DNA of 64,000 bases from contig NC_015636.1 of the NCBI RefSeq assembly GCF_000179575.2, positions 1,155,495 to 1,219,494 of the forward strand, given 5' to 3'. This document shows positions 1-64,000 of the stretch, piece by piece. The notes under the pieces were generated by a model. That model was not told where the DNA came from and searched no databases. It saw nothing but the letters and a program-made list of their open reading frames with translations. Source of the DNA: Methanothermococcus okinawensis IH1. GTDB lineage: Archaea > AGJL01 > Methanococci > Methanococcales > Methanococcaceae. The translations under genes and the position numbers were made by a program. How positions within the stretch are numbered: position 1 is the first letter of the stretch; each line of letters opens with the position of its first letter.

Positions 1-50
1 GCTGTTTCCATATATCTACATTTTATTATATATAGTATTGGGTGATATTT

Positions 51-917
51 TTGATTTTACTTGCATTACCAAATAAAGGAAGGATTTCAGAACCTATCAA
101 TGAAATTTTAGATAAATCAGGATTAAAAATGACTGTTCAAGGGAGGAGTTTATTTGCTAAAACTGTTGATGAAAATATAAATGTAATGTTTGCCAGAGCT
201 CGCGATATTCCTGAGTTTGTTGCAGATGGTGTAGCAGATGTTGGTATTACAGGATACGATTTAATACTTGAAAGGGGCGTTGAAAATAAAATTGAATTCT
301 TACTCGATTTTGAATTTGGAAAGGCAAATTTAGTAATTGCATCACCTGAAAATTCAAATATAAATTCTATCAACGATATAAAGGATGGAATGAAAATAGC
401 AACGGAATTTCCACACCTTACAGAGAAATATTTAAAAAGCAAAAATCTTAATTTGGAGATTATAGAGCTCAGTGGGGCAACAGAAATTGCACCATTTATT
501 GGTGTTGCAGACCTTATAAGCGATTTAACATCCACAGGAACAACATTGAAATTGAATAGATTAAAACCAATAGAAACAATAGTTTCATCCACTACGAGAT
601 TAATAGCAAATAAGAATAGTATAAATGACCCAGAGAAAAAGGTAAAAATAAATCAAATAGTTTCAGGAATAAAAAGCGTTCTTTATGCTCAAACAAAAAG
701 ATTAATTATGATGAATGCCCCCAAAAACAAAATAGAAGAGATAAGAAGTATTATACCAGGCATGAGCGGACCTACAATTTCAGAGGTTTTATCAAATAAT
801 GGTGTTGTAGCAATACATGCTGTAATTGATGAAAAAGATGTGTTCCATATTGTAGCTAAATTGGAGGAGCTCGGTGCTAAGGACATACTTGTAGTGCCTA
901 TTGAAAGAATTTTATAA
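51..917 (+). CDS. hisG: ATP phosphoribosyltransferase, long form
   Basis: First step of histidine biosynthesis, joining ATP and PRPP to give phosphoribosyl-ATP in the cytoplasm. The protein (288 aa) has the HisG N-terminus ([10 protein letters not shown]), the PRPP-binding segment [12 protein letters not shown] near residue 165 and, after about residue 210, the extra C-terminal ACT-like domain ([12 protein letters not shown] ... [10 protein letters not shown]) of the long form, which in this family gives histidine feedback and makes HisZ unnecessary. I place the start at the TTG at 51 because GGTGAT lies at 41-46 at the usual distance; a GTG at 42 is in the same frame but overlaps that RBS. 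The upstream region is cut off by the window edge. Confidence 0.93.
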
Positions 918-976
918 TTTTTCACTTTTTTTAATTTATATTTTAATTTTTTATTATTATTTTATTTTTCATCTAC

Positions 977-1837
977 TTATATCTTTTCGATATATTTTAA
1001 AATCTCCTCTGGAACATCCACAAAATGCATGATGCCCCTAAATTGTGGCGTAATATTCATCTCCAAAATATATGGTTTGTTGTTTTCGTCAATCAATATA
1101 TCAACGCCTACAATACCCGCACTTACTTTTTTTACAGATTTTAAAACCATATTTTTAACTTCTGCATCTAAATCAAACCTTTTAATTTCTGCACCAAGGG
1201 AATAATTAGCCCTCCAATCGTTCTTTGGAATCCTTTCCATAGCCCCTATAATTTTATCGCCAACAACAAGAGCTCTTATGTCATGTTTATATGGAATATA
1301 TTTTTGGATGAATATCTCTCTTTTATTGAATTTTAATATCTCAAAAATATTTTTTAATTCATCCATGCTACCTATCCTTAAAACACCATTACCATAACCG
1401 CCGTATATTGGCTTTACAACTACTGGAAACTCAAAATTATTATTTTTTAATGTATTTTTTATATTTTCGAAATCGCCCGTATAGGTTAAAAATGATTCTG
1501 GCATGAGCTCCTTTAATTTTATATATGTTAAGTATTTATTTTGACAAACTTCTATACATTCCGATGAGTTGATTATTTTTATATTATTTTCATTAGCAAT
1601 GCTTTCAATATATTTCAATGCATAAATACCTTCTAACAGATAATCCCTCTCCACTCGTGATATGATTAAATCATAATCGTAATTATTATTTTTATTATTT
1701 TTTAGTCCAAAAACAACATTTAATGAATCTAAAAAGGATACATCATGGTTATCCTTTAATTTTTCGTAAATCATCATGTTTTCAGGTGTTTTTTTATGAC
1801 AAAGTATAGCAATTTTAATATTACCACCTACAAGCAT
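977..1837 (-). CDS. RimK-family ATP-grasp alpha-L-glutamate ligase (MptN/CofF type)
   Basis: ATP-grasp ligase of the RimK group. Visible landmarks are the phosphate/ATP-binding stretch VVVKPIYGGYGNGVLRIG (around residues 140-157), HDIRALVVG, and the C-terminal metal-binding EMNITPQF. In methanococci the relatives of this size (about 290 aa) are MptN, which adds glutamate to tetrahydromethanopterin, and CofF, which caps coenzyme F420 with alpha-linked glutamate; I cannot separate the two from sequence by eye. A short Asn run (NNKNNN, about residue 46) sits in a surface position. It overlaps the upstream methyltransferase gene by 10 bp, so the two are an operon. The first Met may not be the true start: GGTGGT lies a few codons inside, ahead of a possible ATT start. 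Confidence 0.8.
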   Translation of the reverse strand: MLVGGNIKIAILCHKKTPENMMIYEKLKDNHDVSFLDSLNVVFGLKNNKNNNYDYDLIISRVERDYLLEGIYALKYIESIANENNIKIINSSECIEVCQNKYLTYIKLKELMPESFLTYTGDFENIKNTLKNNNFEFPVVVKPIYGGYGNGVLRIGSMDELKNIFEILKFNKREIFIQKYIPYKHDIRALVVGDKIIGAMERIPKNDWRANYSLGAEIKRFDLDAEVKNMVLKSVKKVSAGIVGVDILIDENNKPYILEMNITPQFRGIMHFVDVPEEILKYIEKI

Positions 1838-2640
1838 TTTACTTTAATACTTTCTAAATCTCCGCCCATTTTGTAGGATAATTTAACATTTAATATTCCA
1901 TTATCAATTATTGGATTTTTTATTGGAATTATTAAAGGTGGATTTAGCATAGGGGTGCTTCCAGCAATTATTTTTTCGTTTAATTCTGTATAGGTATTTA
2001 AACGAATGCCTAAGATAATGTTTTTTAGGTTGGTATTGTTATTGTTAATATTATTGTCTTTTAATCTAAATTTCAAATTATATGATACTTCTTCTTTGTT
2101 TATATTGTAAAAATCAACCGTGCTATAACATATTTCCTCCGAGACTGGTTTTGAAATTACCTCCTCATCATAGTAAATATGCCCCATTTTAGCTATAACT
2201 ACCTGTGCTGTATTATGAGCTCGCTCAGGAATTAGTTTTCCTCCTTCTTTAAGTAGTCCTTTTTTAATAATAGCGTTTAAAACTGGAACTTGCGGTTCTG
2301 TTATTAATGCAGTATCGAGCATTTCAGCAATAATCACATCAGCAGGCTCTTTAAAATTATACTCCGAAGCATCAGCCTCTATTAAATTTATATTTTCACA
2401 TTTATTGATTTTTATATTCTCCTTTGCGTATGCGTATGTGATAGGGTCGAGCTCTACGGCATAAACATTTTTTGTAATTTGAGATGCAATCATTGCCAAT
2501 ATCCCACTACCAGTTCCTAAATCATAAACTACATCATTAGGTTTAACGGTTTTTTTAATAGCTTCCTTAAAAATTGCCACTCTCTCCCTATCAAGAAGCA
2601 TGCTATAATGCCACTGTGGAACGCTTAATTTAAGTTTCAT
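1828..2640 (-). CDS. class I SAM-dependent methyltransferase, PRMT-like
   Basis: Rossmann-fold methyltransferase, 270 aa. Motif I is VVYDLGTGSGILAMIAS (about 37-53), followed by the acidic motif II AVELDP and by IIAEMLDTALITE, which resembles the double-E loop of protein arginine methyltransferases; the C-terminal half is a beta-rich extension as in that family. Its substrate is unknown. The gene starts after a strong GGAGGT site and its 3' end overlaps the RimK-like gene, suggesting co-transcription; whether the two act on one pathway is only inference. An Asn-rich insert (NNINNNNTN) lies near residue 200. An L11- or PrmA-type methyltransferase is an alternative reading. Confidence 0.75.
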   Translation of the reverse strand: MKLKLSVPQWHYSMLLDRERVAIFKEAIKKTVKPNDVVYDLGTGSGILAMIASQITKNVYAVELDPITYAYAKENIKINKCENINLIEADASEYNFKEPADVIIAEMLDTALITEPQVPVLNAIIKKGLLKEGGKLIPERAHNTAQVVIAKMGHIYYDEEVISKPVSEEICYSTVDFYNINKEEVSYNLKFRLKDNNINNNNTNLKNIILGIRLNTYTELNEKIIAGSTPMLNPPLIIPIKNPIIDNGILNVKLSYKMGGDLESIKVKCL

Positions 2641-2891
2641 AACAAACCTCCATATTATACTATCATAGGTAAATTAAAATTATAAATTAGTTAAATTTAA
2701 GTTATGTAATAATGAAAAAAATATAATAAAAAATAATAATATAAAATAACCTTATAATCCACTAAAATAATTAAATGGCATAATTAAAATATATTCCTAT
2801 TTATTTTAAAGTTTATTAGAAAGAGTATTTTATAATAAAGTGATATTTAACCAATAAATAATTAAATAATAAAATAAATAATAATAAGTAA

Positions 2892-4334
2892 TTATCCCTT
2901 AACTACACCCATAGGTTTCATCCTACTTACTTTTAAAGATATTCCTGAGTTATGGGCAACATCTGCAACTAATTCAATGTTTTTATATGCCTCTGGACAT
3001 TCCTCAGCTATTACACCTTTTGAATCAGCCATAACATATATGCCCTTTCTTTCGAGCTCAGCTTTAACACTATTTGAGTCATATAATTTTAGAGCTCCTG
3101 CTCTACTGAGAGTTCTTCCAGCACCATGGGCAGTTGAACCAAATGTTTCCTCCATAGCAATATCTGTTCCATGCATTAAATAGGATGCTGTTCCCATATC
3201 TCCTGGAATAATTACAGGCTGTCCTATTTTATTATAATCCTCAGGTATGCCATCACAACCTGGTCCAAATGACCTTGTGGCACCCTTCCTATGCACAATC
3301 ACATTTTTTAACTTACCGTTTATTTTATGTTTTTCTTTCTTAGCTATATTATGTGCTACATCGTATAGGATATTCATTTCAAGGTCTTCCGCTGGTGTTT
3401 TAAACACCTCTTCAAAGCTTTCCCTTACCCAGTGCGTTATAAGTTGCCTATTTGTCCATGCATAGTTTGCACCGCAGTTCATAGCTTTGAAGTATCTAAT
3501 ACCCTCCTCAGAAGTTATTGGAGCACATGCCAACTGTCTATCCGGTAAGTGTATATTGTATTTTTTAGAAGCTTTTTCCATATATCTAAGGTAATCTGAA
3601 CATATTTGATGCCCAAGTCCTCTGGAACCCGTATGAATCATAACTAATACCTGATTTTTTTCAACACCATACACTTTTGCAGCTTCTTCGTCGAATATTT
3701 TATCCACATACTGAATTTCTAAAAAGTGGTTTCCACTACCCAATGAACCTAACTGTGGAAGTCCCCTCTTTTTAGCATTATCTGAAACTAATGAAGCATC
3801 TGCCTCTTTTACACATCCATTTTCTTCAATATATTTTTTATCCACTTTCCATCCGTAGTTATTATCTATTGCCCAATTTACCCCTTCTTCAAGAACTTCA
3901 TCTATTTCATTTTTTGTAATTCTTATCTTTCCCTTACTCCCAAGACCTGATGGAACATTTTTAAAAAGTTTATTTACGAGCTCCTTTATTTTAGGTTGAA
4001 CATCTTCTTTTGTAAGATTGGTTTTTACAAGTCGAATCCCGCAATTAATATCGAAGCCCACACCTCCGGGGCTTATTACTCCTGTTTTTTCGTCAAATGC
4101 TGCCACTCCACCTATACAAAAGCCATAGCCGTAATGACAGTCCGGCATTGCTAAGGAATATTTTTGGATGCCTGGCAAACAGGCTACATTAGCTACCTGT
4201 TCAAGCACATCGTTTTCCATATTTTCAAAGAGCTCGTCATTTAAATAAACTCTACCTGGAACATTCATGCATTTTTTGTAATCTTTTGGGAGCTCCCATA
4301 CATTTTCTTTAATCTTCACCATATTTTCTTTCAT
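2892..4334 (-). CDS. rtcB: tRNA-splicing RNA ligase RtcB
   Basis: GTP- and Mn-dependent 3'-phosphate RNA ligase that joins tRNA exon halves after intron removal. The 480-residue protein has the full set of family blocks: [11 protein letters not shown] near the N-terminus, [10 protein letters not shown], the metal-binding [18 protein letters not shown], the guanylylation region with [25 protein letters not shown], and [19 protein letters not shown] precedes the ATG. RtcB genes of some methanococci carry an intein; this copy is uninterrupted. It stands alone, with about 250 bp of featureless AT-rich DNA on each side. Confidence 0.96.
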
Positions 4335-4583
4335 GGTATCACCGCAATAAATTATTTTTAATATACCTAAATCTTTAATAAAAATAAATTTAAAAAATTA
4401 AAATATAGTTAAATAAAAATAATAAAATAACTATAATTAATAATTAAAATACCTAAGAATAATAAATAATAATATAATTAAATTAATATAATTAAATAAG
4501 TTAATAATTTATTTTTTATTAATTTATTTTTTATTATTTTATGATATTATACCTTTACATACTTATAAAATTATGGTGAAATT

Positions 4584-4997
4584 GTGGAACTTACAATTAC
4601 AATTCATGGAAAGGGACATCCAAATATTAAATCCACCCATAAAACAACATTGGAAATTACAAAAGATGATTATTTAACACCAAAAGGGGATTGTATTATT
4701 GGGATAAAAGCCGATAAGTCCATGGCTGATTTTTCAGAAGAAATTAGGGAAAAAATTAGAAGTTCTGATAAGATTATTGTAGAGCTCATTATTGGAAATT
4801 TAAAAGAGACTATAATGGGAAAAGGACATAAGGATTTAATTTTAAATCACCCAACTGATATTGTGATAAGAAAAAGTAATTTTATATGTCCAAGAACATT
4901 AATGATAAACTCGGATAAAAGTGCAAAGGATTTAAATCGTGAAATCGTGGAAAGATTAAAAAAAGGAGAAGATTTAATTTTTAAAATAATTATTTAA
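4584..4997 (+). CDS. DUF371 family protein
   Basis: Small archaeal protein of 137 aa of unknown function. It shows the DUF371 pattern: HGKGHPNIKSTHKTTLEITKD at the N-terminus, then GDCIIGIKADKSMADFS, and a second GKGH at mid-protein, giving the look of a duplicated beta-rich domain. There is no signal peptide, membrane segment or metal motif beyond the conserved His residues. Start is GTG with GGTGA five bases upstream. It is a single gene between rtcB (divergent) and pyruvate kinase, so context gives no function. Confidence 0.75.
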   Translation: MELTITIHGKGHPNIKSTHKTTLEITKDDYLTPKGDCIIGIKADKSMADFSEEIREKIRSSDKIIVELIIGNLKETIMGKGHKDLILNHPTDIVIRKSNFICPRTLMINSDKSAKDLNREIVERLKKGEDLIFKIII

Positions 4998-5176
4998 TAA
5001 TCAATGGAATATGAATTAAAGTATATTACTTTTGGATTAAAAATTAAATAGATGTATATATTATAAATTATAAAACTAACATAACTAATGTAAAATATAA
5101 TAATTTTAATATAAAATTTTATGAATTTGATTTTATTATAAATTTAAATTTTAAATAATTATGAGGGGGATGAAAA

Positions 5177-6547
5177 ATGAAAAATTTGGAGCGTAAAACA
5201 AAAATATTAATAACCATGGGTCCATCAGTTGAAAATAAGTTAAAAGATGCAGTCAAATTGATAGATGGTATTAGATTCAATATGTCTCATACAAATGTAG
5301 AATATATTAAAAAATACTTAAATATTTTAGAAAAAAACAACATTGCAAAGTTGATGGATTTAAAGGGGAATAAAATAAGGATAAAAAAGACTTTTAAATC
5401 AGTATTTAAAACTGGGGATGAGCTCGTAATTGGACGGGATATAATACTAACCTACCATCCAAAGGATGAGACAGAAGAGGAACATTTCATACTTATAAAC
5501 GATGGAAGAATAAAATTAAAGGTTAAAAAAGTAGAGAATGATTTAATATATACAGAGGTATTAGTTGGAGGCATTATAAAGGAAGGGATGGGGGTAAATC
5601 TACCAGACACTCATTTAAAAATGCCTATAATTTCTGATGAAGACATAAATAATATAAAATTTGCCGTAGAACATGATTTTGAATATATTGCATTGTCTTT
5701 TGTTAGAAATAAGAATGATATTATCAATTTAAGAGATATACTAAATAGATACGATAAAAATAATGCTACTTCGATAATAGCCAAAATTGAAACAAAAGAA
5801 GGTTTAAAAAATATAGAGGAAATAGCAAAATATTCCGATGGTATTATGGTTGCAAGGGGGGATTTAGGTGTTGAAATTCCTATCGAATACATACCAATAG
5901 AACAAAAAAATATAATAAATATAACAAATAAGAAAGGAAAATTAACAATAACAGCCACTCAAATGCTTGATTCTATGGTATCCAATCCCTATCCTACAAG
6001 AGCGGAAATAACGGATATTGCAAATGCCATATTTGATGGAACAGATTGCTTAATGTTATCCAATGAGACAGCAGTTGGAAAATATCCGATAGAGGCTATA
6101 AATGTTATGGATAAAGTAGCAAGGATTTCAGAAAATAATATGGAAAAATTTGCCGTAGAAACTCATTTAGATGGTTCCTCCATTTCAACGGGCATAGCCC
6201 ATGCCACACATACATTATATTTAAAACTAAATCCAAAGATAATAATAACACCAACATGGTCTGGAAAAAGTGCTACCTTAATATCAAAATTTAAACCGAA
6301 GGTTCCTATAATTGCCTTAACTCCAAATATGAAAACATTTAAAAAATTAAAATTGGTCTGGGGCGTAGTTCCTTATCATGTTGATGAAGTGAATAACATG
6401 GATAATATATTGGAAATATCGAATAAAATCGCAGAAAGCTTTATTGACAAAGGCATATACATAACTACACTTGGTCATCCTATGGGTGAGAAAAAAACCA
6501 ATGTTATTAAGGTTGGCGTTATAAATGATTCATGCAAAAGAAATTAA
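5177..6547 (+). CDS. pyk: pyruvate kinase
   Basis: Converts phosphoenolpyruvate and ADP to pyruvate and ATP. The TIM-barrel and B-domain signatures are all present: TKILITMGPS and GIRFNMSH at the N-terminus, MDLKGNKIRI, AKIETKEGLKNIEEI, DGIMVARGDLGVEI, the K+/ADP site ITATQMLDSM, and PTRAEITDIANAIFDGTDC. Length (456 aa) fits archaeal enzymes. The RBS is GAGGGGGAT just before ATG. It complements enolase, phosphoglucose isomerase and ADP-dependent kinase elsewhere in the window, covering both ends of a modified glycolysis. It is monocistronic and followed by a long A-rich tract. Confidence 0.96.
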   Translation: MKNLERKTKILITMGPSVENKLKDAVKLIDGIRFNMSHTNVEYIKKYLNILEKNNIAKLMDLKGNKIRIKKTFKSVFKTGDELVIGRDIILTYHPKDETEEEHFILINDGRIKLKVKKVENDLIYTEVLVGGIIKEGMGVNLPDTHLKMPIISDEDINNIKFAVEHDFEYIALSFVRNKNDIINLRDILNRYDKNNATSIIAKIETKEGLKNIEEIAKYSDGIMVARGDLGVEIPIEYIPIEQKNIINITNKKGKLTITATQMLDSMVSNPYPTRAEITDIANAIFDGTDCLMLSNETAVGKYPIEAINVMDKVARISENNMEKFAVETHLDGSSISTGIAHATHTLYLKLNPKIIITPTWSGKSATLISKFKPKVPIIALTPNMKTFKKLKLVWGVVPYHVDEVNNMDNILEISNKIAESFIDKGIYITTLGHPMGEKKTNVIKVGVINDSCKRN

Positions 6548-6770
6548 GGAAATAATAATAAAAAAAATAAAAAAATAAAAAATATAATAATAAGAAATAA
6601 TAAAATTAAGATTAGTTAATAAATAAAAAATAAAAATAATAATAGAATAAATAAATAAGAAATAACAATAAAATAAGAATTAATTAATAAATAAGATAAA
6701 AAGAAAAATAAAGTAAAAAAAAATGATAAATGAAAGGAAAAACTATTTTATTTTATAAGTTATTTAATCG
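6548..6770 (+). other. C-poor, A-rich low-complexity intergenic tract
   Basis: About 200 bases after pyk made almost only of A with T and few G; C is nearly absent on the plus strand until the run-up to aroC. I see no gene and no hairpin. Similar A-rich tracts follow other plus-strand genes (for example 45600-45730). It ends at the GGTGAT ribosome-binding site of aroC. Confidence 0.6.
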
Positions 6771-6778
6771 GTGATATT

Positions 6779-7897
6779 GTGAATACATTCGGAAAGATGT
6801 TTAGGGTAACAGTATGGGGCGAAAGTCATGGGAAGGCATTAGGTGCCGTAGTTGATGGTTGTCCTTCAAATTTACCACTTACAGAGGAAGATATTCAAAA
6901 GGAGCTCGACAGAAGGAGACCGGGTTATAGTATTTTTTCCACACCAAGAAAGGAACCTGATGAAGTTGAATTGCTTTCTGGAACTTTTGAAGGAAAAACA
7001 ACAGGAGCTCCGATTTCAGCATTGGTTTATAACAAAAATCAAAAATCAAAGGATTATAATAAGATAAAGGATACCCCAAGACCTGGACATGCCGATTATA
7101 CCTACGGCGTAAAGTATGGGAATTACGACTACCGCGGAGGTGGAAGAAGTAGTGGAAGAACCACAATAGGACATGTTATAGGTGGTGCAATTGCAAAAAA
7201 ACTTTTAGATTATAGTCATAATATTAAAATAATAGGATATACTGTAAAAATTGGAAAAATTGAGGGAGATTTTAATTATTATTCAAAACAGGAAATATTC
7301 CATTCAGATATAAACGACATAATTGAAAAAATCGAAAATAATCCGTTGAGATGCCCTTCTTCAAATGTTGATGAAATGAAGGATTATGTGCTTAATGCTA
7401 TGGAAAACAAAGATAGTGTTGGGGGTATTGTGGAACTGGTGGCACTAAATGTTCCAGCAGGCGTGGGAAATCCGATATTTGGAAAACTTAATAGTGAGCT
7501 CGCAGGAGCTCTGATGGGTGTAAATGCCGTTAAAGGTGTGGAGATAGGAAGGGGTTTTGAAAGTGCAGAGCTCTATGGAAGCGAGATGAATGATGAATAT
7601 TACTACAACAGCGAAAATAACATACAGTTAAAAACCAATAACTGTGGTGGCATATTGGGGGGTATAAGTTGCGGAGCTCCGATAGTAATAAGGGTAGCAA
7701 TTAAACCGACACCTTCTATTTCAAAAATCCAACATACTGTTAATGTGAAAACAGGAAAAAATCAGGAACTAATAATAGGTGGAAGGCATGACCCTATAAT
7801 TGTTCCAAGGGCTATTCCTGTTTTGGAGTCTATGGTGGCAATTACACTATCAGATTTAATGATTAGAAGCGGTTTTATTCATCCTTGTAGGTTATAA
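6779..7897 (+). CDS. aroC: chorismate synthase
   Basis: Last step of the shikimate pathway, FMN-dependent conversion of EPSP to chorismate. At 372 aa it is of normal length and shows the three family signatures: WGESHGKALGAVVDG (residues 13-27), RPGHADYTYGVKYG followed by DYRGGGRSSGRTT (about 100-130), and GRHDPIIVPRAIPVLESM near the C-terminus; NCGGILGGISCGAPI is also typical. Start is GTG after GGTGATATT. The gene is unusually dense in GAGCTC, with six copies, including in-frame Glu-Leu and Gly-Ala-Pro codings. Confidence 0.97.
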   Translation: MNTFGKMFRVTVWGESHGKALGAVVDGCPSNLPLTEEDIQKELDRRRPGYSIFSTPRKEPDEVELLSGTFEGKTTGAPISALVYNKNQKSKDYNKIKDTPRPGHADYTYGVKYGNYDYRGGGRSSGRTTIGHVIGGAIAKKLLDYSHNIKIIGYTVKIGKIEGDFNYYSKQEIFHSDINDIIEKIENNPLRCPSSNVDEMKDYVLNAMENKDSVGGIVELVALNVPAGVGNPIFGKLNSELAGALMGVNAVKGVEIGRGFESAELYGSEMNDEYYYNSENNIQLKTNNCGGILGGISCGAPIVIRVAIKPTPSISKIQHTVNVKTGKNQELIIGGRHDPIIVPRAIPVLESMVAITLSDLMIRSGFIHPCRL

Positions 7898-8021
7898 CTA
7901 TAAAATGATTATAACTAATTAATAATTAAAAATATAGCTAAAAAAATAAAAAATAACTGATAGAATAACTAATAATATAACATAGATAAAATAATAACTG
8001 ATAAAGTATTTTGTGATAATT

Positions 8022-8888
8022 ATGGGAAAAAAAGACAAACGATGGGTTTTACAGAGAAAAAGGGATTTTTATTATAAATTAGCAAAGAAAAATAAATACC
8101 GTTCCAGAGCATCATATAAACTCCTTCAATTAAATGAAAAATTCAATATCATAAAAGAAAATGATGTGGTAGTTGATTTAGGATGTGCTCCTGGTGGATG
8201 GTTACAGGCAGCAAGGGATATTGTAGGAGAAGGTGGATTTGTGGCAGGCGTAGATTTACAGGGCGTAAAACCTTTAAAATATGAAAATGTAATAGCAATT
8301 AAGGGGGACATGACTAAAAAAGAAACTATTGAAAAACTTATGAAACTCCTACCTTCAAAAGCGGATGCCGTAATTTGCGATGCATCACCCAATATAAGTG
8401 GTGTTTGGGAAAGAGACCATACAAGGTCATTGGAATTGACTACAATAGCACTTATAACAGCTACAAAATTGTTAAAAAAGGACGGTAATTTTGTTGTTAA
8501 AGTATTCCAAGGTAGTTTATTTAACGATTATGTTGCACTATTAAAAAATTACTTTAAAAAGGTTCAAACTACAAAACCAAAAGCTTCAAGGGATGTAAGT
8601 GCAGAGGTTTATGTTGTTGGAAAAAAATTTTTAGGAAAACCATTCGATAGAAATTTAAAATCTCCAATATTAAGACTAATTGATTTTAAAGCAATTGATG
8701 AGGAGAAGGGAGAAAAAGGAACAATTAATATAACTGAGGATATTCAAGAAGAAAAAGGACTTATGATAAAGAGAATAAAGGAGCTCCGAAAAGAAAAAAT
8801 ATCTAAATTAGATTATTATTTTTATTCCTTTTTTTATTATTTTTTATATTTTACTTTTATTTCCAGAGCTCTAACTCTCTTCTTTTAA
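8022..8888 (+). CDS. rlmE: RlmE/FtsJ-type rRNA 2'-O-methyltransferase
   Basis: SAM-dependent ribose methyltransferase of the FtsJ family, expected to act on 23S rRNA. The N-terminus [17 protein letters not shown] and YRSRASYKL carry the first Lys of the K-D-K-E tetrad; [13 protein letters not shown] is the SAM motif; ICDASPN gives the Asp; FVVKVFQG gives the second Lys; EVYVVGKK gives the Glu. The start is the ATG at 8022 after GTGATAATT. The last 22 or so residues (from about LDYYFYS) are aromatic and low in complexity, look like translated T-rich spacer, and overlap the convergent KH gene by 32 bp, so the natural stop may have been lost. Confidence 0.93.
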
Positions 8889-9417
8889 TATCCTGCCTAT
8901 GCCTTTCAAGATATTTATACATCTTGGCATGGGATGAACCTCTCAAAATCATAGATACCGCTTCTTTCGCTATTTGGACAGGTTCATATTCTCCAAGTAT
9001 GGCTATGGTTTTTCCATAAACAGACACATCGGTATCTGTTAAATCCTCAATATATCTTCTTGATTTTCCCCCACTGCCTATTACTCTTCCCTTTAGTCTT
9101 CTAATGGCATTATCTGAATTTGCATAATCTGTAATGTCAATTATTTCAAGAATATAATCATCTGAAATCAGTTTTAAAGCTTTTTCTGGATTGAATCCTC
9201 TTCCTATGGCTCTTATTATATCCTTTGCCTTCCATGTTGCCAGTGGGTCTTTCTGCTCTTCGGTGGAAAATATTGTAATCTCGCCATCCTCATCTATTAC
9301 TACTTCCACGCCTAATTCCTTCTCGATTTTATTTTTGGTCTCTCCTTTTTTTCCAACTAAAACCCCTATTCTATCCTTTGGGATTTTTAAAACTTCGATA
9401 TTTCCTTCCATATCCAT
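8857..9417 (-). CDS. two-KH-domain ribosome assembly protein (Dim2/Pno1-like)
   Basis: RNA-binding protein of 186 aa with two KH domains. The first has [16 protein letters not shown] (about 17-32), the second [18 protein letters not shown] (about 109-126). The family corresponds to eukaryotic Dim2/Pno1, which acts in small-subunit assembly near the 3' end of 16S/18S rRNA; in archaea it partners aIF2-alpha and RIO1. It belongs with eIF1A and RIO1 (upstream on the same strand), but here a DUF2334 gene separates it from RIO1. Its 3' end overlaps the tail of rlmE. Confidence 0.9.
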
Positions 9418-9616
9418 AATCTCACATTTTTATATTTTGCTCTATATATTCTATGTATGTTATTGAAATATTTATAATTTATAATATTTTATTATATTGA
9501 ATGATAATAATTGAAATATTAAAAATATATAATAATTTACGATATAACATAGTTTATAATATATAAAAATATCATCATTTATTTATTTTATTTTTAATTT
9601 AATTTAGGCTATTATG

Positions 9617-10393
9617 TTATTTATTGGTAGCATTTAAAAATTTATCTAAAAATATTAATCCATTTCCATAATTTACAGCTTTTGGATGGATGGATAAGCA
9701 AAATTGATGTTTTGATAGATTATAATCCAACATTGCCAGTAAAATCATAGGTTTAACAACAATATTTGGCATATACCAAGTGTATTCTTTATTTGTAATA
9801 ATAACCCTTTTAATACCATTATTTTCCTTTTTTAAAATATAATATTCCATTATAATGGTTATATTTTTATTCAAAAATACATTTTCTGCATCAGTTGATA
9901 GTTTGTATCTTGGGGGAATAAAATATTTTATTTTTTTAGTATTAAATCCACAATCTTTTAATATTTTAAAGGAATCATTTAGTTTTTCACTTGCAACAGT
10001 TTTATTGCATTTGTATTCTGCTCCTATATGATTATAGGCGTGATATTCTATATGGTATCCTTCATTATCCAAATGGTGTAAATATTTAGTAAATTTTGGA
10101 TAATTTTTTAAGTTATATTCATTAGCATGATTTACAATTACAAAAAGGTAGGTTCTATTTTGATAATGATTTTTATCTATTATTTTTTCAATATCTTTTA
10201 ATTCATTAAAATACACTGGACTAACATCGTGTATAAGTATTATTGGTTTTTGATGAGTATTCGAAGATATATTAGCTAATGGGTCGTATGATGAAGTGGT
10301 TTTTTTGAAATTGGGATTTACTGTCCATATAGGCAATATTGCAGATAATGTAATCAATATTACTATCAAAAATATAGAAAATAGTTTTTTCAT
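9617..10393 (-). CDS. exported polysaccharide deacetylase-like protein (DUF2334)
   Basis: Protein of about 258 aa with an N-terminal hydrophobic signal or anchor (KKLFSIFLIVILITLSAILP, residues 2-21), so probably outside the membrane. The rest has the carbohydrate-esterase-4-like pattern of DUF2334: ILIHDVSP (metal Asp), YHAYNHIG (two His spaced for metal), and SIHPKAVN near the C-terminus. The likely role is deacetylation of a surface glycan; no substrate can be named. I choose the ATG at 10393 over a TTG three codons upstream. It lies between RIO1 and the KH gene, an unexpected place, and is flanked by long AT-rich gaps, suggesting insertion. Confidence 0.72.
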   Translation of the reverse strand: MKKLFSIFLIVILITLSAILPIWTVNPNFKKTTSSYDPLANISSNTHQKPIILIHDVSPVYFNELKDIEKIIDKNHYQNRTYLFVIVNHANEYNLKNYPKFTKYLHHLDNEGYHIEYHAYNHIGAEYKCNKTVASEKLNDSFKILKDCGFNTKKIKYFIPPRYKLSTDAENVFLNKNITIIMEYYILKKENNGIKRVIITNKEYTWYMPNIVVKPMILLAMLDYNLSKHQFCLSIHPKAVNYGNGLIFLDKFLNATNK

Positions 10394-10447
10394 ATTTATC
10401 AATATATATGATTTTATAAACTCTTATACCATTACATCGTGTTATAT

Positions 10448-11365
10448 TTAATAGTTATTTGCGAGCTCTTCATCTATTGGTCGGAGCTCCTCCCCTGTGA
10501 TATATCGATATAATTCTTTGTAATCACACTCAATCCCTTTTCTTTTAAAGAAGTTAGTTATGTTTTTTATATCTCTAATTAATAGGGATTTTGATAGAGG
10601 ATGCTGAACAATAACGCCCTGTGAAAAGTCAATATATACAGGCTTATCATCCTTAACCAATATATTATATTCTGATAAATCACCATGAACAAGCTGAGCA
10701 TCATTATAAAGTGTTTTTAAGTCCTCTTTTATTATTTCATAAAATTTGGCATAATCAACATTTACATCTTTTAATCTTGGTGAAGGAGCTCCGTTATTGT
10801 CATGTATGAGCTCCATAAGAAGCACATTTTCTCTTCTTAGTAATGCCTTAGGGCTATTAACATAATAGTTTGCCCTCTTTAAATTTCTATATTCCTTCTC
10901 AACCCATGCATGTATGATTTGTCTTGTAGAGCTCTTCCTTAAATGGAATCTTGGGTCTCCTTGAATATATTTCCACATGGTTTTAAAATCGCAGGTGGAA
11001 ACTCTATATACCTTTACAGCAAAATATTTATTTTCTTTGACTGCTGAAAAAACCACTGATTCCTTTCCAGAATTAATTACCCCAAGCAATTCATCGATAT
11101 GTTTTCCATTTAATAAACTATGAAGTGTTAAAAGAGTTCTACTATCAAATACGCTATCTTCTGTTTTTAACTCCTCTAAAAACCTTTTTTTTCTTTCCAC
11201 AATTTTTTTCTGATATTCTTTATCTAAAAGTTTTTCGTGTTTTAGCTCTTTATCGTCTTTATTGTTATTGTTTTTATTATTATCACTTTTATCATTGTTA
11301 TTGTAGTCATTGCCATAATTATTATGGTTGCTATAATTGGTATTGGTGTTATCTTGGTTATCCAT
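10448..11365 (-). CDS. rio1: RIO1-family serine protein kinase
   Basis: Atypical kinase/ATPase needed for late small-subunit maturation. Kinase landmarks: GKESVVFSA (nucleotide loop), YFAVKVYRVSTCDFK with the catalytic Lys and the RIO flexible loop start, VHGDLSEYNILV (catalytic Asp/Asn), and VYIDFSQGV (metal Asp). The first 55 residues are Asn- and Asp-rich low complexity, absent from the usual ~290-residue archaeal RIO1 core; the true start could be an internal codon, but no better RBS is evident. It is directly downstream of eIF1A on the same strand. Confidence 0.95.
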   Translation of the reverse strand: MDNQDNTNTNYSNHNNYGNDYNNNDKSDNNKNNNNKDDKELKHEKLLDKEYQKKIVERKKRFLEELKTEDSVFDSRTLLTLHSLLNGKHIDELLGVINSGKESVVFSAVKENKYFAVKVYRVSTCDFKTMWKYIQGDPRFHLRKSSTRQIIHAWVEKEYRNLKRANYYVNSPKALLRRENVLLMELIHDNNGAPSPRLKDVNVDYAKFYEIIKEDLKTLYNDAQLVHGDLSEYNILVKDDKPVYIDFSQGVIVQHPLSKSLLIRDIKNITNFFKRKGIECDYKELYRYITGEELRPIDEELANNY

Positions 11366-11396
11366 CCTTTCATCCTATCTAATTATATTAATATTA

Positions 11397-11708
11397 TTAA
11401 TATAGTTCTTTTAAATATCCTTTTTTAGCTAACCAACCAACCTGTCCTTTTGTGTATCTCCATATTATGTCACATTTTTCATCGGATTGAACTTCCCAAG
11501 GGACTACTATTACAACATCTCCTTCTCTTACCCATATTTTTCTTTTTAATTTTCCTGGTATTCTACCCATTCTTGTTTTTCCATCCATACATCTTACTCT
11601 AACTCTACTTGCCCCTAACATTTGTTCTATTACTCCTAAAATTTCATTTTGGTCTTTTCTTGGTGTTCTAACTCTTGTAGGTTGTTGTTGGGTGTTATTA
11701 CTATGCAC
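11397..11708 (-). CDS. eif1A: translation initiation factor aIF1A
   Basis: OB-fold initiation factor of 103 aa that binds the 30S A site and helps start-codon selection. Core: [22 protein letters not shown], then [20 protein letters not shown] and [10 protein letters not shown], followed by the C-terminal helix [15 protein letters not shown]. The start ATG follows GGTGAAATC closely. It is the first gene of the eIF1A-RIO1 unit; about 30 bp separate the two. Confidence 0.96.
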
Positions 11709-11988
11709 GATTTCACCTTCTATTTTTATATTTTTTATGTTTATTTTTAAATTTTTTAATTTTTTATTTTATTTTAATTTTTTATTTTATTATTTATGCT
11801 ACTGATTATTAAACTTAATTAATATTAATTTCATCTAAAATAAATTTAAAGTTATTACTAAATGATTTAAACATAAATTTAAATAATCGGTATTTTACTG
11901 AAAATATATTAATTTGATTATAATATAGGTTATTTATATATATATAGTTATTTATAAATTAAATTATTGTTAAATGATGGGTGATATT

Positions 11989-12381
11989 ATGTGCATATTT
12001 TGCAAGATAGCAAATAAAGAAATTCCTGCAAAAATAATATATGGAGATGAAGATACCATGGCATTTTTAGATGTGAATCCAAGAAGCAAGGGGCACACAC
12101 TTGTAATACCAAAAAAACACTATGAAACATTTGACGAGCTCCCAGAAGAAACTGCTATAAATCTAATAAAAACTATTAAAAAAGTTGTTAATATCTTGAA
12201 ATCACTTAATCCTGATGGTTATAATATATTAAACAATAATAAACCAATAGCAGGACAAGAAATTCCACATGTCCATTTTCACATAATTCCAAGATATAAC
12301 AATGAAAAAGAAGCCATAATAAGGTTTTCAGAACCAATAAAAACTGATTTAGATGAAGTTTTAAAAGAAATAAATGTATAA
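11989..12381 (+). CDS. HIT-family nucleotide hydrolase
   Basis: Histidine-triad protein of 130 aa, HINT branch, hydrolysing AMP-linked substrates such as adenosine phosphoramidates. The signature HVHFHIIPR is near residue 93, preceded by the family's ILNNNKPIAGQEIPH, and the N-terminus CIFCKIANKEIPA is classic, including the Cys pair. I start at the ATG at 11989 because GGTGATATT directly precedes it; an in-frame ATG at 11974 overlaps the RBS. It stands alone, convergent with speE. Confidence 0.93.
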   Translation: MCIFCKIANKEIPAKIIYGDEDTMAFLDVNPRSKGHTLVIPKKHYETFDELPEETAINLIKTIKKVVNILKSLNPDGYNILNNNKPIAGQEIPHVHFHIIPRYNNEKEAIIRFSEPIKTDLDEVLKEINV

Positions 12382-12415
12382 ATAATAATGAAGAAAATAA
12401 ATATAAAAAATAAAA

Positions 12416-13258
12416 TTATTCCTTTAAGAATTTAGGAACTGCTAAAAATACTCCCTTATGAACCTCTTCATCGTAGTATTTTGTTTTTATATTATTAAGT
12501 TTTTCTTTAATTTTTTCAGAATCTACTTTTAATGGGTCATATTTTTTTGAAGCTACGGTGAAACTCCAAAATCCACTTGGATATGTAGGTATAGTTACTA
12601 CCAATGGTCTTATTATATTAAATTTAGCCTCTTTTAAATAGAAGTGAATGTTTTTTATTAAATCTTTATTAAATAGTGGGCTTTCTGTCTGCTGAACCAT
12701 TATTCCATCGTCATTTAAACATTTATATACATTTTTGTAAAATTCCCTTTCAAATAATCCTTTTGCAGGTCCAACAGGGTCGGGGCAATCTACAATAATT
12801 ACATCGTATTTTTCATTAGTTTCAGCAACATACCTTATTCCATCTGTAAATATTGTATTTACCTTTTCATTGTCGATTTCACAGCTTAGAGTTGGCATGT
12901 ATTTTTTACATACTTCAACAACTTTCTCATCGAGCTCTACAAAATCAATTTTTTCAACAGTCTCGTGTTTAACAACTTCCCTAACTGTTCCACCGTCTCC
13001 TCCTCCAATTACTAACACCTTTTTTGGATTTGGATGAGTAAATAATGCAGGATGGGATATTAACTCATGGTATATAAATTCGTCTCTCTCTGTTGTTTGA
13101 TAGGTGTTGTCTAATATCAGAGCTCTACCATATTCCTCAGTATCCAATATTTGAATCTCTTGATATTTTGAATTTCCAGTATATAATACATCCTTTACTT
13201 TTGTTGATAATTTAAGTGCTTTTGTTTGATACTCTGAAAACCATAATTCGCATTTCAT
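12416..13258 (-). CDS. speE: polyamine aminopropyltransferase (spermidine synthase)
   Basis: Transfers the aminopropyl group of decarboxylated SAM to putrescine or agmatine. The 280-residue protein has the DEFIYHELISHPALFTHPNP block, VLVIGGGDGGTVREVVKH (dcSAM site, about 86-103), VDCPDPVGPAKGLFE with the catalytic Asp, and PTYPSGFWSF. The neighbours upstream on the same strand are speD and pdaD, so all three steps from arginine and SAM to aminopropylated agmatine can be made here except agmatinase, which is not in the window. Confidence 0.96.
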   Translation of the reverse strand: MKCELWFSEYQTKALKLSTKVKDVLYTGNSKYQEIQILDTEEYGRALILDNTYQTTERDEFIYHELISHPALFTHPNPKKVLVIGGGDGGTVREVVKHETVEKIDFVELDEKVVEVCKKYMPTLSCEIDNEKVNTIFTDGIRYVAETNEKYDVIIVDCPDPVGPAKGLFEREFYKNVYKCLNDDGIMVQQTESPLFNKDLIKNIHFYLKEAKFNIIRPLVVTIPTYPSGFWSFTVASKKYDPLKVDSEKIKEKLNNIKTKYYDEEVHKGVFLAVPKFLKE

Positions 13259-13374
13259 AATACATCCCTCTTAAAATTTTAACATATATAAAAATTTTAA
13301 TAAAAATAGAAGTTTAGTAGGAGGAATATAATAATAGTAATAATTATAAATGTAATATCACATATTTATTATTA

Positions 13375-13420
13375 TTTTATAATATTGTATTTAATATTTA
13401 ATAATATTTTACAATATTAT
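13375..13420 (-). terminator. AT inverted repeat between speD and speE
   Basis: The arms AATATTGTA and TACAATATT flank about 20 bases in the 180-bp spacer between speD and speE. It could be an intergenic mRNA hairpin or processing site, but in DNA this AT-rich such palindromes arise easily. Confidence 0.25.
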
Positions 13421-13441
13421 ATTTCTTATATATTAATAAAC

Positions 13442-13795
13442 TTAATCTACTATATTTCCTCTTTGAATATTAATAACTTCAAAATTATCAGGTTTTAAAA
13501 AAGACCTTATTGTTGGAATAGCATCTTCTGGATTCACATGTTCCCCACAGGTAAATATATCCATTGCAGCATACCCGAGCTCAGGCCAGCTGTGTATTGA
13601 TATATGACTTTCAGCAAGAACGGCAACTCCTGTAACTCCTTGTGGTGAAAATTTATGAGTTTTTACGCATATCAAAGTAGCTCCGCAGGCGTCAACAGCA
13701 TCTACAAGCATGTTTTCAATACCTACTTGGTCATCCAAAGCTTTATTATCACATCCCCATAATTCTAAAATCAGGTGTTTTCCTAAGTGTTTCAA
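13442..13795 (-). CDS. speD: S-adenosylmethionine decarboxylase proenzyme
   Basis: Pyruvoyl enzyme making the aminopropyl donor decarboxylated SAM. At 117 aa it is the small bacterial/archaeal class 1B form. The self-cleavage site is [13 protein letters not shown], with Glu62-Ser63, Ser63 becoming the pyruvoyl group; His68 and Cys83 (IFTCGEH) are the processing and catalytic residues of the family. It starts after GGAGGTGAAA. It is followed at 180 bp by speE. Confidence 0.96.
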
Positions 13796-14000
13796 TTATT
13801 TTCACCTCCTAATATTGCAGTTTGTTAAATTAATAATTATAACTTAAATTGATGCAAATAATTATATTACTGTATTTTTTATTTTATTTATTTTTATTAG
13901 ATATTATGTAATTGTAATTATTTACATTAAATTATTTTTACACTATTTGCATTTAGTTATATCATTTACTTTATTTATCTTATATCACATAACAGATATA

Positions 14001-14516
14001 TTATTTATACCACAGTGCTGCTGCGGCAAATGCACATCCTATGTTTTCTACCACATGTTCGGAAGCTATTGAGATGATTTTATCTATTTCCCAGCCTCTC
14101 ATTTCAAATCCTTCCTTAGCCATATTTCTAACGGTATCTTCTGCCTCCTTTTTACCACAAATGCCTTCATATTCCATTATAAGCCCACATAATTCTTTAT
14201 CTTTTGGAATGGCAACACTGATAGCAGCAGATACTGTTTCTCCCTTAACATCGCTTGTTTGGTATCCGTAGGCTGTTGGAACTAATGAACCCATTGGAAT
14301 CTTTGGCAATGGTATAACCTCAGCTTTTGGTGGCATGATACTACTTATTCTAATTAGATTTAAATTACCTATTCCTGCATCCAAAAGTGCCATATCAAAG
14401 GCATTTAATGGATTATTTGCATCACCAACTCCAGCAACAAGTGAAACTGTATTTGGAACTTTGAATGGAGAGTGAATAGGACTTCCCATATCTGAACAGC
14501 AAGATTTATTATCCAT
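14001..14516 (-). CDS. pdaD: pyruvoyl-dependent arginine decarboxylase
   Basis: Converts arginine to agmatine, the first step of polyamine synthesis in methanococci. The 171-residue proenzyme has the self-cleavage site at RISSIMPP (Ser58-Ser59; the second Ser becomes pyruvoyl), the conserved [15 protein letters not shown] at the N-terminus, [11 protein letters not shown], and [25 protein letters not shown] precedes the ATG. It is 200 bp upstream of speD in the same direction, so a polyamine cluster pdaD-speD-speE. Confidence 0.96.
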
Positions 14517-14541
14517 AAAATAAGCACCTCCATATATATCG

Positions 14542-14566
14542 TATATGTTGTATATGTTGTATGTTA
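14542..14566. repeat. tandem 9-mer repeat upstream of pdaD
   Basis: TATATGTTG occurs twice head to tail (14542-14550, 14551-14559), followed by a partial third copy TATGTTA. It lies just upstream of the pdaD RBS, in its likely promoter or leader, so it may be a binding site; simple slippage in AT-rich DNA is equally possible. Confidence 0.3.
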
Positions 14567-14786
14567 TATTGTAAATTTTATATAAGTTATATAATAATCA
14601 ATAATTTAATATAATACCTGTAATTTGATGAAGATACGAATAATCGTTGTAATACTATATAATTATTAAATATTATAATTAATTTAATGTTATCTTTTAA
14701 ATTTACTATATTTTTTCACATAGAATAAAATTTTCTCATATATAAATTATTCGGTTTCGTAAAAAATGGATTATTATTGTGATATT

Positions 14787-16376
14787 ATGAAAATATTGAT
14801 AATTACTGGAAAACAAGCGTATCAGAAGGTAAAAAACGCTGTAAAAAAATATAATTTTATAGATGTTCATAAAACAAATATATCCATAGCAGCGTTTTTA
14901 ACTCCAAATATGATTATTAATGAAATTAAATTATTAGAAAAAGAAAAAAATATAAGATTGTCAGAAATTTACGATTTTGTATTGGTTACTGGATTAATTA
15001 GACATGATTTAAAAAAGGTAGAAGAAGAAACCGGAATAAAATGTTATAAATCAACAAGGGAAGCCTCGGATATTCCACTTTTAATAGATAACCTAAAAGA
15101 TATAACCTTATCCACAAGAGATTATGCCGATGACCAAATTATAAAATTTGTAAAACAGAAATCTGAGGAGGAAATAAAAAAAGCAGAAGAAAAACCGCTG
15201 AATTCAAAGGGAAATGTTAATATAAAAATAGGAGCTCTGAAAGTAGGGGACGATTATCCCATGAGAGTTCTTGGTGAAATTGTTCATACCCCATGGTTAA
15301 GCGATAAGGAACTTGAAGAAAAGATAACATATTACTTAAACAGCGGTGCAGATATGATTGATTTAGGAATGGTATCCAATGAAGACCATTCCAAAGATTT
15401 AAAAAGAATAGTAGGTATTGCACGAGATATTACCGATAAACCCATAAGTGTAGATACCCTCAATACAGAAGAACTTATTGAAGCCATAAATCTTGGAGTG
15501 GATATGGTATTAAGTGTAGATGGGGGAAATGCTGAGGAACTTATACCATATTTAAAAGAGGGAGATACAGTAGCAGTTGTTCTTCCAACGAATTACAGGA
15601 TAAATTATGTTCCAGAAACAATAGAAGGCAAAATAAAAAGTTTAGAGGGAAATGTAAATAAGTTAATTGAAAATGATATAAAAGTCGTTGGAGACCCAAT
15701 ATTAGAGCCAATAAATAACAGCGGATGCAATTTTACAGAAAGTGTGATTGCATGCAAGATGTTTAAGGAGAAAAATAATATTCCAATGTTTTTTGGGATA
15801 GGTAATGTTACCGAATTATTTGATGTAGATAGCAACGGAGCTCATGCACTGCTTACTGCAATAGGTTCTGAAATTGGTGCTAATATTTTATTTACTCCTG
15901 AGGCTTCATCAAAATGTAAATTTTCTATAAAGGAGTTAAAGATAGCTACAAAAATGATGTTTTTAGCCAAAAAAAGAAATTCACTTCCAAAAGATGTTGG
16001 ATTTGATTTAATCAATTACAAGGATAAAAAATTTGATGAGCTCACCACCCATGAAAATTATAAAGATGTTCCTGTAATAATGGCAAAGGAAAATGAAAGG
16101 CAGATTTTAGATGAAGGTAGTTTTAAAATTGAGTTGGATAGAAAAAATAAGCTAATTGTTGTTATCTACTTCGACAGAAGAAAAAACCCAAAATATATTA
16201 TCAAAGGAAAAACTCCCAAGGAAATATATGAAACTGCCATAAGGTATAATCTTATTAAAAAAATAGACCATGCATCATATTTAGGTAAAGAACTACAAAA
16301 GGCAGAGATTGCATTAAAAATTGGAAAAAAGTATAACCAAGACTTTGAATTGTTTTACAATGAATTTTGGAAGTAA
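14787..16376 (+). CDS. dihydropteroate synthase-related pterin-binding protein
   Basis: A 529-residue protein with an N-terminal domain of about 145 residues typical of archaeal DHPS relatives, then a pterin-binding TIM-barrel domain: IKIGALKVGDDYPMRVLGEI, SGADMIDLGMVS (DHPS-like), DKPISVDTLNTEELIEA, and DPILEPINNSG. A C-terminal domain of about 130 residues follows. In methanogens the family is linked to tetrahydromethanopterin biosynthesis, where a sugar-linked aminobenzene replaces pABA; the exact reaction of this clade is unproven. The start is the ATG at 14787 after GTGATATT; an in-frame ATG at 14766 overlaps that site. Confidence 0.82.
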   Translation: MKILIITGKQAYQKVKNAVKKYNFIDVHKTNISIAAFLTPNMIINEIKLLEKEKNIRLSEIYDFVLVTGLIRHDLKKVEEETGIKCYKSTREASDIPLLIDNLKDITLSTRDYADDQIIKFVKQKSEEEIKKAEEKPLNSKGNVNIKIGALKVGDDYPMRVLGEIVHTPWLSDKELEEKITYYLNSGADMIDLGMVSNEDHSKDLKRIVGIARDITDKPISVDTLNTEELIEAINLGVDMVLSVDGGNAEELIPYLKEGDTVAVVLPTNYRINYVPETIEGKIKSLEGNVNKLIENDIKVVGDPILEPINNSGCNFTESVIACKMFKEKNNIPMFFGIGNVTELFDVDSNGAHALLTAIGSEIGANILFTPEASSKCKFSIKELKIATKMMFLAKKRNSLPKDVGFDLINYKDKKFDELTTHENYKDVPVIMAKENERQILDEGSFKIELDRKNKLIVVIYFDRRKNPKYIIKGKTPKEIYETAIRYNLIKKIDHASYLGKELQKAEIALKIGKKYNQDFELFYNEFWK

Positions 16377-16445
16377 AAAATAATAAAAAAATAATAAAAT
16401 TTAGATAAAAATAAGAAGGAAAAAATAAATAATAATTAATTAAAA

Positions 16446-16901
16446 TTATTCTACCAATAACCTTGCGGTTTCTGGTGAGTATCTCCATTTTGCAGGTAAT
16501 ACTTTTGTATTTTTATAGTATTTTACCAATCTTCTGATTTTTGATTCAATTAATTGTAATCCTCTTCTTGAATGAATATCCCTTGGATTTTGTTCAAGGT
16601 GGTTTCTTAAATTAATTGCTCTTTTCATTAAATTGAATAAATCTTCTGGAATTTCAGGATAAACATTGTTTTCTTTCATTATCTGACTTATGCTTTTTCC
16701 TGTGATTAATTTTACATCAGGAACTCCATAGGAGTCTCTTAAAATTGTCCCAATAAGTGCGGATTGTTTTCCTTCCTTAGCCATTTCTACGATTTTGTTT
16801 TCAATTTCCTCAGCTGTCAAATTAACCCATTTAGGAGCTTCTGTCCTTAAAGGTTTCTTTGAACCGGAGGAACCTCTTTTTCCTGAATGCAATCTTGCCA
16901 T
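16446..16901 (-). CDS. rpsO: 30S ribosomal protein uS15 (S15P/S13e)
   Basis: Archaeal S15, 151 aa: [17 protein letters not shown] at the start, [22 protein letters not shown], the [17 protein letters not shown] block, and the C-terminal [19 protein letters not shown]. The start is set by homology and by GGGCGTGATATA just upstream; the frame is open a further 20 codons upstream without family similarity. It is a single gene, convergent with the pterin-binding protein. Confidence 0.96.
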
Positions 16902-17073
16902 TATATCACGCCCATTATTCATTTTATATTTATTTTCCGATGATTCCCAGTTCAAAGTCATTACGACTTCATTAGAATTATAGTTATATATTATATATAG
17001 TTTGTGGTCATGTTTATCTTAATGGATGAGTCTCTTAGTGTATGGAAAAATTAAAAATAGTATGATATACTTT

Positions 17074-17958
17074 TTATTCATTACATATTGTTGGTCTCAC
17101 TCTTGCAAAGACTATATATCCAGTATGACCTATCATCCTTGTAGATGGTCGAGCTCCTTTTTCAGTAATTTCAATATTTCTAACAATGCACTCAACAGTT
17201 TGAATATCTAAAAAATTATGCTCCTTTAAAGCCATTACACTTTTTTTAGCCTGTTCTATATATGGAACATATATGGCAATTCTCCCCTTTGCTTTATTCA
17301 GCGAGTTTTTAGCATGTTCAACAACATTCCAAGGGTCAGGCATATCTAAAACTATCACATCTACATCTTTCTCTTCAATACCTTCGGTAATATCTCCGAT
17401 TTTTTGAATTACATTGTATAATCCATTGTTATTATTATTTTCATTTTCCTTTAATTTATTATTTTCATTATTTTTATTATCCTCGTTATTTTCATTGCTT
17501 TCTTCATATTCTTCTAAACCAATGATTTTTTGATTTTTTTTCACAGCTCCAACAATTTCTAAATTTTTTCTAGCTATCTTTGCAAATTCAGGTCTTTTTT
17601 CATAGGTAATTACTTTTCCATTTTTTCCCACAGCATTTGCAAGATATATTGTCAGAGCTCCGGAACCTGTGCCTGCCTCCACAACAGTTTCGCCATCTTC
17701 AATCCCACAGTATGTTAATATCATACCTATATCTTTTGGTAAAAGAGTTGTTACGCTTCTTTTCATCTTTTTTACAATATCATAAACTGTTGGTTCAACG
17801 AGATAAAAGGTGTGGTTGTTATGTGAAGTTATTGCAGTTCCTTCATCCATATTTTCTAAATCAATTACTCCTAAATCATTTCCAAATTTATTCACTTCAT
17901 TTTTTATAAGATATTTCTTTCCTCTTTCATCTATTATGAGTTTTTTAGTCTTTTTCAA
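17074..17958 (-). CDS. trmI: tRNA (adenine-N1) methyltransferase TrmI
   Basis: SAM-dependent enzyme making m1A at positions 57/58 in the T-loop of archaeal tRNA. N-terminal RGKKYLIKNE and FYLVEPTVYDIVKKMKR, then DIGMILTYCGIEDGETVVEAGTGSGALT (SAM motif, about 80-107), and VIVLDMPDPWNVVEHA with the catalytic Asp. Length is 294 aa, expanded by an Asn/Glu low-complexity insert (about residues 155-178, NNEDNKNNENNK) absent from family members of about 250-260 aa. Monocistronic, minus strand. Confidence 0.92.
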   Translation of the reverse strand: MKKTKKLIIDERGKKYLIKNEVNKFGNDLGVIDLENMDEGTAITSHNNHTFYLVEPTVYDIVKKMKRSVTTLLPKDIGMILTYCGIEDGETVVEAGTGSGALTIYLANAVGKNGKVITYEKRPEFAKIARKNLEIVGAVKKNQKIIGLEEYEESNENNEDNKNNENNKLKENENNNNNGLYNVIQKIGDITEGIEEKDVDVIVLDMPDPWNVVEHAKNSLNKAKGRIAIYVPYIEQAKKSVMALKEHNFLDIQTVECIVRNIEITEKGARPSTRMIGHTGYIVFARVRPTICNE

Positions 17959-18121
17959 AGTTTCACCATTATATTAGTTATATATACATTATATCTTTAT
18001 AAAATGTGTATTATGCATAATTATTATAAGTTTTTTTAACCAAAATAATAATAAACATAGAATAGTATAGGATTATAATAATAAGAATAAGATAAATAAT
18101 AAGATAAGAATAAGAATGAAT

Positions 18122-19039
18122 TTAAATTAACTTCATTTGTTGGCTATTATTTCTATTGGTTTTATTCATCTCATCTTCAAATTCTTTCAGTATGTTTTTA
18201 GAAGTTTTCCAACTTTTTCGAGCTATTTCTGGAAGAGTTCCGTGTTCTTTAACATAATTTTTTAAATAATTTATGGTGGTTTTATCACTTGGATAGCCAC
18301 TACCTATCTCTCCATATATTTCTTTGTAATTGTCAATAATTTTATCCCTAATTACCTTTGCTACGATAGAAGCCGCAGATACAATTTTATATTTATCATC
18401 AGCTTTATGTTCAGCTATAATCTTAATATTATCATTATATACTACTAATTTAGATTTTATCTGGTTTGAAAATGCCTTTTCATTACTACTACATGCATCA
18501 ATGTATATATCTATTTTTTTATTATTTATTTTATTATTATTTACTTTATTACTATTTATTTTATCATTTACTTCATTATTATTTAATTTATTATTTAATT
18601 TGTGGTTTTTATTTTTATAATCTTTATATTCTTCCTTTAAAACGCTATTTATCAGTTTTGAGAATACCATTATTTCAATTTTATTTAAATTGGTTTTCTC
18701 CATCATTTTATCTATATCTTTTGCTTCAAGTATGATGCTCTTAACTTCATAATTATTCATAATAATTTTATAGAGCTCCTCTCTCTTATGCCTACTCAAC
18801 TTTTTGCTATCTTTTAAACCCAATTCATCAAATTTTGGCAGGTCTTTTTCAGTGGCTTTAACAAGTGCAATTACCATAGGACCTAAAACAGGACCTCTAC
18901 CAGCTTCATCCAGACCAAGTATTATTTTATTATTGTTATTATTAGTATTATTATCTATATTATTACTATTATTGTAATTTATATCATCGTCCATATTGTT
19001 GCATATATTATGATTAATGGAGTTATTTTTACTATACAT
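18122..19039 (-). CDS. rnhB: ribonuclease HII
   Basis: Removes RNA from RNA-DNA hybrids. The active-site segment GLDEAGRGPVLGPMV is present, as are SKKLSRHKREELY, the later acidic IDACSSNEKAF, AEHKADDKYKIVSAASIVAKV and GSGYPSDKTT. The 305 residues exceed the usual ~230 because of an Asn-rich N-terminal tail (about 40 residues) and an Asn/Lys-rich insert (NNKLNNNEVNDKINSNKVNN region, about residues 150-180) just before a catalytic strand. I start at the ATG at 19039 after GAGGTTTAAA; the TTG four codons upstream is inside that RBS. Confidence 0.92.
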   Translation of the reverse strand: MYSKNNSINHNICNNMDDDINYNNSNNIDNNTNNNNNKIILGLDEAGRGPVLGPMVIALVKATEKDLPKFDELGLKDSKKLSRHKREELYKIIMNNYEVKSIILEAKDIDKMMEKTNLNKIEIMVFSKLINSVLKEEYKDYKNKNHKLNNKLNNNEVNDKINSNKVNNNKINNKKIDIYIDACSSNEKAFSNQIKSKLVVYNDNIKIIAEHKADDKYKIVSAASIVAKVIRDKIIDNYKEIYGEIGSGYPSDKTTINYLKNYVKEHGTLPEIARKSWKTSKNILKEFEDEMNKTNRNNSQQMKLI

Positions 19040-19154
19040 TTTAAACCTCAATAAATTAACTTAATTTTATTAAAACCAAATAACTATAAAATAGATATAA
19101 AATAAATGAATAAAAAAATTAATATAGTTTAAAGACAATATTATAATTGCAGTT

Positions 19155-19255
19155 GATTTTGATGATACTGCGTTTAGAATTCCCACCTATAAGGCGGTCG
19201 TATGGAGTAGCCATCAGGTTTCAATGAACATGCGATTTTCCAATGGTGGGTATAT
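19155..19255 (+). ncRNA. candidate structured RNA in the rnhB-eno gap
   Basis: A block of about 100 bases with clearly higher GC than its surroundings, inside the 480-bp non-coding gap between the divergent rnhB and eno. CCCACC (19182-19187) can pair with GGTGGG (19245-19250) to close a domain; inside are ATGG/CCAT (19202-19205/19211-19214) and GTT/AAC. TGATGATACTG just upstream has a C-box-like TGATGA. No ORF of note crosses it. In AT-rich methanococci such GC islands are a known mark of ncRNA genes. It matches no family I can name (not tRNA, 5S, SRP or RNase P). Strand is uncertain; the rest of the gap is AT-rich and holds the eno promoter. Confidence 0.4.
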
Positions 19256-19469
19256 TTCATATCTATTAATTTATATTCTTTAATAGTTATTTTTAATCTT
19301 TATATTTAGTTTTTTGACTTTGTATTTATGTAATGTTTTAGGTTTAGCTCATTTATACTTTAACATTTATTTGCATTTATCATTAAAATATTAAAGTTAT
19401 AATTATTATATATTATTATTAAATAAATTTATGTTATCAATATTGCCATATTATTGCTATAATTGTTAT

Positions 19470-19500
19470 TGCATTTATTATATATTTTATAAACCACATA
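19470..19500 (+). promoter_or_regulatory. probable eno promoter (TATA box)
   Basis: The segment TTATATATTTTATAAA lies about 45-60 bp upstream of the eno start in a gap that otherwise lacks such a motif next to a gene. Methanococcal TATA boxes have this form. Position relative to a transcription start cannot be verified from sequence. Confidence 0.4.
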
Positions 19501-19533
19501 ACATAAAAATACCATTAGCATAGAGGTGAGAAT

Positions 19534-20826
19534 TTGTTAAAAAACATGGACGATTCATTTGATATATACGACATTAAAGCAAGGGAAGTAATCGATTCAA
19601 GGGGAAATCCAACAGTAGAGGTTGAGGTCTTAACAGTTGGTGGTGGATATGGTAGAGCCATAGTTCCAAGCGGAGCTTCAACAGGGACTCACGAAGCCGT
19701 AGAACTCAGGGATAAAGAGCCAAGGTTCGGAGGAAAAGGGGTATTATTGGCAGTAGATAATGTTAATAGCATTATAAAACCCGAATTAATAGGCTATGAT
19801 TCAAGAATGCAGAGAGAAATCGATATAATAATGAGAGAATTAGACAACACAGAAAATAAAGGAAAATTAGGGGCAAATGCTATATTGGCTGTTTCATTGG
19901 CAGTTGCAAAGGCAGCAGCAGATAATGCATCATTACCTTTATACAAATATATTGGAGGATGCAACTCATATGTAATGCCTGTTCCAATGATGAATGTTTT
20001 AAATGGAGGGGAACATGCAGGTAATGAGCTCGACTTTCAAGAGTTCATGATTATGCCGATTGGTGCTGATTCAGTAGCAGAAGCCATAAGAATGTGTTCA
20101 GAAACCTACCATACCTTAAAAAATGTAATTCTAAATAAATACGGAAAAGATGCTACAAATGTTGGAGATGAAGGAGGATTTGCACCACCAGTAAATGACA
20201 TTAGAGAAGCATTGGATTTATTAAATGAGGCTGTAAAAACAGCAGGATACGAGGATAAAATTGTATTTGCATTGGACAGTGCAGCGAGTGAATTCTACGA
20301 TAAAGAAAAAGGGAAGTATATTGTAAAAGGAAAAGCTATGACCACAGATGAGCTCATATCATTATATAAAGAAATAGTAAATGAATATCCGATAGTATCA
20401 CTTGAAGACCCACTTCATGAAGAGGATTTCAAGGGATTTGCAACAATTACAAAGGAATTAAAAGGTATTCAAATGGTTGGAGACGATATATTTGTTACAA
20501 ATACGGAAAGATTGAAAAAAGGCATTGAAGTTGGTGCAGGAAATGCCTTATTGTTAAAGGTAAATCAAATAGGAACATTGTCCGAATCAATAGATGCGGC
20601 AAATCTTGCATTTAGAAACGGATATGGCGTTGTAGTATCCCACAGAAGTGGAGAAACAGAAGATACGACAATAGCAGATTTAGCAGTTGCATTGAATACA
20701 GGACAGATAAAAACAGGAGCTCCTGCAAGAGGAGAAAGAACTTCAAAATATAACCAACTTATGAGAATTGAAGAGGAGCTCGGTTATCCAAAATATGCTG
20801 GAAAAAATTTCAGATGTCCTTTTTAA
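19534..20826 (+). CDS. eno: enolase
   Basis: 2-phosphoglycerate dehydratase, 430 aa. Signatures: [58 protein letters not shown], the Mg ligands in [21 protein letters not shown] and [10 protein letters not shown], catalytic Lys in [13 protein letters not shown], and [17 protein letters not shown]. The TTG start at 19534 is well placed after GAGGTGAGAAT; an ATG four codons in is the alternative. It is followed by a T-rich probable terminator (about 20830-20885). Confidence 0.97.
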
Positions 20827-20827
20827 A

Positions 20828-20885
20828 TAAATAATATTTTTATTTTTAATTATAATTTTTTACTTTTTTATTTTATTTTTATATT
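20828..20885 (+). terminator. T-rich terminator after eno
   Basis: Several runs of 5-6 T follow the eno stop within 60 bases, matching the oligo-T termination signals of archaeal RNA polymerase. No stable hairpin is needed or seen. Confidence 0.45.
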
Positions 20886-20985
20886 ACTTCAAAAGATTGA
20901 TTTTTAGGTGTTATAAATAATTATATCGAATAATTTATATATAATTAAGGACATAAAAAGCACATGATATATAATTGGTGATTTC

Positions 20986-21484
20986 ATGGCTACAACCTAC
21001 GAATTAAAAATATATGGTAAAACTCAGCATGTGGGATTTAAGGACATAATTGAAAATTAGGGCATGCATAGGTGTTAATGGAGTAGTTTATAATTATAGG
21101 GATGGAACAGTTAGAATTTTGGCAAATTTTGATGATGAAAAAATAAAAGAAGCATTTAAAAACAATATTAAACTACTGGGAAAAAAAGATGAGTTAATAA
21201 ATATAGAAAAAATTGAAGAAAAAGAATTAAACGCTTTATTGAATTTCCTAGGGGAATAAATAGAATTTCGGCGGATGATTTAATTGAGTTGAACGAAAAC
21301 CAATGTTTTCGTAGCTCTCCGTTCGCTTCGCTCACTCCGATTAAATAAGAAGCTTGATGAAGGGGTTAAATATATTAAAATGATATTTGGAGTTTTAGAA
21401 GAAGTTAAAAAAGGTCAGGACGAAATAAAGGAAATCCAATTGAAAATGCTAACTATATTAGAAAAAATAGAAAAGAAACTTTAA
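20986..21484 (+). pseudogene. decayed acylphosphatase-like gene
   Basis: Starts normally after GGTGATTTC with [20 protein letters not shown], an acylphosphatase-like N-terminus, though the usual Arg after VGF is Lys. The frame then stops at TAG (21058); homology continues in the +1 frame ([20 protein letters not shown], the family's G-V-x-N-x-x-DG block) and stops at 21259, then shifts once more into [13 protein letters not shown], which is broken by a palindromic insertion (21278-21346). Beyond it a helical tail runs from [19 protein letters not shown] to LEKIEKKL and stops at 21484. So at least two frameshifts plus one insertion; it is almost certainly inactive unless recoded. Confidence 0.75.
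21278..21346. repeat. palindromic insertion element, copy A
   Basis: Nested inverted repeats: ATTTAAT/ATTAAAT (21278-21284/21340-21346), GAGT/ACTC (21286-21289/21334-21337), and an inner hairpin CGAAAAC-CAAT-GTTTTCG (21294-21311), followed by GTTCGCTTCGCTCAC. It separates two halves of an open frame that otherwise read together (…DLIELN and KKLDEG…), so it looks inserted. It resembles copies at 35911-35970 and 41805-41860 in architecture (two short hairpins, local GC rise, GCGA/TCGC words) rather than in sequence. Confidence 0.55.
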
Positions 21485-21572
21485 GATATTTAAGATATAA
21501 ATATAAATTTTTATAATAATGTTTAAAACTTACCGATGTATCATTTAAAATATAATAAAAATAGGTGAGCTC

Positions 21573-21833
21573 ATGGCAATAAATCCTTCGAAAATAAGAA
21601 CCTGCCCAACATTAAATGATATTTTATTAGTCGAGAATACTTTAAAGGAATATTCAATAATTGCAATTGACGAACTATCTAAAAAAACAAACATAAATAT
21701 TTCTATATTAAAAGAAATTCTTGATTATTTGGAGAATTCCAATAAAATCATAATATCAAAAAAAGGCATTTCTTGGATATACAACAATAATGAGAAACTA
21801 CAAAAGATAATTAATGAAGGGTTTGAATTATGA
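21573..21833 (+). CDS. small winged-helix protein, probable antitoxin
   Basis: An 86-residue protein that I read as a winged helix: VENTLKEYSIIAIDELSKKT (helices 1-2), NINISILKEILDYLENSNK (recognition helix region) and IIISKKGISWIY (wing). RBS AGGTGAGCTC precedes ATG. Its stop overlaps the start of the next gene by 4 bp (ATGA), and that gene is RelE-like, so the likely role is a DNA-binding antitoxin that represses the pair. I know no named family for it; a transcriptional regulator unrelated to toxin control is possible. Confidence 0.55.
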   Translation: MAINPSKIRTCPTLNDILLVENTLKEYSIIAIDELSKKTNINISILKEILDYLENSNKIIISKKGISWIYNNNEKLQKIINEGFEL

Positions 21834-22174
21834 AAAAAATTAGGGTAATTTTATCCCCTGATGCATTTGATGTTTATAATTATTTAAAAAATAATTTGAA
21901 TTATAAACAAAATAATTCTTTATTTAATGCTATAAACGATAAAGTTAAAATTCTCAAAAGTAATGTTCATTATGGAGATGCAATAAGTAAAAGACTAATT
22001 CCAAAAGAATATATTAATAATTACGGAATTTCTAATTTATTTAGAGTAGAATTGCCGCAGTTTTGGAGAATGCTTTATACTATTACCAATTATGGGATAA
22101 ATATTATCGTGGTTATTTTGGATATTTTAGACCATAAAAAATATAATAAAAAATTTGGATATAAAACTAAATAG
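21830..22174 (+). CDS. RelE/ParE-like toxin candidate
   Basis: A 114-residue basic protein. The second half has the RelE-fold pattern: GISNLFRVELPQFWRMLYTI, then INIIVVILDILDHKKYNKKFGY, matching the G-x-x-N-L-[FY]-R-h-x-[LI] core, the strand with RMLYTI and the closing D-H-x-x-Y of the superfamily. Members are mRNA interferases or gyrase poisons. Start overlaps the stop of the winged-helix gene, giving translational coupling. Catalytic residues cannot be assigned with confidence. It sits next to a pseudogene, a usual place for mobile toxin-antitoxin modules. Confidence 0.6.
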   Translation: MKKIRVILSPDAFDVYNYLKNNLNYKQNNSLFNAINDKVKILKSNVHYGDAISKRLIPKEYINNYGISNLFRVELPQFWRMLYTITNYGINIIVVILDILDHKKYNKKFGYKTK

Positions 22175-22379
22175 TATATCTCTATTGCACTTATTATTGG
22201 TAAATATTATTACTTTTTTAATGGGTTAAATAAACGAAAGATTTTTAAATATTTATTTATCTATTATATATCCTTAAAAATTATTTTTTAAAAAACCATT
22301 ATTATCATTATCATGTTAATTTTTATAGTAATATCATATTAAAAAATAATAAAGAAAAACTAAAAAAAGGCGTGATTTT

Positions 22380-25097
22380 ATGGAAATAAACCATGATTAT
22401 AAAGTGCAGTTATTTGAAGAAAAAGGATTCATGAGGAAAAAATGTAAAGAATGCGGACAGTATTTTTGGACATTAGACCCAGAGAGAGAAACCTGTGGGG
22501 ATAGTCCCTGTGATAAATATTCATTCATCGGAGCCCCGATTACCAATAAAAAATATACATATAATGAAATGGTGAAGGAGTTTTTAAAATTCTTTGAAGA
22601 AAATGGACATACTCCAATAAAAAGGCATCCCGTAACTGCGAGAAGATGGAGAAATGATATTCTTTTAACAATTGCATCTATTGCCGTATTTCAGCCGTGG
22701 GTAACAAAAGGAATCGTAGAACCTGTTGCAAATCCACTTGTAATAGCTCAGCCATGTATTAGATTAAACGACATAGACAATGTTGGAAGGACAGGAAGGC
22801 ATTTAACATGCTTTACAATGGGAGGTCACCACGCATTCAATAAAGTAAATGATTTTAAATATTGGACAGACAGAACCGTAGAATTATGCTTTAATTTCAT
22901 GAAAAAACTCGGTATTGATGAGAAATCCATAACCTTTATAGAGAGTTGGTGGGAAGGTGGAGGAAATGCTGGACCATGTTATGAGGTAATCACTCATGGT
23001 GTAGAGCTCGCCACTCTGGTATTTATGCAGTATGAGAAAATTGGAAATGAATATAAAGAAATGCCCTTAAAAGTCGTTGATACAGGATATGGTATTGAAA
23101 GGTTTGTATGGGCATCTCAGGGGACTCCTACGGTATATGACGCTATATTTGGAAATATCGTTAAAAAATTGAAGGAAAATGCAGGTATAGATTATATTGA
23201 AAATATCGACGAAAGAATACTTGCAGAGAGTGCCACACTTGCGGGACTTATGGATATAGAAAATGTTGGAGATTTGAGAATTTTACGACAAAAGGTTGCT
23301 GAAAAACTTAAAATGAATGTGGATGAACTTGATAAATTACTCACGCCCCTTGAAAATATATATGCCATAGCAGACCATACAAGATGCCTTGCATTTATGT
23401 TTGGAGATGGTATCGTTCCATCAAATGTAAAAGATGGATATTTAGCAAGGTTGCTTGTAAGAAAAACATTAAGGTATATGAAAAATGTTGGTATTACAAT
23501 GCCATTGAAGGAGATAATAAATTTACAGCTCGAAGAGTTAAAGGAGCTCTATCCAGAATTGCTTGAAATGAGAGATTATATGATGGATGTAGTCGATGAG
23601 GAGGAGAGAAAATATCTTCAAACAATAAACAAAGGAAGAGGTATTGTAGAAAGGCTTGTTAAATCCAAAAATGAGATAACCCTTGATGATTTAATAGAAT
23701 TGTATGATAGTAAAGGTCTTCCACCAGAGGTAGTAAAGGATATTGTAAGTGAAATAAACAGTAAAAGTAATACTCAAAACAAAAAAAGCGGAAACATAAA
23801 ATTAAATATCCCAGACAATTTTTATACAATAGTTGCAGAAAGGCATGAGCAGAAAAAAACAGAAGAATCCGATGAATTAAATTCTCAGAAAAAAGCACTT
23901 CCAGAGCTGAATGAAGATATCGAAAAAACCGAATTATTATTCTACAAAAATCCAAAACAGAAAGAATTTGAAGGAAAAATCTTAAAAATAATTGATAATT
24001 ATATTATTCTCGATAAAACAATATTTTATCCAGAAGGCGGTGGTCAGAAATACGATATTGGGACTATCAACGGCAAAAAAGTTATTGAGGTTCAGAAAAA
24101 AGATGATATTGTATATCATAAATTATCCGATGTAAATGGTTTAAATGAAGGAGATGTCGTAAAAGGCGTAATAGATTGGAATCATAGAATTAATCTAATG
24201 AGAAACCACACTGCAACACACATAATAAATGCCGCAGCTCAGAGGGTTTTGGGAAAACATATTTGGCAGACTGGTTCTAATGTTGAACCTAATAAGGCAA
24301 GGTTGGATATTACACACTATAAAAGAATAAGTAGGGATGAGATAAAAGAAATAGAAAGAATTGCAAATGAAATTGTTTTAAATAATATTCCCGTAAAAAG
24401 CACATTTATGAGCAGAAATGAAGCAGAGCAAAAATATGGATTTAGAATATATCAAGGTGGGGTAGTTCCAGGAAATGTTTTAAGAATAATAAATATAGAA
24501 GGCATAGATGTTGAGGCCTGCGGTGGAACACACTGCGAAAATACGGGAGAAGTTGGCTATATAAAGATATTAAAAACCGAAAGAATCCAAGATGGAGTTG
24601 AAAGGCTTGAATACACAAGCGGAATAAATTCAGTTATGGAAGTAAGTGCAATGGAGGATATATTAATCAACTCTTCGGAAATATTGGGCGTTCCTATTGA
24701 AAATCTTCCAAAAACTGTTAAAAGGTTCTTTGAAGAATGGAAAGAGCAGAAAAAAATAATTGAAGAACTTCAAAAGAAAATTGGAGAATATAAAAAATAT
24801 GAGCTCGCAAATAAATTTGAAAAAGTTGGAAATTATGATATATTAGTTGAGCAGGTTGAAGGAAATCCAAAGGAATTGATGTCAATTGCAGATAATCTGA
24901 TAAAAGAAGGTTCTATTGTTGTTCTTCTAAATAATAACGGTTATATTTTATGTAAAAAAGGCGAAGGTGTAGATATTAGCATGGGTGAGTTATTGAGAAA
25001 AATAGCAAAAGGTGGAGGAAAAGATAACTTAGCACAGGGTAAATGTTTAGATGACCTTAAAACACTTAAAAATAAAGTATTTGAAGAATTAAAATAA
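22380..25097 (+). CDS. alaS: alanyl-tRNA synthetase, archaeal type
   Basis: Charges tRNA-Ala; 905 aa, as for archaeal AlaRS. N-terminal zinc-like [10 protein letters not shown] and CGDSPC are archaeal features; catalytic core motifs include [20 protein letters not shown] and [10 protein letters not shown]; motif 3 is in [16 protein letters not shown]. The editing domain has [12 protein letters not shown] and [13 protein letters not shown], the four zinc/editing ligands. The C-terminal oligomerisation/C-Ala part ends [20 protein letters not shown]. The start ATG follows AAGGCGTGATTTT. Monocistronic. Confidence 0.97.
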
Positions 25098-25263
25098 ATT
25101 AGGAATAAATAATTAAATAAAAAATATTATACTTTTTTTATATTTTTATATTTTTATAGGGTATAAATATATAGTTGTTAAAAAATATCTTAAATATATA
25201 TAAATACATAAGTATATAATGATATAAAGATAATAATATATTATATATAGCATTGGTGGTAAG

Positions 25264-25740
25264 TTGGAAATAAAAAGGAGATATTGTTTAAAAAAGAAGG
25301 AATTAAAAAGAATAAGAGAAGAATTAAATAATATATTTGGAATTGAAGTAATTCCAAAAAATGCCAATGGTGAGCTCGCCATAACAGACAATTACGAGAT
25401 GATATTACTAAACAATGAACCAATAGCATTTAAATTAAATGATAAAATTTATCCAACATTAAAAACCTTATTAACTCATGAGTTGAATAAAGGTAAGGTT
25501 GTAGTTGATATGGGGGCTGTGAGATTTCTAGCAAAAGGTGCCGATGTAATGGCTCCTGGAATAGTCGATGCCGATGAAAATATTAAAAAGGGAGATGTGG
25601 TTTTTGTGGTGGATGAAACACATGGCAGACCTTTATGTGTTGGAGAAGCTTTAATGGATGGAAAAGAAATGAAAGAATCAAATAAAGGCAGGGCTATTAA
25701 AACTATTCATTACATTGGGGATGACATATGGAAATTTTAA
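25264..25740 (+). CDS. PUA-domain RNA-binding protein
   Basis: A 158-residue protein with a C-terminal PUA domain (about 75-150): GKVVVDMGAVRFLAKGADVMAPGIV, then IKKGDVVFVVDETHGRPLCVGEAL, ending KGRAIKTIHYIGDDIW. The N-terminal half (about 10-70) is the small alpha/beta domain seen in archaeal MCT-1/eIF2D-like and related PUA proteins. A role in rRNA or tRNA modification or in initiation is likely; no catalytic domain is present. Start is TTG, 4 bases after GGTGGTAAG. Confidence 0.85.
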   Translation: MEIKRRYCLKKKELKRIREELNNIFGIEVIPKNANGELAITDNYEMILLNNEPIAFKLNDKIYPTLKTLLTHELNKGKVVVDMGAVRFLAKGADVMAPGIVDADENIKKGDVVFVVDETHGRPLCVGEALMDGKEMKESNKGRAIKTIHYIGDDIWKF

Positions 25741-25822
25741 GAATATCAATAAATATTAATAATTGCAAATATCTAATTATAAATATTAATAATAATTATA
25801 ACTAAAAAATTACAGGCATATT

Positions 25823-26455
25823 ATGAAAATATTAAAGATAAAAGATATTTTAATAAAAACCCATTCAAAAGTTTATGAACCTGCTGAGGATAGCGAGCTC
25901 CTATTGGATAATTTAGTGAATGTGAAAAATAAAACAGTCTTGGATGTTGGAACAGGGACAGGGATACAGGCAATAAATGCCATAAAAAAAGGTGCTAAAA
26001 TAGTAATTGGTGTGGATGTAAATCCTTATTCAATAGAAATAGCAAAGGAAAATGCATTATTGAATAAATTGGAATTAAACAGAAATATTTTCTTTTTTAA
26101 AAGTGATTTATTTAAAAATATGGACGAGATAATGGATAAACTTAATATCAAAAAATTCGATGTAATACTATTTAATGCCCCTTATCTTCCAACCTCAGAG
26201 GAGGAGAAACTTGAAAAATATTTAAATTATGCATTTGATGGGGGCATTGATGGAAGACAAGTTCTTGATAGGTTTATCCATAAAGTTAGCCATTATTTAG
26301 AAGAAAATGGTATAATTCAAATAGTTCAGTCATCATTAACAGGGGAAGAAAAAACATTAACATTATTAAAAAAACATGGATTTGAGGCTAAAAAAACCGC
26401 ATCAATGAAATTCCCTTATGAGGAATTACAGATAATTACAGCTAAGAGAGGATAG
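25823..26455 (+). CDS. HemK2/Mtq2-like glutamine methyltransferase
   Basis: SAM methyltransferase of 210 aa in the PrmC/HemK2 group. VYEPAEDSELLLDNL at the N-terminus, VLDVGTGTGIQAI (SAM motif), GVDVNPYSIEIAKENA, and NAPYLPTSEEE, the catalytic N-P-P-Y-type motif in its NAPY form typical of the archaeal/eukaryotic Mtq2 clade. The expected target is the GGQ glutamine of release factor aRF1. Its stop is one base before the start of the NIF3 gene, so the two are an operon. Confidence 0.88.
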   Translation: MKILKIKDILIKTHSKVYEPAEDSELLLDNLVNVKNKTVLDVGTGTGIQAINAIKKGAKIVIGVDVNPYSIEIAKENALLNKLELNRNIFFFKSDLFKNMDEIMDKLNIKKFDVILFNAPYLPTSEEEKLEKYLNYAFDGGIDGRQVLDRFIHKVSHYLEENGIIQIVQSSLTGEEKTLTLLKKHGFEAKKTASMKFPYEELQIITAKRG

Positions 26456-26456
26456 T

Positions 26457-27239
26457 ATGCATATTAAGGATGTTAAAAGCAAAGATATTATAAAATTTAT
26501 AGAAACATTTGCACCACCTGAGCTCGCAATTGAAGGGGATAATATAGGACTTCAAGTTGGAGGTAATCTAAACAGAGATATTGAAAAAATCGGTATAGCA
26601 TTAGACCCTTCATTAAGTGTTGTAAAAAAGGCAAAAAATAAAGGAGTCGATTTTTTATTTACTCACCATCCTATTTTGAAAGACCCCATTAGGACATTTA
26701 CTGGGGTTATGTATGAGAAATTAAAGATATTGATGGAAAATGAAATCATACTATACTCTGCCCATACAAATTTGGATATATGTAAAAATGGGTTAAATGA
26801 TGCACTTGCAGACTTATATCACTTAAAAGATGTTAAATATCTATACGATAATGGGTTAGGTAGGTTAGGTATATTTAATGGAACATTTGAGGATATTTTA
26901 AATATTACAAAAGAATATATTACAAAAAATCCCACTGTTGTAAATGCAGAAATTGTAAATAATAAAAATAATAACAGTAAAAACAACAATAAAAAAGATT
27001 TAAAGGTTGCTATTCTCTCAGGTTATGGATTATCTCAAAAATCGATTAATTATGTATCAAAATTTGCAGATGTTTATATATCTGGGGATTTAACCCACCA
27101 CTCAAAGATACTTGCGGAGGAGCTCGGTTTATGTGTGATAGATGGAGGACATTATGGAACAGAAGTTTATGGCTTAAAATTATTTAAAAAATATATTGAG
27201 GATTATTTAAATGTTGAATTGATTTCGTTGGATTTTTAA
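26457..27239 (+). CDS. NIF3/DUF34 family metal-binding protein
   Basis: NIF3-like protein of 260 aa, related to so-called GTP cyclohydrolase I type 2 proteins; true function unsettled. Conserved blocks: PPELAIEGDNIGLQVG, GIALDPSLSVVKKA, FLFTHHPILKDP (di-metal His pair), YSAHTNLDICKNGLNDALA, and SGDLTHHSKILAEELGLCVIDGGHYGTE near the end. An Asn/Lys insert (NNKNNNSKNNNKK, about residues 166-178) lies between the two halves. It directly follows the HemK2-like gene, an arrangement known in other methanococci. Confidence 0.9.
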   Translation: MHIKDVKSKDIIKFIETFAPPELAIEGDNIGLQVGGNLNRDIEKIGIALDPSLSVVKKAKNKGVDFLFTHHPILKDPIRTFTGVMYEKLKILMENEIILYSAHTNLDICKNGLNDALADLYHLKDVKYLYDNGLGRLGIFNGTFEDILNITKEYITKNPTVVNAEIVNNKNNNSKNNNKKDLKVAILSGYGLSQKSINYVSKFADVYISGDLTHHSKILAEELGLCVIDGGHYGTEVYGLKLFKKYIEDYLNVELISLDF

Positions 27240-27241
27240 TA

Positions 27242-27320
27242 ATATTCTTGCTTTTCTTTTTTATGTTTTTATTTTTTTTCTTATTTTTCTTTTTTATTTT
27301 TATTCTTTCTTTTTTATAAT
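27242..27320 (+). terminator. pyrimidine-rich terminator after the NIF3 gene
   Basis: Nearly 75 consecutive bases that are almost all T and C on the plus strand, with many T4-T8 runs, directly after the stop. This is the strongest oligo-T tract of the window on the coding strand of an upstream gene. Confidence 0.55.
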
Positions 27321-27402
27321 TAAAAAATAAATAAAAACATTTTTATATTTTATATATCATAATTTATAATAATAATTATAATCATTTGTAATGGGTGTTT
27401 TT

Positions 27403-28329
27403 ATGGATTTAACTATTGTCCAAAAAGAGATACTTCAAGAATTGATAGCCATATACAGAGAAAAGAATAGGCCAGTTAAAGGAACAGAAATAGCAATTAG
27501 ATTAAATAGAAACCCGGGGACTATTAGAAATCAGATGCAGGCTTTAAGAGCATTAAATTTAGTAGATGGGGTGCCTGGACCAAAAGGGGGATATGTTCCA
27601 ACAAGTAGTGCATATAGGGCCGTAGGATTAATATCAGGTGAAGAAGAAATAAGTGTGCCTATTTATAAAGGGGATGAAAGGGTTGAAGGAGTCTATGTTG
27701 AAAAAATAGTTTTTGATACCGTTGCACATGAAAAATCCTGTTCTTCGATGATATATATAAAAGGAGATACAAAAATATTCAATGAAGGGGATATTGTAAA
27801 AATAGGGCCCACATACCACAATAAAATAATAATCTTTGGTAAGGTATCTGGAAGGGATGACATAGACCATATATTGCTAATAGATGTTATAGGTGTTACA
27901 AGTATTCCAAATATAACTGTTAAAAGCATAGCAATTAAAGAAGATTTAATATGGCTAAGTCCAGATACAAACATAAAAGATGCTGCTAAAATATTTTATG
28001 ATAACAATATAAACGGAGCTCCGATAATATCCAACGGCAACTTGGTGGGCATATTAACACTTCACGACCTTGCCTATGCCCTTTCAAACAGTTTAGAAAA
28101 TGAATCCGTAGAAAAGATTATGGCTAAAAATCCTTTAACGATAACGCCCGATAAAAAAGTGTATGATGCCCTTATTCTAATGGAAAAACAAGGTGTTGGT
28201 AGATTGATAGTTGTAGATAAAGATAGTAAGGTAATAGGCATTATTACAAGAACAGATGTGTTAAAACTCATTGAAGGAGCATTATTTCCAAAGATATTAA
28301 AAGAATTAATTGACAAAAAAGAACTGTAA
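27403..28329 (+). CDS. HTH and CBS-domain regulator
   Basis: A 308-residue protein: N-terminal winged helix (LTIVQKEILQELIAIYRE to DGVPGPKGGYVPT, about 1-65), a middle domain of about 110 residues with KIFNEGDIVKIGPTYHNKIIIFGKV typical of archaeal DUF293-type regulators, and two C-terminal CBS motifs (about 180-300; INGAPIISNGNLVGILTLHDL and GVGRLIVVDKDSKVIGIITRTD) that probably bind an adenosine ligand such as AMP or SAM. It should be a ligand-responsive transcription factor; targets unknown. The start ATG at 27403 follows GGGTGTTTTT. Single gene. Confidence 0.83.
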   Translation: MDLTIVQKEILQELIAIYREKNRPVKGTEIAIRLNRNPGTIRNQMQALRALNLVDGVPGPKGGYVPTSSAYRAVGLISGEEEISVPIYKGDERVEGVYVEKIVFDTVAHEKSCSSMIYIKGDTKIFNEGDIVKIGPTYHNKIIIFGKVSGRDDIDHILLIDVIGVTSIPNITVKSIAIKEDLIWLSPDTNIKDAAKIFYDNNINGAPIISNGNLVGILTLHDLAYALSNSLENESVEKIMAKNPLTITPDKKVYDALILMEKQGVGRLIVVDKDSKVIGIITRTDVLKLIEGALFPKILKELIDKKEL

Positions 28330-28437
28330 ATTATTTTTTATTATTTTTATTACTTAATACATAACATATTCTTTTTAAAAAGTATAAAATAATTATATGC
28401 ATTTAAAAATAGCAGGGATTTTAAAAAAATAAATAAA

Positions 28438-31400
28438 TTAAAGTCTTACATAATTTTTCTTTAATTTTTCTTTCCAAATCATATCGATATCAATGCTACC
28501 TCCTTGAAATTCCCCAATATCAATATCTCCATAGGTATCTTCGATATCCCCTTCAATCTCCATATATATTCTTTTTAAATCCTCTATATTATTTTCATCA
28601 GTTTTCCAAAATCCCCTTTGATATGCCTCTAACAATCTTCTTCCAATTTCTTCAAGGGCGTAGGGGTTATTTTTTCTAAAAAATTCTCTGTTTTCTTCGT
28701 TTTTCACATATGTATTATATATTTCATCAAAAATCCAGTTATCAACTTCTTTTGTTGTAGCACTCCAACCAAATACCCTTCCAACCCTTTTTGATATATC
28801 TCCTGCCCCCTTATAGCCGTGTCTTTTCATGCCTTCAATCCACTTTGGATTTAATAGTTTTGAAAGTGAGACCCTTTCAATCTCTTCATTTAAAGTCCTC
28901 ATTTCCACATTATTTGGATTTCTTGTATCCCCATAGTATGCTTTAACATCCTTTTTTGAAATAACCCTTGCAGCATTTGTCAATCCGCCATGAGTCCCAA
29001 AATAACAACAGCACCCAAATAAATCGTATTCATCACTTACAGTTTTATTAAATGTTAAATCCACACTTTTTAATATATTTTCAAATGATTTTTTTGCCTT
29101 ATCTCCATAAACACCTTTTCCATAGGCATAGGAATTCCAAAACATAAATGCATCTTTTAAATCCTCTTCATTTTCCCATGCACTTGAATATATGGCATAT
29201 TTAACACCATTTCCATAAGTTCCTGGTTTTGAACAGAATATTCTGTATGTTGCCTCCCTAAATGATAACCCATTATTTAATCCTTCCATTACATGCTTTT
29301 TAACAAAATTCATCTCATCAGGTTCATCAAGCTTTGCAACCTTTGAAACTGCCTCATCAACAATTTCCATGCAATTTGGGAAATTATCCCTTAAAATCCC
29401 GCTTACCCTCAATGTTATATCAATTCTTGGTCTTTTTAATTCTTCCAATGGGATTATTTCTACACCAACAACCTTTCCATGTTTCCATTTTGGTTTTGTC
29501 CCTAATAAATGTAGTATTTGTGCCATTCCCTCTCCATCAGCCCACATAATATCTGAACACATCCAATACATAGCCACATTTTCTGGATATCGTTTTTCTT
29601 CCTCTAAATATTTATTAATAAGTTTCTCAGCAAGTAATACCCCAACTCTATAACTTGCCTTGGTTGGAACTTTGTATGGGTCTAATGAATAAAAATTCCG
29701 TCCAGTTGGTAAAATATCGTCTCTTCCTCTTGTGATTAATCCAGATAGTCCAGGTTCAATGTATTTTGCATCAAATCCATTTAACAAACTTTCTATTTCT
29801 TTTGAATCATTTAATCTTTTATTTAAATCAATTATCCTTTCTTTTAAATGTCCATCATTTATATCTTCACCATTCAATACTTTTTTTATACTCTCTCGAA
29901 GTGAATAATCCTTTAAATTTTTATCTTTATAATCAAATTCCAATATTGCATTTATAAATTCAATTCTTTTATCTCCCTGCGGGAGCTCACCAAATATATG
30001 CATACCATCGTTACATTTAGATGTTTTTATCATTTCCAATGTATTCCGTATTTCTGGAAATATTTTATTAAAATTATCATGGATGGATTTATCTCTATCC
30101 TTTTCAATATTTTCAATTATTTTCTTAATTTTTAATAAATTGGTTTTTTTAACCTCTTCAACAATTAAATGCTCTAATTGATGTCTTCTTGATATATCCA
30201 TCTCTTTTAAATATTCTTCTACATAGTTATTTAGCGTTTCAAGTTCATCATAAAATGCATCAACCATGACTGTTTGCATGTGGTCAATTAATGTAGCATA
30301 ACTTCTTCTCTTTGCAATAGTCCCCTCAGGCGGATTATCGGAATTATAGATATATAGATGGGGGATATCACCTATACATATATCGGGATAACATTTACTC
30401 GATAATCCCACATTTTTTCCAGGTAAAAACTCCAAACTTCCATGCGTTCCTACATGGACAATTACATCGCCAATTTTGTTAAAGTAATGATATGATGCTA
30501 AAAATTGATGAGTTGGAGGACATTCAGGGTCATGAAGTATCTTACAGACCTTTCCATCACACCTTGCACCAGCACAGCCTCTTTTTGGTTGAACACAGAT
30601 ATAGACATTACCAAATTTCAATCCAGTTATTACAATGTAATTCTTCCCATCTTTTTTAAATATCATTCCTGGTGGAACTCCATCGTCTTTTCCATTTAAA
30701 TCTCCCCATGTATCCAATACCTTATTTTTAACACTTTCAGGAAGGGTATTAAAATAATCCATATATTCTTTTTCATCCATTAAATACAGAGCTCCGCCTT
30801 TGGATATTATTTCATTTACAGTAGTCCATCTAAATGCCGATATCGCCTTTTTATTTAGAATCATCTTTGCAAGGTTATTTCCATCTTCTGGAATATTTTC
30901 AATATAATATCCTTCTTTTTTCATTCTTTTCATGATATTTACTACACTTTGAAATGTATCCAAATGTGCGGCACTTCCAACCGTAGCCTCAACAGAAGCA
31001 CATGCATTATTATGTAAAATAAATATTACTTTTCTATCATTTTTAGCTTTATTTTTCAAATCAATCCATCTTTTTATTCTGCTAATCACTTTATCAATTC
31101 TATCTTCAATAGACTTTTTTTTCTCTAAACTCTCATTTTTTTCCGTAGTTCCAATGATTATTGGTTCAATAACTCCTTCAAATTCAGGTAATGCAACATT
31201 CCATCCAATTTCAGATGATAATCCTTGAATATCCTCTTTCCATTCATTGTAAGATTTATAATAACTCGTTATAGGATGAAATATTGGAACATTTAATTTT
31301 TTTAATATTTCGGAGCTCGTAATTTTCTTCAATGAATGGTTATGGTTATCTTTAACGGTGCCCAATGGAAATGATAATAAATTAATTAATGCATCGATTA

Positions 31401-32241
31401 TAGGTGTGCCATTCTTAAAGAAATATGTTAAAACACTCTCTCCACTTCCTAAGGCACCTAAATCTTCATCCTTTGCACCATAGGTAAATACTGGAATAAC
31501 ATTAAAATATACACCTAATTTATTTATTAGTTTATCTATAACCTCCATATCTTCATTTACAAGGTAATGTCTAGAAAATAAAACACCAATGGTATTTTTC
31601 TTATCAAACTCACTATTTTTTAAGAAATCCTCTAATTTTTCATAAAGTATTCCTTTATTGGATAATTTATTTTTTGAATATATGCCCTGAAATGGAAGTT
31701 TTATTGGTTCATTGTAATTTATTTCCACAAAATTACTGTTATTATTACTATTACTATTATTATTACTATTATTACTATTTTCATTAATATTATTACTACT
31801 ACCAAAATCGCTATTTGCCAATAGATATAATATTAAATTTTTGAAGTTATCAATGCCACCATAGGTCGTGTATAAATAAGCCTTTGAGGATAATTTGGAG
31901 TTCCAATATGTAGGGTCTTGCCCAGTAATTACTAAATTTTTAAAATCTGAGTTTATATTATTATTATCCTTTATACTATCATAAAATTCATCGGACGAAG
32001 TCCTATACATGAAAACAATATCGGATTTTTTTGCATCTTTTAAAAATTCCTCTAATTTATCGGATATATCTCGTGTGGAGTAAATATTTAAATTAAGGTC
32101 AATATTATGGTTATATTTAAGTTCCTTTTTTAAGGATTTGTATGCTTCATTCATTATTGAACAGTATGATGCCCACATTACCACAGTTATTGTTATATCC
32201 TGTGTTATATATTTGGTAATACTTTTTTTGTCTATTATCAT
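28438..32241 (-). CDS. cobN: cobaltochelatase large subunit CobN/ChlH-like
   Basis: Large subunit of an ATP-dependent metal chelatase, 1267 aa, the size of CobN/ChlH. Recognised blocks: GVLFSRHYL, CASVEATVGSAAHLDTFQSV, GMIFKKDGKNYIVI, VHVGTHGSLEFLPGKNVGLS, GITTRG-like GLSGLITRGRDDILPTGRNFYS, MWADGEGMAQ, and the C-terminal RMFNPKWIEGMKRHGYKGA-like segment NPKWIEGMKRHGYKGAGDI. In methanogens it inserts cobalt (or possibly Ni in related systems) into a corrin precursor. It is divergent from chlI/chlD, its AAA+ partners, across a 231-bp promoter gap. An Asn/Ser-rich insert (about residues 152-172) interrupts the N-terminal region. GGTGTTAAT precedes the ATG. Confidence 0.9.
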   Translation of the reverse strand: MIIDKKSITKYITQDITITVVMWASYCSIMNEAYKSLKKELKYNHNIDLNLNIYSTRDISDKLEEFLKDAKKSDIVFMYRTSSDEFYDSIKDNNNINSDFKNLVITGQDPTYWNSKLSSKAYLYTTYGGIDNFKNLILYLLANSDFGSSNNINENSNNSNNNSNSNNNSNFVEINYNEPIKLPFQGIYSKNKLSNKGILYEKLEDFLKNSEFDKKNTIGVLFSRHYLVNEDMEVIDKLINKLGVYFNVIPVFTYGAKDEDLGALGSGESVLTYFFKNGTPIIDALINLLSFPLGTVKDNHNHSLKKITSSEILKKLNVPIFHPITSYYKSYNEWKEDIQGLSSEIGWNVALPEFEGVIEPIIIGTTEKNESLEKKKSIEDRIDKVISRIKRWIDLKNKAKNDRKVIFILHNNACASVEATVGSAAHLDTFQSVVNIMKRMKKEGYYIENIPEDGNNLAKMILNKKAISAFRWTTVNEIISKGGALYLMDEKEYMDYFNTLPESVKNKVLDTWGDLNGKDDGVPPGMIFKKDGKNYIVITGLKFGNVYICVQPKRGCAGARCDGKVCKILHDPECPPTHQFLASYHYFNKIGDVIVHVGTHGSLEFLPGKNVGLSSKCYPDICIGDIPHLYIYNSDNPPEGTIAKRRSYATLIDHMQTVMVDAFYDELETLNNYVEEYLKEMDISRRHQLEHLIVEEVKKTNLLKIKKIIENIEKDRDKSIHDNFNKIFPEIRNTLEMIKTSKCNDGMHIFGELPQGDKRIEFINAILEFDYKDKNLKDYSLRESIKKVLNGEDINDGHLKERIIDLNKRLNDSKEIESLLNGFDAKYIEPGLSGLITRGRDDILPTGRNFYSLDPYKVPTKASYRVGVLLAEKLINKYLEEEKRYPENVAMYWMCSDIMWADGEGMAQILHLLGTKPKWKHGKVVGVEIIPLEELKRPRIDITLRVSGILRDNFPNCMEIVDEAVSKVAKLDEPDEMNFVKKHVMEGLNNGLSFREATYRIFCSKPGTYGNGVKYAIYSSAWENEEDLKDAFMFWNSYAYGKGVYGDKAKKSFENILKSVDLTFNKTVSDEYDLFGCCCYFGTHGGLTNAARVISKKDVKAYYGDTRNPNNVEMRTLNEEIERVSLSKLLNPKWIEGMKRHGYKGAGDISKRVGRVFGWSATTKEVDNWIFDEIYNTYVKNEENREFFRKNNPYALEEIGRRLLEAYQRGFWKTDENNIEDLKRIYMEIEGDIEDTYGDIDIGEFQGGSIDIDMIWKEKLKKNYVRL

Positions 32242-32472
32242 ATTAACACCATAATATATTAATATAATTATTATAGCAATATTAAAAAATTATAGTTAAT
32301 CTTATATATAAGTTACTATTATTGTAATGATTAATAATGATGAATTGAAAATTATAAAAATAACCTAATAATATATATAATTAAAAATATTTATAATAAA
32401 ATTAAATTTATTTTAATAGATTTAATAATTTTAATAATTAATAATAAATTTAACATTAAAAGAGGTAATCTT
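32242..32472. promoter_or_regulatory. shared divergent promoter region of cobN and chlI/chlD
   Basis: This 231-bp gap separates the divergent starts. A palindromic TATA-like element CTTATATATAAG is at 32301-32312, where it could serve cobN on the minus strand; a second run (AATATATATAATTA, about 32370) lies before chlI. GAGGTAATCTT is the chlI RBS. No gene is present. Confidence 0.45.
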
Positions 32473-33597
32473 ATGGTCGTATTTCCATTTACAGCAATAG
32501 TAGGACAGGAAAAAATGAAAAAAGCACTAATATTAAATGCAATTAATCCAAAAATAGGCGGTGTATTGATTAGAGGTGAAAAGGGAACAGCGAAATCCAC
32601 AACAGTAAGGGCGTTGGCGGAGCTCCTGCCTGAAATTGAGGTTGTGGAAAATTGTCCCTTTAACTGCAATCCAAATGGTGATATGTGCGATATATGTAAA
32701 GAAAACAAAACAAAAGGAACATTAAAAACCATTAAAAGAAAGATGAAGGTTGTGGATTTACCAATAGGAAGCACAGAGGATAGAGTAATAGGAACACTCG
32801 ATATAGAAAGAGCCATAAAAGAAGGCGTAAAAGCACTTGAACCCGGTATATTGGCAGAAGCAAACCGAAATATACTGTATATCGATGAGGTAAATTTATT
32901 GGATGACCATATTGTAGATATTCTTTTAGATGCAGCAGCCATGGGATGGAATACTATTGAAAGGGAAGGTATAAAAGTTAAACATCCATCTAATTTTATA
33001 TTGGTTGGAACGATGAATCCAGAAGAAGGTGAGCTCCGACCACAGATATTGGATAGATTTGGTTTAATGGTTGATGTGGAAGGATTGAATGATGTTAAAC
33101 AGAGAGTGGAAGTTATAAAGAGAGTTGAGAAGTTTAATACAAATCCAGACGAAATATTTAAAGAGTATGAAGAAGAACAGATTAAACTAAGGGAAAAAAT
33201 AGAAAATGCGAGAAAAATATTGGATAGTGTAAAAATTAGCGATGATTTATTGGAATTAATCTCAAAGATTTGTATAGAATTAAACATCCCCACAAATAGA
33301 GCAGATATAACTGTGGCAAGAACTGCAAAAACCATAGCTTCCTTTAATGGAAGGGATTATGTCAATACCGATGATATCAAGGAAGCATGCGAATTGGCAC
33401 TGCCCCATAGGATGAGAAGAAAACCATTTGAACCACCACAATTAAACAATGAAAAAATAGAGGAAATGATAAACGATTTTGAAAAAAATAATGAAAATAA
33501 TAAAAACGATGAAAATGACAAAAAAAATAATAATAATCAAAATGAGAATGAGGAAGAGAATAAAAATGGACAAGAGGATAATCTAAAAAAAAACTAA
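32473..33597 (+). CDS. chlI: AAA+ chelatase subunit ChlI (zero-frame product of the chlID gene)
   Basis: MoxR/ChlI-type AAA+ ATPase, motor of the metal chelatase. [16 protein letters not shown], Walker [12 protein letters not shown] (about 35-45), the ChlI Cys insert CPFNCNP...[20 protein letters not shown], Walker [13 protein letters not shown], sensor [13 protein letters not shown], and [10 protein letters not shown]. After about residue 325 it becomes an Asn/Glu-rich linker and stops at TAA (33595-33597). The stop follows a slippery A-AAA-AAC; the -1 frame continues the same linker into the VWA domain. The short form would be the small subunit (374 aa), the shifted form a ChlI-ChlD fusion of about 723 aa. 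Confidence 0.9.
33588..33597 (+). other. probable -1 frameshift site A-AAA-AAC with immediate stop
   Basis: In the chlI frame the codons AAA (33589) and AAC (33592) form the heptamer A-AAA-AAC at 33588-33594, within a run of nine A (33585-33593), and the next codon is TAA. Slipping back one base gives AAA-AAA-CTA-AAT-GAA and joins the open frame that runs through the VWA domain to 34643. Frame arithmetic checks: 33594 and 33642 are in one frame. Programmed frameshifting to give two chelatase subunits from one chlD-type gene is known in bacteria and archaea. Confidence 0.7.
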
Positions 33598-33641
33598 ATG
33601 AAAACGATAAAGAACGAAAAGAACAGGACGAAAAAACAGAT

Positions 33642-34643
33642 GTGCATGACGATAATAAAGATAAAGAAGATAAAAAGGACAATCCCAATGAAAACGATAA
33701 TAACCAAAATACCAATAATAATAGCAATAACGATAATAATAGTAACAATAATAACGATAAAGATAATGATAGTAATAATAAAAATAATAAAGACAGCAAC
33801 GCTCAGGAACAGATGTTTAATGCCAAAGGAGGTATAAACCCAAATATAATAAAAATACAACTAAAAGATAATATAAGTAGGTATTCAAGCGGAAGGCATG
33901 TTAAAAGTATAAGTAAAAAAGGTAGATACATAAAATACAGGATTCCAAATGGAAAAACGACCGATATAGCATTTGATGCCACACTAAGGGCAAGTGCATT
34001 GTATCAAAAGGATAGAAAAGAAAAATCCGATAATAAAAATGTGGCATTGTATCTTAAAAAGGAAGATTTAAGGGAAAAAATAAGGGAAAGAAAAATTTCA
34101 ACAAATATACTTTTTAGTGTGGATGCAAGCGGTTCTATGGGGGCTATGAAAAGAATGGAAGCTGCAAAAGGGGCTGTGGTATCCTTATTAATGGATGCAT
34201 ATCAAAAGAGAAATAAGGTATCTATGATTACATTTAGAAAAGATAGTGCGGAGCTCCTATTACCATTCACATCATCTGTCGAGCTCGCAGAGAAATGTTT
34301 AAGTGAAACCCCAACAGGCGGTAAAACTCCTCTTTCAAAGGCATTTTTAAAATCTTATGAAGTGATTAAAAACAACATGAGAAAAAATCCAAATATCATT
34401 CCAATAGTTGTATTTATAAGTGATTTTAAGCCAAATGTAGCCATGGAAAAAGATTATATAAAAGAAGTATATGATATCTGTGAAAAATTTGCAGAAGATG
34501 AAATAAATGTAATACTAATAGATACTGAACCAAAATCATTTATAAAAATAGGTATTGGAGAAAATATTGCTAAAAAATATGGATTTAAATATTATAAAAT
34601 TGATGATTTATCCTCCGAAAATATATTAAATGCCCTTAATTAA
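33642..34643 (+). CDS. chlD: chelatase ChlD part (VWA domain), probably translated by frameshift from chlI
   Basis: The frame is open from before 33594; a GTG at 33642 is the first conventional start but has no RBS, so translation most likely arrives by -1 shift from chlI. The first 60 residues are an Asn/Asp-rich linker. Then DNISRYSSGRHVKSISKKGRYIKY, typical of ChlD/BchD, and a von Willebrand A domain with the MIDAS motif LFSVDASGSMGAMKRME, the Thr in TPTGGKTPLSKA and the Asp in FISDFKPN. The subunit couples the ATPase ring to CobN. The convergent bioD begins 9 bp after its stop. Confidence 0.85.
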   Translation: MHDDNKDKEDKKDNPNENDNNQNTNNNSNNDNNSNNNNDKDNDSNNKNNKDSNAQEQMFNAKGGINPNIIKIQLKDNISRYSSGRHVKSISKKGRYIKYRIPNGKTTDIAFDATLRASALYQKDRKEKSDNKNVALYLKKEDLREKIRERKISTNILFSVDASGSMGAMKRMEAAKGAVVSLLMDAYQKRNKVSMITFRKDSAELLLPFTSSVELAEKCLSETPTGGKTPLSKAFLKSYEVIKNNMRKNPNIIPIVVFISDFKPNVAMEKDYIKEVYDICEKFAEDEINVILIDTEPKSFIKIGIGENIAKKYGFKYYKIDDLSSENILNALN

Positions 34644-34651
34644 ATAATTAA

Positions 34652-35492
<841 letters not shown>

Positions 35493-35606
35493 TTAAAGTA
35501 GTGTTTCTACCATTTCAAACAATGTTTTAAATTTATAATCGTTACTATATGTCTCATTTTCTTCTTCGATTATTTTAAAGAATTCATCAGATATCAAATA
35601 TTTACA
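35493..35606 (-). pseudogene. orphan 3' end of a gene adjoining the IS element
   Basis: On the minus strand an open frame reads CKYLISDEFFKIIEEENET then YSNDYKFKTLFEMVETLL and stops at 35495. Composition and codon use look coding, but no start is available: upstream (higher coordinates) the frame runs into the IS terminal repeat. It may be the tail of a gene cut by the IS element; nothing matching its 5' part is visible on the far side. It could also be a chance frame. Confidence 0.4.
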
Positions 35607-35620
35607 AACTGACAGTGTGA

Positions 35621-36764
35621 TTACGGTATTCCTCTCTTTATTAGTTCTTTACTACACGATTTAACCACTTCATAAAATGATAAACCATATTTATGGCTTA
35701 AATATTCTATGCAATTTGAAACTATTGCTAAAAATCTAATAAACCCTATATTACTATTTTTAGATGTTAAATAGTTCCCTTCAATTTTTAAAACTGATTT
35801 ATCCCTTTGATGCTTTTCTTCTATCATAGGTCTCTTGATATATTCCCCTATTATATTTTCTGCCTTCTTTTTATGGTCTATACATACCAAATACTTGGGT
35901 TCCTCCTGGTTTCGAAGCGAATCTGAAAGATTCGCTGACTTACAAAAACCCCTTGGGTTTTTGTTAAGTTTCATTAGCACTGCAACGATTTTAACCCTAC
36001 CTACATTAGGGATATTAACCACTTTATGATATAGTTTAACTTCTGTTTCGTTAATTGTCCTTAATTTAAACTTATTTTCTTCCAAATCCTTCTTAAATAG
36101 TTTTTCTATTTGGACTTTCTTACCAAAATACTCAACTATGATGTTTTTCTTAATTTTCCCAATGTAACATAGACCCAATTTCTTAGACTCCTTCATAACA
36201 TCCTTTGTAGTTATAAAAGCGTCTCCTATTACCGTCCTGATATCGGTGTTGGATAAGAACCCAAGAATATCTATAAATATATTTGTAGATTTTTGTTTAA
36301 AGGTTTTGTTGTAGTATAAATTGAGTATATCCCTTTTTATTATGATAAATACAGCAATTTATTTGTTCTTGATAGAGTTTTTTATGTTCTTCGATGTAAT
36401 TATATCTAATACCACATCCATAAACCTTTTCACTCCATCTCCTTATGAATGTTGAATCAATTATTGCAGTGAATTTAAACCTTTTATCATTCAAGATATC
36501 GGGAAGGCTTGCTAATTGGTTATATACGCAAATCTCATTTTTTGATAGTTTTTGAATGTTTTTGATGATGGTAGTTCTGTGGATTTTTGAAATACTCTCT
36601 GAAAATGCTTTAATGGTCTTTATTGGGGTTAGCACTCTAACCTGTGCAAACCTGGATAACTCATCTGAACAGTTAAATCCTAAACTATTTATAGAATTAG
36701 TGAGTACATTATTAAGTGTTTCTAACCTGTTATCACTAAACTTTTTTATTTGAGTATATTGCTT
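35621..36764 (-). pseudogene. DDE transposase, frameshifted and interrupted
   Basis: N-terminal part (36297-36764) reads KKFSDNRLETLNNVL, ELSRFAQVRVLTPIKT, an HTH-like RTTIIKNIQKLS and the first catalytic Asp in FTAIIDSTFIRRW; it ends prematurely at 36297. A one-base shift leads to QKSTNIFIDILGFLS, VIGDAFITTKD (second Asp) and the 191-residue C-terminal part to 35621, with RPMIEEKHQRDKS probably near the acidic third residue. An IS4-like DDE enzyme is likely. A palindromic element of about 57 bp is read in frame within the C-terminal part (residues KNPRGFCKSANLSDSLRN). No ATG start remains. Confidence 0.75.
35911..35970. repeat. palindromic insertion element, copy B (in-frame in transposase)
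   Basis: Two adjoining hairpins: AGCGAATC-TGAAA-GATTCGCT (35916-35936) and ACTTA+CAAAAACCC-CTT-GGGTTTTTG+TAAGT (35938-35969). On the minus strand it is translated in frame as about 19 residues between the strand VKIVAVLMKLN and EEPKYLVCIDHKK, which would otherwise join smoothly. This is the behaviour of Rickettsia-type palindromic elements. Confidence 0.55.
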
Positions 36765-37004
36765 TTAACTATTTTTATTTTTTGATGTTAAGGTTGATAT
36801 CGTTAAATCACACTATCAGTTAATATAAATTTTTTTAATAATTTAATAATTTTCGTAATTTTTTATATAATTTTTTAACTATTAATATTAATATAATTAC
36901 ATATACTAATATACTCACATATAACGATATAATTTAATGATATAATATATAAATATATTTTTTAATAATAACCCTAATCCAAAATTTAAAAAAAAGAAAT
37001 AAAA

Positions 37005-37193
37005 TTATTTTTGTTGTTTATTTTTATGATATATAGGAGTCCATTTTAACTTTCTTGCAACTCTTTTGAGTTTGAAATTTTTTTCACATTTTGATGAGCA
37101 GAAAAATATAACGGAACCGTCTTTTTTTACATATTTTTTTCCAGTTCCTGGCTCAATTTTTCCGCCACAAAAATTACATGTTTTCCATTCCAT
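37005..37193 (-). CDS. rpl24e: 50S ribosomal protein eL24
   Basis: Zinc-finger ribosomal protein of 62 aa: [18 protein letters not shown], then [15 protein letters not shown], giving the C-x2-C...C-x3-C site, and [11 protein letters not shown] at the end. The ATG at 37193 is chosen because GGTGAATAAC precedes it; a GTG three codons upstream is within that RBS. It is 10 bp downstream of S28e. The ndk and infB genes that often follow in other archaea are missing here; an IS element lies downstream instead. Confidence 0.95.
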
Positions 37194-37203
37194 GTTATTC
37201 ACC

Positions 37204-37431
37204 TTATCTTCTTCTACCTAATGGTTTTGCTTCTCTTTCTGTTTCTCTAAGCATTATAATATCCCCAACTTTAACAGGACCTTTAACATTTCTTGTTAAA
37301 ATCCTTCCAGTATCTTTTCCACCGAGGATTTTACATCTTACTTGGAATATTTCTCCTGTTACGCCGGTTCTTCCGCTTACTTGGAGAACTTCTGCGGCTG
37401 TTGCCTCCTTATAGACCATGTCATCAGACAT
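37204..37431 (-). CDS. rps28e: 30S ribosomal protein eS28
   Basis: 75-residue OB-fold protein: [45 protein letters not shown] with the family's [12 protein letters not shown], and the C-terminal [15 protein letters not shown]. It lies between L7Ae (32 bp upstream) and L24e in the conserved archaeal order, one transcription unit. Confidence 0.97.
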
Positions 37432-37463
37432 TTAATCACCTATCCGTATAATTTTATATTTAT

Positions 37464-37817
37464 TTATGCTTTTAATGCGTTTAATTTTTCTACCAATTCT
37501 TTTAATGCGTTTGAATCTCCCTCAGCTATAACAGCTACGGCTGATGTTGGAACTTCTAAGCCAATGGCTTTTCCCAAATCTTCTTTTGTAGCTACATATG
37601 AGTAAGGAATACCTTTTTCTTCGCAAATTACAGGTATATGAGCAACGATTTCTTCTGGTTGGACATCTTTTGCCAAAACTACTAATTTAGCAGTTCCTCT
37701 TTCTACTGCTTTTGTTACTTCATTTGCTCCTTTTTTAACTTTTTCTGATTTTGAAATTACATTTACTGTTTTTTCTTCTATTTCTTGTGGAACTTCAAAT
37801 TTTACATATATAGCCAT
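37464..37817 (-). CDS. rpl7ae: ribosomal protein L7Ae, kink-turn-binding protein
   Basis: 117 aa; binds kink-turns in 23S rRNA, C/D and H/ACA guide RNAs and RNase P RNA. Conserved blocks: [33 protein letters not shown] with the RNA-binding GANEVTK, and [35 protein letters not shown] precedes ATG. A structured leader of about 115 bases lies upstream (37818-37935), which suggests autoregulation through a kink-turn, as reported for other archaeal L7Ae mRNAs. Confidence 0.97.
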
Positions 37818-37844
37818 AGTATGACCTCCTTCATTTTTAAAAAT

Positions 37845-37935
37845 CGTTTTTTATCCGGATTATGCCCACTCATATCATCATGGTATTAAAAAGAGTGGCT
37901 AGTGCCTATATCCTTCAAAGTTATATATATAGATT
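37845..37935 (-). promoter_or_regulatory. structured 5' leader and TATA box of rpl7ae
   Basis: On the minus strand a TATA-like CTATATATATAA (about 37921-37933) is followed by RNA-like structure: GGAT (37910-37913) pairs with ATCC (37857-37860), and GCCACTC (37893-37899) with GAGTGGGC (37864-37871, one bulge). The apical part contains ATGATGATATGAG, with UGAUGA as in C-box/kink-loop motifs. GC is higher than in flanking spacer. The position before L7Ae suggests a binding site for its own product. Confidence 0.5.
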
Positions 37936-38201
37936 ATGGTCTAGCATATTTTGAGATTTAACTATGTATTTAAATATTTAATCTAATTTTTAATATAATT
38001 AAGTTTCATATTGCTACAAATAGAAATTTATATATATTACCTCATTTACAGTTAAATTATATTCTATTAATAAATAATGTATTATGTAATTAAATATAAT
38101 TAATAACAGATGTTAAAATAGCAATATTGGCAGTATGGCTAAAATAAAAACTAAAAATAAAAAAATAAAAAGATATATCGAAATATCACCAGCTGATAAC
38201 C

Positions 38202-38777
38202 ATGGACATAAATAATTATCCGTTTCTAAAAAAATTGAAGAATAATGAAATAAAAGAGCAAATAAAAAAGGTCGTTGATTTTCATGGTTGTTTAAGTCCT
38301 GGGGCATTAATAGGGGTTTATATGTTTAATATGGCTAAAAGCATTCTAAATATTGGTAATGGAGAACGGATATATGCAACATGTGAAACTTACAACTGCC
38401 TACCTGATGCATTCCAAGTTCTTGGAAGATGCACAATAGGAAACAAAAGATTAAAAATAAAAGATACAGGAAAAATGGCGGTTATAGTAAATAAAATGGG
38501 AAAAGAAGGAGAAACCATTAAAGGCGTTAGGATTATTCTTGACGATAAAAAAACTGTTAATTATCCAGCACTTCATGCCTGGTATATGAATACAAAAAAG
38601 ATTCCTCATGATAATGTAATATTGGATATTGTTAATGCTGGGGAATCAGTATATTCCTATGAATTTTTAGCTGTTGAAGTGCCATATAAACCCAAAAAAA
38701 GAATAGAATTATGCAATATTTGTCAAGAACCATTTATTTCATACAATGGAGAAAAGATATGCCCCAGTTGTAAGTAA
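38202..38777 (+). CDS. fmdE: formylmethanofuran dehydrogenase subunit E homologue
   Basis: 191 aa. FmdE domain: VVDFHGCLSPGALIGVYMFNMA, then YATCETYNCLPDAFQVLGRCTIGNKRLKIKD, with Cys/His residues for metal, and a C-terminal zinc ribbon (CNICQEPF...CPSCK, about 170-190). Subunit E is not part of the purified core enzyme and its role is unclear. It is the first gene of fmdE-fmdC-fmdB, the same order as the molybdenum-enzyme operon fmdECB of Methanothermobacter. The RBS is weak (GATAACC); the next start is 58 bp after its stop. Confidence 0.9.
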   Translation: MDINNYPFLKKLKNNEIKEQIKKVVDFHGCLSPGALIGVYMFNMAKSILNIGNGERIYATCETYNCLPDAFQVLGRCTIGNKRLKIKDTGKMAVIVNKMGKEGETIKGVRIILDDKKTVNYPALHAWYMNTKKIPHDNVILDIVNAGESVYSYEFLAVEVPYKPKKRIELCNICQEPFISYNGEKICPSCK

Positions 38778-38835
38778 GAATGATAATAATATTAAATTAA
38801 AAATAAATAATAAAAATTAACTATTTGGTGATAGA

Positions 38836-40092
38836 ATGGATACAATTACGCTTGTTCCAAGGAATAACATTGGTATGCCCATTGAGGCTGATGTAATTTC
38901 TCCCGATGTCTTTGCAAATAAAACCCTCGATGAAATAAAATCGTTACTCGTTTGGCAGGGAAATACGAGAGCTCCGTTATCAGAATTTTTTGACATAATA
39001 GGAGCTCCTTCAAAAGAACCCGCTATTGTAATTAACGGTGATGTGAGTAGGGTAAAATACATCGGTTCAAATATGAGCTCTGGAAAAATAACAATAAACG
39101 GCAATGTAGGTATGCAGTTAGGCTATGAGATGAGAGGTGGAGAGATTACAGTAAATGGCAATGCCGATAGGTTTGTAGGAAGTGAAATGAAAGGAGGTAA
39201 AATCCACATAAAAGGGAATGCAGAAGATTATATCGGATGTGCATACAGAGGGGATTGGAGGGGGATGAGAGGAGGCACTATAATTATTGAAGGAGATGCG
39301 GGAAATAACATTGGAGGCGGAGCTCTTAAAGGAGAAATAATTATAAAAGGAAATGTGGGTCAATTCTGCGGTATTAACCTAAGAGGTGGAAAAATCTTTG
39401 TTGGTGGAAATGCTGAAAGAAATGTCGGTGCTGAAATGGTTAAAGGAGAGGTTATAATTTGTGGAACTATTGATAAATTTCATCCAGGTTTTGAATTAAC
39501 CGATGAGATAGATGGAACGGAGCTCGGGATGGATGGAACATTCCTTAAATTTATAGGAGACAATTCCAGAAAAAAACCAAAAGGGGTATTGTATGTTTTA
39601 AAAGAACATAATAAGCATCTTATAGAATCTAAATCAAAATCTAATAACTGTATTAATGATAATATTAGCAATAATAGTAATATTAACAATGATATTAATG
39701 AAATGAGAAAAAATAAAATTGAAGCAATATTTAACTCAGGAAGCACCATCGTGCAAGGAGCTATTATTAAAGGAGGTAATAAATTCACAGAAGAATATGT
39801 TAATGAATGTGCAGTTTGTTATTTACATCCAAATGATTACGACATATTGGGGCAACCGCAAAAGGTCAGAGTATCAAGAAATGGATATTATGTAGTTTTA
39901 AGAGCATTTCCCAATAATAATCTCCAAAGAGGCAATATTTTTGTTCCAAGGAGTATTTGGGCAAATGTTATCGTAGAGGCCTATACTGAAGGCACAGGTT
40001 CTCCAAATTATAAAGGAGGCAGGGTAGTTGTAGAGCCTGCTTCTGATGATGATACTATATTGAGTGCAGAGGATATAATAAAATCATATTAA
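38836..40092 (+). CDS. fmdC: formylmethanofuran dehydrogenase subunit C fused to subunit D
   Basis: 418 aa in two parts. Residues 1 to about 250 are subunit C: SPDVFANKTLDEIKSLLVWQGN and a glutamate-synthase-like right-handed beta-helix with repeats such as NVGMQLGYEMRGGEITVNGNA and GGKIHIKGNAEDYIGCAYRGDWRGMRGG-type turns. After an Asn-rich linker (about 262-292) residues 295-418 are the molybdopterin-dinucleotide-binding subunit D: AVCYLHPNDYDILG, QKVRVSRNGYYVVLRA, GNIFVPRSIWANVI, SPNYKGGRVVVEPA. The C-D fusion is as in Methanothermobacter FmdC. The enzyme reduces CO2 onto methanofuran. GGTGATAGA precedes the ATG. Confidence 0.92.
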   Translation: MDTITLVPRNNIGMPIEADVISPDVFANKTLDEIKSLLVWQGNTRAPLSEFFDIIGAPSKEPAIVINGDVSRVKYIGSNMSSGKITINGNVGMQLGYEMRGGEITVNGNADRFVGSEMKGGKIHIKGNAEDYIGCAYRGDWRGMRGGTIIIEGDAGNNIGGGALKGEIIIKGNVGQFCGINLRGGKIFVGGNAERNVGAEMVKGEVIICGTIDKFHPGFELTDEIDGTELGMDGTFLKFIGDNSRKKPKGVLYVLKEHNKHLIESKSKSNNCINDNISNNSNINNDINEMRKNKIEAIFNSGSTIVQGAIIKGGNKFTEEYVNECAVCYLHPNDYDILGQPQKVRVSRNGYYVVLRAFPNNNLQRGNIFVPRSIWANVIVEAYTEGTGSPNYKGGRVVVEPASDDDTILSAEDIIKSY

Positions 40093-40144
40093 AAAGTATT
40101 AAAAAATATTATTAAAAAATATTAAAAAATCCACAGGTGAAATA

Positions 40145-41503
40145 ATGAAAAAAGTATATAAAAATATTGTATGTCCAGTCTGTGGAGGCTCCTGTGATGA
40201 TATTGAAGTGGAAATCGACTCCGAAAAAGAAGAGATAGTAGTTAAAAATGCCTGTAAGATGGGTGCAGCAAAATTTAAAGAGATATATAGCCCCCACAGA
40301 ATCAGAAATCCTATGATAAAAAAAGATGGAAAATTTGAAAATGTAAGCTGGAATAAAGCTTTGGATAAGGCATCTGAAATACTTGCAAATGCAAAAAGAC
40401 CCCTATTTTTTATGGGAAGTGAAACATCAACAGAGGCTATGAGAGTTGGATTGCAGATGGCAGAATATCTAAGGGGCGTTGCTGATTCCAATTCTACCAT
40501 ATGACACGGACCTACGGTAATGGGTATTCAAGAATCAGGACATCCAGGAGCTACCGCTGGAGAGATAAAAAATAGAGCAGACTTAGTAGTGTATTGGGGA
40601 ACTAATCCAATGGACTCAATGCCAAGACACATGTCAAGATATGCAGTATATACAAGAGGATTTTTTAGAGAAAGAGGTAAAAATGATAGATTTGTAATTA
40701 CAATAGACCCAAGAAGAACAGCCACGGCAAAGGCATCTGATTGGTATATTCCTATAAAACCTAACTCCGATTATGAGGCATTTGCAGCATTACTAACAAT
40801 ATTAAGAGGAAAAGAACCACATCCATCCATAGAGGAAATTACTGGAATATCTATTGAGGCATTAAAAGAATTGGCACATAAAATGAGCACCTGTCAGTTT
40901 GGAGCTCTGTATGGTGGATTGGGATTGGCTTCATCAAAGGGAAAACATAGAAATATTGAAATGATTATGAAATTAATAGCCGAGCTCAATAAATATACAA
41001 AATTCACCATAGGGGCAATTAGGGGACATTGCAATGTATCAGGATTTAACCAGATTGCTTCTTGGATGTATGGATATCCATTTGGAATAGATTTTCTTAG
41101 AGGATATCCAAGATATAATCCAGGGGAAACTACAACAGTTGATTTATTACTAAACAAAGAAGTGGATGCTTTATTTGTAGTAGGTGCTGATTTAGGAGCT
41201 CACCTACCAAAAGAGTGTGTGGAGTATATGAAAGATATTCCTGTGGTATGTATCGATATAGCACCATGCCCAACAACAGCATTAGCCGATGTGGTATTGC
41301 CCGGTGTAATTGATGCTATGGAATGCGGTGGGACATTTTATAGATTTGATAATGTGCCTATTAACTATAAACCATTTACAAAATCACCATTTTCATTCAC
41401 GGAAAGTAATTATGATACATTAAAACAGTTATTTGAAAAAATAAAAGAGAAAGTAAATAATAATCCAGAAAGGACAGCAAGTGATGTGAGAATAGAGGTT
41501 TAA
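40145..41503 (+). CDS. fmdB: formylmethanofuran dehydrogenase subunit B, selenocysteine-containing
   Basis: Catalytic subunit of the W- or Mo-dependent enzyme that starts CO2-reducing methanogenesis. Read through an in-frame TGA at 40502-40504 (codon 120) it is 452 aa: VCPVCGGSCDDIEVE, RPLFFMGSETSTEAM, DSNSTI-Sec-HGPTVMGIQESGHPGATAGEIKNRADL-type continuation, PRHMSRYA, TIDPRRTATAKASDWYIPI and PCPTTALADVVLPG. The Sec sits where homologues have the Cys that ligates the metal. The frame is unbroken on both sides and downstream codons match the family exactly. GGTGAAATA precedes the ATG. Other Fwd/Fmd subunits (A, F, G) are not in the window. Confidence 0.95.
40502..40504 (+). other. UGA selenocysteine codon in fmdB
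   Basis: TGA in frame between ATA and CAC-GGA-CCT; homologues have Cys-His-Gly-Pro here. Reading it as a stop would split a conserved protein exactly at its metal ligand. Sec-containing subunit B is known in several Methanococcales and in Methanopyrus. Confidence 0.93.
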
Positions 41504-41554
41504 ATATATATTTTTTTATTTTTTATAATTTTTATTTTAATTTTATAATTTTTA

Positions 41555-41607
41555 TATATTTTTCTAGCTTTTATATACCCCTATGCAAATGGTACTAGAA
41601 AAATATA
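41555..41607 (+). promoter_or_regulatory. stem-loop in fmdB 3' UTR, candidate SECIS or terminator
   Basis: A 13-bp perfect stem TATATTTTTCTAG/CTAGAAAAATATA (41555-41567/41595-41607) carries, after an 8-base one-sided internal loop, a short stem TACC/GGTA with an 11-base loop. It starts 51 bases after the fmdB stop, where archaeal SECIS elements usually lie, and has the two-helix, asymmetric-loop outline. It lacks the consensus GAA/A internal loop and GC-rich upper helix, so it could instead be a terminator. Confidence 0.4.
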
Positions 41608-41804
41608 AAAAAGTATTACTATTAATATCAGTGGAAATTTATTATCTTTTATTTATTTGTTTTATTTATGTTTATTATAATAAAATATACCTTAAATATT
41701 TACTATTTTTAAAATAAAAGTTAAATATCAATTTTTAAAATTTTGGAATATATAAATGTTAATAATATTTTAATCAATGTTATTAATAAATTTAATTTTT
41801 CTTT

Positions 41805-41860
41805 CTTAGTCTTACGAGCTCAGCGAGTAAGTCGTATGAATTCACGAAGTGAATTCTGAG
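41805..41860. repeat. palindromic insertion element, copy C
   Basis: Two hairpins in 56 bases: CTTAC...GTAAG (41811-41815/41827-41831) enclosing a GAGCTC site, and a perfect GAATTCAC-GAA-GTGAATTC (41838-41856). CTTAG and CTGAG (41805-41809/41856-41860) close the unit. It stands in the otherwise AT-rich 480-bp gap between fmdB and moeA; the rest of the gap (41504-41982) has only T-rich tracts and the stem-loop at 41555. Confidence 0.5.
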
Positions 41861-41982
41861 ATTAAAACAAGATGGAAATAAATATAAAAAAAGGAATTAA
41901 TCAATTTAAGTTAAATGTTTATAAAACTAAATACATAGTTAAAAGACTATCTTTATAATTTTTTATTTAATTTTATTTTTAT

Positions 41983-43125
41983 TTAATCAAAAACCCATAC
42001 ATTAACAATATCACCTTTTTTCTTCAAAATTTCATCTTCTTTTATCTCGATTAATCCATCAGCATAGGCAATTGAAGTAATCAAATTAGAACCTTTAAAT
42101 GTAGGATATGCCATACCATTTTTTAATTTAACTGGGCGGTAATAAGTCATACCATATTCAGAATGTATATCTTCCGATAGCTGAGCTCCGAAAACTTTCT
42201 TTGAAAATGGAATATGTGCCATCCTTTTTAAAAATGGAAGTAAGAACACATAGCTACAAGTTAAACAGGATACCACATTTCCGGGCATGCAGAAAATCGG
42301 TTTTTCATTAATTTCTCCAAAAAGCATAGGCATTCCAGGTTTCATTCTGACCTTGTGAAATATTATATTCCCCATATCTGATACTACCCTTGAAAGATAG
42401 TCCTTTTTTCCAGCAGATACTCCACCAGAGGTTATAATAATATCGCAAGACTCCAACGCTTTATTTATCTTACGTTTTAAGTCGCTAATGTCATCTTTTG
42501 CACATCCAATAAATATCGGTTGGCAGTTTGATTTTTTTACAATGGAAAAAATTGTTTTGGAATTAACTTCATTTATATATTGTAATTCATTTCCTGTGGA
42601 TATGATGCCGACATTAGGAGTTTTATAAACCTTTACTTTTTTAATGCCCAATGATGCAAGAATTCCTATGTTTCTCTCATTTATTATAGTTCCTTTTATT
42701 AGAACCTTGTTATTCTTTTTTATATCTTCCCCTATATTTATTATATTGGATTCTTCAATGTTTCCCATTAAACGAAGCTCATTTCGATATTTTTTAGCAT
42801 ATTCAACAGGTATTACATAATTAGCTCCTTTGGGAATCTTTGCACCCGTGGCAACATAAACGCATTCATTATTTTTGATTTTTAAATCTCGCATGTCTCC
42901 TGCAAAGACTTCATCTATTATAGTATATTTCTTTGAATTTAGATTTACAACAGCATAACCATCCTTATCAGATTTATTAAAAAATGGAATATCTACTGTT
43001 GAAAAAATGTCTTCTGCTAAAACCTTGCCGTATGAATCGTATATCTCCACATAGGATTTTTTGTTAAATAATTTATTAAATAAATATTTATTCAACATAT
43101 CTTTTGCATCACATACACCAATCAT
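41983..43125 (-). CDS. moeA: molybdopterin molybdenumtransferase MoeA
   Basis: Inserts molybdate or tungstate into molybdopterin. 380 aa with MoeA domains: DIPFFNKSDKDGYAV, FAGDM, VYVATGAKIPKGANYVIPVE, the MoCF-biosynthesis domain IISTGNELQ and IIITSGGVSAGKKDYL, KVRMKPGMPMLFG, IFCMPGNVVSCLTCSYVFLLPFL, and a C-terminal beta domain with PVKLKNGMAYPTFKGSNLI. It faces fmdB, a user of the cofactor, across a 480-bp gap; the convergent placement fits a common pathway without proving co-regulation. Two to three MoeA paralogues per methanococcal genome are usual. Confidence 0.92.
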   Translation of the reverse strand: MIGVCDAKDMLNKYLFNKLFNKKSYVEIYDSYGKVLAEDIFSTVDIPFFNKSDKDGYAVVNLNSKKYTIIDEVFAGDMRDLKIKNNECVYVATGAKIPKGANYVIPVEYAKKYRNELRLMGNIEESNIINIGEDIKKNNKVLIKGTIINERNIGILASLGIKKVKVYKTPNVGIISTGNELQYINEVNSKTIFSIVKKSNCQPIFIGCAKDDISDLKRKINKALESCDIIITSGGVSAGKKDYLSRVVSDMGNIIFHKVRMKPGMPMLFGEINEKPIFCMPGNVVSCLTCSYVFLLPFLKRMAHIPFSKKVFGAQLSEDIHSEYGMTYYRPVKLKNGMAYPTFKGSNLITSIAYADGLIEIKEDEILKKKGDIVNVWVFD

Positions 43126-43630
43126 TATATCAAACCTTTAATTAATTATTAATTTAAATCTTGTTAATTAATCTTTAACTTTTTATAATTTTTAACTTTT
43201 TAATAATAGTAATTTTTTATAGTTGATATTAATTAAATTTAGTAATATATAACAATTACAGAGTATATTCATATAATATATATAAATTTCTAAAATAGTT
43301 TTTAGAATAATTCTAAATTTAGAGCTCTAATTCATTATGAATCCTAACTACAATAATGCACTATGCTGATATTATAGTAAAATAAGAATTTTTATTCCAT
43401 ACTCCATTTCACATTAAAAAAAGCATAAACCGTATTATATTTATATATAAAATAACAATTATATCTTATATGATTTTATATCATTTTAATTATTGTTGAA
43501 TTTATGAATATTTAGTATTAATAACTTACTAATAATATCAATTATTATATCTTATGAATTTTATATTATTGAGAGACTGTTTATTCATATCTGAGAGACG
43601 GGGAGATATATATGTATTGGAGGGATTATT
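43126..43630. other. 505-bp intergenic region upstream of moeA and dnaG
   Basis: Divergent promoter region. No ORF of substance. It contains one GAGCTC (43322-43327), TATA-like TATATTTATATATAAAATA at about 43435-43455, and a pair of direct repeats before dnaG (listed separately). The segment 43330-43380 is slightly richer in GC but shows no convincing fold. Confidence 0.5.
43570..43599 (+). promoter_or_regulatory. direct repeat TGAGAGAC x2 upstream of dnaG
   Basis: TGAGAGAC at 43570-43577 and again at 43592-43599, start to start 22 bp, about two helical turns, followed by GGGGAGATATATATG and the dnaG RBS GGAGGGATT. The spacing fits a dimeric DNA-binding protein; the target would be dnaG transcription. 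Confidence 0.35.
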
Positions 43631-45169
43631 ATGATGGAATTAGGAACAACAAAATATATTATTTATGCCGAGCTCATGGCAAATGGATATGTTGAAAAAC
43701 ACGATATCATTGGAGCAATATTTGGACAGACAGAAGGTCTTCTGAGTAGTGACCTTGATTTAAGGGACCTTCAAAAGAGCGGTAGAATTGGAAGAATAGA
43801 TGTGGAGTTGGATAATACAAATGGTAAATCCTATGCTAAAATTGTTCTTCCATCGAGTTTGGATAAGGTGGAAACAGCCATATTGGCAGCCACATTGGAA
43901 ACAATCGATAGGGTGGGACCTTGTTTAGCCACTGTTAAGGTGCTGAATGTCGAGGATATCCGTATTAAAAAGAGACAATATATTACAAATAGGGCAAAGG
44001 AGCTCCTAAAAACTCTCGTAGATAGCATGGTTGATACCTACGAAATTACCGAAGAGATAAAAGAATACATAAGAACTGAGGAAATAATTGAATATGGGGA
44101 AGATAAACTTCCAGCTGGACCTAATATAGACAATTCAGATGCCATAATTGTAGTAGAGGGCAGGGCTGATGTTATAAATCTATTAAGATGCGGTATAAAA
44201 AACGCCATAGCTGTTGAAGGAACATCAATTCCAAAATCTATAATGGAACTTTCAAGGAAAAAAACCACGACAATATTTACCGATGGTGATAGGGGAGGGG
44301 AGCTCATATTAAAGGAAGCTCTTCAAACATGTGACATAGATTATATTGCAAGAGCTCCGCATGGAAGAGAAGTTGAGGAGTTATCCAAAAAAGAGATTGT
44401 GAAATATTTAAGGTCAAAGATTCCAATTGAACAGTATATCCAATTAAATGCCAACAAGAGCAGTATTACAAATTGCTGTGATACTAATATAAGTAGTAAG
44501 AATGGTAAAACTAATGAAGTAATAAAAGAAACTAATCTTTTAAATACCTACGATATATGCAATAAAAAAGCTACATTTAAAGCAGCAGGATCTTTAATTA
44601 ATGAAGAAAGAACCACTGCTATCGATAATAATAATGACGATAATATCAATAAATATAATAAAATTAATGTAAATAATGATGTCAATAATGAATATAATTA
44701 TGATAATGAAACTAATTACAATATGAATGATATTGAAGATTCATCCAATGTTTTAAACACATCAAGTGATATATTAGAAAACAAAGAAAACACCACAGAA
44801 ATCCACAATATTAATAATGATTATTTACAGTTAGATTCATATGCTCCAATGTCTTGTGAGGTATTTAAAACTGATGACTATGAAGCACAGTTAAATTATA
44901 TTATATCTTCAATAAGAGAGATTTCAGGAACTAACAAAGTAAAAATAATTGGAGAAGGATTTGAAGAAGTTAAATCTATCGAAGAATTGTGCGAATGTGC
45001 AGATAATTTAAATATCGATTTTTTTATATCGGATATGCCCATAACTCAAAAGATAGTGGATTTATTTTATAAAAATACTTCAATAATGATAGGTAAAGAA
45101 GTAGATATTGCAAAAAAACCTGCAAATTTAAGAATTTTTTCATATAATAATTTTAAACAACATAATTAG
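43631..45169 (+). CDS. dnaG: archaeal DnaG primase (Toprim)
   Basis: 512 aa. Toprim primase of archaea, also found with the exosome. N-terminal TTKYIIYAELMANGYVEKHD, then GAIFGQTEGLL and DLRDLQKSGRIGRIDVEL; Toprim motif IVVEGRADVINLLRCG with the catalytic Glu (about 170-185), and FTDGDRGGELILKEAL with D-x-D. After PHGREVEELSKKEIVKYLRSK comes an insert of about 120 residues rich in Asn, Asp and Thr (about 285-400) before a conserved tail. GGAGGGATT precedes the start; either of two adjacent ATGs may be used. Confidence 0.95.
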   Translation: MMELGTTKYIIYAELMANGYVEKHDIIGAIFGQTEGLLSSDLDLRDLQKSGRIGRIDVELDNTNGKSYAKIVLPSSLDKVETAILAATLETIDRVGPCLATVKVLNVEDIRIKKRQYITNRAKELLKTLVDSMVDTYEITEEIKEYIRTEEIIEYGEDKLPAGPNIDNSDAIIVVEGRADVINLLRCGIKNAIAVEGTSIPKSIMELSRKKTTTIFTDGDRGGELILKEALQTCDIDYIARAPHGREVEELSKKEIVKYLRSKIPIEQYIQLNANKSSITNCCDTNISSKNGKTNEVIKETNLLNTYDICNKKATFKAAGSLINEERTTAIDNNNDDNINKYNKINVNNDVNNEYNYDNETNYNMNDIEDSSNVLNTSSDILENKENTTEIHNINNDYLQLDSYAPMSCEVFKTDDYEAQLNYIISSIREISGTNKVKIIGEGFEEVKSIEELCECADNLNIDFFISDMPITQKIVDLFYKNTSIMIGKEVDIAKKPANLRIFSYNNFKQHN

Positions 45170-45288
45170 TTTATATATTCTTATTTATATTTTTTTATAA
45201 TTTTTAGTTATTTATTTTTATTTAGTTTTAAATTATTCGATATATCTATTTAAATTTATTTAAAACCTTTTATCATTTAGGTGATTGC

Positions 45289-45585
45289 ATGCATAAGGAT
45301 GAGCTCATCCAATTACATCAACTTTTGGTATATATGAGAAAGAATTTAACAAAAAAATTTGGGCATTCAATTGACGAATATTTTGAAAATTACGATGCAT
45401 TGAAAATATATCCCCACCACATACATAGAACAAAATCTGAACATACCTACGCCATATTTTTACTTTCGAGTGGCATTGCAAAGATATTATCAGAATATGG
45501 CAATGTGCCAAGAAGTGTATCGAGTAGATTAAAGGATACTGGTGAAAAAATAGAGAAAGAAATTGCTAGAAAAAAGAGACAATGA
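45289..45585 (+). CDS. UPF0058 family protein
   Basis: 98-residue helical protein of the archaeal UPF0058 family: MHKDELIQLHQLLVYMRK, then YDALKIYPHHIHRTKSEHTYAIFLLSSGI. Function unknown. No membrane segment; the conserved HHIH-x-x-K might bind metal or nucleic acid. GGTGATTGC precedes ATG. It lies between dnaG and the UbiD-family gene on the same strand but with gaps of 120 and 218 bp. Confidence 0.85.
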   Translation: MHKDELIQLHQLLVYMRKNLTKKFGHSIDEYFENYDALKIYPHHIHRTKSEHTYAIFLLSSGIAKILSEYGNVPRSVSSRLKDTGEKIEKEIARKKRQ

Positions 45586-45803
45586 AATATTAAATTTGAG
45601 TATATAATTAATATATTTAAGTAAATAAAAATAAAAACAAGAAATATAATAAAATAATAAAAATATTAAAAGAATATAATTAAAAAATAAAATAAAAATA
45701 AAATAAAAATAAAAGAAAATAAATAAATTTACTGGTTTATATTGTTAATATTAATAGTATAATATTATATATTGATAATGATAAGTCAGATTTGGTGGAT
45801 ATT

Positions 45804-47075
45804 ATGATTAAGGAATTGATTAATTCAATAGACAAAATTGAAATAGAATCAGCAGACAAAAAGTATGAGATAACAAAGATTTTAAAAAAATACGATGGAA
45901 AGCCCGTTTATATAAAAGATGTGAATGGCTATAAAGTTATAGGGAATCTTTGCAATAGGGAAACAATAGCAAGAAGTCTTGGAATAGATGTAAATGATTT
46001 AATGAATTATATGTTAAACGCCATGGATAATGAAAAAAATGGGGAATTGATAGTGGACAATAGTTTAAAGGAACAGTATATAAGTGATGATTTGGATAAA
46101 ATAAATGAATATCCCATACCTATATACTATGAAAAAGATGCTGGACCTTATCTTACATCGGGGGTTGTAATAGTTAAGGATAAAGATTATGGGGTAAATG
46201 CTTCTATCCACAGAATATTGGTTAAGGATAACCATTTAGTAATTAGGATGGTAGAGCAGAGACATTTGCATTATATTTACAATAAAAATATTAAAGATGG
46301 GGATGTAGATGTGGCAGTAGTTATAGGAGCTCACCCAGCTGTGCTATTGGCAGCAGCAACCTCGGGAGATATAACATTTAATGAATTGAAATATGCCTCT
46401 GCGTTAATGAAAAAACCCTTAAAACTGGTTAAATGCGATACTGTGGATTTAGAAGTCCCTGCTGGTGAATATATTATTGAAGGAAAGATAACCTCAGAAA
46501 TGGATGATGAAGGTCCTTTTGTGGATATTACTGGAACCTACGATACTGTTAGAAAGCAGCCTGTAATAAAAATAACTGCACTGAAAAGAAAAAAAGATGC
46601 CATATTCCACGCCTTACTTCCTGGTGGAGTTGAGCATAAGATTTTAATGGGATTACCTCAGGAGCCAAGAATGTATAGGGGTATTAGAAACACCATTCCA
46701 TCGGTAAAAAATGTAGCATTAACAGAAGGTGGATGTTGCTGGCTACATGCTGTGGTTTCGATTGAAAAGAAAACCGAAGGAGATGGAAAAAATGCTATAC
46801 TTGCAGCACTTGCCTCTCATCCAAGTTTAAAACATGTTGTAGTTGTAGATGACGATATAAACATCTATGACCCAAATGATGTGGAGTATGCCATAGCCAC
46901 AAGAGCTCAGGCAGATAGGGATATAATTATTATAAAAGATGCAAAAGGTTCCTCATTAGACCCATCAGGAGACCATGAAAATAAATTAACAGCAAAAATG
47001 GGCATTGATGCTACAATAAGCTTAAAGAAAAATAGGGATGAATTTATTAGGGCTAAAATTCCTGATGATGAATAA
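45804..47075 (+). CDS. UbiD-family decarboxylase, probable anhydromevalonate phosphate decarboxylase
   Basis: 423-residue prenylated-FMN-dependent decarboxylase. Signatures: YDGKPVYIKDVNGYKVIGNLCNRE-type N-terminus, PIPIYYEKDAGPYLTSGVVI, HRILVKDNHLVIRMVEQRHLHYIY, the E-x-P-A/S metal region EIPAGEY-like DLEVPAGEYIIEG, and EMDDEGPFVDITGTYD with the catalytic acid. In archaea lacking ubiquinone and menaquinone, the UbiD relative makes isopentenyl phosphate from anhydromevalonate phosphate in the archaeal mevalonate pathway; I infer this role from organism type. Start at ATG 45804 after GGTGGATATT. Confidence 0.82.
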   Translation: MIKELINSIDKIEIESADKKYEITKILKKYDGKPVYIKDVNGYKVIGNLCNRETIARSLGIDVNDLMNYMLNAMDNEKNGELIVDNSLKEQYISDDLDKINEYPIPIYYEKDAGPYLTSGVVIVKDKDYGVNASIHRILVKDNHLVIRMVEQRHLHYIYNKNIKDGDVDVAVVIGAHPAVLLAAATSGDITFNELKYASALMKKPLKLVKCDTVDLEVPAGEYIIEGKITSEMDDEGPFVDITGTYDTVRKQPVIKITALKRKKDAIFHALLPGGVEHKILMGLPQEPRMYRGIRNTIPSVKNVALTEGGCCWLHAVVSIEKKTEGDGKNAILAALASHPSLKHVVVVDDDINIYDPNDVEYAIATRAQADRDIIIIKDAKGSSLDPSGDHENKLTAKMGIDATISLKKNRDEFIRAKIPDDE

Positions 47076-47174
47076 TTATAATAATATTTTAGAATAAAAT
47101 TAAATTTTTAATAATTAAATTTTAAAAAAAGAAATAAAAAATTAAAAGAATAAAATAAAAAAATGCATAAATAA

Positions 47175-47696
47175 TTAGTTTTTAACCAATTCTGCTCCTT
47201 TTCCTATTTCTATTTTACATTTTACAGGCATTTTCATAGCACATCTTCTTAAAGCTTCTTTAACATCATTTACTTTTTCAGGAGTTGTTGAAATTGTAAT
47301 GATTTTTTGACCTTTTTTTACTCTTGCAGCTGTTCCGATAGGTTTTCCAAATGCCAATCTCATTCCATCGGAAATCCTGTCTGCTCCTGCTCCTGCTGCC
47401 ATTTTGTTTTCTCTTAATATTTGGTGAGGATATACTCTTATCTGGAATTTATATCCTAATTTACCGCATTTGTTTTGTGTGTATTTGTTTCCTACAATCC
47501 TTGCGGATTCCAATGCATTATGTCTTATCTGGACATTATCTTTGGCTATTAAATGCACTTCTACTGGGAATTCAACACTAACATTACCCATTACATAATG
47601 AACAACTTTTGGTTGTGGAACTCCTCTTATGTATTTTTTTCTTGTATATGCTGGTTTATCTACATCTCTATAACATCTACCTGGTCTTAGTGCCAT
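47175..47696 (-). CDS. rpl10e: 50S ribosomal protein uL16 (L10e)
   Basis: 173 aa. MALRPGRCYRDVDKPAYTRK, then YIRGVPQPKVVHYVMGN, RHNALESARIVGNKY, YQIRVYPHQILRENKM-type KFQIRVYPHQILRENK, and GADRISDGMRLAFGKPIGTAARVK. Archaeal/eukaryotic L10e, tRNA-facing protein near the peptidyl transferase centre. GGAGGAATAATT precedes ATG. Single gene; no GAGCTC inside, like the other ribosomal protein genes here. Confidence 0.97.
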   Translation of the reverse strand: MALRPGRCYRDVDKPAYTRKKYIRGVPQPKVVHYVMGNVSVEFPVEVHLIAKDNVQIRHNALESARIVGNKYTQNKCGKLGYKFQIRVYPHQILRENKMAAGAGADRISDGMRLAFGKPIGTAARVKKGQKIITISTTPEKVNDVKEALRRCAMKMPVKCKIEIGKGAELVKN

Positions 47697-47913
47697 AATT
47701 ATTCCTCCATCGTGTTTAATTTTATCTAATTTTATCTAATTTTGTTTTAATTATATAATATAATAAAATTATATTATTTTATATATATTTTCGCATTTTA
47801 TAAAAATAATAGAATAGTTAAACCTCATTATGTTAAGGTGATATATAAAGTTTTTGTAAAAATGTGAATATGCTTAGCTTTTATTTATTAGTTTTTATTA
47901 GTTTTTATTATTT

Positions 47914-48570
47914 TTACTTTTTATTCCTTTTTATATATAAGCTCACATGATAATTTATTTTATAAAGGATATCTTTTAATCCTTCTCCATCTTTTAGAAT
48001 TCCAATAACTACCATATCGAGCCACTGTCTCCAAGGTGCAGGATATCCAAATAATTCAACTATATCATCCAAATGTTCATCCCATAAATTCTTTTTTATC
48101 TTATCCATTTTATTTATTAAAATGATTGGATTTAATTTTAGTTCATTCAAAAAATCAAACATTTCAATATCTATAGGAATCTCATCCCGCTTATCCCATC
48201 TATCAACGATTTCTGGAAAAGCCTTAGCATCTATTAATATTATAGAACAGGCAATTTTTTCCTTATTATCCTCAATATACTTTACAATCTCATCCTTTAT
48301 CTTATCTTGAACCTTATCATCAAGACCAGTCATAAATCCAAATCCTGGTAAATCTACCAATATATAATTTCCCATATCATATTTGTTTATCTTTAAGGTT
48401 ACACCCGGTTTTTTTCCAACTCTAACATTTTTTTTAGTAATTAATCTTACAAGTGTGGATTTTCCAACATTGGAGCGTCCTACAACGATAACTTGAGGTT
48501 TTTCTTCAATATTTTTTGATTTAGCCATTTTTTTAAATTTTTCAAGATTCTTTTTAAATTCATCGTCCAT
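47914..48570 (-). CDS. engB: EngB-family GTP-binding protein
   Basis: 218-residue GTPase of the EngB/YsxC branch, in bacteria an assembly factor for the large ribosomal subunit. G1 [16 protein letters not shown] (about 29-44), G2 region [11 protein letters not shown]3 [12 protein letters not shown]4 LINKMDKI. The acidic insert after G3 and the C-terminal [19 protein letters not shown] are typical of archaeal members. Function in archaea is not established. Start ATG after GAGGATAATT. Confidence 0.92.
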
Positions 48571-48765
48571 AATTATCCTCTTAAATTTAGATTTATAAAT
48601 TAATTTAATTTAAAAAATTAATAAAATGATAAGGAAAGTGCAATTAAAATATAAAATATAATTTGAAAAGTTTATATGGTTATTCATAAACCATTAGAAA
48701 ATATATATTATTAAATTTATATATTTTATATTATTTATGAACTATTATATATATTTATGAACCGA

Positions 48766-50382
48766 TTATAAATTCATCAAGATTATGTTTTTTTCCTTTT
48801 TAGGTTTATCATCCATATCTCTTTCTACTTTATCCGATTTTTCTTTTATTGTTGTATTTTTATTTAGTTCATTATTATTCTTGGAATTATTAGTAATCTT
48901 TGAGTTTAATAATACGAGCTCATGTATTAATTTATTATTTTCATCTTTCAGTTTTTGAATATCTTTATTTTTAATATTTAACTCATTTTCCAATGTGTTT
49001 AGTTTTTTCTTTAAATGCTCTATTTCATTTTTCTTTTCATAAAAATCGTTATTTTTACTATTACTATTATTACTACTATTACTATTATTAGTGTTATTAT
49101 TTTCCTTCAATGATTTTATCTCCAAGTTTAAACTTTCAATTTTTTTAATATATTTATCTAAAATATGGCTAATAATTAAATGATTTTTGAAATCATAAAG
49201 AATATCCATATAAGCTGCATAGGCATCATAAGGGGTATTAAAATGGCTAAAATATGAATGCACATCCATATCATTAAATCCTTTTGTGCATTGGTAATAA
49301 AAATTATCGCTTGTTTGGAGATTTTTATATAATTTATATTCTATTATTTCATCGTCTTTGATACTTTCCCATTGTTTGCCATATTTTGATGAAAGATACC
49401 TTCCAAGGTATGGTCTAAGTCCTTTTAACCTTTCAAATGAAAGTTTTTGCATCCTATTACCTAACCATGCACTTACATCTCTTTCAGAGTCTGCCCATGA
49501 TAATGTTGAAAATTCAAAGACATCTATTTCGCCTTTTGGTATGCATCTATTTAGTATTTCAGAAGGTTTTGCATATTCAAGGTTAGGATATTTCTCAATT
49601 TCATTGGGAAGATGTTTTAAAAACTCAAAAATTCCTGTTTCCTTCCATTGATGTTCTCCAAATGTTTCATAATCCACATATATATTTATGCAATCACCAG
49701 GGGAGCTCGCCAACCATGATGCATATTTATCAGCAGTTAGGGGATATTCTTTCCAGTCGGGACATGAAAACCTAAATCCAATATCATCGCTCAATCTATA
49801 ATTTCTTAAAAGAACATTCAATCCACAGAGTGCCTTATATACATAATTTGGAGACCTCCAACCAAGTATTCTATCGGCACCCTCTGTAAATATTCCCTTA
49901 AATCCCATTTCTTTAACAGTTTCTGCTATTTTGTTATTATACATTAATTCGGTGTTTCTAAAAACCTCAGTTTTATATCCAAATAATTCTTTAATAAGAT
50001 TCCTATGTCTTTCAATATCATCTTTAAACTCTTCATGATTTTCAAATAGACTTGAAAGTGAATGGTGGTATGTTTCACCTATAAGTTCAACATTTCCTGT
50101 TTTTACCAGTTCCTTAAATAAATCCAAAACCTCATCATTAAATTCCATAGCTTGTTCAAGAAATACTCCCGTAATACTGTATGCCACTTTAATGTCGTAT
50201 TCATCTATTAAATCCAAAATTATTCTGTTTGCAGGGATATAACATTTATTTGCCACTCTGTTAAATATCTCCTTATTTAATTTAACATCAACATACCTAT
50301 CCCATATATTATTGCTATGTTCATCAACAGCTTTTTTTAATCTATGGGGCTGATGAACCTCAAAATTAAATGAAATTAACAT
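48766..50382 (-). CDS. GH57 family glycoside hydrolase (alpha-amylase or glucanotransferase)
   Basis: 538 aa. GH57 barrel: SFNFEVHQPHRLKK, VAYSITGVFLEQAM, LIGETYHHSLSSLF with the His pair, VFRNTELMYNNKIAE, GIFTEGADRILGWRSPNYVY, and IYVDYETFGEHQWKETGIFEFL with the acid Asp/Glu. After about residue 410 a C-terminal extension holds an Asn/Ser-rich stretch and a heptad coiled coil (KNEIEHLKKKLNTLENELN, about 450-510). It precedes no gene closely but lies beside a GH15 gene on the same strand, so both act on glycogen or a related alpha-glucan in the cytoplasm; no signal peptide is seen. Confidence 0.9.
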   Translation of the reverse strand: MLISFNFEVHQPHRLKKAVDEHSNNIWDRYVDVKLNKEIFNRVANKCYIPANRIILDLIDEYDIKVAYSITGVFLEQAMEFNDEVLDLFKELVKTGNVELIGETYHHSLSSLFENHEEFKDDIERHRNLIKELFGYKTEVFRNTELMYNNKIAETVKEMGFKGIFTEGADRILGWRSPNYVYKALCGLNVLLRNYRLSDDIGFRFSCPDWKEYPLTADKYASWLASSPGDCINIYVDYETFGEHQWKETGIFEFLKHLPNEIEKYPNLEYAKPSEILNRCIPKGEIDVFEFSTLSWADSERDVSAWLGNRMQKLSFERLKGLRPYLGRYLSSKYGKQWESIKDDEIIEYKLYKNLQTSDNFYYQCTKGFNDMDVHSYFSHFNTPYDAYAAYMDILYDFKNHLIISHILDKYIKKIESLNLEIKSLKENNNTNNSNSSNNSNSKNNDFYEKKNEIEHLKKKLNTLENELNIKNKDIQKLKDENNKLIHELVLLNSKITNNSKNNNELNKNTTIKEKSDKVERDMDDKPKKEKNIILMNL

Positions 50383-50517
50383 ACTTTCCCCCTATTTCTA
50401 TTATATTTATTAATAGATTTATATAACTTATAAGATATTTAGTATTATTTTTTTATTTTTTTTATTAAAAATTATTATTTCATTTATTTATTATTTTATT
50501 ATTTTTTATTAATAATA

Positions 50518-52608
50518 TTATGGAAGTAATATATCGTAGTCATTGTTATGGATTGCCATTATTACAAAGGCATGAGACCACCCAAGTGGAATTGCAGATA
50601 TCGGAGCTCCTATATCTTTATGCACCTGTTCAGGAAATAGCCCATTATATTGGTGATTCTCCAATACCCAATCAAACAATTCGTTGCATTTTTCATTACA
50701 GTGTTTAATAAGGTCTTCTTTTGTAAGTATGTCCTTGTTTATATGTTTTATATTGAGGGATTTAATAAATTTATCTTCTTTTGTCTCCTTCTCATTGTTA
50801 TTATTATTTTTAGTATTTTTAGTATATTTATTACTATTTTTATTACTATTTTTATTACTTTTGATATTTTCCGTAATCATATTCGTATTAATATTCATGC
50901 TCATACTTTCTATATCTTTTGATAACAATTTAATCAACTGTTTATAATACATGTATAACCACAAGGTTGTTATTATCCATGGATTGCCTCCAAAATATAC
51001 ATCCTCAGGATATCTTCCAATTCCACCTATTTTGTAATTAAATGCCTTTTCAATCTGCAATGCCGTTGCTATCATCCTTGGGTCGTCCGCTGGAACTAAA
51101 TTATAAGGGAAGCTTAACCCCAATATGCTTGTATCTATGGTTTTATCAAGTGGATTTATAGATTTTGCAAATCTATTTTCTTCTTTTAAATAAAATAAAT
51201 TATCAACGCTGTTTTTTAATGACTTGATAGCTGAGCTCCATAATTCGAAACAGTTTTCGTCATCATTGAATTTATATTCACATTCTTTTTCCAATATATC
51301 CATAATATTACAGGCAGATTTTAAACCGCCGTATGTTGCACCAACTGTATATGCAAATACACCATATTTTTCTTCCCATAAATCATAACATGGAGAAAGG
51401 TTCTTCGCAGTTTTTGCCAAATAATTTGCAGCTTTTTTTATCATATTCCAATGTCTTTTTAAGAATGTTTTATCATGGGTAATTCTATAATGAATAAGGG
51501 CTCCCCATATAGTGGTGCCAACTTGGTCATTTTGTATTGCAGTTAATCTTGGGTTTCCATTGATGTAATAATTTTGAATCCATGAACCATCGTTATTTTG
51601 GGTTTTTTTGCACCAATCAAAATATTTCTCACTCATGGCATATATTCCACATAAATCCAATGCAACAGCCATATAAGTTGCATCTCTATTCCATACATAC
51701 CTATAATCAGGGTATAATGATGGTGAAGCTATTATGCCCCCTTTATGATTACATAGCATAAGGATTGTTAGTAAAGACCTTTTACATGTATCAATATATT
51801 TTCCATTTTTAATATTTATTGCAATATTTGTAGATATATGGGTAGCCATATCTTGAATAATGCCTTTCCAATATGTCAAAGAAAGGTTATATATATCCCT
51901 ACTATTTTTATCAACCACCTTAAATACATCTATCAAATCCATAATTTTGTGGTAATCGTTATCGTATTGCTTTACAAGTATATATATTGGAATAACTGCC
52001 TTTTGGAATGGTTTTAGTTCAATATCCCAGCATAATGCACTATCTGTTATTAACCCCTTAGCAGTGTCCTGTTCTTTTAATATGCCGTTTTCAATATCGT
52101 TATAGGCACTACTTTCAGAAGACCTTATACCGCATTGATAGGATGATATTTTTTTTCCACTCCCTATGCAGAAAACATACTTTCCATCATATTTAATTAA
52201 ACAATTCTTATTTTTTAAAAATTTCACTGTATTTTCCTTTGGGTATTCACCAATTCTTAAATTTTCATAAAAAAATAGCTTTAAATGTTTTTTTTCTTCT
52301 TCTTTTTTATTGGTGATAACTATTCTTCTAACCAATACATCATGGGATATGGACATATAATCCCTAAATACTATTATAAAGTCATCATCTTCATATATTG
52401 TTTTTAAAACATTTGTATCTTTTAAATATCCTTGACTAATTTTCCATGAATAATCCCAGTGCCATTTTAATTTGCCCTCGCAATATATTGCAAATGCAGA
52501 ATCGAATATATGCTTTTCAAAACCCAAATGTGGAAAGAACATGTATTCAATAGACCCTGCATCATCCAATTTTGCAAGAGATTTCCCATTTCCTATAATT
52601 CCTACCAT
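50518..52608 (-). CDS. GH15 family glucoamylase-like protein
   Basis: 696 aa. N-terminal beta-sandwich typical of prokaryotic GH15 (IGNGKSLAKLDDAGSIEYMFFPHLG), then the (alpha/alpha)6 barrel: ASPSLYPDYRYVWNRDATYMAVAL, TAIQNDQVGTTIWGALIHY, DLWEEKYGVFAYTVGATYGGL with the catalytic acid, and VHKDIGAPISAIPLGWSHAFV with the base in FPEQVHK near residue 663. An Asn/Lys low-complexity insert (about 585-620) separates the last barrel helices. It releases glucose from alpha-glucans; cytoplasmic. Neighbours are GH57 and glycosyltransferase genes. Confidence 0.92.
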   Translation of the reverse strand: MVGIIGNGKSLAKLDDAGSIEYMFFPHLGFEKHIFDSAFAIYCEGKLKWHWDYSWKISQGYLKDTNVLKTIYEDDDFIIVFRDYMSISHDVLVRRIVITNKKEEEKKHLKLFFYENLRIGEYPKENTVKFLKNKNCLIKYDGKYVFCIGSGKKISSYQCGIRSSESSAYNDIENGILKEQDTAKGLITDSALCWDIELKPFQKAVIPIYILVKQYDNDYHKIMDLIDVFKVVDKNSRDIYNLSLTYWKGIIQDMATHISTNIAINIKNGKYIDTCKRSLLTILMLCNHKGGIIASPSLYPDYRYVWNRDATYMAVALDLCGIYAMSEKYFDWCKKTQNNDGSWIQNYYINGNPRLTAIQNDQVGTTIWGALIHYRITHDKTFLKRHWNMIKKAANYLAKTAKNLSPCYDLWEEKYGVFAYTVGATYGGLKSACNIMDILEKECEYKFNDDENCFELWSSAIKSLKNSVDNLFYLKEENRFAKSINPLDKTIDTSILGLSFPYNLVPADDPRMIATALQIEKAFNYKIGGIGRYPEDVYFGGNPWIITTLWLYMYYKQLIKLLSKDIESMSMNINTNMITENIKSNKNSNKNSNKYTKNTKNNNNNEKETKEDKFIKSLNIKHINKDILTKEDLIKHCNEKCNELFDWVLENHQYNGLFPEQVHKDIGAPISAIPLGWSHAFVIMAIHNNDYDILLP

Positions 52609-52662
52609 AGTATCACTTTATTGCTAAATATAATAAAAATGAAATAAAAAATAAAAATAAAA

Positions 52663-52878
52663 TCATTTTTTTAACTTTATTATCCATTTCCTCCCGTCTT
52701 TCATAATAACCACATTATCTTCCCTTGCAAGCCATCCTATTGCCATAACAACAATGGTTTCATTATAGCCCTCTTTCCTAAGTAATTCTTTTAATTTTGA
52801 AATATTTCTTTCACCCTCTTCTAATATGTGATAAATTTTACCAGCGGCTTCACCTATTTTTAGCCATATATCTTCCAT
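52663..52878 (-). CDS. small winged-helix protein (DUF2582)
   Basis: 71-residue winged helix: MEDIWLKIGEAAGKIYHILEE, SKLKELLRKEGYNETIVVMAIGWLAREDNVVIM ending in RKWIIKLKK. The family is often beside sugar-metabolism genes in methanogens, but DNA binding has not been shown for it here. It lies 55 bp upstream of the GH15 gene on the same strand, so it may be co-transcribed and regulate the glycogen genes. GGTGGGATT precedes the ATG. Confidence 0.82.
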   Translation of the reverse strand: MEDIWLKIGEAAGKIYHILEEGERNISKLKELLRKEGYNETIVVMAIGWLAREDNVVIMKDGRKWIIKLKK

Positions 52879-53064
52879 AATCCCACCTCATAATTAATAT
52901 ATAAATATAATGTAAAAAATCTTATATACCTATTTATTTCATTTCCCAATATTTTACTTATTTTATTTATTTTATTATATTTTAATTAATTTTATTATTA
53001 TTAAAATTTATTTTTTATTATATTTTTATTATATATTAGTTCATATTATTTTTTATTTTTTTAA

Positions 53065-54234
53065 TTAAATGGAGTTTATCACTTTATTGTATACATCAAC
53101 TGTTCTATTCGCTACAACATCCCAACTGTATTTTGTATATACATCATGTTTTGCATTATTTACAATCCATTCCTTGAATCCTTCATCTGAAAGAACCTTA
53201 TTAACACCCCATGCAATAGAATCTGGATTTTTAGGATATACCAAAACTCCATTATGCTCATGCTGTATAATTTCTTTTAATCCTCCAACACTACTTGCAA
53301 CCACCGGAGCTCCGGCTGCCATAGCTTCAAGTGCTACAATTCCAAATGGTTCATAAACAGATGGAATAACAGCTACATCCGCAGATTTAAAAAGTTTTTT
53401 TAGCATATCTCCTCCTACAAATCCTAAAAATAGTATTTTATCCCTGCATCCAAGTTGAAATGCTAAATCCTCTAAATATCCCCTCATATCGCCAGAACCA
53501 GCTATTACTATCTTTGAATTTGGGTGCTGTTCAAGAATCTTAGGAGTGGCCCTTATTAAATATTCTACACCTTTCTGATAAACCAACCTTCCTACAAACA
53601 ATATCATTTTTTCATAAGGCTGGATTCCAATATGAGCTCTGAACTCATTTTTTTCATTATCATCCATAGGTATATCAAATTCCCATGGATTTATTCCATT
53701 GTATATTACATTTACCTTATCCCAAGGGGTATTAAATGTTGAACAAATTTCCTCTTTTATGGAGTTGCTAACTGTAATAACGGCATGGGATTCATAGGTG
53801 CTCCACCATTCTATGTCATTTATAGCCCTTGAATCATCTGAGTAAATTCCTCCACATCTCCCCTGTTCTGTGCTATGAATGGATTGAATATATGGCTTGT
53901 TAAGGAGATGTTTTACACTACTACCCACAAAATGCGTCATCCAATCATGGCAATGTATTATGTCGTAATTATCTACACCTAATGAACCCAATTTTTTTTC
54001 CATGAAATGAGCCATAAATGTAGCCCATGTTAAAAAATTAGGATGCCCTATGGGTTTTACACGATGAACATTTACCCCATTAATATTTTCATATTCTGGG
54101 AGCTCATACCCTACGGTAATTACATCGACATCATGTCCAGCTCTAACAAGTGCCTCAGCAAGACCTTTACAATGAACAGATAATCCCCCCACCATAATCG
54201 GTGGATATTCCCATGTTATCATAGCTATTTTCAT
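53065..54234 (-). CDS. GT4-family glycosyltransferase
   Basis: 389 aa, GT-B fold. MKIAMITWEYPPIMVGGLSVH with the Gly-rich N-terminal loop, HCHDWMTHFVGSS, STEQGRCGGIYSD, then the C-terminal domain ILFVGRLVYQKGVEYLIRA, KIVIAGSGDMRGYLEDLA, and the donor site PSVYEPFGIVALEAMAAGAPVVASSVGGL with the E-x7-E pattern. Likely UDP- or ADP-glucose transferase in glycogen synthesis or alpha-glucan branching, by position opposite glycogen synthase. GTGATAATATG provides the RBS. Confidence 0.92.
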   Translation of the reverse strand: MKIAMITWEYPPIMVGGLSVHCKGLAEALVRAGHDVDVITVGYELPEYENINGVNVHRVKPIGHPNFLTWATFMAHFMEKKLGSLGVDNYDIIHCHDWMTHFVGSSVKHLLNKPYIQSIHSTEQGRCGGIYSDDSRAINDIEWWSTYESHAVITVSNSIKEEICSTFNTPWDKVNVIYNGINPWEFDIPMDDNEKNEFRAHIGIQPYEKMILFVGRLVYQKGVEYLIRATPKILEQHPNSKIVIAGSGDMRGYLEDLAFQLGCRDKILFLGFVGGDMLKKLFKSADVAVIPSVYEPFGIVALEAMAAGAPVVASSVGGLKEIIQHEHNGVLVYPKNPDSIAWGVNKVLSDEGFKEWIVNNAKHDVYTKYSWDVVANRTVDVYNKVINSI

Positions 54235-54427
54235 ATTATCACTTAATTATTACTAATATTATTACTAATGGTTATATTTTTAATTTTAATACATTAATGC
54301 ATTTTTAATATAATTCTTAACATATATTTTTATAGGATTAATACCATATATATTTTTGTATATGAAGATATATCCGCTATTATGATTATAATAATTATAC
54401 ATTAATTTGCGTTATAAAGGTGATATT

Positions 54428-55999
54428 TTGAAAGTGGCAATATTAACGCCTACCATAGCACCTTTGACATCTATTGGGGGCTTAGGGGATGTAATGCAGG
54501 ATTTACCAAAATTTTTGAAATGCAGTGGAAACGAAGTAATAGTTATAACTTATGACCATAGTAATAAGGTTTCTAATATCCCTCATGAAAAAATAGCCAC
54601 ACTAAATATAACTTACCAGGGGTCAAATTTTGAATTTAATGTTTTAAAAACAAAACATCCGCTTACAGGCGTAGATATAATAGCATTTAGCAACAAAAAC
54701 TTTAATGAATTAGATGAATGGGACCCTATAAAATACGATATTTTTGCAGATTTAGTGGTGGCATATTTTGATAAATTTGGTAAGGTAGATTGTATTTCAG
54801 GTCATGACTGGCCTTGTGGTCTTGCAATTGCGAAATGTCATGAAAAACTCGATTTACCAACCACAATCACAATACATAATGAAGCATTTAAAGGTCCTAT
54901 AAAAGAATATAAGGGGCTTGTCATGTCTTTTTTAGAGTTGGGTATCTACTTCAGTGATGCGTTTAATACTGTAAGCCCCACTCATGCAGAAGAAATAAAA
55001 TCAATAGAATTCATAAGAGAACAAAGTAATATAAAGCCATTTCATGGGATATTAAATGGTATAGATTTTGAAATATTTAATTCAAGCAATATGATAAAGC
55101 GAATGATATCATTATCTGATAATAAATTAGACCCGCGAAAATATGCATTTACCTGTGATTACGGCATGAATGATGCCAATATAGTAAAACCTAAGATAAA
55201 ATATGCATGGTTTTACAACTCTGAAAATTTAAAAAAGTATATCGAAGATTGGAACAATATGGATAAAAGTAAAATTTCTGGAACAGATGTTGAAATATAT
55301 GGGGATATAAAAGGCGGCGATATAACTACTCCATTAATAGGATTTGTTGCACGTGCCACATATCAAAAAGGATTTGATGTAATATTTGAGGCATTTCCTG
55401 AGTTATTTGAAGAACATGATTTAAGATTGGTGATGCTTTCAAAAGGTGAGAAATATATAGAAGATGGCATGAAAGATTTAGCTGAAAGATACGATGGTAA
55501 GGTTATCTCATTGGTAGGGTATTGCCCTCCATTAACATCCCTTATTTATACGGGAAGTGATTGGACAATGGTGCCATCAGTTTGGGAACCCTGTGGTTTA
55601 ACTCAGATGGAATCTATGGCATACTGCACACCAGTAATAGCCCGGGAAGTTGGAGGTTTGGCAGATACTATCATATCTTTAAATCCAGACCCATTAGCTA
55701 ACCCTAACTTTGACAAAGCAACTGGGGTTTTATTTAAGTATTATGATAAATATGGCTTAAAATGGGGAATAGAACATGCTTTAAACTGGACATTTTACAG
55801 ACTAAAAGATATATGTTTATTTACAACTTACAAACATGTTAATTGTCCAGAAAGTCCTTATGAAAAAGATAGTCCTTTAACGGTATTAATGAAAAACTGT
55901 CACAACCATGTTTATAAAAATCTAAGCTGGCAAAATAACGGCAGTGCAGATAAATACAAGGCATTATACGGTGGAGCAATATATCATCATTATTTCTAA
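54428..55999 (+). CDS. glgA: glycogen synthase, GT5 family
   Basis: 523 aa. Starch/glycogen synthase using ADP- or UDP-glucose: APLTSIGGLGDVMQDLPKFL (donor-phosphate loop, K-x-G-G-L-like), HDWPCGLAIAKCHEKL, TITIHNEAFKGPI, LNGIDFEIFN, IGFVARATYQKGFDVIFEA, and the C-terminal donor site VPSVWEPCGLTQMESMAYCTPVIAREVGGL. Start is TTG after GGTGATATT; in-frame codons further upstream overlap that site. It is followed on the same strand by pgi and the ADP-dependent kinase. Confidence 0.93.
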   Translation: MKVAILTPTIAPLTSIGGLGDVMQDLPKFLKCSGNEVIVITYDHSNKVSNIPHEKIATLNITYQGSNFEFNVLKTKHPLTGVDIIAFSNKNFNELDEWDPIKYDIFADLVVAYFDKFGKVDCISGHDWPCGLAIAKCHEKLDLPTTITIHNEAFKGPIKEYKGLVMSFLELGIYFSDAFNTVSPTHAEEIKSIEFIREQSNIKPFHGILNGIDFEIFNSSNMIKRMISLSDNKLDPRKYAFTCDYGMNDANIVKPKIKYAWFYNSENLKKYIEDWNNMDKSKISGTDVEIYGDIKGGDITTPLIGFVARATYQKGFDVIFEAFPELFEEHDLRLVMLSKGEKYIEDGMKDLAERYDGKVISLVGYCPPLTSLIYTGSDWTMVPSVWEPCGLTQMESMAYCTPVIAREVGGLADTIISLNPDPLANPNFDKATGVLFKYYDKYGLKWGIEHALNWTFYRLKDICLFTTYKHVNCPESPYEKDSPLTVLMKNCHNHVYKNLSWQNNGSADKYKALYGGAIYHHYF

Positions 56000-56190
56000 T
56001 TTTTAATTCATTTTATTATTAACTTTTATCATATAATATATGATTAAATATAAAAATAATAATACCTAATAATAATATATAAAATAAAAAAAATATAAAT
56101 AAAAAATAGATAAGAAAGAGATAAAAAATAATTACTAAACTAATATTATGTAATTCAAAAGTAAAATAAGTATAATTATTATAGAGGGGA

Positions 56191-57513
56191 ATGATGAAAG
56201 GCAAATGTTTATTTAACTATACAAATGCTATGGAAAAAACAATAGGTAATGATGGGGTATTATCAACAGACATTGAACATATAAAAAATGAAATAGAAGA
56301 ATCATATAATCGATTATTTAAGAAATATGAAAATAAAGAATTAGGGTTTATGGATTTGATATATCAAAAGGATTTGACTACATATAACGAGTTAAAAAAA
56401 TATTCAAAAGATTTTGAATATATTATTATTATAGGAATGGGCGGTTCTATTTTAGGAGCTCAGATGGTGTATGAAGCCATCAAAGGAATTTATTACAATG
56501 AACATACTACCAATAAAAAAGTTTATTTTTTAGATAATTCCGACCCAGAAAAAACATTCGAAGTTCTTAATTTAGTTGATTTGGAAAAAACGCTTGTATT
56601 TGCAATAAGCAAATCTGGAAATACTGCTGAAACAATTGCGAATTTTTTAATTGTTAGAGATAGGCTGAAGAATAATATCAAAAATTATGTTAAAAATATA
56701 GTGATAGTTGCCAACGACGGAATGCTACGGGAAATGGCAGAGAAAGAGGGTTATATGCTTTTTGATGTTCCTAAAAATGTAGGTGGGAGATTTTCAGTGC
56801 TATCCGCTGTTGGATTGGCTCCCCTTTCATGTATGGGAATAAATATTGAGATGTTATTAAATGGAGCAAGGGATATGGATAAATTATGTAAAAACAAGGA
56901 TATTTTTAAAAATCCTGCCCTTATGAATGCTGTAATCCATTATATACTATACAATAAGGGCAAAACAGTTGCTGTTCTCATGCCATATATTGAAAGATTG
57001 CATAAATTTGGTATGTGGTATAGGCAGTTATGGGGAGAAAGCCTTGGAAAAGATGGAAAGGGACAAACTCCTGTTGTATCTGTTGGAGCAAAAGACCAAC
57101 ATTCTCAACTTCAACTTTATTTGGAAGGTCCAAAGGATAAAATAATTACATTTTTAAGGGTAAATAAATTTAAAAATGATTTAATTATTAAAAATTCAAA
57201 TTATTTAAGTGGTCATAATTTATCGGAGCTCCTACTTTCAGAACAGGAGGGCACCGAGGCTTCATTAACTTCAAGAAATGTCCCAAATGTATCTATTGTA
57301 ATCGACGAATTAAATGAATACACCCTTGGGAAACTTATATATCTGTATGAGATGCAAACTGCATTTATGGGTGAGCTCCTAAAAATAAATGCATTCAACC
57401 AACCTGCTGTTGAAGATGGCAAAAGAATAACCCGTGAGTTGTTAAGAGGTAAATCTATCGAAGAATTAACTGGTTTTAAATCTTATGATAAAAATTATAT
57501 TATTGAGATGTAG
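56191..57513 (+). CDS. pgi: glucose-6-phosphate isomerase
   Basis: 440 aa, classic PGI superfamily. FEYIIIIGMGGSILGAQMVYEA, VFAISKSGNTAETIANFLIV (SIS sugar-phosphate loop), VGGRFSVLSAVGLAPLSCMGI, the PGI signature LWGESLGKDGKGQTPVVSVGAKDQHSQ, and ending with NAFNQPAVEDGKRITRELL carrying the catalytic Lys. It converts fructose 6-phosphate and glucose 6-phosphate. RBS GAGGGGA lies right before two adjacent ATGs. Confidence 0.97.
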   Translation: MMKGKCLFNYTNAMEKTIGNDGVLSTDIEHIKNEIEESYNRLFKKYENKELGFMDLIYQKDLTTYNELKKYSKDFEYIIIIGMGGSILGAQMVYEAIKGIYYNEHTTNKKVYFLDNSDPEKTFEVLNLVDLEKTLVFAISKSGNTAETIANFLIVRDRLKNNIKNYVKNIVIVANDGMLREMAEKEGYMLFDVPKNVGGRFSVLSAVGLAPLSCMGINIEMLLNGARDMDKLCKNKDIFKNPALMNAVIHYILYNKGKTVAVLMPYIERLHKFGMWYRQLWGESLGKDGKGQTPVVSVGAKDQHSQLQLYLEGPKDKIITFLRVNKFKNDLIIKNSNYLSGHNLSELLLSEQEGTEASLTSRNVPNVSIVIDELNEYTLGKLIYLYEMQTAFMGELLKINAFNQPAVEDGKRITRELLRGKSIEELTGFKSYDKNYIIEM

Positions 57514-57637
57514 AATATAAGATTAATGAAATAATATTTTAGTTATAAATTAATAACATATATAAAAAGTAAAAATGTAGCAATAACAAAAAATAAAAAA
57601 TTATTATATTAAAAACTAAAAATTTTTTAACTTTTAA

Positions 57638-59101
<1,464 letters not shown>

Positions 59102-59136
59102 TGAATATTTAACTTATCTTCCCCGTATTATTAATT

Positions 59137-59412
59137 TTAATTTAAATACCTACAAATTTTTTTAATTAAACCCAATTTTGAAATATTATTTTCATCATCA
59201 ATATTTACTTTAATATAGCCGGATATTTCCCAATGCTCCTTTGGATAAGATTTATTTTTTACGATTTCGGCAGAATATCCCATTTTTTTTAATGCATTAA
59301 ATATATTTTTTAATTTTGGATTTTTAACCCCTAATTCTTTCGGCACTTTTCGTCCCTCTTTTCTGCTTTTTTCAACATCTATATATACAGGCCAGATGAT
59401 TATTTCTTTCAT
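59137..59412 (-). CDS. srp19: signal recognition particle 19 kDa protein
   Basis: 91 aa. SRP19 binds helices 6 and 8 of SRP RNA and prepares it for SRP54. KEIIIWPVYIDVEKSRKEGRKV, PKELGVKNPKLKNIFNALKKMG, then KEHWEISGYIKVN, all family-typical, including the basic loop. The ATG at 59412 follows GTGATATC; the open frame extends five codons further. Convergent with pfkC. Confidence 0.93.
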   Translation of the reverse strand: MKEIIIWPVYIDVEKSRKEGRKVPKELGVKNPKLKNIFNALKKMGYSAEIVKNKSYPKEHWEISGYIKVNIDDENNISKLGLIKKICRYLN

Positions 59413-59575
59413 GATATCACATTTCAATATATTTTTTATTATCTTAGTTTAAGTTATTTTACTTTTATTAACATTAAATATTTTAATTTTTATTTTATAT
59501 CTTATTTTTATTTTTTATTTAATTTATATTTTTATATTTTATTTTTTATTTAACTTTTATTCCTTAAATTAATTA

Positions 59576-60523
59576 TTATTTTATCCATTTTTCCTTTAAA
59601 AACACATATAACAGTATTAAAATTATAATGGCTGAAATTCCCATAACAATCCAAAATCCATAAGGATTATTCAATAAAGGCATATATTTAAAATTCATAC
59701 CATAAATACCTGTTATCCAAACAGGAACTGCAAATAAAGTGGTAACCATAGTTAGAACTTTCATAATCTGGTTCATTCTTATATTTTCAAGAGATAAGCT
59801 CATATCCATCATTGAAACGAGCAATTCCCTATATGTAGTTTCCATATCTATTAACTGCAATGTATCGTAGTAAAGGTCTTCAATATGTTCCCTATCATCC
59901 TGTGTGGTGATTGGAAGATATTTTCTTTTTAAAATAGAAAGAACATCTTTATTGGACACCAAAGCCTTATGGAAATATACAAGTGTTTTTCTGAGTTGAA
60001 GAATCTCCCCCGTTATATTGTTTTGGTCTTGTAGAAGATTACTTTCTAACTTATCCAATTCATCCTCTAAATTAAGAATAATTTTTGAATAACTTAAAGT
60101 AATTTGGTTTAATAAATTATATAAAAAAAACCCTTTTCCTCTATCAAGTAGAATTTTTGGTTTTTTGGTTTTTAAAAGATTGTATATCTTACCTATGGAT
60201 TTTATTTTATCGATATGGAGGGTTAAAATAATATTATCTTTTATATAGATTCCAAAAGAGGTAGTTGTAATATCTTCCTCAAACAGTGGTGCTTTATAAA
60301 TTATTAAATAATATTCATCCTCTTCTTCGACCCTTGGAACTTCCTGTTCATCCAATCCTACCTTTAATTCCTCTATTTCAATATCTATTTTTTTGGATAA
60401 TTGTAGGAGCTCATCATCGGATGGAGCATAACAATCTATCCAAATTAATGAATATTCTTCACTTAGCTCATTTAGAGTTATTTTTTTTAAATCATTATTG
60501 ATATATCCCAATATTTTTAACAT
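59576..60523 (-). CDS. corA: CorA-type magnesium/cobalt transporter
   Basis: 315 aa. N-terminal cytoplasmic funnel domain (SLIWIDCYAPSDDELLQLSKK, DEQEVPRVEEEDEYYLIIYKAP), long stalk helix with LRKTLVYFHKALVSNKDVL, and two C-terminal TM segments with the signature YGMNFKYMP between them; TM1 begins MVTTLFAVPVWITGI, TM2 is WIVMGISAIIILILLYVFL. Forms a pentameric inner-membrane channel for Mg2+ or Co2+. The C-terminal KEKWIK is basic as usual. GGAGAATATG provides the RBS. Confidence 0.95.
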   Translation of the reverse strand: MLKILGYINNDLKKITLNELSEEYSLIWIDCYAPSDDELLQLSKKIDIEIEELKVGLDEQEVPRVEEEDEYYLIIYKAPLFEEDITTTSFGIYIKDNIILTLHIDKIKSIGKIYNLLKTKKPKILLDRGKGFFLYNLLNQITLSYSKIILNLEDELDKLESNLLQDQNNITGEILQLRKTLVYFHKALVSNKDVLSILKRKYLPITTQDDREHIEDLYYDTLQLIDMETTYRELLVSMMDMSLSLENIRMNQIMKVLTMVTTLFAVPVWITGIYGMNFKYMPLLNNPYGFWIVMGISAIIILILLYVFLKEKWIK

Positions 60524-60708
60524 ATTCTCCCAAAACCATTATTTTAATATATTTTAAAGTATTCCAATGTATTTTAGTATATCTCTTAGTATAACTTATG
60601 CTTCTTTAAAATATTAGTATTTTAGTGTCTATTTTAATATTTTACTTTAATATTTTATTTTTATTTTATTTATTTTAATTTTAGTGGTTTATAATTATTA
60701 CTCTATTA

Positions 60709-61866
60709 TTATTCTTTTTCTTTATAAAACAATATCGAAGACAGTATAATAAGAATGGCAATATATATCACTACATAAGCAATAACTACTGTAAATAAAG
60801 CATTTCCATTTAAGAATTTTGAAAATTCAAATAACATTTCTCTTGTGATAAATATAACTATTATTTTAAAGAAAAATCTCTTTAATAATGATAATATCTC
60901 TTTATTTGTATATATTATATCATCTATAAAATGAACTGTAATGTATATCAAAAGACCAAGTGTCAATGGATTGGCAAAATTGTAAATAAAAATCCCAATG
61001 GCATTAATAAAATTTAGATGGTAAGAGGCGTTGTAAGAATATATAATTCCCACAACAACAATTAATACGCTTATAATATTCCCTATTGGCGCGAGTTTTC
61101 CAAATTCAAGTCCTTTTTTACCTTCACTAAATGATTTTTTTAATGCACGGGTTAATCCAGAACCTTCTGAAAGAATATATAAGCCGACCATTCCCATGAT
61201 TATTCTCCACCCTAAATCTGCAAATATGGCATAAATAACCATGGCAAAACCAACGGATGTAAAGATGAAAGGAACATATTGAGACATGGTTTTTTTGAGG
61301 AATTCTTGAATTAAATAATAGGTAGATTCTAAGGATTCATTTTGTTTTACAATAATTCTCTTTTTCCACACAAATGCATCTTTATTTTCTAAATATTTTA
61401 ATACCATCTCATCTTCTCGCCCATCCGATACAAGATATATAAAATCTGGTTCATACAAATACATTAAAAAATCAAGCTGTTCCTTTATTCTTCTTGCACA
61501 TTCCTCAGATTCTACATCTTTATGTCCAGATATTATGGCGAGCTCTACATCTTTTCCTTCTTTTTTCAATTCATCGTAGAATTTTATACCCCCAAGTATT
61601 GAATTTACATCGGTATCTCCGGGGTCCGATAATCCCAATTTTATAGCAGAGTTTATAGAATCCGCCCTACCTAAAATTGGTGTTTTGATATTTGCCTTTC
61701 TGCCTAAGTCATCGTCCATATCTGGAACAATAACAAGATATTTATTGTTTTTTTCCATTGGACTATAATCTTTGGTTTGAAAATCTTTACTATTATTATT
61801 AATATTAACATTATTAACAACATTATTAACAGCGTTATTCATATTATTATCTGCATGAGATACCAT
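60709..61866 (-). CDS. DUF373 membrane protein
   Basis: 385 aa. Cytoplasmic N-terminal domain of about 190 residues with VIVPDMDDDLGRKA, TPILGRADSINSAIKLGLSDPGDTDVNSI and FIYLVSDGREDEMVLKYLE, like a CobT/Toprim-type acidic fold, then six or so TM helices from residue 195 on (QYVPFIFTSVGFAMVIYAIF onward). The N-terminus has an Asn-rich stretch (NNMNNAVNNVVNNVNINNN) outside the family core. Function unknown. GTGGTAGTT precedes the ATG at 61866. The same direction as corA. Confidence 0.87.
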   Translation of the reverse strand: MVSHADNNMNNAVNNVVNNVNINNNSKDFQTKDYSPMEKNNKYLVIVPDMDDDLGRKANIKTPILGRADSINSAIKLGLSDPGDTDVNSILGGIKFYDELKKEGKDVELAIISGHKDVESEECARRIKEQLDFLMYLYEPDFIYLVSDGREDEMVLKYLENKDAFVWKKRIIVKQNESLESTYYLIQEFLKKTMSQYVPFIFTSVGFAMVIYAIFADLGWRIIMGMVGLYILSEGSGLTRALKKSFSEGKKGLEFGKLAPIGNIISVLIVVVGIIYSYNASYHLNFINAIGIFIYNFANPLTLGLLIYITVHFIDDIIYTNKEILSLLKRFFFKIIVIFITREMLFEFSKFLNGNALFTVVIAYVVIYIAILIILSSILFYKEKE

Positions 61867-61875
61867 AACTACCAC

Positions 61876-62134
61876 AGAGTTTTACTATTTTTCATAATTA
61901 TTATAATGATTAATTATAAATGATTAATTAAAATTATAAGAAATAACAATACATAATTTAAAATATGGTAATATATAATTAAATATTGATTAAAATAAAG
62001 TAAATTAAATCAAGATAAGAAATATATATGATATATATTTATAATAATTTTTGCTTCTTTGAATATAAAATATATTTTAAGTAATATATATTTAATTTTT
62101 TAAATTTTTATTATTATTTTTATTACCTTTATTT
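61876..62134. other. AT-rich intergenic gap
   Basis: 259 bp without a gene. It carries TATA-like TATATATGATATATATTTATAA around 62024-62044 and the 3' side of the polytopic protein gene (T-rich, 62090-62134). No fold or repeat stands out. Confidence 0.4.
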
Positions 62135-63268
62135 TTATTCTTTATTATATTTAGTCAATCTTATGTTTATATACAATAATAATGCAACTATGACCCATAT
62201 TCCGTAATTTAACCCAACTTCACAGTAAGATAACAGTATCGAAGCATAAATTGCATATAATTTTTTATCCCCTTCATATATGAATTTTGAGAATAATCCT
62301 AAAACCACAGCTATCAAAACACCAAAATATCCAAAATCAAGATATGATGTTCCAAACATGGTTGTTGTAAGGTTATGGTGGTAATTGTACAATATATCTC
62401 CAATACTATTTTGACCATTGGGTGTAAATAGTATCTGTCCGTAGGTGTGGATATTAGAATTTATTATTTTTAGGAATATCGTTAAATCGAGATGAGCTCT
62501 GTAACATAAAATTTCAATAGCGTGAATTTTCCAGTGCTGATTTGATGTCAATAATACAATCTCTCCAACAACGCTCAAAAGTATTAAGGCAACAAATCCA
62601 TAAATTAAAAGATGCTTAAAAGAGGCTTTTTTATAAATTACATAAGATACAAATAGCATTAATATACTTCCTTTATATCCAAAAAGTGTTAATATTATAA
62701 GAGAAATTATAAAGTATATCTTATTTTCTATTCCAGCATATATTAAAGCCCCAGTGGATATCAATCTTAAAGGTTCTGAGCAGGAGCTCATCCTTATGTT
62801 GTAATCAAATAATGGTATTCCACCGTATATTAAAATTACCAGTATAAAAGAAATTACCCCAATACCAAAGATTGCATCAACAAATAATTTTTTATTATAT
62901 AATTTTGTATAGAGCTCTACAACTACAAAAATAAATGCCAAGTATATAATAGACAGTAGTAATGAATGGCTAACTTCATAAGCTCCGTAAATTACGGTTA
63001 GAGACAATATAAAAGATGAAATATATAAAAATAAAATATACGATGATTTTTTATTAAGATTAAGTTGCACTGGAAAAATAAACGGCAATGAAAAACCTAA
63101 AATAAAAATAAATAAAACCCCTAAAATTTTAAGTAGTGAATATGTCCCAATATCTCCCAAATATGGCAATGCCAATACAAAAATTATCAAATGACCAAAT
63201 ACAACAATAGAAATAGGATGGAATAAGTTTATCTTTTTAATATTCTCAATAATATCACATATATGCAT
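62135..63268 (-). CDS. polytopic membrane protein, oligosaccharide repeat-unit polymerase-like
   Basis: 377 aa with about ten to eleven TM helices and few polar loops. Pattern typical of Wzy/O-antigen ligase-like proteins: a long central loop (SSCSEPLRLISTGALIYAG; HWKIHAIEILCYRAHLDLTIF) and near the C-terminus TMFGTSYLDFGYFGVLIAVVLGLF, where the next gene has TPTIFGAVIGDYGTIGIIPYF. So it is probably a paralogue of the following gene. Role likely in surface polysaccharide or N-glycan assembly; not proven. It overlaps the upstream gene by 40 bp. Confidence 0.72.
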   Translation of the reverse strand: MHICDIIENIKKINLFHPISIVVFGHLIIFVLALPYLGDIGTYSLLKILGVLFIFILGFSLPFIFPVQLNLNKKSSYILFLYISSFILSLTVIYGAYEVSHSLLLSIIYLAFIFVVVELYTKLYNKKLFVDAIFGIGVISFILVILIYGGIPLFDYNIRMSSCSEPLRLISTGALIYAGIENKIYFIISLIILTLFGYKGSILMLFVSYVIYKKASFKHLLIYGFVALILLSVVGEIVLLTSNQHWKIHAIEILCYRAHLDLTIFLKIINSNIHTYGQILFTPNGQNSIGDILYNYHHNLTTTMFGTSYLDFGYFGVLIAVVLGLFSKFIYEGDKKLYAIYASILLSYCEVGLNYGIWVIVALLLYINIRLTKYNKE

Positions 63269-64000
63269 AATACCAACCCAAAGAAATAGTAAAGAATAAC
63301 ATCTAAATCTAAAATACCTGTTTCAATACCCACCAACAAATAGGATACTAAGATACTATAAACTCCCAAATAGATGCCTTTTAAACTTTCAGAGATTTTA
63401 TAAAATATGCCTAAAAATATGCCCAAAATACCAAAATATGGAATTATTCCAATAGTTCCATAATCTCCAATTACAGCTCCAAAAATCGTTGGAGTTATTG
63501 TGGCTCCATATACGCCTATGTTATTTGCAATAACTGTTCTTGGACCAGGTGATAATCCTAAATAGGAATAAACTGCACAATAATGTAGAAGTCCCCCAAA
63601 CATTCCATTAAAATTCTTGACTATAATATCAAAAATACTCATGGTTAAATCTACTCTTGAAAATATTGGATTTCCACCACTACCCAATACATAAAGCCTT
63701 AATATTGACATGAAAAGAAGTATTAAAAATATTCCAAATGCCGAATAAATTAGCTCCTTTGTTTTTATTCTGTTGGAATAATACATTACAAACAATATGG
63801 ATAAAAACAATATCATAACATTTGTTCTATACCCCAAAAGCATGATAAGTCCTGAAAAAATAATGGAATATAAAATAATCTTTACCCTATCCAAAGATAG
63901 ATTTGAAGCTACTACTATTGCCCAGCCTAAAAGTAAAAGATGGGATAAAGCAGTAAATGGCACATTTAAAAACCTTCTTGAAGTGGGGTCAAAAAGCGGA
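63229..64000 (-). CDS. polytopic membrane protein, polymerase-like, truncated by window edge
   Basis: The frame is open through the window end, so the 5' part is missing; 257 residues are visible. It starts inside PLFDPTSRRFLNVPFTALS, a feature of repeat-unit polymerases, and contains at least six TM helices (SHLLLLGWAIVVASNLS onward), MLLGYRTNVMILF with a conserved Arg, and TPTIFGAVIGDYGTIG. Paralogue of the downstream gene, with a 40-bp overlap that makes translational coupling likely. Confidence 0.72.
   Translation of the reverse strand, partial: PLFDPTSRRFLNVPFTALSHLLLLGWAIVVASNLSLDRVKIILYSIIFSGLIMLLGYRTNVMILFLSILFVMYYSNRIKTKELIYSAFGIFLILLFMSILRLYVLGSGGNPIFSRVDLTMSIFDIIVKNFNGMFGGLLHYCAVYSYLGLSPGPRTVIANNIGVYGATITPTIFGAVIGDYGTIGIIPYFGILGIFLGIFYKISESLKGIYLGVYSILVSYLLVGIETGILDLDVILYYFFGLVLCIYVILLRILKR

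Follow-up and report, generated by a model that had tools for sequence, protein, structure and literature searches.

The question raised by this locus is what keeps one six-base palindrome, GAGCTC, so abundant in the DNA of Methanothermococcus okinawensis, a thermophilic methanogenic archaeon. HIP1, a highly iterated palindrome of cyanobacteria, was described in 1995; the origin and upkeep of such words have been debated since, and the leading model links them to DNA methylation.

The window, that is, the whole stretch of 64,000 nucleotides that was analysed, contains exactly 97 copies of GAGCTC, compared to 2.57 in dinucleotide shuffles (sd 1.34, maximum 6), in agreement with the preliminary description, which had counted about 97 and judged this far above chance. 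The copies, given here without strand, extend from site 1 at 196–201 through 465–470, 867–872, 1270–1275, 1505–1510, 2217–2222, 2449–2454, 3054–3059, 3092–3097, 3978–3983, 4230–4235, 4290–4295, 4782–4787, 5420–5425, 6902–6907, 7005–7010, 7496–7501, 7506–7511, 7568–7573, 7674–7679, 8781–8786, 8866–8871, 10463–10468, 10484–10489, 10786–10791, 10808–10813, 10929–10934, 12136–12141, 12932–12937, 13120–13125, 13577–13582, 15232–15237, 15838–15843, 16038–16043, 17151–17156, 17655–17660, 18773–18778, 20026–20031, 20350–20355, 20717–20722, 20776–20781, 21567–21572, 23004–23009, 23544–23549, 24801–24806, 25372–25377, 25895–25900, 26520–26525, 27120–27125, 28016–28021, 29983–29988, 30789–30794, 31313–31318, 32620–32625, 33031–33036, 34251–34256, 34281–34286, 34895–34900, 38969–38974, 39002–39007, 39075–39080, 39320–39325, 39520–39525, 40902–40907, 40982–40987, 41196–41201, 41816–41821, 42183–42188, 43670–43675, 44000–44005, 44300–44305, 44352–44357, 45301–45306, 46327–46332, 46903–46908, 48916–48921, 49703–49708, 50604–50609, 51233–51238, 53307–53312, 53634–53639, 54100–54105, 56456–56461, 57226–57231, 57373–57378, 57704–57709, 57821–57826, 58649–58654, 58736–58741, 60407–60412, 61540–61545, 62494–62499 and 62784–62789 to site 97 at 62912–62917. 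The remaining three of the 97 copies lie in spacers, at 35414–35419, 35447–35452 and 43322–43327; the preliminary description had placed the last correctly and the other two at 35404 and 35446.

Base composition does not account for this abundance. Markov models of orders 0, 1, 2 and 3 predict about 3.5, 3, 5.5 and 18 sites in the window, respectively, and the order-3 value is inflated by the tetramers that the motif itself contributes. When the third-order model was derived from motif-masked sequence, 31 both-strand counts were predicted, whereas 1,152 were observed. On both strands of the window, C is the next base in 194 of the 218 GAGCT pentamers. The excess is also not confined to the window: the genome (1,677,455 bases) contains 2,070 copies, an excess of about 29-fold, compared to 6 copies of the reversed control CTCGAG. 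This density, 2,070 copies of a single palindrome in 1.68 Mb, falls within the range of about 1,000–2,000 per Mb that defines the class of highly iterated palindromes.

The enrichment is restricted to the complete word. In M. okinawensis, the observed numbers relative to expectation were 28.6 for words without a mismatch, 0.97 for those with one and 1.00 for those with two, and the same pattern was repeated in an M. aeolicus-like genome (G023) and in a third species (G033), with one-mismatch values of 0.97, 1.12 and 0.95 across the three. The enrichment is thus all-or-none, with near-misses not raised. A longer core such as GGAGCTCC was rejected, as the flanks carry only a mild preference for G.

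GAGCTC was found in coding and noncoding DNA and on both strands. It exceeded synonymous-codon shuffles in all three codon frames (1,036 versus 97), and in spacers of 17% GC, 58 copies were observed against 1.1 expected; these two results rule out codon usage as the cause of the excess. Among Leu codons, CTC accounts for 67% after GAG, compared to 2% after GAA. The gaps between sites follow an exponential distribution, as for random placement: short gaps are not depleted and long ones are not limited. Regular spacing was looked for and not seen. The chromosome-organisation or repair site that had been proposed is therefore disfavoured insofar as it would need regular spacing.

The resident plasmid bears 13 copies (0.54 expected), and the 31.2-kb stretch around a tailed provirus bears 22 (1.7 expected), 17 of them within the provirus itself (~28 kb). 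Conversely, no copy was counted in two glycan islands that look recently acquired, and among free viruses, the close viral contig that does not belong to the host itself had 0 in 12.6 kb. The IS remnant in the window lacks the word, as had been noted, like other recently acquired DNA. The reported absence from ribosomal protein genes concerns a thin sample, eight such genes (4.0 kb), which contain 2 sites.

These properties partly bear out the likeness to HIP1 drawn in the preliminary description. HIP1 (GCGATCGC) and the alternate iterated palindromes of cyanobacteria are likewise short, GC-rich palindromes that number about 1,000–2,000 per Mb, lie both within and between genes, and show a patchy distribution among relatives and loss in some clades (PMC4390886). 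Thus the form, a short GC-rich palindrome at about one per kb on both strands, within genes and patchy, is shared, whereas a methylation role is not supported. GAGCTC is archaeal, has six bases and has no conserved or detectable cognate methyltransferase; furthermore, its near-misses are not raised, whereas one-off forms of HIP1 are frequent in many cyanobacteria. HIP1 proper, or a derivative of GCGATCGC, was rejected, as the word here is GAGCTC and GATC is nearly absent from the genome. The same genome avoids GATC, CTAG, GTAC and ACGT. Such restriction-site avoidance is also a genome-wide bias on short palindromes, but it is opposite in sign to the GAGCTC excess and has known restriction causes.

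In cyanobacteria, each high-frequency iterated palindrome is accompanied by a methyltransferase capable of modifying it (PMC4390886). This pairing favours the explanation that an orphan methyltransferase marks GAGCTC and that mismatch repair or epigenetics keeps the marked sites (Elhai's model). In contrast, the published m6A/m4C methylome of M. aeolicus PL15/Hp, a strain of one of the enriched species, comprises CTAG, GTNAC, GCACY, CGAG and an inferred ACGT, but not GAGCTC (PMC10113651). In scans with five Pfam methyltransferase families, no class was common to the four enriched genomes; the GAGCTC genomes thus differ from the class as described with its cognate methyltransferase (Elhai 2015). 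By these five profiles, the M. aeolicus-like genome has a single DNA methyltransferase, which adjoins an MjaI-type (CTAG) endonuclease. M. okinawensis yielded no PF00145 or PF01555 enzyme in profile scans, its modification systems being type I systems, a DpnII-type GATC pair and a plasmid Eco57I-like enzyme only. A SacI-type restriction-modification system was also rejected as the source, as no homologue of the SacI endonuclease (PF09566) scored over the cut-off in 36 genomes. Upkeep by a methylation mark is therefore decidedly improbable, and the maintenance of GAGCTC seems to be independent of DNA methylation. As no methylation is apparently needed, some other factor must favour the word.

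The distribution among relatives suggests that such a factor would be lineage-specific. Of the 36 Methanococcales genomes, which were also those covered by the phylum-wide count, four are enriched (1,315–2,070 copies each), whereas the others contain 4–229. M. maripaludis-type relatives lack the motif. The contrast sets M. okinawensis, M. aeolicus, M. thermolithotrophicus and Methanothermococcus sp. S013_52 against M. maripaludis, M. vannielii, M. voltae and the Methanothermococcus SCGC / Methanofervidicoccus-like clade. No enrichment was seen in 24 other archaeal genomes, and 20–60-kb samples of the GAGCTC-poor relatives contained no other iterated palindrome of comparable strength. GAGCTC is thus a highly iterated palindrome of one archaeal lineage, Methanothermococcus and M. 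aeolicus. In the simplest history, the factor, which would be dispensable, arose once at the family's root and disappeared on two occasions. The relatives without the motif showed no traces of leftover ancient sites, so that by this route one gain with two losses is indistinguishable from repeated gains.

Individual positions are gained and lost between species while the density persists across genera. Site retention (phi) was 0.33 [0.21–0.45] and 0.29 [0.16–0.41], compared to 0.10 for control codon pairs, and 4 sites were shared by three species (0.58 expected). The predicted phi is 0.83–0.91 for hypomutability, 0.00–0.05 for a gain bias alone and 0.5–0.7 for selection or drive. The observed retention, above that of ordinary synonymous codons and far under the hypomutability prediction, indicates that gains are raised and losses are lowered. 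As it is also somewhat under the simple selection or drive prediction, the boost to gains looks larger than the block on losses, and a drive that fluctuates, or further processes, may contribute to the turnover. These values also bear on a mutation or repair bias that would make GAGCTC (Vsr-like T:G repair), or on hypomutability of bound sites, explanations with which a bias acting alike in spacers and genes is consistent. The observed 0.33 fits neither hypomutability nor gain bias alone. In addition, a product of very-short-patch repair was rejected, since the C-to-T neighbours GAGTTC (166 observed/173 expected, 0.96) and GAGCTT (153/187, 0.82) show no strong depletion and no excess, and the remaining neighbours, taken together, show no excess either. 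A mutation or repair bias, or hypomutability, is highly improbable.

We infer that a lineage-specific factor maintains GAGCTC without methylation, with a probability of about 0.5, most likely by biased conversion and next by weak selection. The factor would read the intact six bases and favour DNA that bears them; its effect would correspond to a scaled selection strength (2Ne × s) of about 3–4 per site. The likeliest means would be a bias in homologous exchange or in gene conversion, acting between the many chromosome copies of a presumably polyploid cell or between strains. Of the roles proposed in the preliminary description, recombination, here together with conversion, is the favoured one. 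M. maripaludis itself speaks against this reading, as it lacks the motif although it is reportedly naturally transformable as well as polyploid. Possible but doubtful is a drive element proper, methylation-independent, all-or-none and six bases long: an archaeal DNA-processing protein would recognise GAGCTC, site-bearing DNA would win the homologous exchange among chromosome copies, and the word would spread to chromosome, plasmid and provirus alike with no service to the cell. A gene hunt by shared presence in the stretches read (from M. okinawensis about half of the genome, from two enriched relatives about a quarter to a third) yielded 222 genes, mostly core, that match an enriched relative and nothing in the parts read of the others; no candidate for the factor was found in these partly read genomes.

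Direct weak selection on GAGCTC, as a site that would be bound in some function of the entire chromosome (nucleoid binding, replication, segregation, recombination control or a Chi-like role), is rather unlikely. The uniform bias in all contexts and the near-neutral one-mismatch neighbours fit selection on the intact word, which is also long-persistent. However, the exponential spacing means that each site would have to add a benefit of its own; moreover, the word is also borne by plasmid and provirus, and on the simplest history it was completely lost in two clades. Chi sites are likewise iterated short GC-rich words, but they are oriented, octamer-like and non-palindromic and act on a resection enzyme, whereas palindromic GAGCTC has no orientation, and no Chi system is known to be established for these archaea. 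A DNA-uptake signal in the manner of Haemophilus and Neisseria, with transformation preferring GAGCTC fragments and molecular drive building up the word, is unlikely. The frequency of about one per kb, the genic positions on both strands and the turnover at persistent density, all of which recall the uptake sequences of Pasteurellaceae and Neisseriaceae, fit molecular drive, and the relative M. maripaludis is said to be naturally transformable. Known uptake sequences, however, are longer and non-palindromic, with one-mismatch forms in graded excess (PMC1939737), whereas GAGCTC is a palindrome of only six bases without such a gradient.

An archaeal palindrome that seems to lack a cognate methyltransferase separates the highly iterated palindrome from methylation. 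What is favoured is the whole word, whether it lies in a gene, a spacer, the plasmid or the provirus, and whatever its distance from the next copy. Close relatives with the word and close relatives without it both include finished genomes, so that comparative genomics should be able to find the gene responsible, and genetic work is feasible in related Methanococcus species.

The window contains 97 copies of GAGCTC, compared with 2.6 in shuffled sequences, and the pentamer GAGCT is followed by C in 194 of 218 cases on both strands. The whole genome, which consists of a 1,662,525-base chromosome (C2) and a 14,930-base plasmid (L041), holds 2,070 copies in 1,677,455 bases, and the reversed word CTCGAG, counted as a control, occurs 6 times. 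These results confirm the excess of GAGCTC claimed in the preliminary description, which had even understated it.

The excess is confined to the complete word. In 859 kb of the M. okinawensis genome, relative to a second-order Markov expectation built with GAGCTC masked, intact GAGCTC was raised 28.6-fold, whereas the one- and two-mismatch words, from which GATC-containing words were excluded, occurred at 0.97 and 1.00 of expectation, respectively. The corresponding values for the intact and one-mismatch words were 21.5 and 1.12 in an M. aeolicus-like genome (G023), and 14.8 and 0.95 in another Methanococcales genome (G033). The mismatch classes of these three genomes revealed neither a halo of decayed sites nor a depleted precursor, and the flanking bases showed no real extension to a longer core. 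Single neighbours differed mildly (GAGCTA, about 1.5-1.7; GAGCAC, 0.5-0.8 of expectation), a small asymmetry that is seen in all three species and that the models leave unexplained. In the G033 stretches sampled (L065-L068), CTGCAG was also mildly raised (70 vs 24, both strands), which was not seen in the other samples.

In coding DNA, 1,036 copies were observed, compared with 97 predicted by within-gene shuffling of synonymous codons (737 kb), and the excess was present in all three frames. Noncoding DNA (17% GC) contains 58 copies, where about 1 is expected, and the plasmid contains 13, where 0.5 is expected. A 31.2-kb stretch of the chromosome, with about half the chromosome's coding density, has 22 copies (1.7 expected) and holds a tailed provirus with integrase, MCM-like helicase, capsid-like, portal, and terminase genes (C2, about 312-340 kb; a 100% match to IMG/VR 650716055). 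The provirus proper carries 17 sites, 12 of which are packed in the module at 324-330 kb and the others sparse, suggesting that its modules are of mosaic age. Conversely, GAGCTC is absent from two glycosyltransferase-type islands, C2:1338010-1348540 (10.5 kb) and C2:39195-43370 (4.2 kb), which are probably recent arrivals. Therefore, GAGCTC is raised wherever DNA has been resident long enough, beyond the places that codons permit. The sites are exponentially spaced (coefficients of variation, 0.99 and 1.06), and short gaps are not underrepresented. Two short ORFs resembling the remains of an IS transposase (window 35621-36635, minus strand) contain no GAGCTC.

Four of 36 Methanococcales genomes are enriched, namely M. 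okinawensis (2,070), G023 (1,645), Methanothermococcus sp. S013_52 (1,315), and G033 (1,515), and the remainder contain 4-229 copies each. On an alanyl-tRNA synthetase tree, this distribution requires three changes, which could be, for instance, a single gain after the Methanotorris split and two losses. None of 24 other archaeal genomes had GAGCTC raised to a similar degree relative to the reversed-word control. Four close relatives (G026, G028, G030, and G031) have only 4-16 copies each; in G028, with 14, AGCT words are at 0.29 of expectation. Such avoidance in some relatives lacking the excess would fit a restriction system operating in them, as if GAGCTC had switched from favoured to forbidden in the G028 clade.

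Five methyltransferase profiles, which unusual families could escape, detected a single DNA methyltransferase in G023, directly adjoining an MjaI-type endonuclease. MjaI cuts CTAG. M. okinawensis has two systems of type I and, beside a DpnII endonuclease (GATC), a Dam-like enzyme; its plasmid encodes an Eco57I-like enzyme. The plasmid enzyme, an Eco57I/MmeI-like methyltransferase about 1,157 aa long, precedes a PLD plus SNF2-type helicase protein (L041:5124-12634), and a homologue of this methyltransferase lies on the G033 chromosome near 15.9-18.4 kb. By these profiles, the four enriched genomes have no methyltransferase class in common. A separate scan for the SacI endonuclease found no homologue reaching the cut-off across the order. 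The m6A/m4C methylome of M. aeolicus PL15/Hp, a strain that differs from the sequenced one, comprises CTAG, GTNAC, GCACY, and CGAG, with ACGT m5C inferred; GAGCTC is missing from it, as read by SMRT, which is poor at m5C (PMC10113651). These observations speak against the proposed role as a methylation site. Elhai found that, in cyanobacteria, a highly overrepresented palindrome is in every genome accompanied by a methyltransferase that could act on it (PMC4390886). The suggested likeness to HIP1 holds in form, but not in this association with a methyltransferase.

Other palindromes in the same genome are avoided. In 444 kb (both strands; window and chromosome), GATC occurs 44 times, where about 2,060 copies are expected, a shortage explained by the Dam-like methyltransferase and DpnII endonuclease at C2:275948-277707. 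GTAC, CTAG, ACGT, GGCC, and several GTNNAC/CTNNAG words are also strongly avoided (window, chromosome, and genome-wide), and no resident enzyme accounting for these was evident in this genome.

Conserved Glu-Leu pairs are written as GAGCTC in 31% of cases in M. okinawensis and 18% in G023 and G033. The sites shared with M. okinawensis numbered 43 for G023 (20.8 expected) and 38 for G033 (20.2 expected), corresponding to retention, expressed as a correlation, of 0.33 [0.21-0.45] and 0.29 [0.16-0.41], whereas control codon pairs in which both third positions are G/C gave about 0.10. According to two-state models, retention would be 0.83-0.91 if bound sites are only less mutable, 0.00-0.05 if only creation is increased, and 0.5-0.7 under selection or an equivalent drive. 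Compared with these predictions, the observed retention needs both raised gains (about 6-14 fold) and lowered losses (0.2-0.4 of neutral), and lies nearest to selection or drive, shifted somewhat to the gain side, as judged from simple models and small samples. Of 95 Glu-Leu pairs conserved across the three species, 4 carry GAGCTC in all (0.6 expected), a small sample that supports common ancestry for some sites.

The bias thus reads the complete six-base word, responds in broadly the same way to the 18 one-step changes taken together, and is indifferent to context and spacing, with sites both created and protected. Such a bias would be expected from selection or a conversion-like drive for intact GAGCTC, but not from a mismatch-specific repair enzyme, codon usage, or a graded uptake receptor. 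Direct selection is a strong rival to drive. A drive would act per site, most simply if homologous exchange between chromosome copies, or between strains, were biased. We prefer such a per-site drive over a structural chromosome role, because there are no spacing rules and GAGCTC has spread onto the plasmid and provirus. A presence-absence gene screen on partial genomes singled out no GAGCTC-reading protein.

A search of open-access full text, with subscription papers and REBASE notes outside its scope, found no mention of this excess in these archaea. GAGCTC is an archaeal highly iterated palindrome of six bases, all-or-none and apparently methylation-independent, and its lack could serve to date foreign DNA in this lineage.

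Follow-up and report, generated by a model that had tools for sequence, protein, structure and literature searches.

The genome of Methanothermococcus okinawensis IH1 (1,677,455 bases in two contigs) contains an acylphosphatase-family pseudogene that is split by a short hairpin-forming segment. The question raised by this locus is what the segment is and how it came to lie there. The pseudogene occupies positions 20986-21484 (+ strand) of the window, the 64,000-nucleotide stretch analysed here, which is part of a contig of 1,662,525 bp. It was recognised by reading the open frames, by its homologues and by Pfam: the acylphosphatase-like reading, which ends in EKIEKKL, matches PF00708 (E 2e-12). 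In the original prediction an extra segment splits the frame, and the flanks read together without it. Indeed, at eight homologous loci, spread over three genomes and including two in the genome of the window (G000), the sequence crosses the site without the extra segment, and once the insert is removed the flanks join as in these homologues, with the junction after LIELN. Two of the eight empty places (L016 and L017) are themselves partly decayed. L016 (G000:C2:62744-62900) is a second acylphosphatase-family copy in the same genome, which has decayed separately and lacks the insert. Compared with the empty homologues, the net gain is 52 bp, which is not a multiple of three. Two or more lesions besides the insert affect the pseudogene: the first frame stops at an in-frame TAG (21058), and the frame shifts near 21230. 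The second frame reaches a TAA at 21257. The insert by itself is therefore not a sufficient explanation of the pseudogene. Being 52 bp long and frame-shifting, it would have either landed in an already dead gene or contributed to killing it. At 21573-22174 of the window, two small overlapping open reading frames (86 and 114 aa) resemble a toxin-antitoxin pair.

The segment, referred to as copy A, had been placed at 21278-21346. While the insertion was confirmed, these limits were not: the best-fitting placement is 21289-21340 (52 bp, TTGAAC...CTCCGA, + strand), with boundaries set by analogy with the copies in two other genes (BioF and GT2, see below), whose empty orthologues fix the ends. Copy A is a net insertion relative to the empty homologues and is matched by a covariance model with E 3e-17, copy A itself being among the 13 copies used to build that model. 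Its GC content is 0.45 versus about 0.2-0.3 in the surroundings, in agreement with the predicted GC rise. Hairpin 1 (21293-21312, + strand) has a perfect 8-bp stem, ACGAAAAC / GTTTTCGT, and the loop CAAT; it was identified by a stem search and by covariation over the copies, and its stem is one of four in the window with perfect 8-bp pairing and at least three G/C in the arm. It is followed on the same strand by the spacer TAGCTC (21312-21317), which reads TWRCTC in most of the family when the copies are aligned, and by the GC-rich tail TCCGTTCGCTTCGCTCACTCCGA (21318-21340). In many other copies a second hairpin stands in place of this tail. The double hairpin predicted for copy A was thus found in its first half, and the second half is a GC-rich tail with no clear second hairpin. 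The adjoining TTAAA on the target side (21341-21345, + strand) differs by one transition from the TTGAA at the left end of the element, which is also the sequence inferred for the empty site. A compact nested palindrome, also part of the prediction, was dropped, since the whole-segment fold was not better than that of shuffled sequences (z -0.5; 54 of 200 shuffles were equally good); the outer 20-nt arms of 21278-21346 are only 75% complementary.

Searches for further copies were carried out by several routes. A DNA similarity search of G000 with the whole insert returned the insert itself, paralogues of the flanks and weak short matches. It was uninformative because stem and tail vary, and a covariance model was needed. 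The exact 18-mer TTCGCTTCGCTCACTCCG has a single occurrence in G000; with at most two mismatches this core was found once each in G000, G026 and G030, three times in G002 and 14 times in G012. Most of these core-matched copies have in common TTRAAC, a hairpin with varying arms, a TWRCTC-like spacer and a GC-rich tail. According to the covariance model, the family is larger than 18-mer matching shows. At E 0.1, relatives of the element were detected in 20 of the 36 Methanococcales genomes, and no match was obtained in any of the seven genomes of genus g3. At E 0.001 there were 76 matches in G012, 13 in G016, 12 in G002, 8 in G008 and 2 in G000. The corresponding counts at E 0.1 (115, 30, 42, 34 and 12) are upper limits, as weak matches of 28-44 nt may be unrelated hairpins. 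A true second hairpin is frequent in the weaker matches, whose second halves differ. The genome-wide search thereby provided the many other copies that the idea of a dispersed family calls for. Sequence was read around the matches only, and a phylum-wide search covered the same 36 genomes. The range beyond the Methanococcales was assessed by the 18-mer only, which gave two single matches with 1-2 mismatches in 25 other archaeal genomes, with the rest of the element missing. Matches in a phage collection and in viral contigs consisted of core parts in other contexts, with no stem 1 as far as read, and an Oscillospiraceae MAG carried the same core within another hairpin; both were excluded from the family. 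Outside the family context, the core TTCGCTTCGCTCAC(TCCG) is also present in contigs of unrelated bacteria and viruses (L022 2430-2450; L077-L085; the phage matches).

The arms had been suspected to drift while pairing is kept, and this was confirmed over the copies. In the ten-pair stem of 13 distinct copies, 99.2% of the pairs are intact, and 25 changes affect both partners of a pair while none affects one side only; neither this covariation score nor this paired percentage was reached in any of 500 shuffles. The stems of 85 distinct copies comprise 793 pairs, of which 774 are Watson-Crick, 13 G-T and 6 mismatched. These 85 copies contain 51 distinct arm sequences, and the loop is TTC in 30 of them and its reverse complement GAA in 16. 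The near absence of G-T steps speaks for pairing being maintained at the DNA level. We infer that the arms are rewritten jointly and not by stepwise mutation.

Orthologous genes with and without a copy were compared in three sets. For BioF, a name (8-amino-7-oxononanoate synthase) that was given from sequence and that Pfam covers as class I/II aminotransferase, 27 of 30 orthologue loci are empty, including relatives 94% identical to the query. The site region measures 78 bp in 25 of these; the other two, which are divergent, have 84 and 93 bp. The gene is occupied at the same codon in G012 (+45 bp), G032 (+51 bp) and G029 (+57 bp). A radical-SAM gene is empty in 11 orthologues and occupied in G012 (+45), and a family-2 glycosyltransferase (GT2) of G000 carries +45 with ATTGAA on both flanks, its six orthologues being empty. 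As read from these alignments, the three orthologue sets prove the insertion of family copies. The BioF copies of G029 and G032 have nearly the same tail at the same codon, with stems that differ in sequence and length. This pair appears to be the best case for rewriting of a stem in place; alternatively, a favoured site may have received independent insertions. The G012 copy has a shorter tail, so that more than one insertion may have occurred there.

Further open genes holding the element encode porphobilinogen deaminase, a helicase-ERCC4 protein, a DEAD helicase, a group-1 glycosyltransferase and a carbamoyltransferase-like protein (named from sequence only). These in-frame copies outside the three orthologue sets were chosen by their open frame and are circular as evidence on frame. 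Copies of either orientation lie within the frames of intact enzymes. About 16 of the 85 copies lie in or across long open reading frames, versus 55% of random points at the same loci, which suggests that damaging insertions were removed. At L171 (G028:C1:1064378) the element stands in frame within a very long open reading frame resembling an intein-bearing protein. Among the IS605-like copies of G002, the same site is empty or occupied, which suggests recent movement. The near-end hairpin structure of these copies (CCTTCCGTAAGGG; L158, L159, L205, L206 and L207) contains 0, 1 or 2 hairpin units.

The left end of the element reads TTRA(A/G)C (ATTRAAC), and the base following CCG is A in 75 of 85 copies. 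Related copies adjoin ATTRAA-like sequence and many have ATTRAA at both sides, the assignment of end bases to element or target differing in certainty between sites. The target preference is loose: the IS605 site reads TAAGGG^AGGGG, the BioF site in G029 ATAAAT, and the radical-SAM site also deviates. A perfect target duplication was considered and rejected, being contradicted by the BioF loci L198 and L199. As to classical MITE traits, a terminal inverted repeat was not seen by eye in the alignment; ATTRAA on both sides of some copies could represent a duplication, but the same two BioF loci speak against it. In G012 the element also forms head-to-tail arrays with a period of 53 bp, for example at L033-L035 (G012:C1:1310901-1311030). 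Copies in this genome lie on both strands (44 minus, 29 plus), with no clear chromosomal pattern by eye. The in-frame copies in intact genes, the arrays and the adjoining ATTRAA-like target go beyond what had been predicted.

Two further double hairpins of the window, copies B and C, had been grouped with copy A. Copy B (35912-35967, - strand) is a diverged double hairpin that reads TTAAC-AAAACCC..GGGTTTTTG-TAAGTC-AGCGAATCT..AGATTCGCT-TCGA and lies in frame in an IS-like open reading frame, for which Pfam gave no match. Its kinship with copy A is supported by the common layout, with arms of its own. The covariance model gave similar scores to the copy B hairpin at seven more places in G000; six of these share their surrounding sequence, whereas the seventh (L087) is a composite of another kind. 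The IS-like element carrying copy B is present at several places in G000 (L088-L094). In G025 (L064), a homologous IS-like open reading frame bears a different double hairpin at the position of copy B. Copy C (41811-41864, - strand) is an intergenic double hairpin, CTCAGAATTCAC..GTGAATTC-ATACGA-CTTAC..GTAAG. It looks like a related subtype, similar to units in L066 and L205, with a kinship by form only.

Copy A is most likely a selfish mobile DNA element that is non-autonomous, measures about 42-58 bp and is part of a family dispersed in the Methanococcales. Its relatives are inserted and scattered, keep a paired but variable stem, lie in ATTRAA-like surroundings and are tolerated in frame in three gene sets. 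The interpretation as a hairpin family of mobile type is thereby supported. As to the mechanism, a putative trans-acting enzyme would recognise the hairpin in its DNA form, probably single-stranded or cruciform, and insertion would take place 5' of ATTRAA-like sites. Both arms would be rewritten together, via hairpin-templated repair or by exchange between copies. The element would be of no benefit to the cell, and copies breaking useful genes would be removed by selection. A more specific form of this explanation is the single-strand 'peel and paste' route of IS200/IS605, in which the element would be a miniature derivative mobilised in trans by TnpA (Y1). We regard this as possible, if tentative. 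On the other strand, the element is inserted 3' of TTTAAT and has TTCAAT as its own end. This is reminiscent of IS200/IS605, whose left end is flanked by the target and whose right terminus is similar. The geometry without a simple target duplication and the hairpins close to the ends are in line with this route, as is a similar double hairpin immediately upstream of TnpA in the IS605-like element of G002. However, a search for the Y1 transposase domain (PF01797) gave only fragments in G002 and G008 and nothing in G000, G012, G026 and G030, although the domain may have been present in the past. In addition, the IS200/IS605 mechanism involves a guide tetranucleotide 5' of the hairpin foot (PMC6006769), and here the hairpin abuts the element end, which leaves no space for it. 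More speculatively, the family could represent a new archaeal class of mobile hairpin, a proposal in which we place rather little confidence. Pairing, and not stem sequence, would be recognised, and a putative non-Y1 enzyme would move any unit whose ends are right. Rewriting of the stem as one piece would supply varied in-frame peptide insertions.

Spread could also need no dedicated enzyme and come about when ATTRAA-flanked copies recombine with short ATTRAA sites or convert them, or through template-switched repair, but this seems unlikely. It would fit the ATTRAA flanking many copies on both sides, the head-to-tail arrays, the mutually reverse-complementary loops TTC and GAA and the stem replaced at one BioF site (G029 versus G032), but a homology of six bases is very short for homologous exchange and the clean new insertions in unrelated genes indicate an enzyme. 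The structured unit and the lack of a clear target duplication would also agree with copying via RNA, that is retro-insertion of a short structured RNA as proposed for the Allomyces double-hairpin elements, a precedent cited in PMC2800124. This is very improbable, as the G-U intermediates expected from selection on RNA structure are nearly absent (13 of 793 pairs) and Rfam offers no match: no curated model matched window positions 20900-21600 up to E 1. The A-rich and T-rich arms of the stem-loop could also suggest a functional RNA, a terminator or a regulatory hairpin. We give this hardly any credence, given the position of copies in either orientation within frames of intact enzymes, the empty orthologous sites and the missing Rfam family.

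Rickettsia is the best-known source of in-frame palindromic inserts. The Rickettsia palindromic elements (RPE) are short repeats found between genes and also, in frame, within protein-coding genes that are unrelated to one another (PMC10969869). Like them, the present element has entered coding sequences in frame, at sites that are empty in orthologues (BioF, radical SAM, GT2). However, RPE are about 150 bp long, bacterial and encode conserved peptides, whereas the archaeal element has 42-58 bp, uses several frames and both strands and possesses 51 distinct stem arms, so that the peptide varies with frame and strand. We know of no sequence relation between the two. Yeast mitochondrial GC clusters, which merge, shuffle and can sit in a coding gene (PMC4478555), are likewise small mobile palindromes of raised GC content within an AT-rich background. 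Their GC-rich sequence is conserved and flanked by AG or ACT repeats, in contrast to the variable, AT-rich stem and the ATTRAA-like flank of the archaeal family. The double-hairpin elements (DHE) of Allomyces mitochondria are described, as cited in PMC2800124, as two adjoining hairpins that differ between close relatives and lack a flanking duplication. They belong to fungal mitochondria; in copy A a single hairpin is clear, and a second stem exists in some copies of the archaeal family only. With IS200/IS605 derivatives (PATE) and REP/RAYT the family shares hairpin units and, less certainly, an asymmetric target use that lacks a clear duplication. It differs from them in that a copy-rich genome is devoid of the Y1 domain and the hairpin stands directly at the end. 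The REP (RAYT) foot GTAG (or CGTC) 5' of the hairpin is missing; the motif here is TWRCTC, and the preceding base varies within stem 1. By the tests run, the family works like RPE, GC clusters and mitochondrial double-hairpin elements but does not appear to be a member of any of them. No published account of it was found in the literature searched, which left most subscription journals outside, and an earlier description may exist. A de novo survey of insertion sequences and MITEs in archaea (PMC3852290) contains no Methanococcus-type names in its main text.

The family is an archaeal counterpart of RPE with clean empty and occupied gene sets, one of which concerns a biosynthetic enzyme. With these sets it can be tested by what means such small elements move when no transposase is visible, how the two arms of a hairpin change jointly while pairing is kept, and what effect insertions of 15-19 residues have on working enzymes. 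As protein lengths are altered by the elements, gene annotation in the Methanococcales should reckon with them.
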